Part shown: piece after piece, positions 1 to 64,000 of the stretch
Layout: every line of letters begins with the position of its first letter
Position numbering within the stretch: the first letter of the stretch is position 1
Assembly (NCBI GenBank): GCA_963971405.1
Contig: OZ020489.1
Coordinates: 620,001-684,000 of the forward strand
DNA from: Psococerastis gibbosa
Taxonomy: Eukaryota > Arthropoda > Insecta > Psocodea > Psocidae
Direction of reading: 5' to 3'
DNA: 64,000 nt
Made by a program: the position numbers and the translations under genes
Notes under the pieces: model-generated
Database searches by the model: none
What the model was told of the DNA's origin: nothing
What the model saw: the letters and a program-made list of their open reading frames with translations, nothing else

Positions 1-330
1 ATCGGCCACTTGCTCTTGCGTGTTCATCGGTGTAAATGTAGCTACAAAAAATTCATTCGACAAGAATACGAAAAATAGCTATATACTTATTTTATTTTTT
101 TTAAAGGTCTTGATATGACGCGGGTGTCTTAAATTGGCTTATTTTGGCTCATTGTATTGTAATTAACATTGAGCAATTGCTCCTGCGTGTTCGTCGGTTT
201 AAATGTTGCTAAAAATATTCATTCGACAAGAATAAAAAAAATAGCTATTTACTTATTTTATTTTTTTAAAGGTCTTGATATGATAAGGGTGTCTTAATTT
301 TGCTTATTTTGGCTCATTGTATTGAAATTA
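1..330 (+). repeat. Left-edge monomers of a further 3.5-kb unit
   Basis: Two monomers that match 1,499-1,830 and 5,000-5,330, including aaatattcattcg at about 209, 1,707 and 5,209. They belong to a unit that starts outside the window. A chimeric monomer near 331 joins a gaaattaacattgag 3' end to the cccctgcg class. Confidence 0.75.
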
Positions 331-535
331 ACATTGAGCAATTGCCCCTGCGTGTTCATCGGTGTAAATGTAGCTAAAAAAAATTCATTTGACAAGAATA
401 AGAAAAATAGCTATTTACTTATTTTATTTTTTTTAAAGGTGTTAAAAAGATATAGGTGTCTTAATTTTGCTTATTTAGGCTCATTGTATTGTACTTAACA
501 TCGGCCACTTGCTCCTGCGTGTTCATCGGTGTAAA

Positions 536-545
536 TGTAGCTACA
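536..545. repeat. 10-bp palindrome TGTAGCTACA (example)
   Basis: A perfect dyad in the 'aca' class of monomers. In the other classes it shrinks to TAGCTA or is lost (ttgcta). In the aligned monomer its centre lies about 32 bp after the GAGCAATTGCTC centre and about 37 bp before the AAATAGCTATTT centre. Confidence 0.8.
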
Positions 546-607
546 AAAAATTCATTCGACAAGAATACGAAAAATAGCTATATACTTATTTTATTTTTTT
601 TAAAGGT

Positions 608-624
608 CTTGATATGACACGGGT
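608..624 (+). promoter_or_regulatory. CENP-B-box-like 17-mer (weak match, example)
   Basis: The CENP-B box core is nTTCGnnnnAnnCGGGn. The segment cttgatatgacacgggt matches 7 of the 9 fixed positions: TT, the central A and all of CGGG, with GA in place of CG. It recurs in every gacacggg or gacgcggg monomer and overlaps the GACAC-GG-GTGTC dyad. Both mismatches fall in the essential TTCG half, so binding by a CENP-B-like protein is doubtful. This is a candidate only. Confidence 0.2.
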
Positions 625-627
625 GTC
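616..627. repeat. Inverted repeat GACAC-GG-GTGTC (example)
   Basis: Perfect 5-bp arms with a 2-bp spacer, in monomers whose 3' half reads cttgatatgacacgggtgtc. The dyad is weakened in the gacgcggg, gacaaggg and gataaggg classes and absent from the agatataggtgtc class. It therefore marks a subset of monomers at irregular multiples of the period. Confidence 0.8.
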
Positions 628-669
628 TTAAATTGGCTTATTTTGGCTCATTGTATTGTAATTAACATT

Positions 670-681
670 GAGCAATTGCTC
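670..681. repeat. 12-bp perfect palindrome GAGCAATTGCTC (example)
   Basis: The segment reads identically on both strands and lies just before the conserved gcgtgttc block. It occurs in a large share of monomers. Many others carry one-arm changes (gagcaattgttc, aagcaattgctc) that leave the CAATTG core intact, and the ggccacttgctc class loses the dyad. Protein binding or a cruciform role would be inference. Confidence 0.85.
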
Positions 682-683
682 CT

Positions 684-850
684 GCGTGTTCATCGGTTTA
701 AATGTAGCTAAAAAAAATTCATTCGACAAGAATAAGAAAAATAGCTATTTACTTATTTTATTTTTTTTAAAGGTTTTAGAAAGATATAGGTGTCTTAATT
801 TTGCTCGTTTTGGCTCAATGTGTTGTAATTAACATTGAGCAATTGTTCCT
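684..850 (+). repeat. Reference monomer (167 bp)
   Basis: A representative copy, phased arbitrarily to the conserved gcgtgttc block. In order it carries the block itself (684-696), a gtttaaatgtagct segment, an A8 run (710-717), attcgacaagaata (near 721-734), the AAATAGCTATTT palindrome (739-750), a T-rich tract ending in T8 (761-768), a 3' half with agaaagatataggtgtc, the ggctcaatgt segment, and the acattgagcaattg segment that leads into the next copy. G+C is 46 of 167 bases. Three middle-segment classes occur across the array: gtgtaaatgtagctaca with gaatacg, gtgtaaatgtagctaaa with gaataag, and gtttaaatgttgctaaa with gaataaa. Confidence 0.9.
731..757. repeat. Imperfect hairpin around AAATAGCTATTT (example)
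   Basis: The core AAATAGCTATTT (739-750) is a perfect 12-bp palindrome. It extends outward to aataag on the left and cttatt on the right, which are reverse complements, with one substitution and a one-base offset between core and outer arms. The 27-nt structure is among the best conserved parts of the monomer. The gaatacg/ctatatac class has a weakened right arm, and a few copies carry tagcca, taacta or tagata in the core. Confidence 0.85.
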
Positions 851-3800
851 GCGTGTTCATCAGTGTAAATGTAGCTAAAAAAAATTCATTCGACAAGAAT
901 AAGAAAAATAGCTATTTACTTATTTTATTTTTTTAAAGGTTTTAAAAAGATATAGGTGTCTTAATTTTGCTTATTTTGGCTCATTGTATTATACTTGACA
1001 TTAAGCAATTGCTCGTGCGTGTTCATCGGTTTAAATGTTGCTAAAAAAAATTCACTCGACAAGAATAAAAAAAATAGCTATTTACTTATTTTATTTTTTT
1101 TAAAGGTCTTGATATGATAAGGGTGTCTTAATTTTGCTTATTTTGGCTCATTGTATTGTACTATACATTGAACAATTGCTTCTGCGTGTTCATGGGTGTA
1201 AATGTAGCTAAAAAAAATTCATTCGACAAGAATAAGAAAAATAGCTATTTACTTATTTTTTTTTTTTAAAGGTCTTGATATGACAAGGGTGTCTTAATTT
1301 GGCTTATTATGGCTCAATGTATTGCACTTGACATTGAGCAATTGCTCCTGCGTGTTCATCGGTGTAAATGAAGCTAAAAAAAATTTATTCGACAAGAATA
1401 AGAAAAATAGCTATTTACTTATTTTATTTTTTTTAAAGGTCTTAAAAAGATATAGGTGTCTTAATTTTGCTTATTTAGGCTCACTGTATTGTGCTTAACA
1501 TCGGCCACTTGCTCTTGCGTGTTCATCGGTGTAAATGTAGCTACAAAAAATTCATTCGACAAGAATACGAAAAATAGCTATATACTTATTTTATTTTTTT
1601 TATAGGTCTTGATATGACGCGGGTGTCTTAAATTGGCTTATTTTGGCTCATTGTATTGTAATTAACATTGAGCAATTGCTCCTGCGTGTTCGTCGGTTTA
1701 AATGTTGCTAAAAATATTCATTCGACAAGAATAAAAAAAATAGCTATTTACTTATTATATTTTTTTAAAGGTCTTGATATGATAAGGGTGTCTTAATTTT
1801 GCTTATTTTGGCTCATTGTATTGAAATTAACATTGAGCAATTGCTCTTGCGTGTTCATCGGTGTAAATGTAGCTACAAAAAATTCATTCGACAAGAATAC
1901 GAAAAATAGCTATTTACTTATTTTATTTTTTTTAAAGGTCTTGATATGACACGGGTGTCTTAATTTGGCTTGTTTTGGCTCAATGTATTGTACTCAACAT
2001 TGAGCAATTGTTTGTGCGTGTTCATCGGTGTAAATGTAGCTAAAAAAAATTCATTCGACAAGAATAAGAAAAATAGCTATTTACTTATTTTATTTTTTTT
2101 AAAGGTCTTGATATGATAAGGGTGTCTTAATTTAGCTTATTTTGGCTCACTGTATTGTACTTAACATTGAGCTATTGCTCCTGCGTGTTCATCGGTGTAA
2201 ATGTAGCTGAAAAAAATTCATTCGACAAGAATAAGAAAAATAGCTATTTACTTATTTTATTTTTTTTAAAGGTTTTAAAAAGATATAGGTGTCTTAATTT
2301 TACTTATTTTGGCTCAATGTATTGTACTTAACATTGACCAATTGTATGTGCGTGTTCATCGGTGTAAATGTAGCTAAAAAAAATTCATTCGACAAGAATA
2401 AGAAAAATAGCTATTTACTTATTTTATTTTTCAAAAGGTCTTGATATGACGAGGGTGTCTTAATTTTGCTTACTTTGGCTCACTGTATTGTATTTAACAT
2501 TGAGCAATTGCTCCTGCGTGTTCATCGGTGTAAATGTAGCTAAAAAAAATTCATTCGACAAGAATACGAAAAATAGCTATATACTTATTTTATTTTTTTT
2601 TAAGGTCTTGATATGACACGGGTGTCTTAATTTGGCTTATTTTGGCTCATTGTATTAAAATTAACATTAAGCAATTGTTCCTGCGTGTTCATCGGTGTAA
2701 ATGTAGCTAAAAAAAATTCATTCGACAAGAATAAGAAAAATAGCTATTTACTCATTTTATTTTTTTAAAGGTTTTAAAAAGATAAGGGTGTCTAAATTTT
2801 GCTTTTTTTGGCTCAATGTATTGCACTTAACATTTAGCAATTGTTCCTGCTTGTTCATCGGTGTAAATGTAGCTAAAAAAAATTCATTCGACAAGAATAA
2901 GAAAAATAGCTATTTACTTATTTTATTTTTTTTAAGGGTCTTAAAAAGATATAGGTGTCTTAATTTTGCTTATTTAGGCTCACTGTATTGTACTTAACAT
3001 TGGACACTTGCTCCTGCGTGTTCATCGGTGTAAGTGTAGCTACAAAAAATTCATTCGACAAGAATACGAAAAATAGCTATATACTTATTTTTTTTTTTTT
3101 TAAAGGTCTTGATATGACACGGGTGTCTTAATTTTGCTTATTTTGGCTCATTGTATTGTACTTAACATTGAGCAATTGCTCCTGCGTGTTCATCGGTGTA
3201 AATGTAGCTAAAAAAAATTCATTCGACAAGAATTAGAAAATTAGCTATTTACTTATTTTATTTTCTTAAAGGTTTTAAAAAGATATAGGTGTCTTAATTT
3301 TGCTTTTTTGGCTCAATGTATTGTACTTAACATTGAACAATTGCTCCTGCGTGTTCATCGGGGTAAATGTAGCTAAAAACAATTCATACGACAAGAATTA
3401 GAAAAATAGCTATTTACTTATTTTATTTTTTTTAAAGGTTTTTAAAAGATATAGGTGTCTTAATTTTGCTTATTTTGGCTCAATGTATTGTACTTAACAT
3501 TGAGCAATTGTTTGTGCGTGTTCATCGGTGTAAATGTAGCTAAAAAAAATTCATTCGACTAGAATAAGAAAAATAGCTATTTACTTATTTTATTTTTTTT
3601 AAAGGTCTTAAAAAGATATAGGTGTCTTAATTTTGCTTATTTAGGCTCACTGTATTGTACTTGACATTGAGCAATTGCTCCTGCGTGTTCATCGGTTTAA
3701 ATGTTGCTAAAAAAAATTCATTCGACAAGAATAAAAAAAATAGCTATTTACTTATTTTATTTTTTTTAAAGGTCTTGATATGACACGGGTGTCTTAATTT

Positions 3801-6800
3801 GGCTTATTATGGCTCATTGTAATGTAATTAACATTGAGCAATTGCTCCTGCGTGTTCATCGGTGTAAATGTAGCTAAAAAAAATTCATTCGACAAGAATT
3901 AGAAAAATAGCTATTTACTTATTTTATTTTTTTAAAGGTTTTAAAAAGATATAGGTGTCTTAATTTTGCTTTTTTTGGCTCAATGTATTGCACTTGACAT
4001 TGAGCAATTGCCCCTGCGTGTTCATCGGTGTAAATGTAGCTAAAAAAAATTCATTTGACAAGAATAAGAAAAATAGCTATTTACTTATTTTATTTTTTTT
4101 AAAGGTGTTAAAAAGATATAGGTGTCTTAATTTTGCTTATTTAGGCTCATTGTATTGTACTTAACATCGGCCACTTGCTCCTGCGTGTTCATCGGTGTAA
4201 ATGTAGCTACAAAAAATTCATTCGACAAGAATACGAAAAATAGCTATATACTTATTTTATTTTTTTTAAAGGTCTTGATATGACACGGGTGTCTTAAATT
4301 GGCTTATTTTGGCTCATTGTATTGTAATTAACATTGAGCAATTGCTCCTGCGTGTTCATCGGTTTAAATGTAGCTAAAAAAAATTCATTCGACAAGAATA
4401 AGAAAAATAGCTATTTACTTATTTTATTTTTTTAAAGGTTTTAAAAAGATATAGGTGTCTTAATTTTGCTTATTTTGGCTCATTGTATTATACTTGACAT
4501 TAAGCAATTGCTCGTGCGTGTTCATCGGTTTAAATGTTGCTAAAAAAAATTCACTCGACAAGAATAAAAAAAATAGCTATTTACTTATTTTATTTTTTTT
4601 AAAGGTCTTGATATGATAAGGGTGTCTTAATTTTGCTTATTTTGGCTCATTGTATTGTACTATACATTGAACAATTGCTTCTGCGTGTTCATGGGTGTAA
4701 ATGTAGCTAAAAAAAATTCATTCGACAAGAATAAGAAAAATAGCTATTTACTTATTTTTTTTTTTTAAAGGTCTTGATATGACAAGGGTGTCTTAATTTG
4801 GCTTATTATGGCTCAATGTATTGCACTTGACATTGAGCAATTGCTCCTGCGTGTTCATCGGTGTAAATGAAGCTAAAAAAAATTTATTCGACAAGAATAA
4901 GAAAAATAGCTATTTACTTATTTTATTTTTTTTAAAGGTCTTAAAAAGATATAGGTGTCTTAATTTTGCTTATTTAGGCTCACTGTATTGTGCTCAACAT
5001 CGGCCACTTGCTCTTGCGTGTTCATCGGTGTAAATGTAGCTACAAAAAATTCATTCGACAAGAATACGAAAAATAGCTATATACTTATTTTATTTTTTTT
5101 AAAGGTCTTGATATGACGCGGGTGTCTTAAATTGGCTTATTTTGGCTCATTGTATTGTAATTAACATTGAGCAATTGCTCCTGCGTGTTCGTCGGTTTAA
5201 ATGTTGCTAAAAATATTCATTCGACAAGAATAAAAAAAATAGCTATTTACTTATTTTATTTTTTTAAAGGTCTTGATATGATAAGGGTGTCTTAATTTTG
5301 CTTATTTTGGCTCATTGTATTGAAATTAAAATTGAGCAATTGCTCTTGCGTGTTCATCGGTGTAAATGTAGCTACAAAAAATTCATTCGACAAGAATACG
5401 AAAAATAGCTATTTACTTATTTTATTTTTTTTAAAGGTCTTGATATGACACGGGTGTCTTAATTTGGCTTGTTTTGGCTCAATGTATTGTAATTAACATT
5501 GAGCAATTGTTCCTGCGTGTTCATCAGTGTAAATGTAGCTAAAAAAAATTCATTCGACAAGAATAAGAAAAATAGCTATTTACTTATTTTATTTTTTTTA
5601 AAGGTTTTAGAAAGATATAGGTGTCTTAATTTTGCTTATTTTGGCTCAAAGTATTGTACTTAACATTGAGCAATTGTTCCTGCGTGTTCATCGGTGTAAA
5701 TGTAGCTAAAAAAAATTCATTCGACAAGAATAAGAAAAATAGCTATTTACTTATTTTATTTTTTTTAAAGGTTTTAGAAAGATATAGGTGTCTTAATTTT
5801 GCTTATTTTGGCTCATTGTATTGTACTTGACATTAAGCAATTGCTTCTGCGTGTTGATCGGTTTAAATGTTGCTAAAAAAAATTCATTCGACAAGAATAA
5901 AAAAAATAGCTATTTACTTATTTTATTTTTTTAAAGGTCTTAAAAAGATATAGGTGTCTTAATTTTGCTTATTTAGGCTCACTGTATTGTGCTTAACATT
6001 GGCCACTTGCTCCTGCGTGTTCATCGGTGTAAGTGAAGCTACAAAAAATTCATTCGACAAGAATAAGAAAAATAGCTATATACTTATTTTATTTTTTTTA
6101 AAGGTCTTGATATGACACGGGTGTCTTAAATTGGCTTATTTTGGCTCATTGTATTGTACTTAACATTGGCCACTTGCTCCTGCGTGTTCATCGGTGTAAA
6201 TGTAGCTACAAAAAATTCATTCGACAAGAATACGAAAAATAGCCATTTACTTATTTTATTTTTTTTAAAGGTCTTAAAAAGATATAGGTGTCTTAATTTT
6301 GCTTATTTAGGCTCATTGTATTGTACTAAACATTGGCCACTTGCTCCTGCGTGTTCATCGGCTTAAATGTTGCTAAAAAAAATTCATTCGACAAGAATAA
6401 AAAAAATAGCTATTTACTTATTTTATTTTTTTAAAGGTCTTGATATGATAAGGGTGTCTTAATTTTGCTTATTTTGGCTCATTGTATTGAAATTAACATT
6501 GAGCAATTGCTATTGCGTGTTCATCGGAGTAAATGTAGCTACAAAAAATTCATTCGACAAGAATAAGAAAAATAGCTATTTACTTTTTTTTTATTTTTTT
6601 TAAAGGTCTTAAAAAGATATAGGTGTCTTAATTTTGCTTATTTAGGCTCATTGTATTGTACTTGACATTGAGAAATTGCTCCTGCGTGTTCATCGGTTTA
6701 AATGTTGCTAAAAAAAATTCATTCGACAAGAATAAAAAAAATAGCTATTTACTTATTTTATTTTTTTTAAAGGTCTTGATATGACACGGGTGTCTTAATT

Positions 6801-7031
6801 TGGCTTATTATGGCTCATTGTATTGTAATTAACATTGAGCAATTGCTCCTGCGTGTTCATCGGTGTAAATGTAGCTAAAAAAAATTCATTCGACAAGAAT
6901 TAGAAAAATAGCTATTTACTTATTTTATTTTTTTAAAGGTTTTAAAAAGATATAGGTGTCTTAATTTTGCTTTTTTTGGCTCAATGTATTGCACTTGACA
7001 TTGAGCAATTGCCCCTGCGTGTTCATCGGTG

Positions 7032-10000
7032 TAAATGTAGCTAAAAAAAATTCATTTGACAAGAATAAGAAAAATAGCTATTTACTTATTTTATTTTTTT
7101 TAAAGGTGTTAAAAAGATATAGGTGTCTTAATTTTGCTTATTTAGGCTCATTGTATTGTACTTAACATCGGCCACTTGCTCCTGCGTGTTCATCGGTGTA
7201 AATGTAGCTACAAAAAATTCATTCGACAAGAATACGAAAAATAGCTATATACTTATTTTATTTTTTTTAAAGGTCTTGATATGACACGGGTGTCTTAAAT
7301 TGGCTTATTTTGGCTCATTGTATTGTAATTAACATTGAGCAATTGCTCCTGCGTGTTCATCGGTTTAAATGTTGCTAAAAAAAATTCATTCGAAAAGAAT
7401 AAAAAAAATAGCTATTTACTTATTTTATTTTTTTAAAGGTCTTGATATGATAAGGGTGTCTTAATTTTGCTTATTTTGGCTCATTGTATTGAAATTAACC
7501 TTGAGCAATTGCTATTGCGTGTTCATCGGTGTAAATGTAGCTACAAAAAATTCATTCGACAAGAATAAGAAAAATAGCTATTTACTTATTTTATTTTTTT
7601 TAAAGGTTTAAGAAAGATATAGGTGTCTTAATTTTGCTTATTTTGGCTCAATGTATTGTACTTAACATTGAGCAATTGTTCCTGCGTGTTCATCGGTGTA
7701 AATGTAGCTAAAAAAAATTCATTCGACAAGAATAAGAAAAATAGCTATTTACTTATTTTATTTTTTTTAAAGGTTTTAGAAAGATATAGGTGTCTTAATT
7801 TTGCTCGTTTTGGCTCAATGTATTGTAATTAACATTGAGCAATTGTTCCTGCGTGTTCATCAGTGTAAATGTAGCTAAAAAAAATTCATTCGACAAGAAT
7901 AAGAAAAATAGCTATTTACTTATTTTATTTTTTTAAAGGTTTTAAAAAGATATAGGTGTCTTAATTTTGCTTATTTTGGCTCATTGTATTATTCTTGACA
8001 TTAAGCAATTGCTCGTGCGTGTTCATCGGTTTAAATGTTGCTAAAAAAAATTCACTCGACAAGAATAAAAAAAATAGCTATTTACTTATTTTATTTTTTT
8101 TAAAGGTCTTGATATGATAAGGGTGTCTTAATTTTGCTTATTTTGGCTCACTGTATTGTACTAAACATTGAACAATTGCTTCTGCGTGTTCATGGGTGTA
8201 AATGTAGCTAAAAAAAATTCATTCGACAAGAATACGAAAAATAGCTATATACTTATTTTATTTTTTTTAAAGGTTTTAGAAAGATATAGGTGTCTTAATT
8301 TTGCTTATTTTGGCTCAATGTATTGTACTTAACATTGACCAATTGTATGTGCGTGTTCATCGGTGTAAATGTAGCTAAAAAAAATTCATTCGACAAGAAT
8401 ACGAAAAATAGCTATATACTTATTTTTTTTTTTTTTTAAGGTCTTGATATGACACGGGTGTCTTAATTTGGCTTATTTTGGCTCATTGTATTAAAATTAA
8501 CATTAAGCAATTGTTCCTGCGTGTTCATCGGTGTAAATGTAGCTAAAAAAAATTCATTCGACAAGAATAAGAAAAATAGCTATTTACTCATTTTATTTTT
8601 TTAAAGGTTTTAAAAAGATAAAGGTGTCTAAATTTTGCTTTTTTTGGCTCAATGTATTGCACTTAACATTTAGCAATTGTTCCTGCTTGTTCATCGGTGT
8701 AAATGTAGCTAAAAAAAATTCATTCGACAAGAATAAGAAAAATATCTATTTACTTATTTTATTTTTTTTAAGGGTCTTAAAAAGATATAGGTGTCTTAAT
8801 TTTGCTTATTTAGGCTCACTGTATTGTACTTAACATTGGACACTTGCTCCTGCGTGTTCATCGGTGTAAGTGTAGCTACAAAAAATTCATTCGACAAGAA
8901 TACGAAAAATAGCTATATACTTATTTTATTTTTCAAAAGGTCTTGATATGACAAGGGTGTCTTAGTTTTGCTTATTTAGGCTCACTGTATTGTACTTAAT
9001 ATTGGCCACTTGCTCCTGCGTGTTCATCGGTGTAAATGTAGCTACTAAAAATTCAATCGATAAGAATACGAAAAATAGCTATTTACTTATTTTATTTTTT
9101 TTAAAGGTCTTGATATGACACGGGTGCCTTAATTTGGCTTGTTTTGGCTCAATGTATTGTAATTAACATTGAACAATTGTTCCTGCGTGTTCATCAGTGT
9201 AAATGTAGCTAAAAAAATTCATTCGACAAGAATAAAAAAAATAGCTATTTACTTATTTTATTTTTTTTAAAGGTCTTGATATGACACGGGTGTCTTAATT
9301 TGGCTTATTATGGCTCAATGTATTGCAATTAACATTGAGCAATTGCTCCTGCGTGTTCATCGGTGTAAATGTAGCTAAAAAAAATTCATTCGACAAGAAT
9401 TAGAAAAATAGCTATTTACTTATTTAATTTTTTTAAAGGTTTTAAAAAGATATAGGTGTCTTTATTTTGCTTTTTTGGCTCAATGTATTGCACTTGACAT
9501 TGAGCAATTGCTCCTGCGTGTTCATCGGTGTAAATGTAGCTAAAAAAAATTCATTCGACAAGAATAAGAAAAATAGCTATTTACTTATTTTATTTTTTTT
9601 AAAGGTCTTAAAAAGATATAGGTGTCTTAATTTTGCTTATTTAGGCTCACTGTATTGTACTCAACATTGGCCACTTGTAACTGTAAATTGTACTGTACTG
9701 TACACTTGTACTGTAAATGTAGCTACAAAAAATTCATTCGACAAGAATACGAAAAATAGCTATATACTTATTTTATTTTTTTTAAAGGTTTTGATATGAT
9801 ATAGGTGTCTTAATTTTGCTTATTTTGGCTCACTGTATTGTACTTAACATTGAGCTATTGCTCCTGCGTGTTCATCGGTGTAAGTGAAGCTACAAAAAAT
9901 TCATTCGACAAGAATACGAAAAATAGCTATATACTTATTTTATTTTTTTTAAAGGTTTTGATATGATATAGGTGTCTTAATTTTGCTTATTTTGGCTCAA

Positions 10001-10670
10001 TGTATTGTACTCAACATTGAGCAATTGTTTGTGCGTGTTCATCGGTGTAAATGTAGCTAAAAAAATTCATTCGACAAGAATAAGAAAAATAGCTATTTAC
10101 TTATTTTATTTTTTTTAAAGGTCTTGATATGATAAGGGTGTCTTAATTTTGCTTATTTTGGCTCACTGTATTGTACTTAACATTGAGCTATTGCTCCTGC
10201 GTGTTCATCGGTGTAAATGTAGCTAAAAAAAATTCATTCGACAAGAATAAGAAAAATAGCTATTTACTTATTTTATTTTTTTTAAAGGTTTTAAAAAGAT
10301 ATAGGTGTCTTAATTTTACTTATTTTGGCTCAATGTATTGTACTCAACATTGACCAATTGTATGTGCGTGTTCATCGGTGTAAATGTAGCTAAAAAAAAT
10401 TCATTCGACAAGAATAAGAAAAATAGCTATTTACTTATTTTATTTTTCAAAAGGTCTTGATATGACGAGGGTGTCTTAATTTTGCTTACTTTGGCTCACT
10501 GTATTGTATTTAACATTGAGCAATTGCTCCTGCGTGTTCATCGGTGTAAATGTAGCTAAAAAAAATTCATTCGACAAGAATACGAAAAATAGCTATATAC
10601 TTATTTTATTTTTTTTTTAAGGTCTTGATATGACACGGGTGTCTTAATTTGGCTTATTTTGGCTCATTGT
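7032..10670 (+). repeat. 4,016-bp (24-monomer) tandem duplication, copy 1
   Basis: Homology with copy 2 holds at an offset of 4,015-4,016 bp from the ttcatttgac monomer to just before 'attgtaatta' near 10,671. It includes the rare tatctattt variant, the gataaagg variant and the 36-nt odd segment at 9678. A few differences are visible: one A-run length near 9,211, ttaattttttt near 9,424, and cctg versus ccag near 9,349/13,365. The region between the copies (about 10,671-11,047) re-uses about 2.2 monomers from near 7,826-8,200, consistent with a second unequal exchange. Confidence 0.85.
9678..9713 (+). repeat. 36-nt atypical segment replacing 20 nt of monomer
   Basis: Between cacttg and taaatgtagc a normal monomer has 20 nt (ctcctgcgtgttcatcggtg). 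Here there are 36 nt, rich in tgtac/actgt steps. The context shows two near copies of cacttgta(a)ctgtaaat flanking a tgtactgtactgta run, so this looks like a local templated micro-duplication and not foreign DNA. It removes the block that is otherwise the best conserved part of the monomer. Confidence 0.85.
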
Positions 10671-11047
10671 ATTGTAATTAACATTGAGCAATTGTTCCTG
10701 CGTGTTCATCAGTGTAAATGTAGCTAAAAAAAATTCATTCGACAAGAATAAGAAAAATAGCTATTTACTTATTTTATTTTTTTAAAGGTTTTAAAAAGAT
10801 ATAGGTGTCTTAATTTTGCTTATTTTGGCTCATTGTATTATTCTTGACATTAAGCAATTGCTCGTGCGTGTTCATCGGTTTAAATGTTGCTAAAAAAAAT
10901 TCACTCGACAAGAATAAAAAAAATAGCTATTTACTTATTTTATTTTTTTTAAAGGTCTTGATATGATAAGGGTGTCTTAATTTTGCTTATTTTGGCTCAC
11001 TGTATTGTACTAAACATTGAACAATTGCTTCTGCGTGTTCATGGGTG

Positions 11048-14000
11048 TAAATGTAGCTAAAAAAAATTCATTTGACAAGAATAAGAAAAATAGCTATTTA
11101 CTTATTTTATTTTTTTTAAAGGTGTTAAAAAGATATAGGTGTCTTAATTTTGCTTATTTAGGCTCATTGTATTGTACTTAACATCGGCCACTTGCTCCTG
11201 CGTGTTCATCGGTGTAAATGTAGCTACAAAAAATTCATTCGACAAGAATACGAAAAATAGCTATATACTTATTTTATTTTTTTTAAAGGTCTTGATATGA
11301 CACGGGTGTCTTAAATTGGCTTATTTTGGCTCATTGTATTGTAATTAACATTGAGCAATTGCTCCTGCGTGTTCATCGGTTTAAATGTTGCTAAAAAAAA
11401 TTCATTCGAAAAGAATAAAAAAAATAGCTATTTACTTATTTTATTTTTTTAAAGGTCTTGATATGATAAGGGTGTCTTAATTTTGCTTATTTTGGCTCAT
11501 TGTATTGAAATTAACCTTGAGCAATTGCTATTGCGTGTTCATCGGTGTAAATGTAGCTACAAAAAATTCATTCGACAAGAATAAGAAAAATAGCTATTTA
11601 CTTATTTTATTTTTTTTAAAGGTTTAAGAAAGATATAGGTGTCTTAATTTTGCTTATTTTGGCTCAATGTATTGTACTTAACATTGAGCAATTGTTCCTG
11701 CGTGTTCATCGGTGTAAATGTAGCTAAAAAAAATTCATTCGACAAGAATAAGAAAAATAGCTATTTACTTATTTTATTTTTTTTAAAGGTTTTAGAAAGA
11801 TATAGGTGTCTTAATTTTGCTCGTTTTGGCTCAATGTATTGTAATTAACATTGAGCAATTGTTCCTGCGTGTTCATCAGTGTAAATGTAGCTAAAAAAAA
11901 TTCATTCGACAAGAATAAGAAAAATAGCTATTTACTTATTTTATTTTTTTAAAGGTTTTAAAAAGATATAGGTGTCTTAATTTTGCTTATTTTGGCTCAT
12001 TGTATTATTCTTGACATTAAGCAATTGCTCGTGCGTGTTCATCGGTTTAAATGTTGCTAAAAAAAATTCACTCGACAAGAATAAAAAAAATAGCTATTTA
12101 CTTATTTTATTTTTTTTAAAGGTCTTGATATGATAAGGGTGTCTTAATTTTGCTTATTTTGGCTCACTGTATTGTACTAAACATTGAACAATTGCTTCTG
12201 CGTGTTCATGGGTGTAAATGTAGCTAAAAAAAATTCATTCGACAAGAATACGAAAAATAGCTATATACTTATTTTATTTTTTTTAAAGGTTTTAGAAAGA
12301 TATAGGTGTCTTAATTTTGCTTATTTTGGCTCAATGTATTGTACTTAACATTGACCAATTGTATGTGCGTGTTCATCGGTGTAAATGTAGCTAAAAAAAA
12401 TTCATTCGACAAGAATACGAAAAATAGCTATATACTTATTTTTTTTTTTTTTAAGGTCTTGATATGACACGGGTGTCTTAATTTGGCTTATTTTGGCTCA
12501 TTGTATTAAAATTAACATTAAGCAATTGTTCCTGCGTGTTCATCGGTGTAAATGTAGCTAAAAAAAATTCATTCGACAAGAATAAGAAAAATAGCTATTT
12601 ACTCATTTTATTTTTTTAAAGGTTTTAAAAAGATAAAGGTGTCTAAATTTTGCTTTTTTTGGCTCAATGTATTGCACTTAACATTTAGCAATTGTTCCTG
12701 CTTGTTCATCGGTGTAAATGTAGCTAAAAAAAATTCATTCGACAAGAATAAGAAAAATATCTATTTACTTATTTTATTTTTTTTAAGGGTCTTAAAAAGA
12801 TATAGGTGTCTTAATTTTGCTTATTTAGGCTCACTGTATTGTACTTAACATTGGACACTTGCTCCTGCGTGTTCATCGGTGTAAGTGTAGCTACAAAAAA
12901 TTCATTCGACAAGAATACGAAAAATAGCTATATACTTATTTTATTTTTCAAAAGGTCTTGATATGACAAGGGTGTCTTAGTTTTGCTTATTTAGGCTCAC
13001 TGTATTGTACTTAATATTGGCCACTTGCTCCTGCGTGTTCATCGGTGTAAATGTAGCTACTAAAAATTCAATCGATAAGAATACGAAAAATAGCTATTTA
13101 CTTATTTTATTTTTTTTAAAGGTCTTGATATGACACGGGTGCCTTAATTTGGCTTGTTTTGGCTCAATGTATTGTAATTAACATTGAACAATTGTTCCTG
13201 CGTGTTCATCAGTGTAAATGTAGCTAAAAAAAATTCATTCGACAAGAATAAAAAAAATAGCTATTTACTTATTTTATTTTTTTTAAAGGTCTTGATATGA
13301 CACGGGTGTCTTAATTTGGCTTATTATGGCTCAATGTATTGCAATTAACATTGAGCAATTGCTCCAGCGTGTTCATCGGTGTAAATGTAGCTAAAAAAAA
13401 TTCATTCGACAAGAATTAGAAAAATAGCTATTTACTTATTTTATTTTTTTAAAGGTTTTAAAAAGATATAGGTGTCTTTATTTTGCTTTTTTGGCTCAAT
13501 GTATTGCACTTGACATTGAGCAATTGCTCCTGCGTGTTCATCGGTGTAAATGTAGCTAAAAAAAATTCATTCGACAAGAATAAGAAAAATAGCTATTTAC
13601 TTATTTTATTTTTTTTAAAGGTCTTAAAAAGATATAGGTGTCTTAATTTTGCTTATTTAGGCTCACTGTATTGTACTCAACATTGGCCACTTGTAACTGT
13701 AAATTGTACTGTACTGTACACTTGTACTGTAAATGTAGCTACAAAAAATTCATTCGACAAGAATACGAAAAATAGCTATATACTTATTTTATTTTTTTTA
13801 AAGGTTTTGATATGATATAGGTGTCTTAATTTTGCTTATTTTGGCTCACTGTATTGTACTTAACATTGAGCTATTGCTCCTGCGTGTTCATCGGTGTAAG
13901 TGAAGCTACAAAAAATTCATTCGACAAGAATACGAAAAATAGCTATATACTTATTTTATTTTTTTTAAAGGTTTTGATATGATATAGGTGTCTTAATTTT

Positions 14001-14686
14001 GCTTATTTTGGCTCAATGTATTGTACTCAACATTGAGCAATTGTTTGTGCGTGTTCATCGGTGTAAATGTAGCTAAAAAAATTCATTCGACAAGAATAAG
14101 AAAAATAGCTATTTACTTATTTTATTTTTTTTAAAGGTCTTGATATGATAAGGGTGTCTTAATTTTGCTTATTTTGGCTCACTGTATTGTACTTAACATT
14201 GAGCTATTGCTCCTGCGTGTTCATCGGTGTAAATGTAGCTAAAAAAAATTCATTCGACAAGAATAAGAAAAATAGCTATTTACTTATTTTATTTTTTTTA
14301 AAGGTTTTAAAAAGATATAGGTGTCTTAATTTTACTTATTTTGGCTCAATGTATTGTACTCAACATTGACCAATTGTATGTGCGTGTTCATCGGTGTAAA
14401 TGTAGCTAAAAAAAATTCATTCGACAAGAATAAGAAAAATAGCTATTTACTTATTTTATTTTTCAAAAGGTCTTGATATGACGAGGGTGTCTTAATTTTG
14501 CTTACTTTGGCTCACTGTATTGTATTTAACATTGAGCAATTGCTCCTGCGTGTTCATCGGTGTAAATGTAGCTAAAAAAAATTCATTCGACAAGAATACG
14601 AAAAATAGCTATATACTTATTTTATTTTTTTTTTAAGGTCTTGATATGACACGGGTGTCTTAATTTGGCTTATTTTGGCTCATTGT
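11048..14686 (+). repeat. 4,016-bp tandem duplication, copy 2
   Basis: Near-identical to the block starting at 7032. The upstream edge is a chimeric monomer with a catgggtg start and a ttcatttgac continuation. The downstream edge lies where attaaaatta replaces attgtaatta. Confidence 0.85.
13694..13729 (+). repeat. Second copy of the 36-nt atypical segment
   Basis: Identical in structure to 9678-9713 and exactly 4,016 bp downstream, so it was copied with the 4 kb unit. No other example is seen in the window. Confidence 0.85.
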
Positions 14687-16868
14687 ATTAAAATTAACAT
14701 TAAGCAATTGTTCCTGCGTGTTCATCGGTGTAAATGTAGCTAAAAAAAATTCATTCGACAAGAATAAGAAAAATAGCTATTTACTCATTTTATTTTTTTA
14801 TTGGTTTTAAAAAGATAAAGGTGTCTAAATTTTGCTTTTTTTGGCTCAATGTATTGCACTTAACATTTAGCAATTGTTCCTGCTTGTTCATCGGTGTAAA
14901 TGTAGCTAAAAAAAATTCATTCGACAAGAATAAGAAAAATAGCTATTTACTTATTTTATTTTTTTTAAGGGTCTTAAAAAGATATAGGTGTCTTAATTTT
15001 GCTTATTTAGGCTCACTGTATTGTACTTAACATTGGACACTTGCTCCTGCGTGTTCATCGGTGTAAGTGTAGCTACAAAAAATTCATTCGACAAGAATAC
15101 GAAAAATAGCTATATACTTATTTTTTTTTTTTTAAAGGTCTTGATATGACACGGGTGTCTTAAATTGGCTTATTTTGGCTCATTGTATTGTAACTAACAT
15201 TGAGCAATTGCTCCTGCGTGTTCATCGGTTTAAATGTTGCTAAAAAAAATTCATTCGACAAGAATAAAAAAAATAGCTATTTACTTATTTTATTTTTTTA
15301 TGGGTCTTGATATGATAAGGGTGTCTTAATTTTGCTTATTTTGGCTCATTGTATTGTACTTAACATTGAGCAATTGCTCCTGCGTGTTCATCGGTGTAAA
15401 TGTAGCTAAAAAAAATTCATTCGACAAGAATTAGAAAATTAGCTATTTACTTATTTTATTTTCTTAAAGGTTTTAAAAAGATATAGGTGTCTTAATTTTG
15501 CTTTTTTGGCTCAATGTATTGTACTTAACATTGAACAATTGCTCATGCGTGTTCATCGGGGTAAATGTAGCTAAAAACAATTCATACGACAAGAATTAGA
15601 AAAATAGCTATTTACTTATTTTATTTTTTTTAAAGGTTTTTAAAAGATATAGGTGTCTTAATTTTGCTTATTTTGGCTCAATGTATTGTACTTAACATTG
15701 AGCAATTGTTTGTGCGTGTTCATCGGTGTAAATGTAGCTAAAAAAAATTCATTCGACTAGAATAAGAAAAATAGCTATTTACTTATTTTATTTTTTTTAA
15801 AGGTCTTAAAAAGATATAGGTGTCTTAATTTTGCTTATTTAGGCTCACTGTATTGTACTTGACATTGAGCAATTGCTCCTGCGTGTTCATCGGTTTAAAT
15901 GTTGCTAAAAAAAATTCATTCGACAAGAATAAAAAAAATAGCTATTTACTTATTTTATTTTTTTTAAAGGTCTTGATATGACACGGGTGTCTTAATTTGG
16001 CTTATTATGGCTCATTGTAATGTAGTTAACATTGAGCAATTGCTCCTGCGTGTTCATCGGTGTAAATGTAGCTAAAAAAAATTCATTCGACAAGAATTAG
16101 AAAAATAGCTATTTACTTATTTTATTTTTTTAAAGGTTTTAAAAAGATATAGGTGTCTTAATTTTGCTTTTTTTGGCTCAATGTATTGCACTTGACATTG
16201 AGCAATTGCCCCTGCGTGTTCATCGGTGTAAATGTAGCTAAAAAAAATTCATTTGACAAGAATAAGAAAAATAGCTATTTACTTATTTTATTTTTTTTAA
16301 AGGTGTTTAAAAGATATAGGTGTCTTAATTTTGCTTATTTAGGCTCATTGTATTGTACTTAACATCGGCCACTTGCTCCTGCGTGTTCATCGGTGTAAAT
16401 GTAGCTACAAAAAATTCATTCGACAAGAATACGAAAAATAGCTATATACTTATTTTATTTTTTTTAAAGGTCTTGATATGACACGGGTGTCTTAAATTGG
16501 CTTATTTTGGCTCATTGTATTGTAATTAACATTGAGCAATTGCTCCTGCGTGTTCATCGGTTTAAATGTAGCTAAAAAAAATTCATTCGACAAGAATAAG
16601 AAAAATAGCTATTTACTTATTTTATTTTTTTTAAAGGTTTTAGAAAGATATAGGTGTCTTAATTTTGCTCGTTTTGGCTCAATGTATTGTAATTAACATT
16701 GAGCAATTGTTCCTGCGTGTTCATCAGTGTAAATGTAGCTAAAAAAAATTCATTCGACAAGAATAAGAAAAATAGCTATTTACTTATTTTATTTTTTTAA
16801 AGGTTTTAAAAAGATATAGGTGTCTTAATTTTGCTTATTTTGGCTCATTGTATTATACTTGACATTAA
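14037..16868 (+). repeat. 2,832-bp (17-monomer) tandem duplication, copy 1
   Basis: It shares with copy 2 the private variants tttttttattggtttt (near 14,793 and 17,635), ttttttatgggtcttg (near 15,298 and 18,130), aaaacaattcatacgac and gctcatgcg. The offset is 2,832 bp. The left edge is at gcaattgtttgtgcg. This is one of the clearest cases where shared rare changes date the duplication as recent. Confidence 0.85.
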
Positions 16869-19532
16869 GCAATTGTTTGTGCGTGTTCATCGGTGTAAAT
16901 GTAGCTAAAAAAATTCATTCGACAAGAATAAGAAAAATAGCTATTTACTTATTTTATTTTTTTTAAAGGTCTTGATATGATAAGGGTGTCTTAATTTTGC
17001 TTATTTTGGCTCACTGTATTGTACTTAACATTGAGCTATTGCTCCTGCGTGTTCATCGGTGTAAATGTAGCTAAAAAAAATTCATTCGACAAGAATAAGA
17101 AAAATAGCTATTTACTTATTTTATTTTTTTTAAAGGTTTTAAAAAGATATAGGTGTCTTAATTTTACTTATTTTGGCTCAATGTATTGTACTCAACATTG
17201 ACCAATTGTATGTGCGTGTTCATCGGTGTAAATGTAGCTAAAAAAAATTCATTCGACAAGAATAAGAAAAATAGCTATTTACTTATTTTATTTTTCAAAA
17301 GGTCTTGATATGACGAGGGTGTCTTAATTTTGCTTACTTTGGCTCACTGTATTGTATTTAACATTGAGCAATTGCTCCTGCGTGTTCATCGGTGTAAATG
17401 TAGCTAAAAAAAATTCATTCGACAAGAATACGAAAAATAGCTATATACTTATTTTATTTTTTTTTTAAGGTCTTGATATGACACGGGTGTCTTAATTTGG
17501 CTTATTTTGGCTCATTGTATTAAAATTAACATTAAGCAATTGTTCCTGCGTGTTCATCGGTGTAAATGTAGCTAAAAAAAATTCATTCGACAAGAATAAG
17601 AAAAATAGCTATTTACTCATTTTATTTTTTTATTGGTTTTAAAAAGATAAAGGTGTCTAAATTTTGCTTTTTTTGGCTCAATGTATTGCACTTAACATTT
17701 AGCAATTGTTCCTGCTTGTTCATCGGTGTAAATGTAGCTAAAAAAAATTCATTCGACAAGAATAAGAAAAATAGCTATTTACTTATTTTATTTTTTTAAG
17801 GGTCTTAAAAAGATATAGGTGTCTTAATTTTGCTTATTTAGGCTCACTGTATTGTACTTAACATTGGACACTTGCTCCTGCGTGTTCATCGGTGTAAGTG
17901 TAGCTACAAAAAATTCATTCGACAAGAATACGAAAAATAGCTATATACTTATTTTTTTTTTTTTAAAGGTCTTGATATGACACGGGTGTCTTAAATTGGC
18001 TTATTTTGGCTCATTGTATTGTAACTAACATTGAGCAATTGCTCCTGCGTGTTCATCGGTTTAAATGTTGCTAAAAAAAATTCATTCGACAAGAATAAAA
18101 AAAATAGCTATTTACTTATTTTATTTTTTTATGGGTCTTGATATGATAAGGGTGTCTTAATTTTGCTTATTTTGGCTCATTGTATTGTACTTAACATTGA
18201 GCAATTGCTCCTGCGTGTTCATCGGTGTAAATGTAGCTAAAAAAAATTCATTCGACAAGAATTAGAAAATTAGCTATTTACTTATTTTATTTTCTTAAAG
18301 GTTTTAAAAAGATATAGGTGTCTTAATTTTGCTTTTTTGGCTCAATGTATTGTACTTAACATTGAACAATTGCTCATGCGTGTTCATCGGGGTAAATGTA
18401 GCTAAAAACAATTCATACGACAAGAATTAGAAAAATAGCTATTTACTTATTTTATTTTTTTTAAAGGTTTTTAAAAGATATAGGTGTCTTAATTTTGCTT
18501 ATTTTGGCTCAATGTATTGTACTTAACATTGAGCAATTGTTTGTGCGTGTTCATCGGTGTAAATGTAGCTAAAAAAAATTCATTCGACTAGAATAAGAAA
18601 AATAGCTATTTACTTATTTTATTTTTTTTAAAGGTCTTAAAAAGATATAGGTGTCTTAATTTTGCTTATTTAGGCTCACTGTATTGTACTTGACATTGAG
18701 CAATTGCTCCTGCGTGTTCATCGGTTTAAATGTTGCTAAAAAAAATTCATTCGACAAGAATAAAAAAAATAGCTATTTACTTATTTTATTTTTTTTAAAG
18801 GTCTTGATATGACACGGGTGTCTTAATTTGGCTTATTATGGCTCATTGTAATGTAATTAACATTGAGCAATTGCTCCTGCGTGTTCATCGGTGTAAATGT
18901 AGCTAAAAAAAATTCATTCGACAAGAATTAGAAAAATAGCTATTTACTTATTTTATTTTTTTAAAGGTTTTAAAAAGATATAGGTGTCTTAATTTTGCTT
19001 TTTTTGGCTCAATGTATTGCACTTGACATTGAGCAATTGCCCCTGCGTGTTCATCGGTGTAAATGTAGCTAAAAAAAATTCATTTGACAAGAATAAGAAA
19101 AATAGCTATTTACTTATTTTATTTTTTTTAAAGGTCTTGATATGACACGGGTGTCTTAAATTGGCTTATTTTGGCTCATTGTATTGTAATTAACATTGAG
19201 CAATTGCTCCTGCGTGTTCATCGGTTTAAATGTAGCTAAAAAAAATTCATTCGACAAGAATAAGAAAAATAGCTATTTACTTATTTTATTTTTTTTAAAG
19301 GTTTTAGAAAGATATAGGTGTCTTAATTTTGCTCGTTTTGGCTCAATGTATTGTAATTAACATTGAGCAATTGTTCCTGCGTGTTCATCAGTGTAAATGT
19401 AGCTAAAAAAAATTCATTCGACAAGAATAAGAAAAATAGCTATTTACTTATTTTATTTTTTTAAAGGTTTTAAAAAGATATAGGTGTCTTAATTTTGCTT
19501 ATTTTGGCTCATTGTATTATACTTGACATTAA
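16869..19532 (+). repeat. 2.8-kb duplication, copy 2, one monomer short
   Basis: It follows copy 1 exactly to about 19,134, then omits the 167-bp gtgttaaaaagat monomer and resumes at cttgatatgacacggg. Its length is therefore 16 monomers (2,664 bp). Loss of a whole monomer in phase points to unequal exchange or slippage between neighbouring copies. Confidence 0.8.
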
Positions 19533-22500
19533 GCAATTGCTCGTGCGTGTTCATCGGTTTAAATGTTGCTAAAAAAAATTCACTCGACAAGAATAAAAAA
19601 AATAGCTATTTACTTATTTTATTTTTTTTAAAGGTCTTGATATGATAAGGGTGTCTTAATTTTGCTTATTTTGGCTCATTGTATTGTACTATACATTGAA
19701 CAATTGCTTCTGCGTGTTCATGGGTGTAAATGTAGCTAAAAAAAATTCATTCGACAAGAATAAGAAAAATAGCTAATTACTTATTTTTTTTTTTTAAAGG
19801 TCTTGATATGACAAGGGTGTCTTAATTTGGCTTATTATGGCTCAATGTATTGCACTTGACATTGAGCAATTGCTCCTGCGTGTTCATCGGTGTAAATGAA
19901 GCTAAAAAAAATTTATTCGACAAGAATAAGAAAAATAGCTATTTACTTATTTTATTTTTTTTAAAGGTCTTAAAAAGATATAGGTGTCTTAATTTTGCTT
20001 ATTTAGGCTCACTGTATTGTGCTTAACATCGGCCACTTGCTCTTGCGTGTTCATCGGTGTAAATGTAGCTACAAAAAATTCATTCGACAAGAATACGAAA
20101 AATAGCTATATACTTATTTTATTTTTTTTAAAGGTCTTGATATGACGCGGGTGTCTTAAATTGGCTTATTTTGGCTCATTGTATTGTAATTAACTTTGAG
20201 CAATTGCTCCTGCGTGTTCGTCGGTTTAAATGTTGCTAAAAATATTCATTCGACAAGAATAAAAAAAATAGCTATTTACTTATTTTATTTTTTTAAAGGT
20301 CTTGATATGATAAGGGTGTCTTAATTTTGCTTATTTTGGCTCATTGTATTGAAATTAACATTGAGCAATTGCTCTTGCGTGTTCATCGGTGTAAATGTAG
20401 CTACAAAAAATTCATTCGACAAGAATACGAAAAATAGCTATTTACTTATTTTATTTTTTTTAAAGGTCTTGATATGACACGGGTGTCTTAATTTGGCTTG
20501 TTTTGGCTCAATGTATTGTACTCAACATTGAGCAATTGTTTGTGCGTGTTCATCGGTGTAAATGTAGCTAAAAAAAATTCATTCGACAAGAATAAGAAAA
20601 ATAGCTATTTACTTATTTTATTTTTTTTAAAGGTCTTGATATGATAAGGGTGTCTTAATTTTGCTTATTTTGGCTCACTGTATTGTACTTAACATTGAGC
20701 TATTGCTCCTGCGTGTTCATCGGTGTAATTGTAGCTGAAAAAAATTCATTCGACAAGAATAAGAAAAATAGCTATTTACTTATTTTATTTTTTTTAAAGG
20801 TTTTAAAAAGATATAGGTGTCTTAATTTTACTTATTTTGGCTCAATGTATTGTACTTAACATTGACCAATTGTATGTGCGTGTTCATCGGTGTAAATGTA
20901 GCTAAAAAAAATTCATTCGACAAGAATAAGAAAAATAGCTATTTACTTATTTTATTTTTCAAAAGGTCTTGATATGACGAGGGTGTCTTAATTTTGCTTA
21001 CTTTGGCTCACTGTATTGTATTTAACATTGAGCAATTGCTCCTGCGTGTTCATCGGTGTAAATGTAGCTAAAAAAAATTCATTCGACAAGAATACGAAAA
21101 ATAGCTATATACTTATTTTATTTTTTTTTAAGGTCTTGATATGACACGGGTGTCTTAATTTGGCTTATTTTGGCTCATTGTATTAAAATTAACATTAAGC
21201 AATTGTTCCTGCGTGTTCATCGGTGTAAATGTAGCTAAAAAAAATTCATTCGACAAGAATAAGAAAAATAGCTATTTACTCATTTTATTTTTTTAAAGGT
21301 TTTAAAAAGATAAGGGTGTCTAAATTTTGCTTTTTTTGGCTCAATGTATTGCACTTAACATTTAGCAATTGTTCCTGCTTGTTCATCGGTGTAAATGTAG
21401 CTAAAAAAAATTCATTCGACAAGAATAAGAAAAATAGCTATTTACTTATTTTATTTTTTTTAAGGGTCTTAAAAAGATATAGGTGTCTTAATTTTGCTTA
21501 TTTAGGCTCACTGTATTGTACTTAACATTGGACACTTGCTCCTGCGTGTTCATCGGTGTAAGTGTAGCTACAAAAAATTCATTCGACAAGAATACGAAAA
21601 ATAGCTATATACTTATTTTTTTTTTTTTAAAGGTCTTGATATGACACGGGTGTCTTAAATTGGCTTATTTTGGCTCATTGTATTGTAGCTAACATCGAGC
21701 AATTGCTCCTGCGTGTTCATCGGTTTAAATGTTGCTAAAAAAAATTCATTCGACAAGAATAAAAAAAATAGCTATTTACTTATTTTATTTTTTTATGGGT
21801 CTTGATATGATAAGGGTGTCTTAATTTTGCTTATTTTGGCTCATTGTATTGTACTTAACATTGAGCAATTGCTCCTGCGTGTTCATCGGTGTAAATGTAG
21901 CTAAAAAAAATTCATTCGACAAGAATTAGAAAATTAGCTATTTACTTATTTTATTTTCTTAAAGGTTTTAAAAAGATATAGGTGTCTTAATTTTGCTTTT
22001 TTGGCTCAATGTATTGTACTTAACATTGAACAATTGCTCCTGCGTGTTCATCGGGGTAAATGTAGCTAAAAACAATTCATACGACAAGAATTAGAAAAAT
22101 AGCTATTTACTTATTTTATTTTTTTTAAAGGTTTTTAAAAGATATAGGTGTCTTAATTTTGCTTATTTTGGCTCAATGTATTGTACTTAACATTGAGCAA
22201 TTGTTTGTGCGTGTTCATCGGTGTAAATGTAGCTAAAAAAAATTCATTCGACTAGAATAAGAAAAATAGCTATTTACTTATTTTATTTTTTTTAAAGGTC
22301 TTAAAAAGATATAGGTGTCTTAATTTTGCTTATTTAGGCTCACTGTATTGTACTTGACATTGAGCAATTGCTCCTGCGTGTTCATCGGTTTAAATGTTGC
22401 TAAAAAAAATTCATTCGACAAGAATAAAAAAAATAGCTATTTACTTATTTTATTTTTTTTAAAGGTCTTGATATGACACGGGTGTCTTAATTTGGCTTAT

Positions 22501-25500
22501 TATGGCTCATTGTAATGTAATTAACATTGAGCAATTGCTCCTGCGTGTTCATCGGTGTAAATGTAGCTAAAAAAAATTCATTCGACAAGAATTAGAAAAA
22601 TAGCTATTTACTTATTTTATTTTTTTAAAGGTTTTAAAAAGATATAGGTGTCTTAATTTTGCTTTTTTTGGCTCAATGTATTGCACTTGACATCGAGCAA
22701 TTGCCCCTGCGTGTTCATCGGTGTAAATGTAGCTAAAAAAAATTCATTTGACAAGAATAAGAAAAATAGCTATTTACTTATTTTATTTTTTTTAAAGGTG
22801 TTAAAAAGATATAGGTGTCTTAATTTTGCTTATTTAGGCTCATTGTATTGTACTTAACATCGGCCACTTGCTCCTGCGTGTTCATCGGTGTAAATGTAGC
22901 TACAAAAAATTCATTCGACAAGAATACGAAAAATAGCTATATACTTATTTTATTTTTTTTAAAGGTCTTGATATGACACGGGTGTCTTAAATTGGCTTAT
23001 TTTGGCTCATTGTATTGTAATTAACATTGAGCAATTGCTCCTGCGTGTTCATCGGTTTAAATGTAGCTAAAAAAAATTCATTCGACAAGAATAAGAAAAA
23101 TAGCTATTTACTTATTTTATTTTTTTTAAAGGTTTTAGAAAGATATAGGTGTCTTAATTTTGCTCGTTTTGGCTCAATGTATTGTAATTAACATTGAGCA
23201 ATTGTTCCTGCGTGTTCATCAGTGTAAATGTAGCTAAAAAAAATTCATTCGACAAGAATAAGAAAAATAGCTATTTACTTATTTTATTTTTTTAAAGGTT
23301 TTAAAAAGATATAGGTGTCTTAATTTTGCTTATTTTGGCTCATTGTATTATACTTGACATTAAGCAATTGCTCGTGCGTGTTCATCGGTTTAAATGTTGC
23401 TAAAAAAAATTCACTCGACAAGAATAAAAAAAATAGCTATTTACTTATTTTATTTTTTTTAAAGGTCTTGATATGATAAGGGTGTCTTAATTTTGCTTAT
23501 TTTGGCTCATTGTATTGTACTATACATTGAACAATTGCTTCTGCGTGTTCATGGGTGTAAATGTAGCTAAAAAAAATTCATTCGACAAGAATAAGAAAAA
23601 TAGCTATTTACTTATTTTTTTTTTTTAAAGGTCTTGATATGACAAGGGTGTCTTAATTTGGCTTATTATGGCTCAATGTATTGCACTTGACATTGAGCAA
23701 TTGCTCCTGCGTGTTCATCGGTGTAAATGAAGCTAAAAAAAATTTATTCGACAAGAATAAGAAAAATAGCTATTTACTTATTTTATTTTTTTTAAAGGTC
23801 TTAAAAAGATATAGGTGTCTTAATTTTGCTTATTTAGGCTCACTGTATTGTGCTTAACATCGGCCACTTGCTCTTTCGTGTTCATCGGTGTAAATGTAGC
23901 TACAAAAAATTCATTCGACAAGAATACGAAAAATAGCTATATACTTATTTTATTTTTTTTAAAGGTCTTGATATGACGCGGGTGTCTTAAATTGGCTTAT
24001 TTTGGCTCATTGTATTGTAATTAACATTGAGCAATTGCTCCTGCGTGTTCGTCGGTTTAAATGTTGCTAAAAATATTCATTCGACAAGAATAAAAAAAAT
24101 AGCTATTTACTTATTTTATTTTTTTAAAGGTCTTGATATGATAAGGGTGTCTTAATTTTGCTTATTTTGGCTCATTGTATTGAAATTAAAATTGAGCAAT
24201 TGCTCTTGCGTGTTCATCGGTGTAAATGTAGCTACAAAAAATTCATTCGACAAGAATACGAAAAATAGCTATTTACTTATTTTATTTTTTTTAAAGGTCT
24301 TGATATGACACGGGTGTCTTAATTTGGCTTGTTTTGGCTCAATGTATTGTAATTAACATTGAGCAATTGTTCCTGCGTGTTCATCAGTGTAAATGTAGCT
24401 AAAAAAAATTCATTCGACTAGAATAAGAAAAATAGCTATTTACTTATTTTATTTTTTTTAAAGGTTTTAGAAAGATATAGGTGTCTTAATTTTGCTTATT
24501 TTGGCTCAATGTATTGTACTTAACATTGAGCAATTGTTCCTGCGTGTTCATCGGTGTAAATGTAGCTAAAAAAAATTCATTCGACAAGAATAAGAAAAAT
24601 AGCTATTTACTTATTTTATTTTTTTTAAAGGTTTTAGAAAGATATAGGTGTCTTAATTTTGCTTATTTTGGCTCATTGTATTGTACTTGACATTAAGCAA
24701 TTGCTTCTGCGTGTTGATCGGTTTAAATGTTGCTAAAAAAAATTCATTCGACAAGAATAAAAAAAATAGCTATTTACTTATTTTATTTTTTTAAAGGTCT
24801 TAAAAAGATATAGGTGTCTTAATTTTGCTTATTTAGGCTCACTGTATTGTGCTTAACATTGGCCACTTGCTCCTGCGTGTTCATCGGTGTAAGTGAAGCT
24901 ACAAAAAATTCATTCGACAAGAATAAGAAAAATAGCTATATACTTATTTTATTTTTTTTAAAGGTCTTGATATGACACGGGTGTCTTAAATTGGCTTATT
25001 TTGGCTCATTGTATTGTACTTAACATTGGCCACTTGCTCCTGCGTGTTCATCGGTGTAAATGTAGCTACAAAAAATTCATTCGACAAGAATACGAAAAAT
25101 AGCCATTTACTTATTTTATTTTTTTTAAAGGTCTTAAAAAGATATAGGTGTCTTAATTTTGCTTATTTAGGCTCATTGTATTGTACTAAACATTGGCCAC
25201 TTGCTCCTGCGTGTTCATCGGCTTAAATGTTGCTAAAAAAAATTCATTCGACAAGAATAAAAAAAATAGCTATTTACTTATTTTATTTTTTTAAAGGTCT
25301 TGATATGATAAGGGTGTCTTAATTTTGCTTATTTTGGCTCATTGTATTGAAATTAACATTGAGCAATTGCTATTGCGTGTTCATCGGAGTAAATGTAGCT
25401 ACAAAAAATTCATTCGACAAGAATAAGAAAAATAGCTATTTACTTTTTTTTTATTTTTTTTAAAGGTCTTAAAAAGATATAGGTGTCTTAATTTTGCTTA

Positions 25501-27075
25501 TTTAGGCTCATTGTATTGTACTTGACATTGAGCAATTGCTCCTGCGTGTTCATCGGTTTAAATGTTGCTAAAAAAAATTCATTCGACAAGAATAAAAAAA
25601 ATAGCTATTTACTTATTTTATTTTTTTTAAAGGTCTTGATATGACACGGGTGTCTTAATTTGGCTTATTATGGCTCATTGTATTGTAATTAACATTGAGC
25701 AATTGCTCCTGCGTGTTCATCGGTGTAAATGTAGCTAAAAAAAATTCATTCGACAAGAATTAGAAAAATAGCTATTTACTTATTTTATTTTTTTAAAGGT
25801 TTTAAAAAGATATAGGTGTCTTAATTTTGCTTTTTTTGGCTCAATGTATTGCACTTGACATTGAGCAATTGCCCCTGCGTGTTCATCGGTGTAAATGTAG
25901 CTAAAAAAAATTCATTTGACAAGAATAAGAAAAATAGCTATTTACTTATTTTATTTTTTTTAAAGGTGTTAAAAAGATATAGGTGTCTTAATTTTGCTTA
26001 TTTAGGCTCATTGTATTGTACTTAACATCGGCCACTTGCTCCTGCGTGTTCATCGGTGTAAATGTAGCTACAAAAAATTCATTCGACAAGAATACGAAAA
26101 ATAGCTATATACTTATTTTATTTTTTTTAAAGGTCTTGATATGACACGGGTGTCTTAAATTGGCTTATTTTGGCTCATTGTATTGTAATTAACATTGAGC
26201 AATTGCTCCTGCGTGTTCATCGGTTTAAATGTTGCTAAAAAAAATTCATTCGAAAAGAATAAAAAAAATAGCTATTTACTTATTTTATTTTTTTAAAGGT
26301 CTTGATATGATAAGGGTGTCTTAATTTTGCTTATTTTGGCTCATTGTATTGAAATTAACCTTGAGCAATTGCTATTGCGTGTTCATCGGTGTAAATGTAG
26401 CTACAAAAAATTCATTCGACAAGAATAAGAAAAATAGCTATTTACTTATTTTATTTTTTTTAAAGGTTTAAGAAAGATATAGGTGTCTTAATTTTGCTTA
26501 TTTTGGCTCAATGTATTGTACTTAACATTGAGCAATTGTTCCTGCGTGTTCATCGGTGTAAATGTAGCTAAAAAAAATTCATTCGACATGAATAAGAAAA
26601 ATAGCTATTTACTTATTTTATTTTTTTTAAAGGTTTTAGAAAGATATAGGTGTCTTAATTTTGCTCGTTTTGGCTCAATGTATTGTAATTAACATTGAGC
26701 AATTGTTCCTGCGTGTTCATCAGTGTAAATGTAGCTAAAAAAAATTCATTCGACAAGAATAAGAAAAATAGCTATTTACTTATTTTATTTTTTTAAAGGT
26801 TTTAAAAAGATATAGGTGTCTTAATTTTGCTTATTTTGGCTCATTGTATTATTCTTGACATTAAGCAATTGCTCGTGCGTGTTCATCGGTTTAAATGTTG
26901 CTAAAAAAAATTCACTCGACAAGAATAAAAAAAATAGCTATTTACTTATTTTATTTTTTTTAAAGGTCTTGATATGATAAGGGTGTCTTAATTTTGCTTA
27001 TTTTGGCTCACTGTATTGTACTAAACATTGAACAATTGCTTCTGCGTGTTCATGGGTGTAAATGTAGCTAAAAAA
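19026..27075 (+). repeat. Long-range repeat, copy 2 (partner at 0.33-8.2 kb)
   Basis: It carries the same marker order as the block at 331-8215. It lacks one monomer near 19,135, next to the cccctgcg marker, and has two that the partner lacks. Spacing of the catgggtg marker is 3,831 bp (23 monomers) and then 3,501 bp (21 monomers). The left edge overlaps the end of the 2.8 kb tandem duplication, so region 4 descends from an older copy of region 1 and not from adjacent duplication. Confidence 0.75.
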
Positions 27076-30000
27076 AATTCATTTGACAAGAATAAGAAAA
27101 ATAGCTATTTACTTATTTTTTTTTTTTTAAAGGTCTTGATATGACAAGGGTGTTTTAATTTGGCTTATTATGGCTCATTGTATTGCACTTGACATTGAGC
27201 AATTGTTTGTGCGTGTTCTTCGGTGTAAATGTAGCTAAAAAAAATTCATTCGACTAGAATAAGAAAAATAGCTATTTACTTATTTTATTTTTTTTAAAGG
27301 TCTTTAAAAGATATAGGTGTCTTAATTTTGCTTATTTAGGCTCACTGTATTGTACTTGACATTGAGCAATTGCTCCTGCGTGTTCATCGGTTTAAATGTT
27401 GCTAAAAAAAATTCATTCGACAAGAATAAAAAAAATAGCTATTTACTTATTTTATTTTTTTTAAAGGTCTTGATATGACACGGGTGTCTTAATTTGGCTT
27501 ATTATGGCTCATTGTAATGTAATTAACATTGAGCAATTGCTCCTGCGTGTTCATCGGTGTAAATGTAGCTAAAAAAAATTCATTCGACAAGAATTAGAAA
27601 AATAGCTATTTACTTATTTTATTTTTTTAAAGGTTTTAAAAAGATATAGGTGTCTTAATTTTGCTTTTTTTGGCTCATTGTATTGCACTTGACATTGAGC
27701 AATTGCCCCTGCGTGTTCATCGGTGTAAATGTAGCTAAAAAAAATTCATTTGACAAGAATAAGAAAAATAGCTATTTACTTATTTTATTTTTTTTAAAGG
27801 TGTTAAAAAGATATAGGTGTCTTAATTTTGCTTATTTAGGCTCATTGTATTGTACTTAACATCGGCCACTTGCTCCTGCGTGTTCATCGGTGTAAATGTA
27901 GCTACAAAAAATTCATTCGACAAGAATACGAAAAATAGCTATATACTTATTTTATTTTTTTTAAAGGTCTTGATATGACACGGGTGTCTTAAATTGGCTT
28001 ATTTTGGCTCATTGTATTGTAATTAACATTGAGCAATTGCTCCTGCGTGTTCATCGGTTTAAATGTAGCTAAAAAAAATTCATTCGACAAGAATAAGAAA
28101 AATAGCTATTTACTTATTTTATTTTTTTTAAAGGTTTTAGAAAGATATAGGTGTCTTAATTTTGCTCGTTTTGGCTCAATGTATTGTAATTAACATTGAG
28201 CAATTGTTCCTGCGTGTTCATCAGTGTAAATGTAGCTAAAAAAAATTCATTCGACAAGAATAAGAAAAATAGCTATTTACTTATTTTATTTTTTTAAAGG
28301 TTTTAAAAAGATATAGGTGTCTTAATTTTGCTTATTTTGGCTCATTGTATTGTACTATACATTGAACAATTGCTTCTGCGTGTTCATGGGTGTAAATGTA
28401 GCTAAAAAAAATTCATTCGACAAGAATAAGAAAAATAGCTATTTACTTATTTTTTTTTTTTAAAGGTCTTGATATGACAAGGGTGTCTTAATTTGGCTTA
28501 TTATGGCTCAATGTATTGCACTTGACATTGAGCAATTGCTCCTGCGTGTTCATCGGTGTAAATGAAGCTACAAAAAATTTATTCGACAAGAATAAGAAAA
28601 ATAGCTATTTACTTATTTTATTTTTTTTAAAGGTCTTAAAAAGATATAGGTGTCTTAATTTTGCTTATTTAGGCTCACTGTATTGTGCTTAACATTGGCC
28701 ACTTGCTCCTGCGTGTTCATCGGTGTAAGTGAAGCTACAAAAAATTCATTCGACAAGAATACGAAAAATAGCTATATACTTATTTTATTTTTTTTAAAGG
28801 TCTTGATATGACACGGGTGTCTTAAATTGGCTTATTTTGGCTCATTGTATTGTACTTAACATTGGCCACTTGCTCCTGCGTGTTCATCGGTGTAAATGTA
28901 GCTACAAAAAATTCATTCGACAAGAATACGAAAAATAGCCATTTACATATTTTATTTTTTTTAAAGGTCTTAAAAAGATATAGGTGTCTTAATTTTGCTT
29001 ATTTAGGCTCATTGTATTGTACTAAACATTGGCCACTTGCTCCTGCGTGTTCATCGGCTTAAATGTTGCTAAAAAAAATTCATTCGACAAGAATAAAAAA
29101 AATAGCTATTTACTTATTTTATTTTTTTAAAGGTCTTGATATGATAAGGGTGTCTTAATTTTGCTTATTTTGGCTCATTGTATTGAAATTAACATTGAGC
29201 AATTGCTATTGCGTGTTCATCGGAGTAAATGTAGCTACAAAAAATTCATTCGACAAGAATAAGAAAAATAGCTATTTACTTTTTTTTTTATTTTTTTTAA
29301 AGGTCTTAAAAAGATATAGGTGTCTTAATTTTGCTTATTTAGGCTCATTGTATTGTACTTGACATTGAGCAATTGCTCCTGCGTGTTCATCGGTTTAAAT
29401 GTTGCTAAAAAAAATTCATTCGACAAGAATAAAAAAAATAGCTATTTACTTATTTTATTTTTTTTAAAGGTCTTGATATGACACGGGTGTCTTAATTTGG
29501 CTTATTATGGCTCATTGTATTGTAATTAACATTGAGCAATTGCCCCTGCGTGTTCATCGGTGTAAATGTAGCTAAAAAAAATTCATTTGACAAGAATAAG
29601 AAAAATAGCTATTTACTTATTTTATTTTTTTTAAAGGTGTTAAAAAGATATAGGTGTCTTAATTTTGCTTATTTAGGCTCATTGTATTGTACTTAACATC
29701 GGCCACTTGCTCCTGCGTGTTCATCGGTGTAAATGTAGCTACAAAAAATTCATTCGACAAGAATACGAAAAATAGCTATATACTTATTTTATTTTTTTTA
29801 AAGGTCTTGATATGACACGGGTGTCTTAAATTGGCTAATTTTGGCTCATTGTATTGTAATTAACATTGAGCAATTGCTCCTGCGTGTTCATCGGTTTAAA
29901 TGTTGCTAAAAAAAATTCATTCGAAAAGAATAAAAAAAATAGCTATTTACTTATTTTATTTTTTTAAAGGTCTTGATATGATAAGGGTGTCTTAATTTTG

Positions 30001-31023
30001 CTTATTTTGGCTCATTGTATTGAAATTAACCTTGAGCAATTGCTATTGCGTGTTCATCGGTGTAAATGTAGCTACAAAAAATTCATTCGACAAGAATAAG
30101 AAAAATAGCTATTTACTTATTTTATTTTTTTTAAAGGTTTAAGAAAGATATAGGTGTCTTAATTTTGCTTATTTTGGCTCAATGTATTGTACTTAACATT
30201 GAGCAATTGTTCCTGCGTGTTCATCGGTGTAAATGTAGCTAAAAAAATTCATTCGACAAGAATAAGAAAAATAGCTATTTACTTATTTTATTTTTTTTAA
30301 AGGTTTTAGAAAGATATAGGTGTCTTAATTTTGCTCGTTTTGGCTCAATGTATTGTAATTAACATTGAGCAATTGTTCCTGCGTGTTCATCAGTGTAAAT
30401 GTAGCTAAAAAAAATTCATTCGACAAGAATAAGAAAAATAGCTATTTACTTATTTTATTTTTTTAAAGGTTTTAAAAAGATATAGGTGTCTTAATTTTGC
30501 TTATTTTGATTCATTGTATTATTCTTGACATTAAGCAATTGCTCGTGCGTGTTCATCGGTTTAAATGTTGCTAAAAAAAATTCACTCGACAAGAATAAAA
30601 AAAATAGCTATTTACTTATTTTATTTTTTTTAAAGGTCTTGATATGATAAGGGTGTCTTAATTTTGCTTATTTTGGCTCATTGTATTGTACTAAACATTG
30701 AACAATTGCTTCTGCGTGTTCATGGGTGTAAATGTAGCTAAAAAAAATTCATTCGACAAGAATAAGAAAAATAGCTATTTACTTATTTTTTTTTTTTTAA
30801 AGGTCTTGATATGACAAGGGTGTTTTAATTTGGCTTATTATGGCTCAATGTATTGCACTTGACATTGAGCAATTGCTCCTGCGTGTTCATCGGTGTAAAT
30901 GAAGCTAAAAAAAATTTATTCGACAAGAATAAGAAAAATAGCTATTTACTTATTTTTTTTTTTTTAAAGGTCTTGATATGACAAGGGTGTTTTAATTTGG
31001 CTTATTATGGCTCAATGTATTGC
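27076..31023 (+). repeat. Mosaic segment built from pieces of the preceding block
   Basis: Stretches here match 22.2-23.7 kb (for example 27,180-28,330) and 24.8-27.05 kb (for example 28,700-30,720), joined with whole-monomer omissions near 28,340 and 29,540. The marker gtgttttaatttggc (27,151, 30,822, 30,983) first appears here. At 30,780-31,020 two consecutive monomers share the same 3' half, suggesting a single-monomer duplication. Confidence 0.65.
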
Positions 31024-33533
31024 ACTTAACATTGAGCAATTGTTCCTGCGTGTTCATCGGTGTAAATGTAGCTAAAAAAAATTCATTCGACAAGAATAAG
31101 AAAAATAGCTATTTACTTATTTTATTTTTTTTAAAGGTTTTAGAAAGATATAGGTGTCTTAATTTTGCTCGTTTTGGCTCAATGTATTGTAATTAACATT
31201 GAGCAATTGTTCCTGCGTGTTCATCAGTGTAAATGTAGCTAAAAAAAATTCATTCGACAAGAATAAGAAAAATAGCTATTTACTTATTTTATTTTTTTAA
31301 AGGTTTTAAAAAGATATAAGTGTCTTAATTTTGCTTATTTTGGCTCATTGTATTGTACTTGACATTAAGCAATTGCTCCTGCGTGTTCATCGGTTTAAAT
31401 GTTGCTAAAAAAATTCACTCGACAAGAATAAAAAAAATAGCTATTTACTTATTTTATTTTTTTTAAAGGTCTTGATATGATAAGGGTGTCTTAATTTTGC
31501 TTATTTTGGCTCATTGTATTGTACTCAACATTGAACAATTGCTTCTGCGTGTTCATGGGTGTAAATGTAGCTAAAAAAAATTCATTCGACAAGAATAAGA
31601 AAAATAGCTTTTTACTTATTTTATTTTTTTTAAAGGTCTTAAAAAGATATAGGTATAGGTGTCTTAATTTTGCTAATTTAGGATCACTGTATTGTACTTA
31701 ACATTGGCCACTTGCTCCTGCGTGTTCATCGGTGTAAATGTAGCTACAAAAAATTCATTCGACAAGAATACGAAAAATAGCTATATACTTATTTTTTTTT
31801 TTTTTAAAGGTCTTGATATGACACGGGTTTCTTAAATTGGCTTATTTTGGCTCATTGTATTGTAGTTAACATTGAGCAATTGTTCCTGCGTGTTCATCAG
31901 TGTAAATGTAGCTAAAAAAAATTCATTCGACAAGAATAAGAAAAATAGCTATTTACTTATTTTATTTTTTTTAAAGGTTTTAGAAAGATATAGGTGTCTT
32001 AATTTTGCTTATTTTGGCTCAATGTATTGTACTTAACATTGAGCAATTGTTCCTGCGTGTTCATCGGTGTAAATGTAGCTAAAAAAAATTCATTCGACAA
32101 GAATAAGAAAAATAGCTATTTACTTATTTTATTTTTTTAAAAGGTTTTAGAAAGATATAGGTGTCTTAATTTTGCTTATTTTGGCTCATTGTATTGTACT
32201 TGACATTAAGCAATTGCTTCTGCGTGTTGATCGGTTTAAATGTTGCTAAAAAAAATTCATTCGACAAGAATAAAAAAAATAGCTATTTACTTATTTTATT
32301 TTTTTAAAGGTCTTAAAAAGATATAGGTGTCTTAATTTTGCTTATTTAGGCTCACTGTATTGTGCTTAACATTGGCCACTTGCTCCTGCGTGTTCATCGG
32401 TGTAAGTGAAGCTACAAAAAATTCATTCGACAAGAATACGAAAAATAGCTATATACTTATTTTATTTTTTTTAAAGGTCTTGATATGACACGGGTGTCTT
32501 AAATTGGCTTATTTTGGCTCATTGTATTGTACTTAACATTGGCCACTTGCTCCTGCGTGTTCATCGGTGTAAATGTAGCTACAAAAAATTCATTCGACAA
32601 GAATACGAAAAATAGCCATTTACTTATTTTATTTTTTTTAAAGGTCTTAAAAAGATATAGGTGTCTTAATTTTGCTTATTTAGGCTCATTGTATTGTACT
32701 AAACATTGGCCACTTGCTCCTGCGTGTTCATCGGCTTAAATGTTGCTAAAAAAAATTCATTCGACAAGAATAAAAAAAATAGCTATTTACTTATTTTATT
32801 TTTTTAAAGGTCTTGATATGATAAGGGTGTCTTAATTTTGCTTATTTTGGCTCATTGTATTGAAATTAACATTGAGCAATTGCTATTGCGTGTTCATCGG
32901 AGTAAATGTAGCTACAAAAAATTCATTCGACAAGAATAAGAAAAATAGCTATTTACTTTTTTTTTATTTTTTTTAAAGGTCTTAAAAAGATATAGGTGTC
33001 TTAATTTTGCTTATTTAGGCTCATTGTATTGTACCTGACATTGAGCAATTGCTCCTGCGTGTTCATCGGTTTAAATGTTGCTAAAAAAAATTCATTCGAC
33101 AAGAATAAAAAAAATAGCTATTTACTTATTTTATTTTTTTTAAAGGTCTTGATATGACACGGGTGTCTTAATTTGGCTTATTATGGCTCATTGTATTGTA
33201 ATTAACATTGAGCAATTGCTCCTGCGTGTTCATCGGTGTAAATGTAGCTAAAAAAAATTCATTCGACAAGAATAAGAAAAATAGCTATTTACTTATTTTT
33301 TTTTTTTTAAAGGTCTTGATATGACAAGGGTGTTTTAATTTGGCTTATTATGGCTCAATGTATTGCACTTGACATTGAGCAATTGCTCCTGCGTGTTCAT
33401 CGGTGTAAATGAAGCTAAAAAAAATTTATTCGACAAGAATAAGAAAAATAGCTATTTACTTATTTTATTTTTTTTAAAGGTCTTAAAAAGATATAGGTGT
33501 CTTAATTTTGCTTATTTAGGCTCACTGTATTGT
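31024..33533 (+). repeat. 2,510-bp (15-monomer) unit, copy 1
   Basis: Marked by gatataagtgtc, the ATAGGT doubling at 31649, cgggtttcttaaattgg and gtacctgac. It repeats at an offset of 2,510 bp. Only isolated differences from copy 2 are visible, such as tgctaattta versus tgcttattta near 31,673. Confidence 0.88.
31649..31660 (+). repeat. ATAGGT micro-duplication (also 34159-34170, 37168-37179)
   Basis: The usual agatataggtgtc is expanded by one ATAGGT copy, giving a 6-bp longer monomer. I see it only in these three copies of the 2,510-bp unit, so it arose before they multiplied and serves as a private marker. Confidence 0.85.
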
Positions 33534-36043
33534 ACTTAACATTGAGCAATTGTTCCTGCGTGTTCATCGGTGTAAATGTAGCTAAAAAAAATTCATTCGA
33601 CAAGAATAAGAAAAATAGCTATTTACTTATTTTATTTTTTTTAAAGGTTTTAGAAAGATATAGGTGTCTTAATTTTGCTCGTTTTGGCTCAATGTATTGT
33701 AATTAACATTGAGCAATTGTTCCTGCGTGTTCATCAGTGTAAATGTAGCTAAAAAAAATTCATTCGACAAGAATAAGAAAAATAGCTATTTACTTATTTT
33801 ATTTTTTTAAAGGTTTTAAAAAGATATAAGTGTCTTAATTTTGCTTATTTTGGCTCATTGTATTGTACTTGACATTAAGCAATTGCTCCTGCGTGTTCAT
33901 CGGTTTAAATGTTGCTAAAAAAATTCACTCGACAAGAATAAAAAAAATAGCTATTTACTTATTTTATTTTTTTTAAAGGTCTTGATATGATAAGGGTGTC
34001 TTAATTTTGCTTATTTTGGCTCATTGTATTGTACTCAACATTGAACAATTGCTTCTGCGTGTTCATGGGTGTAAATGTAGCTAAAAAAAATTCATTCGAC
34101 AAGAATAAGAAAAATAGCTTTTTACTTATTTTATTTTTTTTAAAGGTCTTAAAAAGATATAGGTATAGGTGTCTTAATTTTGCTTATTTAGGATCACTGT
34201 ATTGTACTTAACATTGGCCACTTGCTCCTGCGTGTTCATCGGTGTAAATGTAGCTACAAAAAATTCATTCGACAAGAATACGAAAAATAGCTATATACTT
34301 ATTTTTTTTTTTTTTAAAGGTCTTGATATGACACGGGTTTCTTAAATTGGCTTATTTTGGCTCATTGTATTGTAGTTAACATTGAGCAATTGTTCCTGCG
34401 TGTTCATCAGTGTAAATGTAGCTAAAAAAAATTCATTCGACAAGAATAAGAAAAATAGCTATTTACTTATTTTATTTTTTTTAAAGGTTTTAGAAAGATA
34501 TAGGTGTCTTAATTTTGCTTATTTTGGCTCAATGTATTGTACTTAACATTGAGCAATTGTTCCTGCGTGTTCATCGGTGTAAATGTAGCTAAAAAAAATT
34601 CATTCGACAAGAATAAGAAAAATAGCTATTTACTTATTTTATTTTTTTAAAAGGTTTTAGAAAGATATAGGTGTCTTAATTTTGCTTATTTTGGCTCATT
34701 GTATTGTACTTGACATTAAGCAATTGCTTCTGCGTGTTGATCGGTTTAAATGTTGCTAAAAAAAATTCATTCGACAAGAATAAAAAAAATAGCTATTTAC
34801 TTATTTTATTTTTTTAAAGGTCTTAAAAAGATATAGGTGTCTTAATTTTGCTTATTTAGGCTCACTGTATTGTGCTTAACATTGGCCACTTGCTCCTGCG
34901 TGTTCATCGGTGTAAGTGAAGCTACAAAAAATTCATTCGACAAGAATACGAAAAATAGCTATATACTTATTTTATTTTTTTTAAAGGTCTTGATATGACA
35001 CGGGTGTCTTAAATTGGCTTATTTTGGCTCATTGTATTGTACTTAACATTGGCCACTTGCTCCTGCGTGTTCATCGGTGTAAATGTAGCTACAAAAAATT
35101 CATTCGACAAGAATACGAAAAATAGCCATTTACTTATTTTATTTTTTTTAAAGGTCTTAAAAAGATATAGGTGTCTTAATTTTGCTTATTTAGGCTCATT
35201 GTATTGTACTAAACATTGGCCACTTGCTCCTGCGTGTTCATCGGCTTAAATGTTGCTAAAAAAAATTCATTCGACAAGGATAAAAAAAATAGCTATTTAC
35301 TTATTTTATTTTTTTAAAGGTCTTGATATGATAAGGGTGTCTTAATTTTGCTTATTTTGGCTCATTGTATTGAAATTAACATTGAGCAATTGCTATTGCG
35401 TGTTCATCGGAGTAAATGTAGCTACAAAAAATTCATTCGACAAGAATAAGAAAAATAGCTATTTACTTTTTTTTTATTTTTTTTAAAGGTCTTAAAAAGA
35501 TATAGGTGTCTTAATTTTGCTTATTTAGGCTCATTGTATTGTACCTGACATTGAGCAATTGCTCCTGCGTGTTCATCGGTTTAAATGTTGCTAAAAAAAA
35601 TTCATTCGACAAGAATAAAAAAAATAGCTATTTACTTATTTTATTTTTTTTAAAGGTCTTGATATGACACGGGTGTCTTAATTTGGCTTATTATGGCTCA
35701 TTGTATTGTAATTAACATTGAGCAATTGCTCCTGCGTGTTCATCGGTGTAAATGTAGCTAAAAAAAATTCATTCGACAAGAATAAGAAAAATAGCTATTT
35801 ACTTATTTTTTTTTTTTTAAAGGTCTTGATATGACAAGGGTGTTTTAATTTGGCTTATTATGGCTCAATGTATTGCACTTGACATTGAGCAATTGCTCCT
35901 GCGTGTTCATCGGTGTAAATGAAGCTAAAAAAAATTTATTCGACAAGAATAAGAAAAATAGCTATTTACTTATTTTATTTTTTTTAAAGGTCTTAAAAAG
36001 ATATAGGTGTCTTAATTTTGCTTATTTAGGCTCACTGTATTGT
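33534..36043 (+). repeat. 2,510-bp unit, copy 2
   Basis: Directly abuts copy 1 and repeats its full marker order, including ATAGGT doubling at 34159. A private change (caaggataaa near 35,277) is the main difference seen. Confidence 0.88.
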
Positions 36044-37390
36044 ACTTAACATTGAGCAATTGTTCCTGCGTGTTCATCGGTGTAAATGTAGCTAAAAAAA
36101 ATTCATTCGACAAGAATAAGAAAAATAGCTATTTACTTATTTTATTTTTTTTAAAGGTTTTAGAAAGATATAGGTGTCTTAATTTTGCTCGTTTTGGCTC
36201 AATGTATTGTAATTAACATTGAGCAATTGTTCCTGCGTGTTCATCAGTGTAAATGTAGCTAAAAAAAATTCATTCGACAAGAATAAGAAAAATAGCTATT
36301 TACTTATTTTATTTTTTTAAAGGTTTTAAAAAGATATAAGTGTCTTAATTTTGCTTATTTTGGCTCATTGTATTGTACTTGACATTAAGCAATTGCTCCT
36401 GCGTGTTCATCGGTTTAAATGTTGCTAAAAAAATTCACTCGACAAGAATAAAAAAAATAGCTATTTACTTATTTTATTTTTTTTAAAGGTCTTGATATGA
36501 TAAGGGTGTCTTAATTTTGCTTATTTTGGCTCATTGTATTGTACTTAACATTGAGCAATTGCTATTGCGTGTTCATCGGTGTAAATGTAGCTACAAAAAA
36601 TTCATTCGACAAGAATAAGAAAAATAGCTATTTACTTATTTTATTTTTTTTAAAGGTTTTAGAAAGATATAGGTGTCTTAATTTTGCTTATTTTGGCTCA
36701 ATGTATTGTACTTAACATTGAGCAATTGTTCCTGCGTGTTCATCAGTGTAAATGTAGCTAAAAAAAATTCATTCGACAAGAATAAGAAAAATAGCTATTT
36801 ACTTATTTTATTTTTTTAAAGGTTTTAAAAAGATATAAGTGTCTTAATTTTGCTTATTTTGGCTCATTGTATTGTACTTGACATTAAGCAATTGCTCCTG
36901 CGTGTTCATTGGTTTAAATGTTGCTAAAAAAATTCACTCGACAAGAATAAAAAAAATAGCTATTTACTTATTTTATTTTTTTTAAAGGTCTTGATATGAT
37001 AAGGGTGTCTTAATTTTGCTTATTTTGGCTCATTGTATTGTACTCAACATTGAACAATTGCTTCTGCGTGTTCATGGGTGTAAATGTAGCTAAAAAAAAT
37101 TCATTCGACAAGAATAAGAAAAATAGCTATTTACTTATTTTATTTTTTTTAAAGGTCTTAAAAAGATATAGGTATAGGTGTCTTAATTTTGCTTATTTAG
37201 GATCACTGTATTGTACTTAACATTGGCCACTTGCTCCTGCGTGTTCATCGGTGTAAATGTAGCTACAAAAAATTCATTCGACAAGAATACGAAAAATAGC
37301 TATATACTTATTTTTTTTTTTTTTAAAGGTCTTGATATGACAAGGGTTTCTTAAATTGGCTTATTTTGGCTCATTGTATTGTAGTTAACA
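36044..37390 (+). repeat. 2,510-bp unit, copy 3, partial with ~3 extra monomers
   Basis: Begins like copies 1 and 2. About 500 bp (three monomers, 36,545-37,043) is then inserted in phase, after which the unit resumes with ATAGGT doubling at 37168 and stops matching near 37,390. The inserted monomers resemble neighbours in the same unit, so they are a local duplication and not a foreign sequence. Confidence 0.8.
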
Positions 37391-37827
37391 TTGAGCAATT
37401 GCTCCTGCGTGTTCATCGGTTTAAATGTTGCTAAAAAAAATTCATTCGACAAGAATAAAAAAAATAGCTATTTACTTATTTTATTTTTTTAAAGGTCTTG
37501 ATATGATAAGGGTGTCTTAATTTTGCTTATTTTGGCTCATTGTATTGTACTTAACATTAAGCAATTGCTCTTGCGTGTTCATCGGTGTAAATGTAGCTAA
37601 AAAAAATTCATTCGACAAGAATAAGAAAAATAGCTATTTACTTATTTTATTTTTTTTAAAGGTCTTTAAAAGATATAGGTGTCTTAATTTTGCTTATTTA
37701 GGCTTATTGTATTGTACTTGACATTGAGCAATTGCTCCAGCGTGTTCATCGGTTTAAATGTTGCTAAAAAAAATTCAATCGACAAGAATAAAAAAAATAG
37801 CTATTTACTTATTTTATTTTTTTTAAA
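37391..37827 (+). repeat. Junction between 2.5-kb unit families
   Basis: Ordinary satellite monomers linking the 31-37 kb family to the 37.8 kb family. The part from about 37,540 (attaagcaattgctcttgcg, ccagcg, ttcaatcgac) recurs near 48,430-48,660, where it again precedes the same unit start. Confidence 0.6.
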
Positions 37828-40328
37828 GGTCTTGATATGACAAGGGTGTCTTAATTTGGCTTATTATGGCTCAATGTATTTCACTTGACATTGAGCAATT
37901 GCTCCTGCGTGTTCGTCGGTGTAAATGTAGCTAAAAAAAATTCATTCGACAAGAATAAGAAAAATAGCTATTTACTTATTTTATTTTTTTTAAAGGTCTT
38001 AAAAAGATATAGGTGTCTTAATTTTGCTTATTTAGGCTCACTGTATTGTACTTAACATCGGCCACTTGCTCTTGCGTGTTCATCGGTGTAAATGTAGCTA
38101 CAAAAAATTCATTCGACAAGAATACGAAAAATAGCTATATACTTATTTTATTTTTTTAAAGGTCTTGATATGACGCGGGTGTCTTAAATTGGCCTATTTT
38201 GGCTCATTGTATTGTAATTAACATTAAGCAATTGCTCCTGCGTGTTCGTCGGTTTAAATGTTGCTAAAAAAAAATTCATTCGACAAGAATAAAAAAAATA
38301 GCTATTTACTTATTTTATTTTTTTAAAGGTCTTGATATGATAAGGGTGTCTTAATTTTGCTTATTTTGGCTCATTGTATTAAAATTAACATTGAGCAATT
38401 GCTCTTGCGTGTTCATCGGTGTAAATGTAGCTACAAAAAATTCATTCGACAAGAATAAGAAAAATAGCTATTTACTTATTTTATTTTTTTAAGGGTCTTG
38501 ATATGATAAGGGTGTCTTAATTTTGCTTATTTTGGCTCATTGTATTGTACTTAACATTAAGCAATTGCTCCTGCGTGTTCATCGGTGTAAATGTAGCTAA
38601 AAAAAATTCATTCGACAAGAATAAGAAAAATAGCTATTTACTTATTTTATTTTTTTTAAAGGTCTTAAAAAGATATTGGTGTCTTAGTTTTGCTTATTTA
38701 GGCTCACTGTATTTTACTCAACATTGGCCACTTGCTCGTGCGTGTTCATCGGTGTAAATGTAGCTACAAAAAATTCAATCGACAAGAATACGAAAAATAG
38801 CTATTTACTTATTTTATTTTTTTTAAAGGTCTTGATATGACACGGGTGTCTTAATTTGGCTTGTTTTGGCTCAATGTATTGTAATTAACATTGAGCAATT
38901 GTTCCTGCGTGTTCATCAGTGTAAATGTAGCTAAAAAAAATTCATTCGACAAGAATAAGAAAAATAGCTATTTACTTATTTTATTTTTTTAAAGGTTTTA
39001 AAAAGATATAGGTGTCTTAATTTTGCTTATTTTGGCTCATTGTATTGTACTTGACATTGAGCAATTGCTCCTGCGTGTTTATCGGTTTTAAATGTTGCTA
39101 AAAAAAATTCATTCGACAAGAATAAAAAAAAATAGCTATTTACTTATTTTATTTTTTTTAAAGGTCTTGATATGACACGGGTGTCTCAATTTGGCTTATT
39201 TTGGCTCATTGTATTGTAATTAACATTGAGCAATTGCTCCTGCGTGTTCATCGGTGTAAATGTAGCTACAAAAAATTCATTCGACAAGAATACGAAAAAT
39301 AGCTATTTACTTATTTCATTTTTTTTAAAGGTCTTGATATGACACGGGTGTCTTAATTTGGCTTGTTTTGGCTCAATGTATTGTAATTAACATTGAGCAA
39401 TTGTTCCTGCGTGTTCATCAGTGTAAATGTAGCTAAAAAAAATTCATTCGACAAGAATAAGAAAAATAGCTATTTACTTATTTTATTTTTTTAAAGGTTT
39501 TAAAAAGATATAGGTGTCTTAATTTTGCTTATTTTGGCTCATTGTATTGTACTTGACATTAAGCAATTGCTCCTGCGTGTTCATCGGTTTAAATGTTGCT
39601 AAAAAAAATTCATTCGACAAGAATAAAAAAAATAGCTATTTACTTATTTTATTTTTTTAAAGGTCTTAAAAAGATATAGGTGTCTTAATTTTGCTTATTT
39701 AGGCTCACTGTATTGTGCTTAACATTGGCCATTTGCTCCTGCGTGTTCATCGGTGTAAGTGAAGCTACACAAAATTCATTCGACAAGAATACGAAAAATA
39801 GCTATATACTTATTTTATTTTTTTTAAAGGTCTTGATATGACACGGGTGTCTTAAATTGGCTTATTTTGGCTCATTGTATTGTACTTAACATTGGCCACT
39901 TGCTCCTGCGTGTTCATCGGTGTAAATGTAGCTACAAAAAATTCATTCGACAAGAATACGAAAAATAGCCATTTACTTATTTTATTTTTTTTAAAGGTCT
40001 TAAAAAGATATAGGTGTCTTAATTTTGCTTATTTAGGCTCATTGTATTGTACTAAACATTGGCCACTTGCTCCTGCGTGTTCATCGGCTTAAATGTTGCT
40101 AAAAAAAATTCATTCGACAAGAATAAAAAAAATAGCTATTTACTTATTTTATTTTTTTAAAGGTCTTGATATGATAAGGGTGTCTTAATTTTGCTTATTT
40201 TGGCTCATTGTATTGTACTTAACATTAAGCAATTGCTCTTGCGTGTTCATCGGTGTAAATGTAGCTAAAAAAAATTCATTCGACAAGAATAAGAAAAATA
40301 GCTATTTACTTATTTTATTTTTTTTAAA
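37828..40328 (+). repeat. 2.5-kb unit of the right-hand family, copy 1
   Basis: Starts at ggtcttgatatgacaaggg followed by tatttcacttg. Private markers include ttcgtcggtgtaaatg, gatattggtgtcttag, ggttttaaatgttgc, tatttcatttt and gtgtctcaattt. It is 15 monomers long, and the next copy follows directly. Confidence 0.85.
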
Positions 40329-42662
40329 GGTCTTGATATGACAAGGGTGTCTTAATTTGGCTTATTATGGCTCAATGTATTTCACTTGACATTGAGCAAT
40401 TGCTCCTGCGTGTTCGTCGGTGTAAATGTAGCTAAAAAAAATTCATTCGACAAGAATAAGAAAAATAGCTATTTACTTATTTTATTTTTTTTAAAGGTCT
40501 TAAAAAGATATAGGTGTCTTAATTTTGCTTATTTAGGCTCACTGTATTGTACTTAACATCGGCCACTTGCTCTTGCGTGTTCATCGGTGTAAATGTAGCT
40601 ACAAAAAATTCATTCGACAAGAATACGAAAAATAGCTATATACTTATTTTATTTTTTTAAAGGTCTTGATATGACGCGGGTGTCTTAAATTGGCCTATTT
40701 TGGCTCATTGTATTGTAATTAACATTAAGCAATTGCTCCTGCGTGTTCGTCGGTTTAAATGTTTCTAAAAAAAATTCATTCGACAAGAATAAAAAAAATA
40801 GCTATTTACTTATTTTATTTTTTTAAAGGTCTTGATATGATAAGGGTGTCTTAATTTTGCTTATTTTGGCTCATTGTATTAAAATTAACATTGAGCAATT
40901 GCTCTTGCGTGTTCATCGGTGTAAATGTAGCTACAAAAAATTCATTCGACAAGAATAAGAAAAATAGCTATTTACTTATTTTATTTTTTTAAGGGTCTTG
41001 ATATGATAAGGGTGTCTTAATTTTGCTTATTTTGGCTCATTGTATTGTACTCAACATTAAGCAATTGCTCCTGCGTGTTCATCGGTGTAAATGTAGCTAA
41101 AAAAAATTCATTCGACAAGAATAAGAAAAATAGCTATTTACTTATTTTATTTTTTTTAAAGGTCTTAAAAAGATATTGGTGTCTTAGTTTTGCTTACTTA
41201 GGCTCACTGTATTGTACTCAACATTGGCCACTTGCTCGTGCGTGTTCATCGGTGTAAATGTAGCTACAAAAAATTCAATCGACAAGAATACGAAAAATAG
41301 CTATTTACTTATTTTATTTTTTTTAAAGGTCTTGATATGACACGGGTGTCTTAATTTGGCTTGTTTTGGCTCAATGTATTGTAATTAACATTGAGCAATT
41401 GTTCCTGCGTGTTCATCAGTGTAAATGTAGCTAAAAAAAATTCATTCGACAAGAATAAGAAAAATAGCTATTTACTTATTTTATTTTTTTAAAGGTTTTA
41501 AAAAGATATAGGTGTCTTAATTTTGCTTATTTTGGCTCATTGTATTGTACTTGACATTGAGCAATTGCTCCTGCGTGTTCATCGGTTTTAAATGTTGCTA
41601 AAAAAAATTCATTCGACAAGAATAAAAAAAAATAGCTATTTACTTATTTTATTTTTTTTAAAGGTCTTGATATGACACGGGTGTCTCAATTTGGCTTATT
41701 TTGGCTCATTGTATTGTAATTAACATTGAGCAATTGCTCCTGCGTGTTCATCGGTGTAAATGTAGCTACAAAAAATTCATTCGACAAGAATACGAAAAAT
41801 AGCTATTTACTTATTTCATTTTTTTTAAAGGTCTTGATATGACACGGGTGTCTTAATTTGGCTTGTTTTGGCTCAATGTATTGTAATTAACATTGAGCAA
41901 TTGTTCCTGCGTGTTCATCAGTGTAAATGTAGCTAAAAAAAATTCATTCGACAAGAATAAGAAAAATAGCTATTTACTTATTTTATTTTTTTAAAGGTTT
42001 TAAAAAGATATAGGTGTCTTAATTTTGCTTATTTTGGCTCATTGTATTGTACTTGACATTAAGCAATTGCTCCTGCGTGTTCATCGGTTTAAATGTTGCT
42101 AAAAAAAATTCATTCGACAAGAATAAAAAAAATAGCTATTTACTTATTTTATTTTTTTAAAGGTCTTAAAAAGATATAGGTGTCTTAATTTTGCTTATTT
42201 AGGCTCACTGTATTGTGCTTAACATTGGCCATTTGCTCCTGCGTGTTCACCGGTGTAAGTGAAGCTACAAAAAATTCATTCGACAAGAATACGAAAAATA
42301 GCTATATACTTATTTTATTTTTTTTAAAGGTCTTGATATGACACGGGTGTCTTAAATTGGCTTATTTTGGCTCATTGTATTGTGCTTAACATTGGCCACT
42401 TGCTCCTGCGTGTTCATCGGTGTAAATGTAGCTACAAAAAATTCATTCGACAAGAATACGAAAAATAGCCATTTACTTATTTTATTTTTTTTAAAGGTCT
42501 TAAAAAGATATAGGTGTCTTAATTTTGCTTATTTAGGCTCATTGTATTGTACTAAACATTGGCCACTTGCTCCTGCGTGTTCATCGGCTTAAATGTTGCT
42601 AAAAAAAATTCATTCGACAAGAATAAAAAAAATAGCTATTTACTTATTTTATTTTTTTTAAA
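40329..42662 (+). repeat. 2.3-kb unit of the right-hand family, copy 2
   Basis: Same marker order as copy 1 at an offset of about 2,500 bp, but shorter by one monomer at its end (14 monomers). Private changes include gtttctaaa near 40,761, tgcttactta near 41,194 and gttcaccgg near 42,247. Confidence 0.85.
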
Positions 42663-45600
42663 GGTCTTGATATGACAAGGGTGTCTTAATTTGGCTTATT
42701 ATGGCTCAATGTATTTCACTTGACATTGAGCAATTGCTCCTGCGTGTTCGTCGGTGTAAATGTAGCTAAAAAAAATTCATTCGACAAGAATAAGAAAAAT
42801 AGCTATTTACTTATTTTATTTTTTTTAAAGGTCTTAAAAAGATATAGGTGTCTTAATTTTGCTTATTTAGGCTCACTGTATTGTACTTAACATCGGCCAC
42901 TTGCTCTTGCGTGTTCATCGGTGTAAATGTAGCTACAAAAAATTCATTCGACAAGAATACGAAAAATAGCTATATACTTATTTTATTTTTTTAAAGGTCT
43001 TGATATGACGCGGGTGTCTTAATTTTGCTTATTTTGGCTCATTGTATTAAAATTAACATTGAGCAATTGCTCTTGCGTGTTCATCGGTGTAAATGTAGCT
43101 ACAAAAAATACATTCGACAAGAATAAGAAAAATAGCTATTTACTTATTTTATTTTTTTAAGGGTCTTGATATGATAAGGGTGTCTTAATTTTGCTTATTT
43201 TGGCTCATTGTATTGTACTTAACATTAAGCAATTGCTCCTGCGTGTTCATCGGTGTATATGTAGCTAAAAAAAATTCATTCGACAAGAATAAGAAAAATA
43301 GCTATTTACTTATTTTATTTTTTTTAAAGGTCTTAAAAAGATATTGGTGTCTTAGTTTTGCTTATTTAGGCTCACTGTATTTTACTCAACATTGGCCACT
43401 TGCTCGTGCGTGTTCATCGGTGTAAATGTAGCTACAAAAAATTCAATCGACAAGAATACGAAAAATAGCTATTTACTTATTTTATTTTTTTTAAAGGTCT
43501 TGATATGACACGGGTGTCTTAATTTGGCTTGTTTTGGCTCAATGTATTGTAATTAACATTGAGCAATTGTTCCTGCGTGTTCATCAGTGTAAATGTAGCT
43601 AAAAAAAATTCATTCGACAAGAATAAGAAAAATAGCTATTTACTTATTTTATTTTTTTAAAGGTTTTAAAAAGATATAGGTGTCTTAATTTTGCTTATTT
43701 TGGCTCATTGTATTGTACTTGACATTGAGCAATTGCTCCTGCGTGTTCATCGGTTTTAAATGTTGCTAAAAAAAATTCATTCGACAAGAATAAAAAAAAA
43801 TAGCTATTTACTTATTTTTTTTTTTTTTAAAGGTCTTGATATGACACGGGTGTCTCAATTTGGCTTATTTTGGCTCATTGTATTGTAATTAACATTGAGC
43901 AATTGCTCCTGCGTGTTCATCGGTGTAAATGTAGCTACAAAAAATTCATTCGACAAGAATACGAAAAATAGCTATTTACTTATTTCATTTTTTTTAAAGG
44001 TCTTGATATGACACGGGTGTCTTAATTTGGCTTGTTTTGGCTCAATGTATTGTAATTAACATTCAGCAATTGTTCCTGCGTGTTCATCAGTGTAAATGTA
44101 GCTAAAAAAAATTCATTCGACAAGAATAAGAAAAATAGCTATTTACTTATTTTATTTTTTTAAAGGTTTTAAAAAGATATAGGTGTCTTAATTTTGCTTA
44201 TTTTGGCTCATTGTATTGTACTTGACATTAAGCAATTGCTCCTGCGTGTTCATCGGTTTAAATGTTGCTAAAAAAAATTCATTCGACAAGAATAAAAAAA
44301 ATAGCTATTTACTTATTTTATTTTTTTAAAGGTCTTAAAAAGATATAGGTGTCTTAATTTTGCTTATTTAGGCTCACTGTATTGTGCTTAACATTGGCCA
44401 TTTGCTCCTGCGTGTTCATCGGTGTAAGTGAAGCTACAAAAAATTCATTCGACAAGAATACGAAAAATAGCTATATACATATTTTATTTTTTTTAAAGGT
44501 CTTGATATGACACGGGTGTCTTAAATTGGCTTATTTTGGCTCATTGTATTGTACTTAACATTGGCCACTTGCTCCTGCGTGTTCATCGGTGTAAATGTAG
44601 CTACAAAAAATTCATTCGACAAGAATACGAAAAATAGCCATTTACTTATTTTATTTTTTTTAAAGGTCTTAAAAAGATATAGGTGTCTTAATTTTGCTTA
44701 TTTAGGCTCATTGTATTGTACTAAACATTGGCCACTTGCTCCTGCGTGTTCATCGGCTTAAATGTTGCTAAAAAAAATTCATTCGACAAGAATAAAAAAA
44801 ATAGCTATTTACTTATTTTATTTTTTTAAAGGTCTTGATATGATAAGGGTGTCCTAATTTTGCTTATTTTGGCTCATTGTATTGAAATTAACATTGAGCA
44901 ATTGCTATTGCGTGTTCATCGGAGTAAATGTAGCTACAAAAAATTCATTCGACAAGAATAAGAAAAATAGCTATTTACTTATTTTATTTTTTTTAAAGGT
45001 CTTAAAAAGATATAGGTGTCTTAATTTTGCTTATTTAGGCTCATTGTATTGTACTTGACATTGAGCAATTGCTCCTGCGTGTTCATCGGTTTAAATGTTG
45101 CTAAAAAAAATTCATTCGACAAGAATAAAAAAAATAGCTATTTACTTATTTTATTTTTTTTAAAGGTCTTGATATGACACGGGTGTCTTAATTTGGCTTA
45201 TTATGGCTCATTGTATTGTAATTAACATTGAGCAATTGCTCCTGCGTGTTCATCGGTGTAAATGTAGCTAAAAAAAATTCATTCGACAAGAATTAGAAAA
45301 ATAGCTATTTACTTATTTTATTTTTTTAAAGGTTTTAAAAAGATATAGGTGTGTTAATTTTGCTTTTTTTGGCTCAATGTATTGCACTTGACATTGAGCA
45401 ATTGCCCCTGCGTGTTCATCGGTGTAAATGTAGCTAAAAAAAATTCATTTGACAAGAATAAGAAAAATAGCTATTTACTTATTTTATTTTTTTTAAAGGT
45501 GTTAAAAAGATATAGGTGTCTTAATTTTGCTTATTTAGGCTCATTGTATTGTACTTAACATCGGCCACTTGCTCCTGCGTGTTCATCGGTGTAAATGTAG

Positions 45601-45882
45601 CTACAAAAAATTCATTCGACAAGAATACGAAAAATAGCTATATACTTATTTTATTTTTTTTAAAGGTCTTGATATGACACGGGTGTCTTAAATTGGCTTA
45701 TTTTGGCTCATTGTATTGTAATAACATTGAGCAATTGCTCCTGCGTGTTCATCGGTTTAAATGTTGCTAAAAAAAATTCATTCGAAAAGAATAAAAAAAA
45801 TAGCTATTTACTTATTTTATTTTTTTAAAGGTCTTGATATGATAAGGGTGTCTTAATTTTGCTTATTTTGGCTCATTGTATT

Positions 45883-46549
45883 GAAATTAACCTTGAGCAA
45901 TTGCTATTGCGTGTTCATCGGTGTAAATGTAGCTACAAAAAATTCATTCGACAAGAATGAGAAAAATAGCTATTTACTTATTTTATTTTTTTTAAAGGTT
46001 TTAGAAAGATATAGGTGTCTTAATTTTGCTTATTTTGGCTCAATGTATTGTACTTAACATTGAGCAATTGTTCCTGCGTGTTCATCGGTGTAAATGTAGC
46101 TAAAAAAAATTCATTCGACAAGAATAAGAAAAATAGCTATTTACTTATTTTATTTTTTTTAAAGGTTTTAGAAAGATATAGGTGTCTTAATTTTGCTCGT
46201 TTTGGCTCAATGTATTGTAATTAACATTGAGCAATTGTTCCTGCGTGTTCATCAGTGTAAATGTAGCTAAAAAAAATTCATTCGACAAGAATAAGAAAAA
46301 TAGCTATTTACTTATTTTATTTTTTTAAAGGTTTTAAAAAGATATAGGTGTCTTAATTTTGCTTATTTTGGCTCATTGTATTATACTTGACATTAAGCAA
46401 TTGCTCGTGCGTGTTCATCGGTTTAAATGTTGCTAAAAAAAATTCACTCGACAAGAATAAAAAAAATAGCTATTTACTTATTTTATTTTTTTTAAAGGTC
46501 TTGATATGATAAGGGTGTCTTAATTTTGCTTATTTTGGCTCATTGTATT
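45883..46549 (+). repeat. 667-bp (4-monomer) tandem duplication, copy 1
   Basis: Runs from gaaattaaccttgagc to the same point one unit later. Differences from copy 2 are isolated (gaatgagaaa near 45,957). Confidence 0.85.
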
Positions 46550-47216
46550 GAAATTAACCTTGAGCAATTGCTATTGCGTGTTCATCGGTGTAAATGTAGC
46601 TACAAAAAATTCATTCGACAAGAATAAGAAAAATAGCTATTTACTTATTTTATTTTTTTTAAAGGTTTTAGAAAGATATAGGTGTCTTAATTTTGCTTAT
46701 TTTGGCTCAATGTATTGTACTTAACATTGAGCAATTGTTCCTGCGTGTTCATCGGTGTAAATGTAGCTCAAAAAAATTCATTCGACAAGAATAAGAAAAA
46801 TAGCTATTTACTTATTTTATTTTTTTTAAAGGTTTTAGAAAGATATAGGTGTCTTAATTTTGCTCGTTTTGGCTCAATGTATTGTAATTAACATTGAGCA
46901 ATTGTTCCTGCGTGTTCATCAGTGTAAATGTAGCTAAAAAAAATTCATTCGACAAGAATAAGAAAAATAGCTATTTACTTATTTTATTTTTTTAAAGGTT
47001 TTAAAAAGATATAGGCGTCTTAATTTTGCTTATTTTGGCTCATTGTATTATACTTGACATTAAGCAATTGCTCGTGCGTGTTCATCGGTTTAAATGTTGC
47101 TAAAAAAAATTCACTCGACAAGAATAAAAAAAATAGCTATTTACTTATTTTATTTTTTTTAAAGGTCTTGATATGATAAGGGTGTCTTAATTTTGCTTAT
47201 TTTGGCTCATTGTATT
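46550..47216 (+). repeat. 667-bp (4-monomer) tandem duplication, copy 2
   Basis: Near-identical to 45883-46549, with private changes agctcaaaaa near 46,766 and ataggcgtc near 47,013. It accounts for the 669-bp shift in offset between the two composite repeats. Confidence 0.85.
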
Positions 47217-48260
47217 GTACTAAACATTGAACAATTGCTTCTGCGTGTTCATGGGTGTAAATGTAGCTAAAAAAAATTCATTCGACAAGAATAAGAAAAA
47301 TAGCTATTTACTTATTTTTTTTTTTTTAAAGGTCTTGATATGACAAGGGTGTCTTAATTTGGCTTATTATGGCTCAATGTATTGCACTTGACATTGAGCA
47401 ATTGCTCCTGCGTGTTCATCGGTGTAAATGAAGCTAAAAAAAATTTATTCGACAAGAATAAGAAAAATAGCTATTTACTTATTTTATTTTTTTAAAGGTT
47501 TTAAAAAGATATAGGTGTCTTAATTTTGCTTATTTTGGCTCATTGTATTGTACTTGACATTGAGCAATTGCTCCTGCGTGTTCATCGGTTTTAAATGTTG
47601 CTAGAAAAAATTCATTCGACAAGAATAAAAAAAAATAGCTATTTACTTATTTTATTTTTTTTAAAGGTCTTGATATGACACGAGTGTCTCAATTTGGCTT
47701 ATTTTGGCTCATTGTATTGTAATTAACATTGAGCAATTGCTCCTGCGTGTTCATCGGTGTAAAGGTAGCTACAAAAAATTCATTCGACAAGAATACGAAA
47801 AATAGCTATTTACTTATTTCATTTTTTTTAAAGGTCTTGATATGACACGGGTGTCTTAATTTGGCTTGTTTTGGCTCAATGTATTGTAATTAACATTGAG
47901 CAATTGTTCCTGCGTGTTCATCAGTGTAAATGTAGCTAAAAAAAATTCATTCGACAAGAATAAGAAAAATAGCTATTTACTTATTTTATTTTTTTAAAGG
48001 TTTTAAAAAGATATAGGTGTCTTAATTTTGCTTATTTTGGCTCATTGTATTGTACTTGACATTAAGCAATTGCTCCTGCGTGTTCATCGGTTTAAATGTT
48101 GCTAAAAAAAATTCATTCGACAAGAATAAAAAAAATAGCTATTTACTTATTTTATTTTTTTAAAGGTCTTAAAAAGATATAGGTGTCTTAATTTTGCTTA
48201 TTTAGGCTCACTGTATTGTGCTTAACATTGGCCATTTGCTCCTGCGTGTTCATCGGTGTA

Positions 48261-48665
48261 AGTGAAGCTACAAAAAATTCATTCGACAAGAATACGAAAA
48301 ATAGCTATATACTTATTTTATTTTTTTTAAAGGTCTTGATATGACACGGGTGTCTTAAATTGGCTTATTTTGGCTCATTGTATTGTACTTAACATTGGCC
48401 ACTTGCTCCTGCGTGTTCATCGGTGTAAATGTAGCTAAAAAAAATTCATTCGACAAGAATAAGAAAAATAGCTATTTACTTATTTTATTTTTTTTAAAGG
48501 TCTTTAAAAGATATAGGTGTCTTAATTTTGCTTATTTAGGCTTATTGTATTGTACTTGACATTGAGCAATTGCTCCAGCGTGTTCATCGGTTTAAATGTT
48601 GCTAAAAAAAATTCAATCGACAAGAATAAAAAAAATAGCTATTTACTTATTTTATTTTTTTTAAA
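48261..48665 (+). repeat. Linker monomers between composite repeats
   Basis: Ordinary satellite monomers. The stretch with aggcttattg, ctccagcg and ttcaatcgac matches 37,600-37,827, so the composite repeat was joined to an older unit boundary. Confidence 0.6.
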
Positions 48666-51600
48666 GGTCTTGATATGACAAGGGTGTCTTAATTTGGCTT
48701 ATTATGGCTCAATGTATTTCACTTGACATTGAGCAATTGCTCCTGCGTGTTCGTCGGTGTAAATGTAGCTAAAAAAAATTCATTCGACAAGAATAAGAAA
48801 AATAGCTATTTACTTATTTTATTTTTTTTAAAGGTCTTAAAAAGATATAGGTGTCTTAATTTTGCTTATTTAGGCTCACTGTATTGTACTTAACATCGGC
48901 CACTTGCTCTTGCGTGTTCATCGGTGTAAATGTAGCTACAAAAAATTCATTCGACAAGAATACGAAAAATAGCTATATACTTATTTTATTTTTTTAAAGG
49001 TCTTGATATGACGCGGGTGTCTTAAATTGGCCTTTTTTGGCTCATTGTATTGTAATTAACATTAAGCAATTGCTCCTGCGTGTTCGTCGGTTTAAATGTT
49101 GCTAAAAAAAATTCATTCGACAAGAATAAAAAAAATAGCTATTTACTTATTTTATTTTTTTAAAGGTCTTGATATGATAAGGGTGTCTTAATTTTGCTTA
49201 TTTTGGCTCATTGTATTAAAATTAACATTGAGCAATTGCTCTTGCGTGTTCATCGGTGTAAATGTAGCTACAAAAAATACATTCGACAAGAATAAGAAAA
49301 ATAGCTATTTACTTATTTTATTTTTTTAAGGGTCTTGATATGATAAGGGTGTCTTAATTTTGCTTATTTTGGCTCATTGTATTGTACTTAACATGAAGCA
49401 ATTGCTCCTGCGTGTTCATCGGTGTAAATGTAGCTAAAAAAAATTCATTCGACAAGAATAAGAAAAATAGCTATTTACTTATTTTATTTTTTTTAAAGGT
49501 CTTAAAAAGATATTGGTGTCTTAGTTTTGCTTATTTAGGCTCACTGTATTGTACTCAACATTGGCCACTTGCTCGTGCGTGTTCATCGGTGTAAATGTAG
49601 CTACAAAAAATTCAATCGACAAGAATACGAAAAATAGCTATTTACTTATTTTATTTTTTTTAAAGGTCTTGATATGACACGGGTGTCTTAATTTGGCTTG
49701 TTTTGGCTCAATGTATTGTAATTAACATTGAGCAATTGTTCCTGCGTGTTCATCAGTGTAAATGTAGCTAAAAAAAATTCATTCGACAAGAATAAGAAAA
49801 ATAGCTATTTACTTATTTTATTTTTTTAAAGGTTTTAAAAAGATATAGGTGTCTTAATTTTGCTTATTTTGGCTCATTGTATTGTACTTGACATTGAGCA
49901 ATTGCTCCTGCGTGTTCATCGGTTTTAAATGTTGCTAAAAAAAATTCATTCGACAAGAATAAAAAAAAATAGCTATTTACTTATTTTATTTTTTTTAAAG
50001 GTCTTGATATGACACGGGTGTCTCAATTTGGCTTATTTTGGCTCATTGTATTGTAATTAACATTGAGCAATTGCTCCTGCGTGTTCATCGGTGTAAATGT
50101 AGCTACAAAAAATTCATTCGACAAGAATACGAAAAATAGCTATTTACTTATTTCATTTTTTTTAAAGGTCTTGATATGACACGGGTGTCTTAATTTGGCT
50201 TGTTTTGGCTCAATGTATTGTAATTAACATTGAGCAATTGTTCCTGCGTGTTCATCAGTGTAAATGTAGCTAAAAAAAATTCATTCGACAAGAATAAGAA
50301 AAATAGCTATTTACTTATTTTATTTTTTTAAAGGTTTTAAAAAGATATAGGTGTCTTAATTTTGCTTATTTTGGCTCATTGTATTGTACTTGACATTAAG
50401 CAATTGCTCCTGCGTGTTCATCGGTTTAAATGTTGCTAAAAAAAATTCATTCGACAAGAATAAAAAAAATAGCTATTTACTTATTTTATTTTTTTAAAGG
50501 TCTTAAAAAGATATAGGTGTCTTAATTTTGCTTATTTAGGCTCACTGTATTGTGCTTAACATTGGCCATTTGCTCCTGCGTGTTCATCGGTGTAAGTGAA
50601 GCTACAAAAAATTCATTCGACAGGAATACGAAAAATAGCTATATACTTATTTTATTTTTTTTAAAGGTCTTGATATGACACGGGTGTCTTAAATTGGCTT
50701 ATTTTGGCTCATTGTATTGTACTTAACATTGGCCACTTGCTCCTGCGTGTTCATCGGTGTAAATGTAGCTACAAAAAATTCATTCGACAAGAATACGAAA
50801 AATAGCCATTTACTTATTTTATTTTTTTTAAAGGTCTTTAAAAGATATAGGTGTCTTAATTTTGCTTATTTAGGCTCATTGTATTGTACTAAACATTGGC
50901 CACTTGCTCCTGCGTGTTCATCGGCTTAAATGTTGCTAAAAAAAATTCATTCGACAAGAATAAAAAAAATAGCTATTTACTTATTTTATTTTTTTAAAGG
51001 TCTTGATATGATAAGGGTGTCCTAATTTTGCTTATTTTGGCTCATTGTATTGAAATTAACATTGAGCAATTGCTATTGCGTGTTCATCGGAGTAAATGTA
51101 GCTACAAAAAATTCATTCGACAAGAATAAGAAAAATAGCTATTTACTTATTTTATTTTTTTTAAAGGTCTTAAAAAGATATAGGTGTCTTAATTTTGCTT
51201 ATTTAGGCTCATTGTATTGTACTTGACATTGAGCAATTGCTCCTGCGTGTTCATCGGTTTAAATGTTGCTAAAAAAAATTCATTCGACAAGAATAAAAAA
51301 AATAGCTATTTACTTATTTTATTTTTTTTAAAGGTCTTGATATGACACGGGTGTCTTAATTTGGCTTATTATGGCTCATTGTATTGTAATTAACATTGAG
51401 CAATTGCTCCTGCGTGTTCATCGGTGTAAATGTAGCTAAAAAAAATTCATTCGACAAGAATTAGAAAAATAGCTATTTACTTATTTTATTTTTTTAAAGG
51501 TTTTAAAAAGATATAGGTGTGTTAATTTTGCTTTTTTTGGCTCAATGTATTGCACTTGACATTGAGCAATTGCCCCTGCGTGTTCATCGGTGTAAATGTA

Positions 51601-53760
51601 GCTAAAAAAAATTCATTTGACAAGAATAAGAAAAATAGCTATTTACTTATTTTATTTTTTTTAAAGGTGTTAAAAAGATATAGGTGTCTTAATTTTGCTT
51701 ATTTAGGCTCATTGTATTGTACTTAACATCGGCCACTTGCTCCTGCGTGTTCATCGGTGTAAATGTAGCTACAAAAAATTCATTCGACAAGAATACGAAA
51801 AATAGCTATATACTTATTTTATTTTTTTTAAAGGTCTTGATATGACACGGGTGTCTTAAATTGGCTTATTTTGGCTCATTGTATTGTAATAACATTGAGC
51901 AATTGCTCCTGCGTGTTCATCGGTTTAAATGTTGCTAAAAAAAATTCATTCGAAAAGAATAAAAAAAATAGCTATTTACTTATTTTATTTTTTTAAAGGT
52001 CTTGATATGATAAGGGTGTCTTAATTTTGCTTATTTTGGCTCATTGTATTGTACTTAACATTGAGCAATTGTTCCTGCGTGTTCATCGGTGTAAATGTAG
52101 CTAAAAAAAATTCATTCGACAAGAATAAGAAAAATAGCTATTTACTTATTTTATTTTTTTTAAAGGTGTTAAAAAGATCTAGGTGTCTTAATTTTGCTTA
52201 TTTTGGCTCAATGTATTGTACTTAACATTGAGCAATTGTTCCTGCGTGTTCATCGGTGTAAATGTAGCTAAAAAAAATTCATTCGACAAGAATAAGAAAA
52301 ATAGCTATTTACTTATTTTATTTTTTTTAAAGGTTTTAGAAAGATATAGGTGTCTTAATTTTGCTCGTTTTGGCTCAATGTATTGTAATTAACATTGAGC
52401 AATTGTTCCTGCGTGTTCATCAGTGTAAATGTAGCTAAAAAAATTCATTCGACAAGAATAAGAAAAATAGCTATTTACTTATTTTATTTTTTTAAAGGTT
52501 TTAAAAAGATATAGGTGTCTTAATTTTGCTTATTTTGGCTCATTGTATTATACTTGACATTAAGCAATTGCTCGTGCGTGTTCATCGGTTTAAATGTTGC
52601 TAAAAAAAATTCACTCGACAAGAATAAAAAAAATAGCTATTTACTTATTTTATTTTTTTTAAAGGTCTTGATATGATAAGGGTGTCTTAATTTTGCTTAT
52701 TTTGGCTCATTGTATTGTACTAAACATTGAACAATTGCTTCTGCGTGTTCATGGGTGTAAATGTAGCTAAAAAAATTCATTCGACAAGAATAAGAAAAAT
52801 AGCTATTTACTTATTTTTTTTTTTTTAAAGGTCTTGATATGGCAAGGGTGTCTTAATTTGGCTTATTATGGCTCAATGTATTGCACTTGACATTGAGCAA
52901 TTGCTCCTGCGTGTTCATCGGTGTAAATGAAGCTAAAAAAAATTTATTCGACAAGAATAAGAAAAATAGCTATTTACTTATTTTATTTTTTTAAAGGTTT
53001 TAAAAAGATATAGGTGTCTTAATTTTGCTTATTTTGGCTCATTGTATTGTACTTGACATTGAGCAATTGCTCCTGCGTGTTCATCGGTTTTAAATGTTGC
53101 TAGAAAAAATTCATTCGACAAGAATAAAAAAAAATAGCTATTTACTTATTTTATTTTTTTTAAAGGTCTTGATATGACACGAGTGTCTCAATTTGGCTTA
53201 TTTTGGCTCATTGTATTGTAATTAACATTGAGCAATTGCTCCTGCGTGTTCATCGGTGTAAAGGTAGCTACAAAAAATTCATTCGACAAGAATACGAAAA
53301 ATAGCTATTTACTTATTTCATTTTTTTTAAAGGTCTTGATATGACACGGGTGTCTTAATTTGGCTTGTTTTGGCTCAATGTATTGTAATTAACATTGAGC
53401 AATTGTTCCTGCGTGTTCATCAGTGTAAATGTAGCTAAAAAAAATTCATTCGACAAGAATAAGAAAAATAGCTATTTACTTATTTTATTTTTTTAAAGGT
53501 TTTAAAAAGATATAGGTGTCTTAATTTTGCTTATTTTGGCTCATTGTATTGTACTTGACATTAAGCAATTGCTCCTGCGTGTTCATCGGTTTAAATGTTG
53601 CTAAAAAAAATTCATTCGACAAGAATAAAAAAAATAGCTATTTACTTATTTTATTTTTTTAAAGGTCTTAAAAAGATATAGGTGTCTTAATTTTGCTTAT
53701 TTAGGCTCACTGTATTGTGCTTAACATTGGCCATTTGCTCCTGCGTGTTCATCGGTGTAA
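48666..53760 (+). repeat. ~5.1-kb composite repeat, copy 2
   Basis: Carries the same marker order as 42663-48260, with the monomer that copy 1 lacks near 49,020 and without the four-monomer doubling. Private changes include ggcctttttt near 49,030, aacatgaagc near 49,391, gatctagg near 52,177 and tatggcaagg near 52,839. Confidence 0.8.
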
Positions 53761-53795
53761 ATGTAGCTACAAAAAATTCAATCGACAAGAATACG

Positions 53796-56700
53796 AAAAA
53801 TAGCTATTTACTTATTTTATTTTTTTTAAAGGTCTTGATATGACACGGGTTTGGCTTGTTTTGGCTCAATGTATTGTAATTAACATTGAGCAATTGTTCC
53901 TGCGTGTTCATCAGTGTAAATGTAGCTAAAAAAAATTCATTCGACAAGAATAAGAAAAATAGCTATTTACTTATTTTATTTTTTTAAAGGTTTTAAAAAG
54001 ATATAGGTGTCTTAATTTTGCTTATTTTGGCTCATTGTATTGTACTTGACATTGAGCAATTGCTCCTGCGTGTTCATCGGTTTTAAATGTTGCTAAAAAA
54101 AATTCATTCGACAAGAATAAAAAAAAATAGCTATTTACTTATTTTTTTTTTTTTAAAGGTCTTGATATGACACGGGTGTCTCAATTTGGCTTATTTTGGC
54201 TCATTGTATTGTAATTAACATTGAGCAATTGCTCCTGCGTGTTCATCGGTGTAAATGTAGCTAAGAAAAATTCATTTGACAAGAATAAGAAAAATAGCTA
54301 TTTACTTATTTTATTTTTTTTAAAGGTGTTAAAAAGATATAGGTGTCTTAATTTTGCTTATTTAGGCTCACTGTATTGTACTTAACATCGGCCACTTGCT
54401 CCAGCGTGTTCATTGGTGTAAATGTAGCTACAAAAAATTCATTCGACAAGAATACGAAAAATAGCTATATACTTATTTTATTTTTTTTAAAGGTCTTGAT
54501 ATGACACGGGTGTCTAAAATTGGCTTATTTTGGCTCATTGTATTGTAATTAACATTGAGCAATTGCTCCTGCGTGTTCATCGGTTTAAATGTTGCTAAAA
54601 AAAATTCATTCGAAAAGAATAAAAAAAATAGCTATTTACTTATTTTATTTTTTTAAAGGTCTTGATATGATAAGGGTGTCTTAATTTTGCTTATTTTGGC
54701 TCATTGTATTGAAATTAACATTGAGCAATTGCTATTGCGTGTTCATCGGTGTAAATGTAGCTACAAAAAATTCATTCGACAAGAATAAGAAAAATAGCTA
54801 TTTACTTATTTTATTTTTTTAAAAGGTTTTAGAAAGATATAGGTGTCATAATTTTGCTTATTTTGGCTCAATGTATTGTACTTAACATTGAGCAATTGTT
54901 CCTGCGTGTTCATCGGTGTAAATGTAGCTAAAAAAAATTCATTCGACAAGAATAAGAAAAATAACTATTTACTTATTTTATTTTTTTTAAAGGTTTTAGA
55001 AAGATATAGGTGTCTTAATTTTGCTCGTTTTGGCTCAATGTATTGTAATTAACATTGAGCGATTGTTCCTGCGTGTTCATCAGTGTAAATGTAGCTAAAA
55101 AAAATTCATTCGACAAGAATAAGAAAAATAGCTATTTACTTATTTTATTTTTTTAAAGGTTTTAAAAAGATATAAGTGCCTTAATTTTGCTTATTTTGGC
55201 TCATTGTATTGTACTTGACATTAAGCAATTGCTCCTGCGTGTTCATCGGTTTAAATGTTGCTAAAAAAATTCACTCGACAAGAATAAAAAAAATAGCTAT
55301 TTACTTATTTTATTTTTTTTAAAGGTCTTGATATGATAAGGGTGTCTTAATTTTGCTTATTTTGGCTCATTGTATTGTACTTGACATTGAGCAATTGCTC
55401 CTGCGTGTTCATCGGTTTTAAATGTTGCTAAAAAAAATTCATTCGACAAGAATAAAAAAAAATAGCTATTTACTTATTTTATTTTTTTTAAAGGTCTTGA
55501 TATGACACGGGTGTCTCAATTTGGCTTATTTTGGCTCATTGTAATGTAATTAACATTGAGCAATTGCTCCTGCGTGTTCATCGGTGTAAATGTAGCTAAA
55601 AAAAATTCATTCGACAAGAATTAGAAAAATAGCTATTTACTTATTTTATTTTTTTAAAGGTTTTAAAAGATATAGGTGTCTTAATTTTGCTTTTTTTGGC
55701 TCAGTGTATTGCACTTGACATTGAGCAATTGCTCCTGCGTGTTCATCGGTGTAAATGTAGCTAAGAAAAATTCATTTGACAAGAATAAGAAAAATAGCTA
55801 TTTACTTATTTTATTTTTTTTAAAGGTGTTAAAAAGATATAGGTGTCTTAATTTTGCTTATTTAGGCTCACAGTATTGTACTTAACATCGGCCACTTGCT
55901 CCTGCGTGTTCATTGGTGTAAATGTAGCTACAAAAAATTCATTCGACAAGAATACGAAAAATAGCTATATACTTATTTTATTTTTTTTAAAGGTCTTGAT
56001 ATGACACGGGTGTCTTAAATTGGCTTATTTTGGCTCATTGTATTGTAATTAACATTGAGCAATTGCTCCTGCGTGTTCATCGGTTTAAATGTTGCTAAAA
56101 AAAATTCATTCGAAAAGAATAAAAAAAATAGCTATTTACTTATTTTATTTTTTTAAAGGTCTTGATATGATAAGGGTGTCTTAATTTTGCTTATTTTGGC
56201 TCATTGTATTGAAATTAACATTGAGCAATTGCTATTGCGTGTTCATCGGTGTAAATGTAGCTACAAAAAATTCATTCGACAAGAATAAGAAAAATAGCTA
56301 TTTACTTATTTTATTTTTTTAAAAGGTTTTAGAAAGATATAGGTGTCTTAATTTTGCTTATTTTGGCTCAATGTATTGTACTTAACATTGAGCAATTGTT
56401 CCTGCGTGTTCATCGGTGTAAATGTAGCTAAAAAAAATTCATTCGACAAGAATAAGAAAAATAGCTATTTACTTATTTTATTTTTTTTAAAGGTTTTAGA
56501 AAGATATAGGTGTCTTAATTTTGCTCGTTTTGGCTCAATGTATTGTAGTTAACATTGAGCAATTGTTCCTGCGTGTTCATCAGTGTAAATGTAGCTAAAA
56601 CAAATTCATTCGACAAGAATAAGAAAAATAGCTATTTACTTATTTTATTTTTTTTAAAGGTCTTAAAAAGATATAGGTGTCTTAATTTTGCTTATTTAGG

Positions 56701-58786
56701 CTCACTGTATTGTACTTAACATTGGCCACTTGCTCCTGCGTGTTCATCGGTGTAAGTGTAGCTACCAAAAATTCATTCGACAAGAATACGAAAAATAGCT
56801 ATTTACTTATTTTATTTTTTTAAAGGTTTTAAAAAGATATAAGTGTCTTAATTTTGCTTATTTTGGCTCATTGTATTGTACTTGACATTAAGCAATTGCT
56901 CCTGCGTGTTCATCGGTTTAAATGTTGCTAAAAAAATTCACTCGACAAGAATAAAAAAAATAGCTATTTACTTATTTTATTTTTTTTAAAGGTCTTGATA
57001 TGATAAGGGTGTCTTAATTTTGCTTATTTTGGCTCATTGTATTGTAGTCAACATTGAACAATTGCTTCTGCGTGTTCATGGGTGTAAATGTAGCTAAAAA
57101 AAATTCATTCGACAAGAATAAGAAAAATAGCTATTTACTTATTTTATTTTTTTTAAAGGTCTTAAAAAGATATAGGTGTCTTAAGTTTGCTTATTTAGGC
57201 TCACTGTATTGTACATAACATCGGCCACTTGCTCTTGCGTGTTCATCGGTGTAAATGTAGCTACAAAAAATTCATTCGACAAGAATACGAAAAATAGCTA
57301 TATACTTATTTTATTTTTTTTAAAGGTCTTGATATGACGCGGGTGTCTTAAATTGGCTTATTTTGGCTCATTGTATTGTAATTAACATTGAGCAATTGCT
57401 CCTGCGTGTTCGTCGGTTTAAATGTTGCTAAAAAAAATTCATTCGACAAGAATAAAAAAAATAGCTATTTACTTATTTTATTTTTTTAAAGGTCTTGATA
57501 TGATAAGGGTGTCTTAATTTTGCTTATTTTGGCTCATTGTATTAAAATTAACATTGAGCAATTGCTCCTGCGTGTTCATCGGTGTAAATGTAGCTACAAA
57601 AAATTCATTCGACAAGAATAAGAAAAATAGCTATTTACTTATTTTATTTTTTTAAGGGTCTTGATATGATAAGGGTGTCTTAATTTTGCTTATTTTGGTT
57701 CATTGTATTGTACTTAACATTAAGCAATTGCTCCTGCGTGTTCATCGGTGTAAATGTAGCTAAAAAAAATTCATTCGACAAGAATAAGAAAAATAGATAT
57801 TTACTTATTTTATTTTTTTTAAAGGTCTTTAAAAGATATTGGTGTCTTAGTTTTGCTTATTTAGGCTCACTGTATTGTACTCAACATTGGCCACTTGCTC
57901 GTGCGTGTTCATCGGTGTAAATGTAGCTACAAAAAATTCAATCGACAAGAATAAGAAAAATAGCTATTTACTTATTTTATTTTTTTTAAAGGTCTTGATA
58001 TGACACGGGTGTCTTAAATAGGCTTATTTTGGCTCATTGTATTGTAATTAACATTGAGCAATTGCTCCTGCGTGTTCATCGGTTTAAATGTTGCTAAAAA
58101 AAATTCATTCGAAAAGAATAAAAAAAAAGCTATTTACTTATTTTATTTTTTTAAAGGTCTTGATATGATAAGGGTGTCTTAATTTTGCTTATTTTGGCTC
58201 ATTGTATTGAAATTAACATTGAGCAATTGCTATTGCGTGTTCATCGGTGTAAATGTAGCTACAAAAAATTCATTCGACAAGAATAAGAAAAATAGCTATT
58301 TACTTATTTTATTTTTTTAAAAGGTTTTAGAAAGATATAGGTGTCTTAATTTTGCTTATTTTGGCTCAATGTATTGTACTTAACATTGAGCAATTGTTCC
58401 TGCGTGTTCATCGGTGTAAACGTAGCTAAAAAAAATTCATTCGACAAGAATAAGAAAAATAGCTATTTACTTATTTTATTTTTTTTAAAGGTTTTAGAAA
58501 GATATAGGTGTCTTAATTTTGCTCGTTTTGGCTCAATGTATTGTAATTAACATTGAGCAATTGTTCCTGCGTGTTCATCAGTGTAAATGTAGCTAAAAAA
58601 AATTCATTCGACAAGAATAAGAAAAATAGCTATTTACTTATTTTATTTTTTTAAAGGTTTAAAAAAGATATGAGTGTCTTAATTTTGCTTATTTTGGCTC
58701 ATTGTATTGTACTTGACATTAAGCAATTGCTCCTGCGTGTTCATCGGTTTAAATGTTGCTAAAAAAATTCACTCGACAAGAATAAA
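53796..58786 (+). repeat. 4,991-bp (30-monomer) tandem duplication, copy 1
   Basis: The offset to copy 2 is 4,991 bp from end to end with no monomer gained or lost. Only a few differences are seen by eye over 5 kb: ccag/cctg near 54,402, gtgcc/gtgtc near 55,178, aaagg/aacgg near 60,148, cat/cgt near 61,570, one aaa/att run change near 63,426 and one near 58,661. That would be about 99.9% identity. Internally, a set of markers (aagaaaaattcatttgac at 54,263 and 55,763; gaaaagaat at 54,613 and 56,113) repeats at 1,500 bp (9 monomers), so this unit was itself built by duplication. Confidence 0.92.
53842..53860 (+). repeat. 8-bp deletion marker gacacgggtttggcttg (also 58833)
   Basis: The usual gacacgggtgtcttaatttggc has lost gtcttaat, shortening the monomer and removing the right arm of the GACAC-GG-GTGTC dyad. 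It occurs only at 53842 and 58833, exactly 4,991 bp apart. Confidence 0.85.
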
Positions 58787-61700
58787 AAAAATAGCTATTT
58801 ACTTATTTTATTTTTTTTAAAGGTCTTGATATGACACGGGTTTGGCTTGTTTTGGCTCAATGTATTGTAATTAACATTGAGCAATTGTTCCTGCGTGTTC
58901 ATCAGTGTAAATGTAGCTAAAAAAAATTCATTCGACAAGAATAAGAAAAATAGCTATTTACTTATTTTATTTTTTTAAAGGTTTTAAAAAGATATAGGTG
59001 TCTTAATTTTGCTTATTTTGGCTCATTGTATTGTACTTGACATTGAGCAATTGCTCCTGCGTGTTCATCGGTTTTAAATGTTGCTAAAAAAAATTCATTC
59101 GACAAGAATAAAAAAAAATAGCTATTTACTTATTTTTTTTTTTTTAAAGGTCTTGATATGACACGGGTGTCTCAATTTGGCTTATTTTGGCTCATTGTAT
59201 TGTAATTAACATTGAGCAATTGCTCCTGCGTGTTCATCGGTGTAAATGTAGCTAAGAAAAATTCATTTGACAAGAATAAGAAAAATAGCTATTTACTTAT
59301 TTTATTTTTTTTAAAGGTGTTAAAAAGATATAGGTGTCTTAATTTTGCTTATTTAGGCTCACTGTATTGTACTTAACATCGGCCACTTGCTCCTGCGTGT
59401 TCATTGGTGTAAATGTAGCTACAAAAAATTCATTCGACAAGAATACGAAAAATAGCTATATACTTATTTTATTTTTTTTAAAGGTCTTGATATGACACGG
59501 GTGTCTAAAATTGGCTTATTTTGGCTCATTGTATTGTAATTAACATTGAGCAATTGCTCCTGCGTGTTCATCGGTTTAAATGTTGCTAAAAAAAATTCAT
59601 TCGAAAAGAATAAAAAAAATAGCTATTTACTTATTTTATTTTTTTAAAGGTCTTGATATGATAAGGGTGTCTTAATTTTGCTTATTTTGGCTCATTGTAT
59701 TGAAATTAACATTGAGCAATTGCTATTGCGTGTTCATCGGTGTAAATGTAGCTACAAAAAATTCATTCGACAAGAATAAGAAAAATAGCTATTTACTTAT
59801 TTTATTTTTTTAAAAGGTTTTAGAAAGATATAGGTGTCATAATTTTGCTTATTTTGGCTCAATGTATTGTACTTAACATTGAGCAATTGTTCCTGCGTGT
59901 TCATCGGTGTAAATGTAGCTAAAAAAAATTCATTCGACAAGAATAAGAAAAATAACTATTTACTTATTTTATTTTTTTTAAAGGTTTTAGAAAGATATAG
60001 GTGTCTTAATTTTGCTCGTTTTGGCTCAATGTATTGTAATTAACATTGAGCGATTGTTCCTGCGTGTTCATCAGTGTAAATGTAGCTAAAAAAAATTCAT
60101 TCGACAAGAATAAGAAAAATAGCTATTTACTTATTTTATTTTTTTAACGGTTTTAAAAAGATATAAGTGTCTTAATTTTGCTTATTTTGGCTCATTGTAT
60201 TGTACTTGACATTAAGCAATTGCTCCTGCGTGTTCATCGGTTTAAATGTTGCTAAAAAAATTCACTCGACAAGAATAAAAAAAATAGCTATTTACTTATT
60301 TTATTTTTTTTAAAGGTCTTGATATGATAAGGGTGTCTTAATTTTGCTTATTTTGGCTCATTGTATTGTACTTGACATTGAGCAATTGCTCCTGCGTGTT
60401 CATCGGTTTTAAATGTTGCTAAAAAAAATTCATTCGACAAGAATAAAAAAAAATAGCTATTTACTTATTTTATTTTTTTTAAAGGTCTTGATATGACACG
60501 GGTGTCTCAATTTGGCTTATTTTGGCTCATTGTAATGTAATTAACATTGAGCAATTGCTCCTGCGTGTTCATCGGTGTAAATGTAGCTAAAAAAAATTCA
60601 TTCGACAAGAATTAGAAAAATAGCTATTTACTTATTTTATTTTTTTAAAGGTTTTAAAAGATATAGGTGTCTTAATTTTGCTTTTTTTGGCTCAGTGTAT
60701 TGCACTTGACATTGAGCAATTGCTCCTGCGTGTTCATCGGTGTAAATGTAGCTAAGAAAAATTCATTTGACAAGAATAAGAAAAATAGCTATTTACTTAT
60801 TTTATTTTTTTTAAAGGTGTTAAAAAGATATAGGTGTCTTAATTTTGCTTATTTAGGCTCACAGTATTGTACTTAACATCGGCCACTTGCTCCTGCGTGT
60901 TCATTGGTGTAAATGTAGCTACAAAAAATTCATTCGACAAGAATACGAAAAATAGCTATATACTTATTTTATTTTTTTTAAAGGTCTTGATATGACACGG
61001 GTGTCTTAAATTGGCTTATTTTGGCTCATTGTATTGTAATTAACATTGAGCAATTGCTCCTGCGTGTTCATCGGTTTAAATGTTGCTAAAAAAAATTCAT
61101 TCGAAAAGAATAAAAAAAATAGCTATTTACTTATTTTATTTTTTTAAAGGTCTTGATATGATAAGGGTGTCTTAATTTTGCTTATTTTGGCTCATTGTAT
61201 TGAAATTAACATTGAGCAATTGCTATTGCGTGTTCATCGGTGTAAATGTAGCTACAAAAAATTCATTCGACAAGAATAAGAAAAATAGCTATTTACTTAT
61301 TTTATTTTTTTAAAAGGTTTTAGAAAGATATAGGTGTCTTAATTTTGCTTATTTTGGCTCAATGTATTGTACTTAACATTGAGCAATTGTTCCTGCGTGT
61401 TCATCGGTGTAAATGTAGCTAAAAAAAATTCATTCGACAAGAATAAGAAAAATAGCTATTTACTTATTTTATTTTTTTTAAAGGTTTTAGAAAGATATAG
61501 GTGTCTTAATTTTGCTCGTTTTGGCTCAATGTATTGTAGTTAACATTGAGCAATTGTTCCTGCGTGTTCGTCAGTGTAAATGTAGCTAAAACAAATTCAT
61601 TCGACAAGAATAAGAAAAATAGCTATTTACTTATTTTATTTTTTTTAAAGGTCTTAAAAAGATATAGGTGTCTTAATTTTGCTTATTTAGGCTCACTGTA

Positions 61701-63777
61701 TTGTACTTAACATTGGCCACTTGCTCCTGCGTGTTCATCGGTGTAAGTGTAGCTACCAAAAATTCATTCGACAAGAATACGAAAAATAGCTATTTACTTA
61801 TTTTATTTTTTTAAAGGTTTTAAAAAGATATAAGTGTCTTAATTTTGCTTATTTTGGCTCATTGTATTGTACTTGACATTAAGCAATTGCTCCTGCGTGT
61901 TCATCGGTTTAAATGTTGCTAAAAAAATTCACTCGACAAGAATAAAAAAAATAGCTATTTACTTATTTTATTTTTTTTAAAGGTCTTGATATGATAAGGG
62001 TGTCTTAATTTTGCTTATTTTGGCTCATTGTATTGTAGTCAACATTGAACAATTGCTTCTGCGTGTTCATGGGTGTAAATGTAGCTAAAAAAAATTCATT
62101 CGACAAGAATAAGAAAAATAGCTATTTACTTATTTTATTTTTTTTAAAGGTCTTAAAAAGATATAGGTGTCTTAAGTTTGCTTATTTAGGCTCACTGTAT
62201 TGTACATAACATCGGCCACTTGCTCTTGCGTGTTCATCGGTGTAAATGTAGCTACAAAAAATTCATTCGACAAGAATACGAAAAATAGCTATATACTTAT
62301 TTTATTTTTTTTAAAGGTCTTGATATGACGCGGGTGTCTTAAATTGGCTTATTTTGGCTCATTGTATTGTAATTAACATTGAGCAATTGCTCCTGCGTGT
62401 TCGTCGGTTTAAATGTTGCTAAAAAAAATTCATTCGACAAGAATAAAAAAAATAGCTATTTACTTATTTTATTTTTTTAAAGGTCTTGATATGATAAGGG
62501 TGTCTTAATTTTGCTTATTTTGGCTCATTGTATTAAAATTAACATTGAGCAATTGCTCCTGCGTGTTCATCGGTGTAAATGTAGCTACAAAAAATTCATT
62601 CGACAAGAATAAGAAAAATAGCTATTTACTTATTTTATTTTTTTAAGGGTCTTGATATGATAAGGGTGTCTTAATTTTGCTTATTTTGGCTCATTGTATT
62701 GTACTTAACATTAAGCAATTGCTCCTGCGTGTTCATCGGTGTAAATGTAGCTAAAAAAAATTCATTCGACAAGAATAAGAAAAATAGATATTTACTTATT
62801 TTATTTTTTTTAAAGGTCTTTAAAAGATATTGGTGTCTTAGTTTTGCTTATTTAGGCTCACTGTATTGTACTCAACATTGGCCACTTGCTCGTGCGTGTT
62901 CATCGGTGTAAATGTAGCTACAAAAAATTCAATCGACAAGAATAAGAAAAATAGCTATTTACTTATTTTATTTTTTTTAAAGGTCTTGATATGACACGGG
63001 TGTCTTAAATAGGCTTATTTTGGCTCATTGTATTGTAATTAACATTGAGCAATTGCTCCTGCGTGTTCATCGGTTTAAATGTTGCTAAAAAAAATTCATT
63101 CGAAAAGAATAAAAAAAAAGCTATTTACTTATTTTATTTTTTTAAAGGTCTTGATATGATAAGGGTGTCTTAATTTTGCTTATTTTGGCTCATTGTATTG
63201 AAATTAACATTGAGCAATTGCTATTGCGTGTTCATCGGTGTAAATGTAGCTACAAAAAATTCATTCGACAAGAATAAGAAAAATAGCTATTTACTTATTT
63301 TATTTTTTTAAAAGGTTTTAGAAAGATATAGGTGTCTTAATTTTGCTTATTTTGGCTCAATGTATTGTACTTAACATTGAGCAATTGTTCCTGCGTGTTC
63401 ATCGGTGTAAACGTAGCTAAAAAAATTTCATTCGACAAGAATAAGAAAAATAGCTATTTACTTATTTTATTTTTTTTAAAGGTTTTAGAAAGATATAGGT
63501 GTCTTAATTTTGCTCGTTTTGGCTCAATGTATTGTAATTAACATTGAGCAATTGTTCCTGCGTGTTCATCAGTGTAAATGTAGCTAAAAAAAATTCATTC
63601 GACAAGAATAAGAAAAATAGCTATTTACTTATTTTATTTTTTTAAAGGTTTTAAAAAGATATGAGTGTCTTAATTTTGCTTATTTTGGCTCATTGTATTG
63701 TACTTGACATTAAGCAATTGCTCCTGCGTGTTCATCGGTTTAAATGTTGCTAAAAAAATTCACTCGACAAGAATAAA
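58787..63777 (+). repeat. 4,991-bp tandem duplication, copy 2
   Basis: Directly abuts copy 1 and matches it throughout. The boundary is visible because the 58.7 kb monomer joins aataaaaaaaatagc to the gacacgggtttggc monomer, whereas at the matching point in copy 1 (53.8 kb) the join follows gaatacgaaaaatagc. Confidence 0.92.
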
Positions 63778-64000
63778 AAAAATAGCTATTTACTTATTTT
63801 ATTTTTTTTATAGGTCTTGATATGATAAGGGTGTCTTAATTTTGCTTATTTTGGCTCATTGTATTGTACTCAACATTGAACAATTGCTACTGCGTGTTCA
63901 TGGGTGTAAATGTAGCTAAAAAAATTCATTCGACAAGAATAAGAAAAATAGCTATTTACTTATTTTATTTTTTTTAAAGGTCTTAAAAAGATATAGGTGT
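63778..64000 (+). repeat. Partial next unit at the window edge
   Basis: The array continues in phase past the second 4,991-bp copy. The monomers here (gataagggtgtc, then caacattgaacaattgc with catgggtg at 63899) resemble 56.99-57.18 kb and 62.0-62.2 kb. The satellite therefore extends beyond the window. The same holds at position 1, which begins inside a monomer. Confidence 0.8.

What the first reader, a model, noticed from the sequence alone, without database searches (positions are those of the whole stretch)
1..64000. Irregular nested higher-order repeats, all multiples of the monomer
The private marker catgggtg lies at 1191, 4690, 8191, 11040, 12207, 19719, 23550, 27051, 28385, 30721, 31554, 34064, 37073, 47250, 52750, 57077, 62068 and 63899. 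The gaps correspond to about 21, 21, 17, 7, 45, 23, 21, 8, 14, 5, 15, 18, 61, 33, 26, 30 and 11 monomers. No single fixed unit rules the array. Units of 13-37 monomers are duplicated inside one another, unlike regular human alpha-satellite higher-order repeats.
Basis: seen in the sequence. Interest (0 to 1): 0.7.

Follow-up and report, generated by a model that had tools for sequence, protein, structure and literature searches.

The report
Barkfly chromosome-end satellite with nested duplications
This is part of a very large block of a 167-base tandem repeat near one end of a barkfly chromosome, built by irregular duplications inside duplications; the pattern is real and of a known general kind, and is mainly interesting because this insect group is described as lacking localised centromeres.

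Summary
The window is one satellite: about 167 bp per unit, 384 copies, one strand. All 18 catgggtg sites are exact. A higher-order-repeat (HOR) call puts 371 of 383 monomers in duplicated blocks, yet the commonest nearest period, 15 monomers, covers only 50 of 383. All six predicted off-diagonals exist. Scrambled assembly is unlikely: the longest exact repeat is 1.4 kb, against a mean read of about 9.4 kb.

The window is chromosome 6, 620-684 kb, in a block from base 1 to 1.20-1.25 Mb. The satellite is about 4% of the genome, in blocks at ends of chromosomes 2, 3, 5, 6, 8 and X, inside chromosome 4, and over half of the 'Y'. Psocids are reported holocentric. Best reading: subtelomeric heterochromatic satellite shaped by in-register local duplication and deletion, not a human-type centromere. 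Against it: one weak, unread H3-like match might be a CenH3, so absence of CenH3 is not shown. The marker is not private: 222 copies, on at least five chromosomes.

The parts
1..64000 (+). Uninterrupted array of a 167-bp satellite, 384 anchors, three main monomer subfamilies
53776..63759 (+). Tandem pair of a 30-monomer block (53776-58768 and 58767-63759), 99.8% identical, 5.0 kb shift
7050..14747 (+). 22-monomer block and its copy 24 monomers (4.0 kb) away (7050-10731, 11066-14747), 99.8%
31081..36599 (+). 18-monomer run at a shift of 15 monomers (2.5 kb): 31081-34089 and 33591-36599, 99.7%
4383..27076 (+). 23-monomer block copied 113 monomers (18.9 kb) away: 4383-8216 and 23243-27076, 99.8%
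550..21576 (+). 15-monomer block copied 111 monomers (18.5 kb) away: 550-3048 and 19078-21576, 99.6%
14081..23409 (+). Nested set: 14081-16247 repeated at 16913-19078 (17 monomers) and, as part of a longer block, at 20577-23409 (39 monomers); 16913-19078 to 20577-22742 is 22 monomers
37606..51944 (+). Nested set with shifts of 15, 37, 50 and 65 monomers (37606-40107, 40274-42607, 43108-45776, 48444-50944, 49277-51944)
1191..63906 (+). 18 marker sites CATGGGTG, one monomer lineage (17 of 18 in one group at 2% single linkage)

Best explanation
The window is part of a subtelomeric, presumably heterochromatic, satellite block of Psococerastis gibbosa, an insect of an order described as holocentric. 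I saw no sign of a coding task. The block is kept and reshaped by homology-guided exchange between misaligned copies (unequal sister exchange or break-induced copying). Each event duplicates or deletes a block of a few to a few tens of monomers nearby and in register with the monomer. Later events cut across earlier blocks, so repeats of every size lie inside one another and no period becomes fixed. Shown: block structure, register, locality, genomic position. Inferred: the exchange mechanism, the heterochromatin state, and the lack of a centromere role.
For: Register kept at all 383 spacings. 44 copied blocks in a greedy parse against 281 after one shuffle. 365 of 383 monomers have a partner at 98.5% or better within the window, but only 69 of 383 in the 1,117 monomers of the first 200 kb of the same scaffold, and 58-68 in stretches of 382 of these: homogenisation is local. 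Block divergence rises with distance in the first 200 kb (rho 0.54, 340 blocks). Random tandem duplication and deletion with blocks averaging 10-20 monomers gives similar HOR coverage (0.70-0.98; observed 0.97) and top-period share (0.08-0.24; observed 0.13). Position: chromosome 3 has telomere at 1-200 and 8 kb, satellite at 20, 50, 150 and 300 kb; chromosome 8 has satellite at 34.90-35.25 Mb and ends in telomere at 35.30 Mb. Terminal C-bands are the usual pattern of holokinetic chromosomes (PMC8313506, passages).
Against: In the window itself divergence does not rise clearly with distance (rho 0.33, p=0.11, 25 blocks). The simulation was run once per setting, its arrays were less alike on average (0.87 against 0.904), and its non-tandem mode fits partly too, so tandem and nearby copying are not told apart. 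The satellite is not confined to ends: chromosome 4 has it inside, the 'Y' over half its length. No chromatin or cytology data for this repeat. A weak unread H3-like match leaves room for a CenH3.
Confidence: 0.72

Rival explanations
1. The blocks are true centromeres: the species, or most of its chromosomes, is in fact monocentric and nearly telocentric, and this is an alpha-satellite-like centromeric repeat with irregular HORs.
For: Nucleosome-sized monomer, megabase arrays, HORs; mostly one main block per chromosome where one was seen (chromosomes 2, 3, 4, 5, 6, 8, X, Y). One weak H3-like match (C19:8257078-8257233, 55% identity over H3 residues 69-123, 134-residue open frame without stop, E 1.9e-5) could be a CenH3 and was not read.
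Against: Psocids, with this species among those studied, are described as holokinetic without primary constrictions (PMC6910881). Chromosome 1 has no exact core 17-mer in the ordered listing and none in 6 samples; chromosome 7 none in 11 samples, though missing ends could hide blocks. None of the 18 histone-like stretches read looked like a CenH3. No CENP-B box with 0 or 1 mismatch.
Confidence: 0.14
2. The nested pattern is an assembly product: HiFi contigs were joined wrongly among near-identical copies.
For: Block junctions are in register, as mis-joins would also be; scaffold ends on chromosomes 6 and X show short inverted stretches; 427 contigs and 358 gaps in the assembly (PMC12559846).
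Against: No N in the window; longest exact repeat 1,409 bp against a mean read of about 9.4 kb; large copies differ by 0.07-0.80%; reported quality value 60.4. In the first 200 kb exact repeats reach 7,507 bp, so the margin is thinner there.
Confidence: 0.04
3. Blocks spread by rolling-circle copies (extrachromosomal circles) put back into the array rather than by unequal exchange.
For: Some blocks are copied far away, e.g. 23 monomers at 18.9 kb and 14 at 38.4 kb; related copies lie on many chromosomes.
Against: Circles put back repeatedly should give runs of one tandem unit, i.e. a dominant local period, which is not seen. Tandem exchange followed by deletion also leaves separated copies: in the tandem simulations with means of 10-20 monomers, 27 of 119 blocks of 8 or more were strictly tandem; observed 4 of 25.
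Confidence: 0.08

Closest known systems
Local HORs of the Arabidopsis CEN178 centromere satellite, as called by TRASH (PMC10199239, passages)
   Same: HORs called as pairs of duplicated monomer blocks without needing monomer classes or one period; monomer near 170-180 bp (recalled for CEN178).
   Different: CEN178 carries CenH3 chromatin of a monocentric plant (recalled); here the blocks are mostly terminal in an insect of a holocentric order.
Human alpha satellite HOR arrays (PMC10199239, passages)
   Same: About 170-bp monomers, megabase arrays, blocks of monomers copied as units.
   Different: Human arrays have a reported period per array for most chromosomes; here the top nearest period covers 50 of 383 monomers.
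Terminal satellite heterochromatin of holocentric bugs, e.g. Edessa (PMC13427858, abstract and outline)
   Same: Amplified satellites in terminal blocks of holocentric insect chromosomes, with Y accumulation.
   Different: HOR structure is not mentioned in the abstract that I saw; different order.
Maize CentC HORs at centromere 10 (PMC4806543, abstract and outline)
   Same: HORs made by adjacent duplication, attributed by the authors to repair of double-strand breaks.
   Different: Centromeric and mixed with retrotransposons; the window has no interruption.
Satellite-based holocentromeres of Chionographis (PMC10264360, passages)
   Same: Megabase satellite arrays on holocentric chromosomes.
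   Different: 7-11 CENH3-positive arrays per chromosome with 23- and 28-bp monomers; here mostly one main block per chromosome was seen, CenH3 state unknown.

Membership tests
Irregular (local) HOR satellite | Most monomers lie in duplicated blocks of 3 or more monomers with at most 5 differences per monomer | tested here: met
   371 of 383 monomers
Irregular (local) HOR satellite | No single dominant period | tested here: met
   33 distinct nearest periods, top share 50 of 383
Regular human-type alpha satellite HOR | One fixed HOR period over most of the array | tested here: not met
   best lag has 12% of pairs at 98.5% or better
Regular human-type alpha satellite HOR | CENP-B box (motif recalled) | tested here: not met
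   no match with 0 or 1 mismatch; 97 with 2 mismatches against 39 expected, mostly one monomer word
Centromeric satellite | Binds CenH3 or kinetochore proteins | not testable with these tools
   no chromatin data
Centromeric satellite | The genome encodes a CenH3 | tested here: inconclusive
   none among the 18 histone-like stretches read, but a weak H3-like match on chromosome 8 could not be read; CENP-C search empty, and so was the Ndc80 control
Centromeric satellite | One array on every chromosome | tested here: inconclusive
   not found on chromosome 1 (6 samples) or 7 (0 of 11 samples), whose ends are partly missing
Subtelomeric satellite | Lies next to telomere repeats | tested here: met
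   chromosome 3 left, chromosome 8 right, scaffold C4; on chromosomes 2, 5, 6 and X the scaffold starts inside the satellite, so there it is not seen
Subtelomeric satellite | Confined to chromosome ends | tested here: not met
   block inside chromosome 4 (5 of 5 samples, 19.0-21.0 Mb) and over half of the 'Y' (11 of 12 samples, 6.0-11.7 Mb)

The most novel reading that the evidence does not exclude
In this reportedly holocentric insect the main megabase satellite block of each chromosome, mostly at one end, is the preferred localised attachment or pairing site, at least in meiosis: a 'terminal centromere' (with or without CenH3) whose DNA has taken on centromere-like nested HORs. The order would then not be plainly holocentric.
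Probability: 0.08. Interest if true: 0.78.

Novelty: new member of a known kind. Interest (0 to 1): 0.36.

Why it matters
It shows in assembled sequence that centromere-style nested HORs build up in mostly terminal satellite blocks of an insect from a holocentric order. HOR structure alone is then a poor mark of a centromere, and simple local exchange seems enough to make it. It also offers chromosome markers for a group whose chromosomes are described as almost impossible to tell apart (PMC6910881), and poses a concrete test: do these blocks carry attachment or not?

Tried and rejected
Viral and prokaryote collections hold no exact match to a 28-base core, as expected for an insect satellite. 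I tested the centromere idea through histone-fold matches, a direct search with the species' own H3, CENP-C and Ndc80 as a control. The control failed, so I give the CENP-C result no weight. A rare-variant pattern meant to map the satellite evenly was itself amplified and its 100-row listing ended on scaffold C4; I mapped by sampled stretches instead. I looked for a preferred break point within the monomer but compared it with no null, so I draw nothing from it.
Full report
WHAT WAS CLAIMED AND WHETHER IT IS THERE. The window is one satellite from end to end. Tandem Repeats Finder gives period 167, 383.7 copies, over 10-64000. A conserved 18-base anchor occurs 384 times on the + strand with spacings of 159-183 bp and never on the minus strand. 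CATGGGTG occurs at exactly the 18 listed positions; shuffles give 0.34 on average. All 18 are at the same site of the monomer. At 2% single linkage 17 of the 18 marker monomers form one group; their mean identity is 0.983, against 0.904 for all monomer pairs in the window. The marker follows one lineage that was copied about.

HIGHER-ORDER STRUCTURE. I cut the array into 383 full monomers and compared every pair. Clustered together with 1,117 monomers from the first 200 kb of the same scaffold they fall into three large subfamilies (727, 418 and 338 of 1,500) at 9% distance, which follow each other with little order: entropy of the next type given the last is 1.44 bits in the window and 1.59 in shuffles. 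There are 185 collinear runs of 4 or more monomers at 96% or better, against 0-1 in five shuffles; runs seeded at 97.5% cover 373 of 383 monomers. The six predicted off-diagonals are present, and lags of 3.7, 6.5, 8.3, 10.8 and 18.9 kb are of the same order. With the block definition of TRASH (3 or more monomers, at most 5 differences; PMC10199239, passages), 371 of 383 monomers lie in a HOR. There are 33 distinct nearest periods, led by 15 monomers (50 of 383), 24 (35) and 30 (29). No period rules. Nesting shows as sums of lags (17+22=39; 15+50=65). A greedy parse needs 44 blocks, against 281 after one shuffle.

IS THE ASSEMBLY TO BLAME? The window has no N. Its longest exact repeat is 1,409 bp. 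The genome note reports 22.19 Gb in 2.36 million HiFi reads, about 9.4 kb each, and a quality value of 60.4 (PMC12559846, first of four parts read). The 25 block pairs of 8 or more monomers differ by 0.07-0.80%. A mis-join of identical copies is unlikely here. In the first 200 kb of the scaffold exact repeats reach 7,507 bp, so there the margin is thinner. I had no reads to map.

WHOSE GENOME, AND WHERE. The window is contig C14, 620001-684000, of a genome of 409,210,807 bases in 68 contigs with TTAGG telomere repeats. A literature search on two chromosome lengths found Psococerastis gibbosa, assembly iuPsoGibb1.1, 409.21 Mb. C14 is chromosome 6. The array starts at base 1 of that scaffold, the first 0.58 kb inverted. 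Beyond the window it was present in 9 of 9 samples from 690 to 950 kb, absent at 1.00 Mb, present at 1.10 and 1.20 Mb, and absent at 1.25, 1.30, 1.35, 1.50 and 2.00 Mb. The first 200 kb hold 1,125 anchors. The array there is broken near 95.2-106.7 kb and has five intervals of 312 bp. From 200 to 620 kb I hold only seven short loci, all satellite, and marker hits.

GENOME-WIDE SPREAD. The 17-mer core occurs 37,080 + 42,590 times. It is in 279 of 384 window monomers and 901 of 1,125 of the first 200 kb. If that holds elsewhere there are about 100,000-110,000 monomers, 16.6-18.3 Mb, 4.1-4.5% of the genome. Samples from X, 'Y' and chromosome 4 are more diverged from chromosome 6 (median best identity 89.5, 94.0 and 92.5%) than those from chromosomes 2, 3, 5 and 8 (95.7-98.4%), so this may be low. 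Samples and hits by chromosome: chromosome 2, satellite at base 1, 0.5, 0.75 and 1.0 Mb, none at 1.5, marker hits at 1.63-1.66, none at 1.8 and 2.0 Mb; chromosome 3, telomere at base 1 and 8 kb, satellite at 20, 50, 150 and 300 kb, marker hits to 608 kb, none at 700, 850 and 1,000 kb; chromosome 4, 5 of 5 samples from 19.0 to 21.0 Mb, none at 17.0, 18.0, 18.5, 21.5, 22.5, 1.0 Mb or in 4 samples at the right end; chromosome 5, satellite at base 1 and 50 kb, none at 150 kb, marker hits at 277-287 kb, none at 350, 400 and 500 kb; chromosome 8, satellite in 5 of 5 samples from 34.90 to 35.25 Mb, none at 35.285 Mb, telomere at the end, none in 5 samples elsewhere; X, satellite in 6 of 6 samples from base 1 to 150 kb, none at 200 and 300 kb; 'Y', 0 of 10 samples from 0.3 to 5.4 Mb and 11 of 12 from 6.0 to 11.7 Mb. 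Chromosome 1 has no exact core 17-mer, if the listing is ordered by contig as it looks, and none in 6 samples; chromosome 7 none in 11 samples. Unplaced scaffolds C5-C11, C17 and C18 begin in satellite; C4 begins in telomere repeats and has satellite at 20 and 600 kb; C16 has it at 317-338 kb; of 20 small scaffolds sampled one had a weak match. The marker 21-mer occurs 222 times.

ORIENTATION. Where the block is terminal, the satellite's + strand mostly runs inward from the end: chromosomes 2, 3, 5, 6 and scaffold C4 (left ends, plus), chromosome 8 (right end, minus): six of six. Exceptions: one reverse marker hit on chromosome 3, the first 0.58 kb of chromosome 6, and the X, minus in 2 samples (first 2.2 kb) and plus in 4 (10-150 kb). 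Six of six has a chance of about 3%, so it is only suggestive; exchange between chromosome ends would keep the orientation.

HOW IT MOST LIKELY WORKS. Register is kept at all 383 spacings. Homogenisation is local: 365 of 383 window monomers have a partner at 98.5% within the window, 69 of 383 in the 1,117 monomers of the first 200 kb, 58-68 in stretches of 382 of them. Nearer block copies are younger in the first 200 kb (rho 0.54, 340 blocks) but not clearly in the window (rho 0.33, p=0.11, 25 blocks). This is what homology-guided unequal exchange or break-induced copying over tens of kilobases gives. A small simulation (12 settings, one run each) of random duplication and deletion gives, in tandem mode with blocks averaging 10-20 monomers, HOR coverage 0.70-0.98 and top-period share 0.08-0.24 (observed 0.97 and 0.13); blocks of 3 give coverage 0.31-0.40. 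Copying to nearby places with blocks of 20 gives 0.83-0.89, so the two modes are not told apart, and the simulated arrays are less alike (0.87) than the real one (0.904). No selection is needed.

IS IT A CENTROMERE? Psocids are described as holokinetic, P. gibbosa among the species studied (PMC6910881, parts 1 and 2 of 3 read; PMC7392213, passages). CenH3 was not found in the holocentric insects examined by Drinnenberg and co-workers, lice included (PMC4359364, passages). Here a Pfam histone search gave 37 matches; I fetched 18 of them, and those that are H3-like read as H3, H3.3-like or broken relics; 19 were not read. A search with the species' own H3 gave 23 matches: four identical copies, several at 92-97%, relics, and a few weak ones. 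One, C19:8257078-8257233, is 55% identical over H3 residues 69-123 in a 134-residue open frame without stops (E 1.9e-5); another, C3:41065774-41065878, is 62% over 34 residues (E 0.003). I could not read them. Either could be a CenH3, another histone-fold gene or a relic. CENP-C was not found, but neither was Ndc80, which must exist, so that search is blind to such genes. No CENP-B box with 0 or 1 mismatch. A centromere role is unlikely on present evidence, but not excluded.

COMPARISON AND NOVELTY. HORs called as block pairs without one period are known from Arabidopsis CEN178, and terminal C-bands are the main pattern of holokinetic chromosomes (PMC8313506, passages; Edessa bugs, PMC13427858, abstract and outline). 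A search for the species name listed four papers; I opened two, in part, and what I read does not describe this satellite. Searches joining Psocoptera with satellite terms listed 6 papers and 15 of 1,550, none on it by title. It looks like an undescribed satellite, a new member of a known kind.

Noticed in passing
G000:C21 (the 12.03-Mb 'Y'); samples L093, L112-L131, L211: Cytology gives P. gibbosa males as 2n = 16 + X(0), confirmed in 4 males / 46 nuclei from the Altai (PMC6910881), yet the British male assembly names a Y (PMC12559846). About half of this 'Y' is the satellite (11 of 12 samples from 6.0 to 11.7 Mb). A B chromosome, a population difference or a true Y are all open.
   Followed up: partly
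G000:C14:95203-106700 (L018, L019): An insert in the array with a 1,273- and a 531-residue open frame on the minus strand; 579 residues of the first match reverse transcriptase (PF00078, E 6.2e-14): a retroelement inside the satellite, which the window itself lacks.
   Followed up: partly
G000:C14:1-580 and G000:C20:1-2200: The outermost bases of the chromosome 6 and X scaffolds are satellite in inverted orientation to what follows; end-of-contig artefact or real inversion.
   Followed up: no
G000:C19:8257078-8257233: Weak H3-like match (55% over 55 residues, 134-residue open frame, no stop), a possible CenH3 candidate in a reportedly holocentric insect; not read.
   Followed up: partly
G000:C14:11085363-11086704 and other places: 43 COX1 matches in the assembly, one nearly full-length in two pieces on chromosome 6 with TGA codons: nuclear copies of mitochondrial DNA.
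   Followed up: no
G000:C19, first 75 kb: Histone gene cluster with four identical H3 genes near the left end of chromosome 8.
   Followed up: no
G000:C1:53605816-53611016: Near the right telomere of chromosome 1 short TTAGG stretches are interspersed before the continuous array, as if other repeats lie among them.
   Followed up: no
G000:C14:107669, 124830, 133646, 136125 and 145437: Five spacings of exactly 312 bp instead of 167: an odd unit that was itself copied with its blocks.
   Followed up: no
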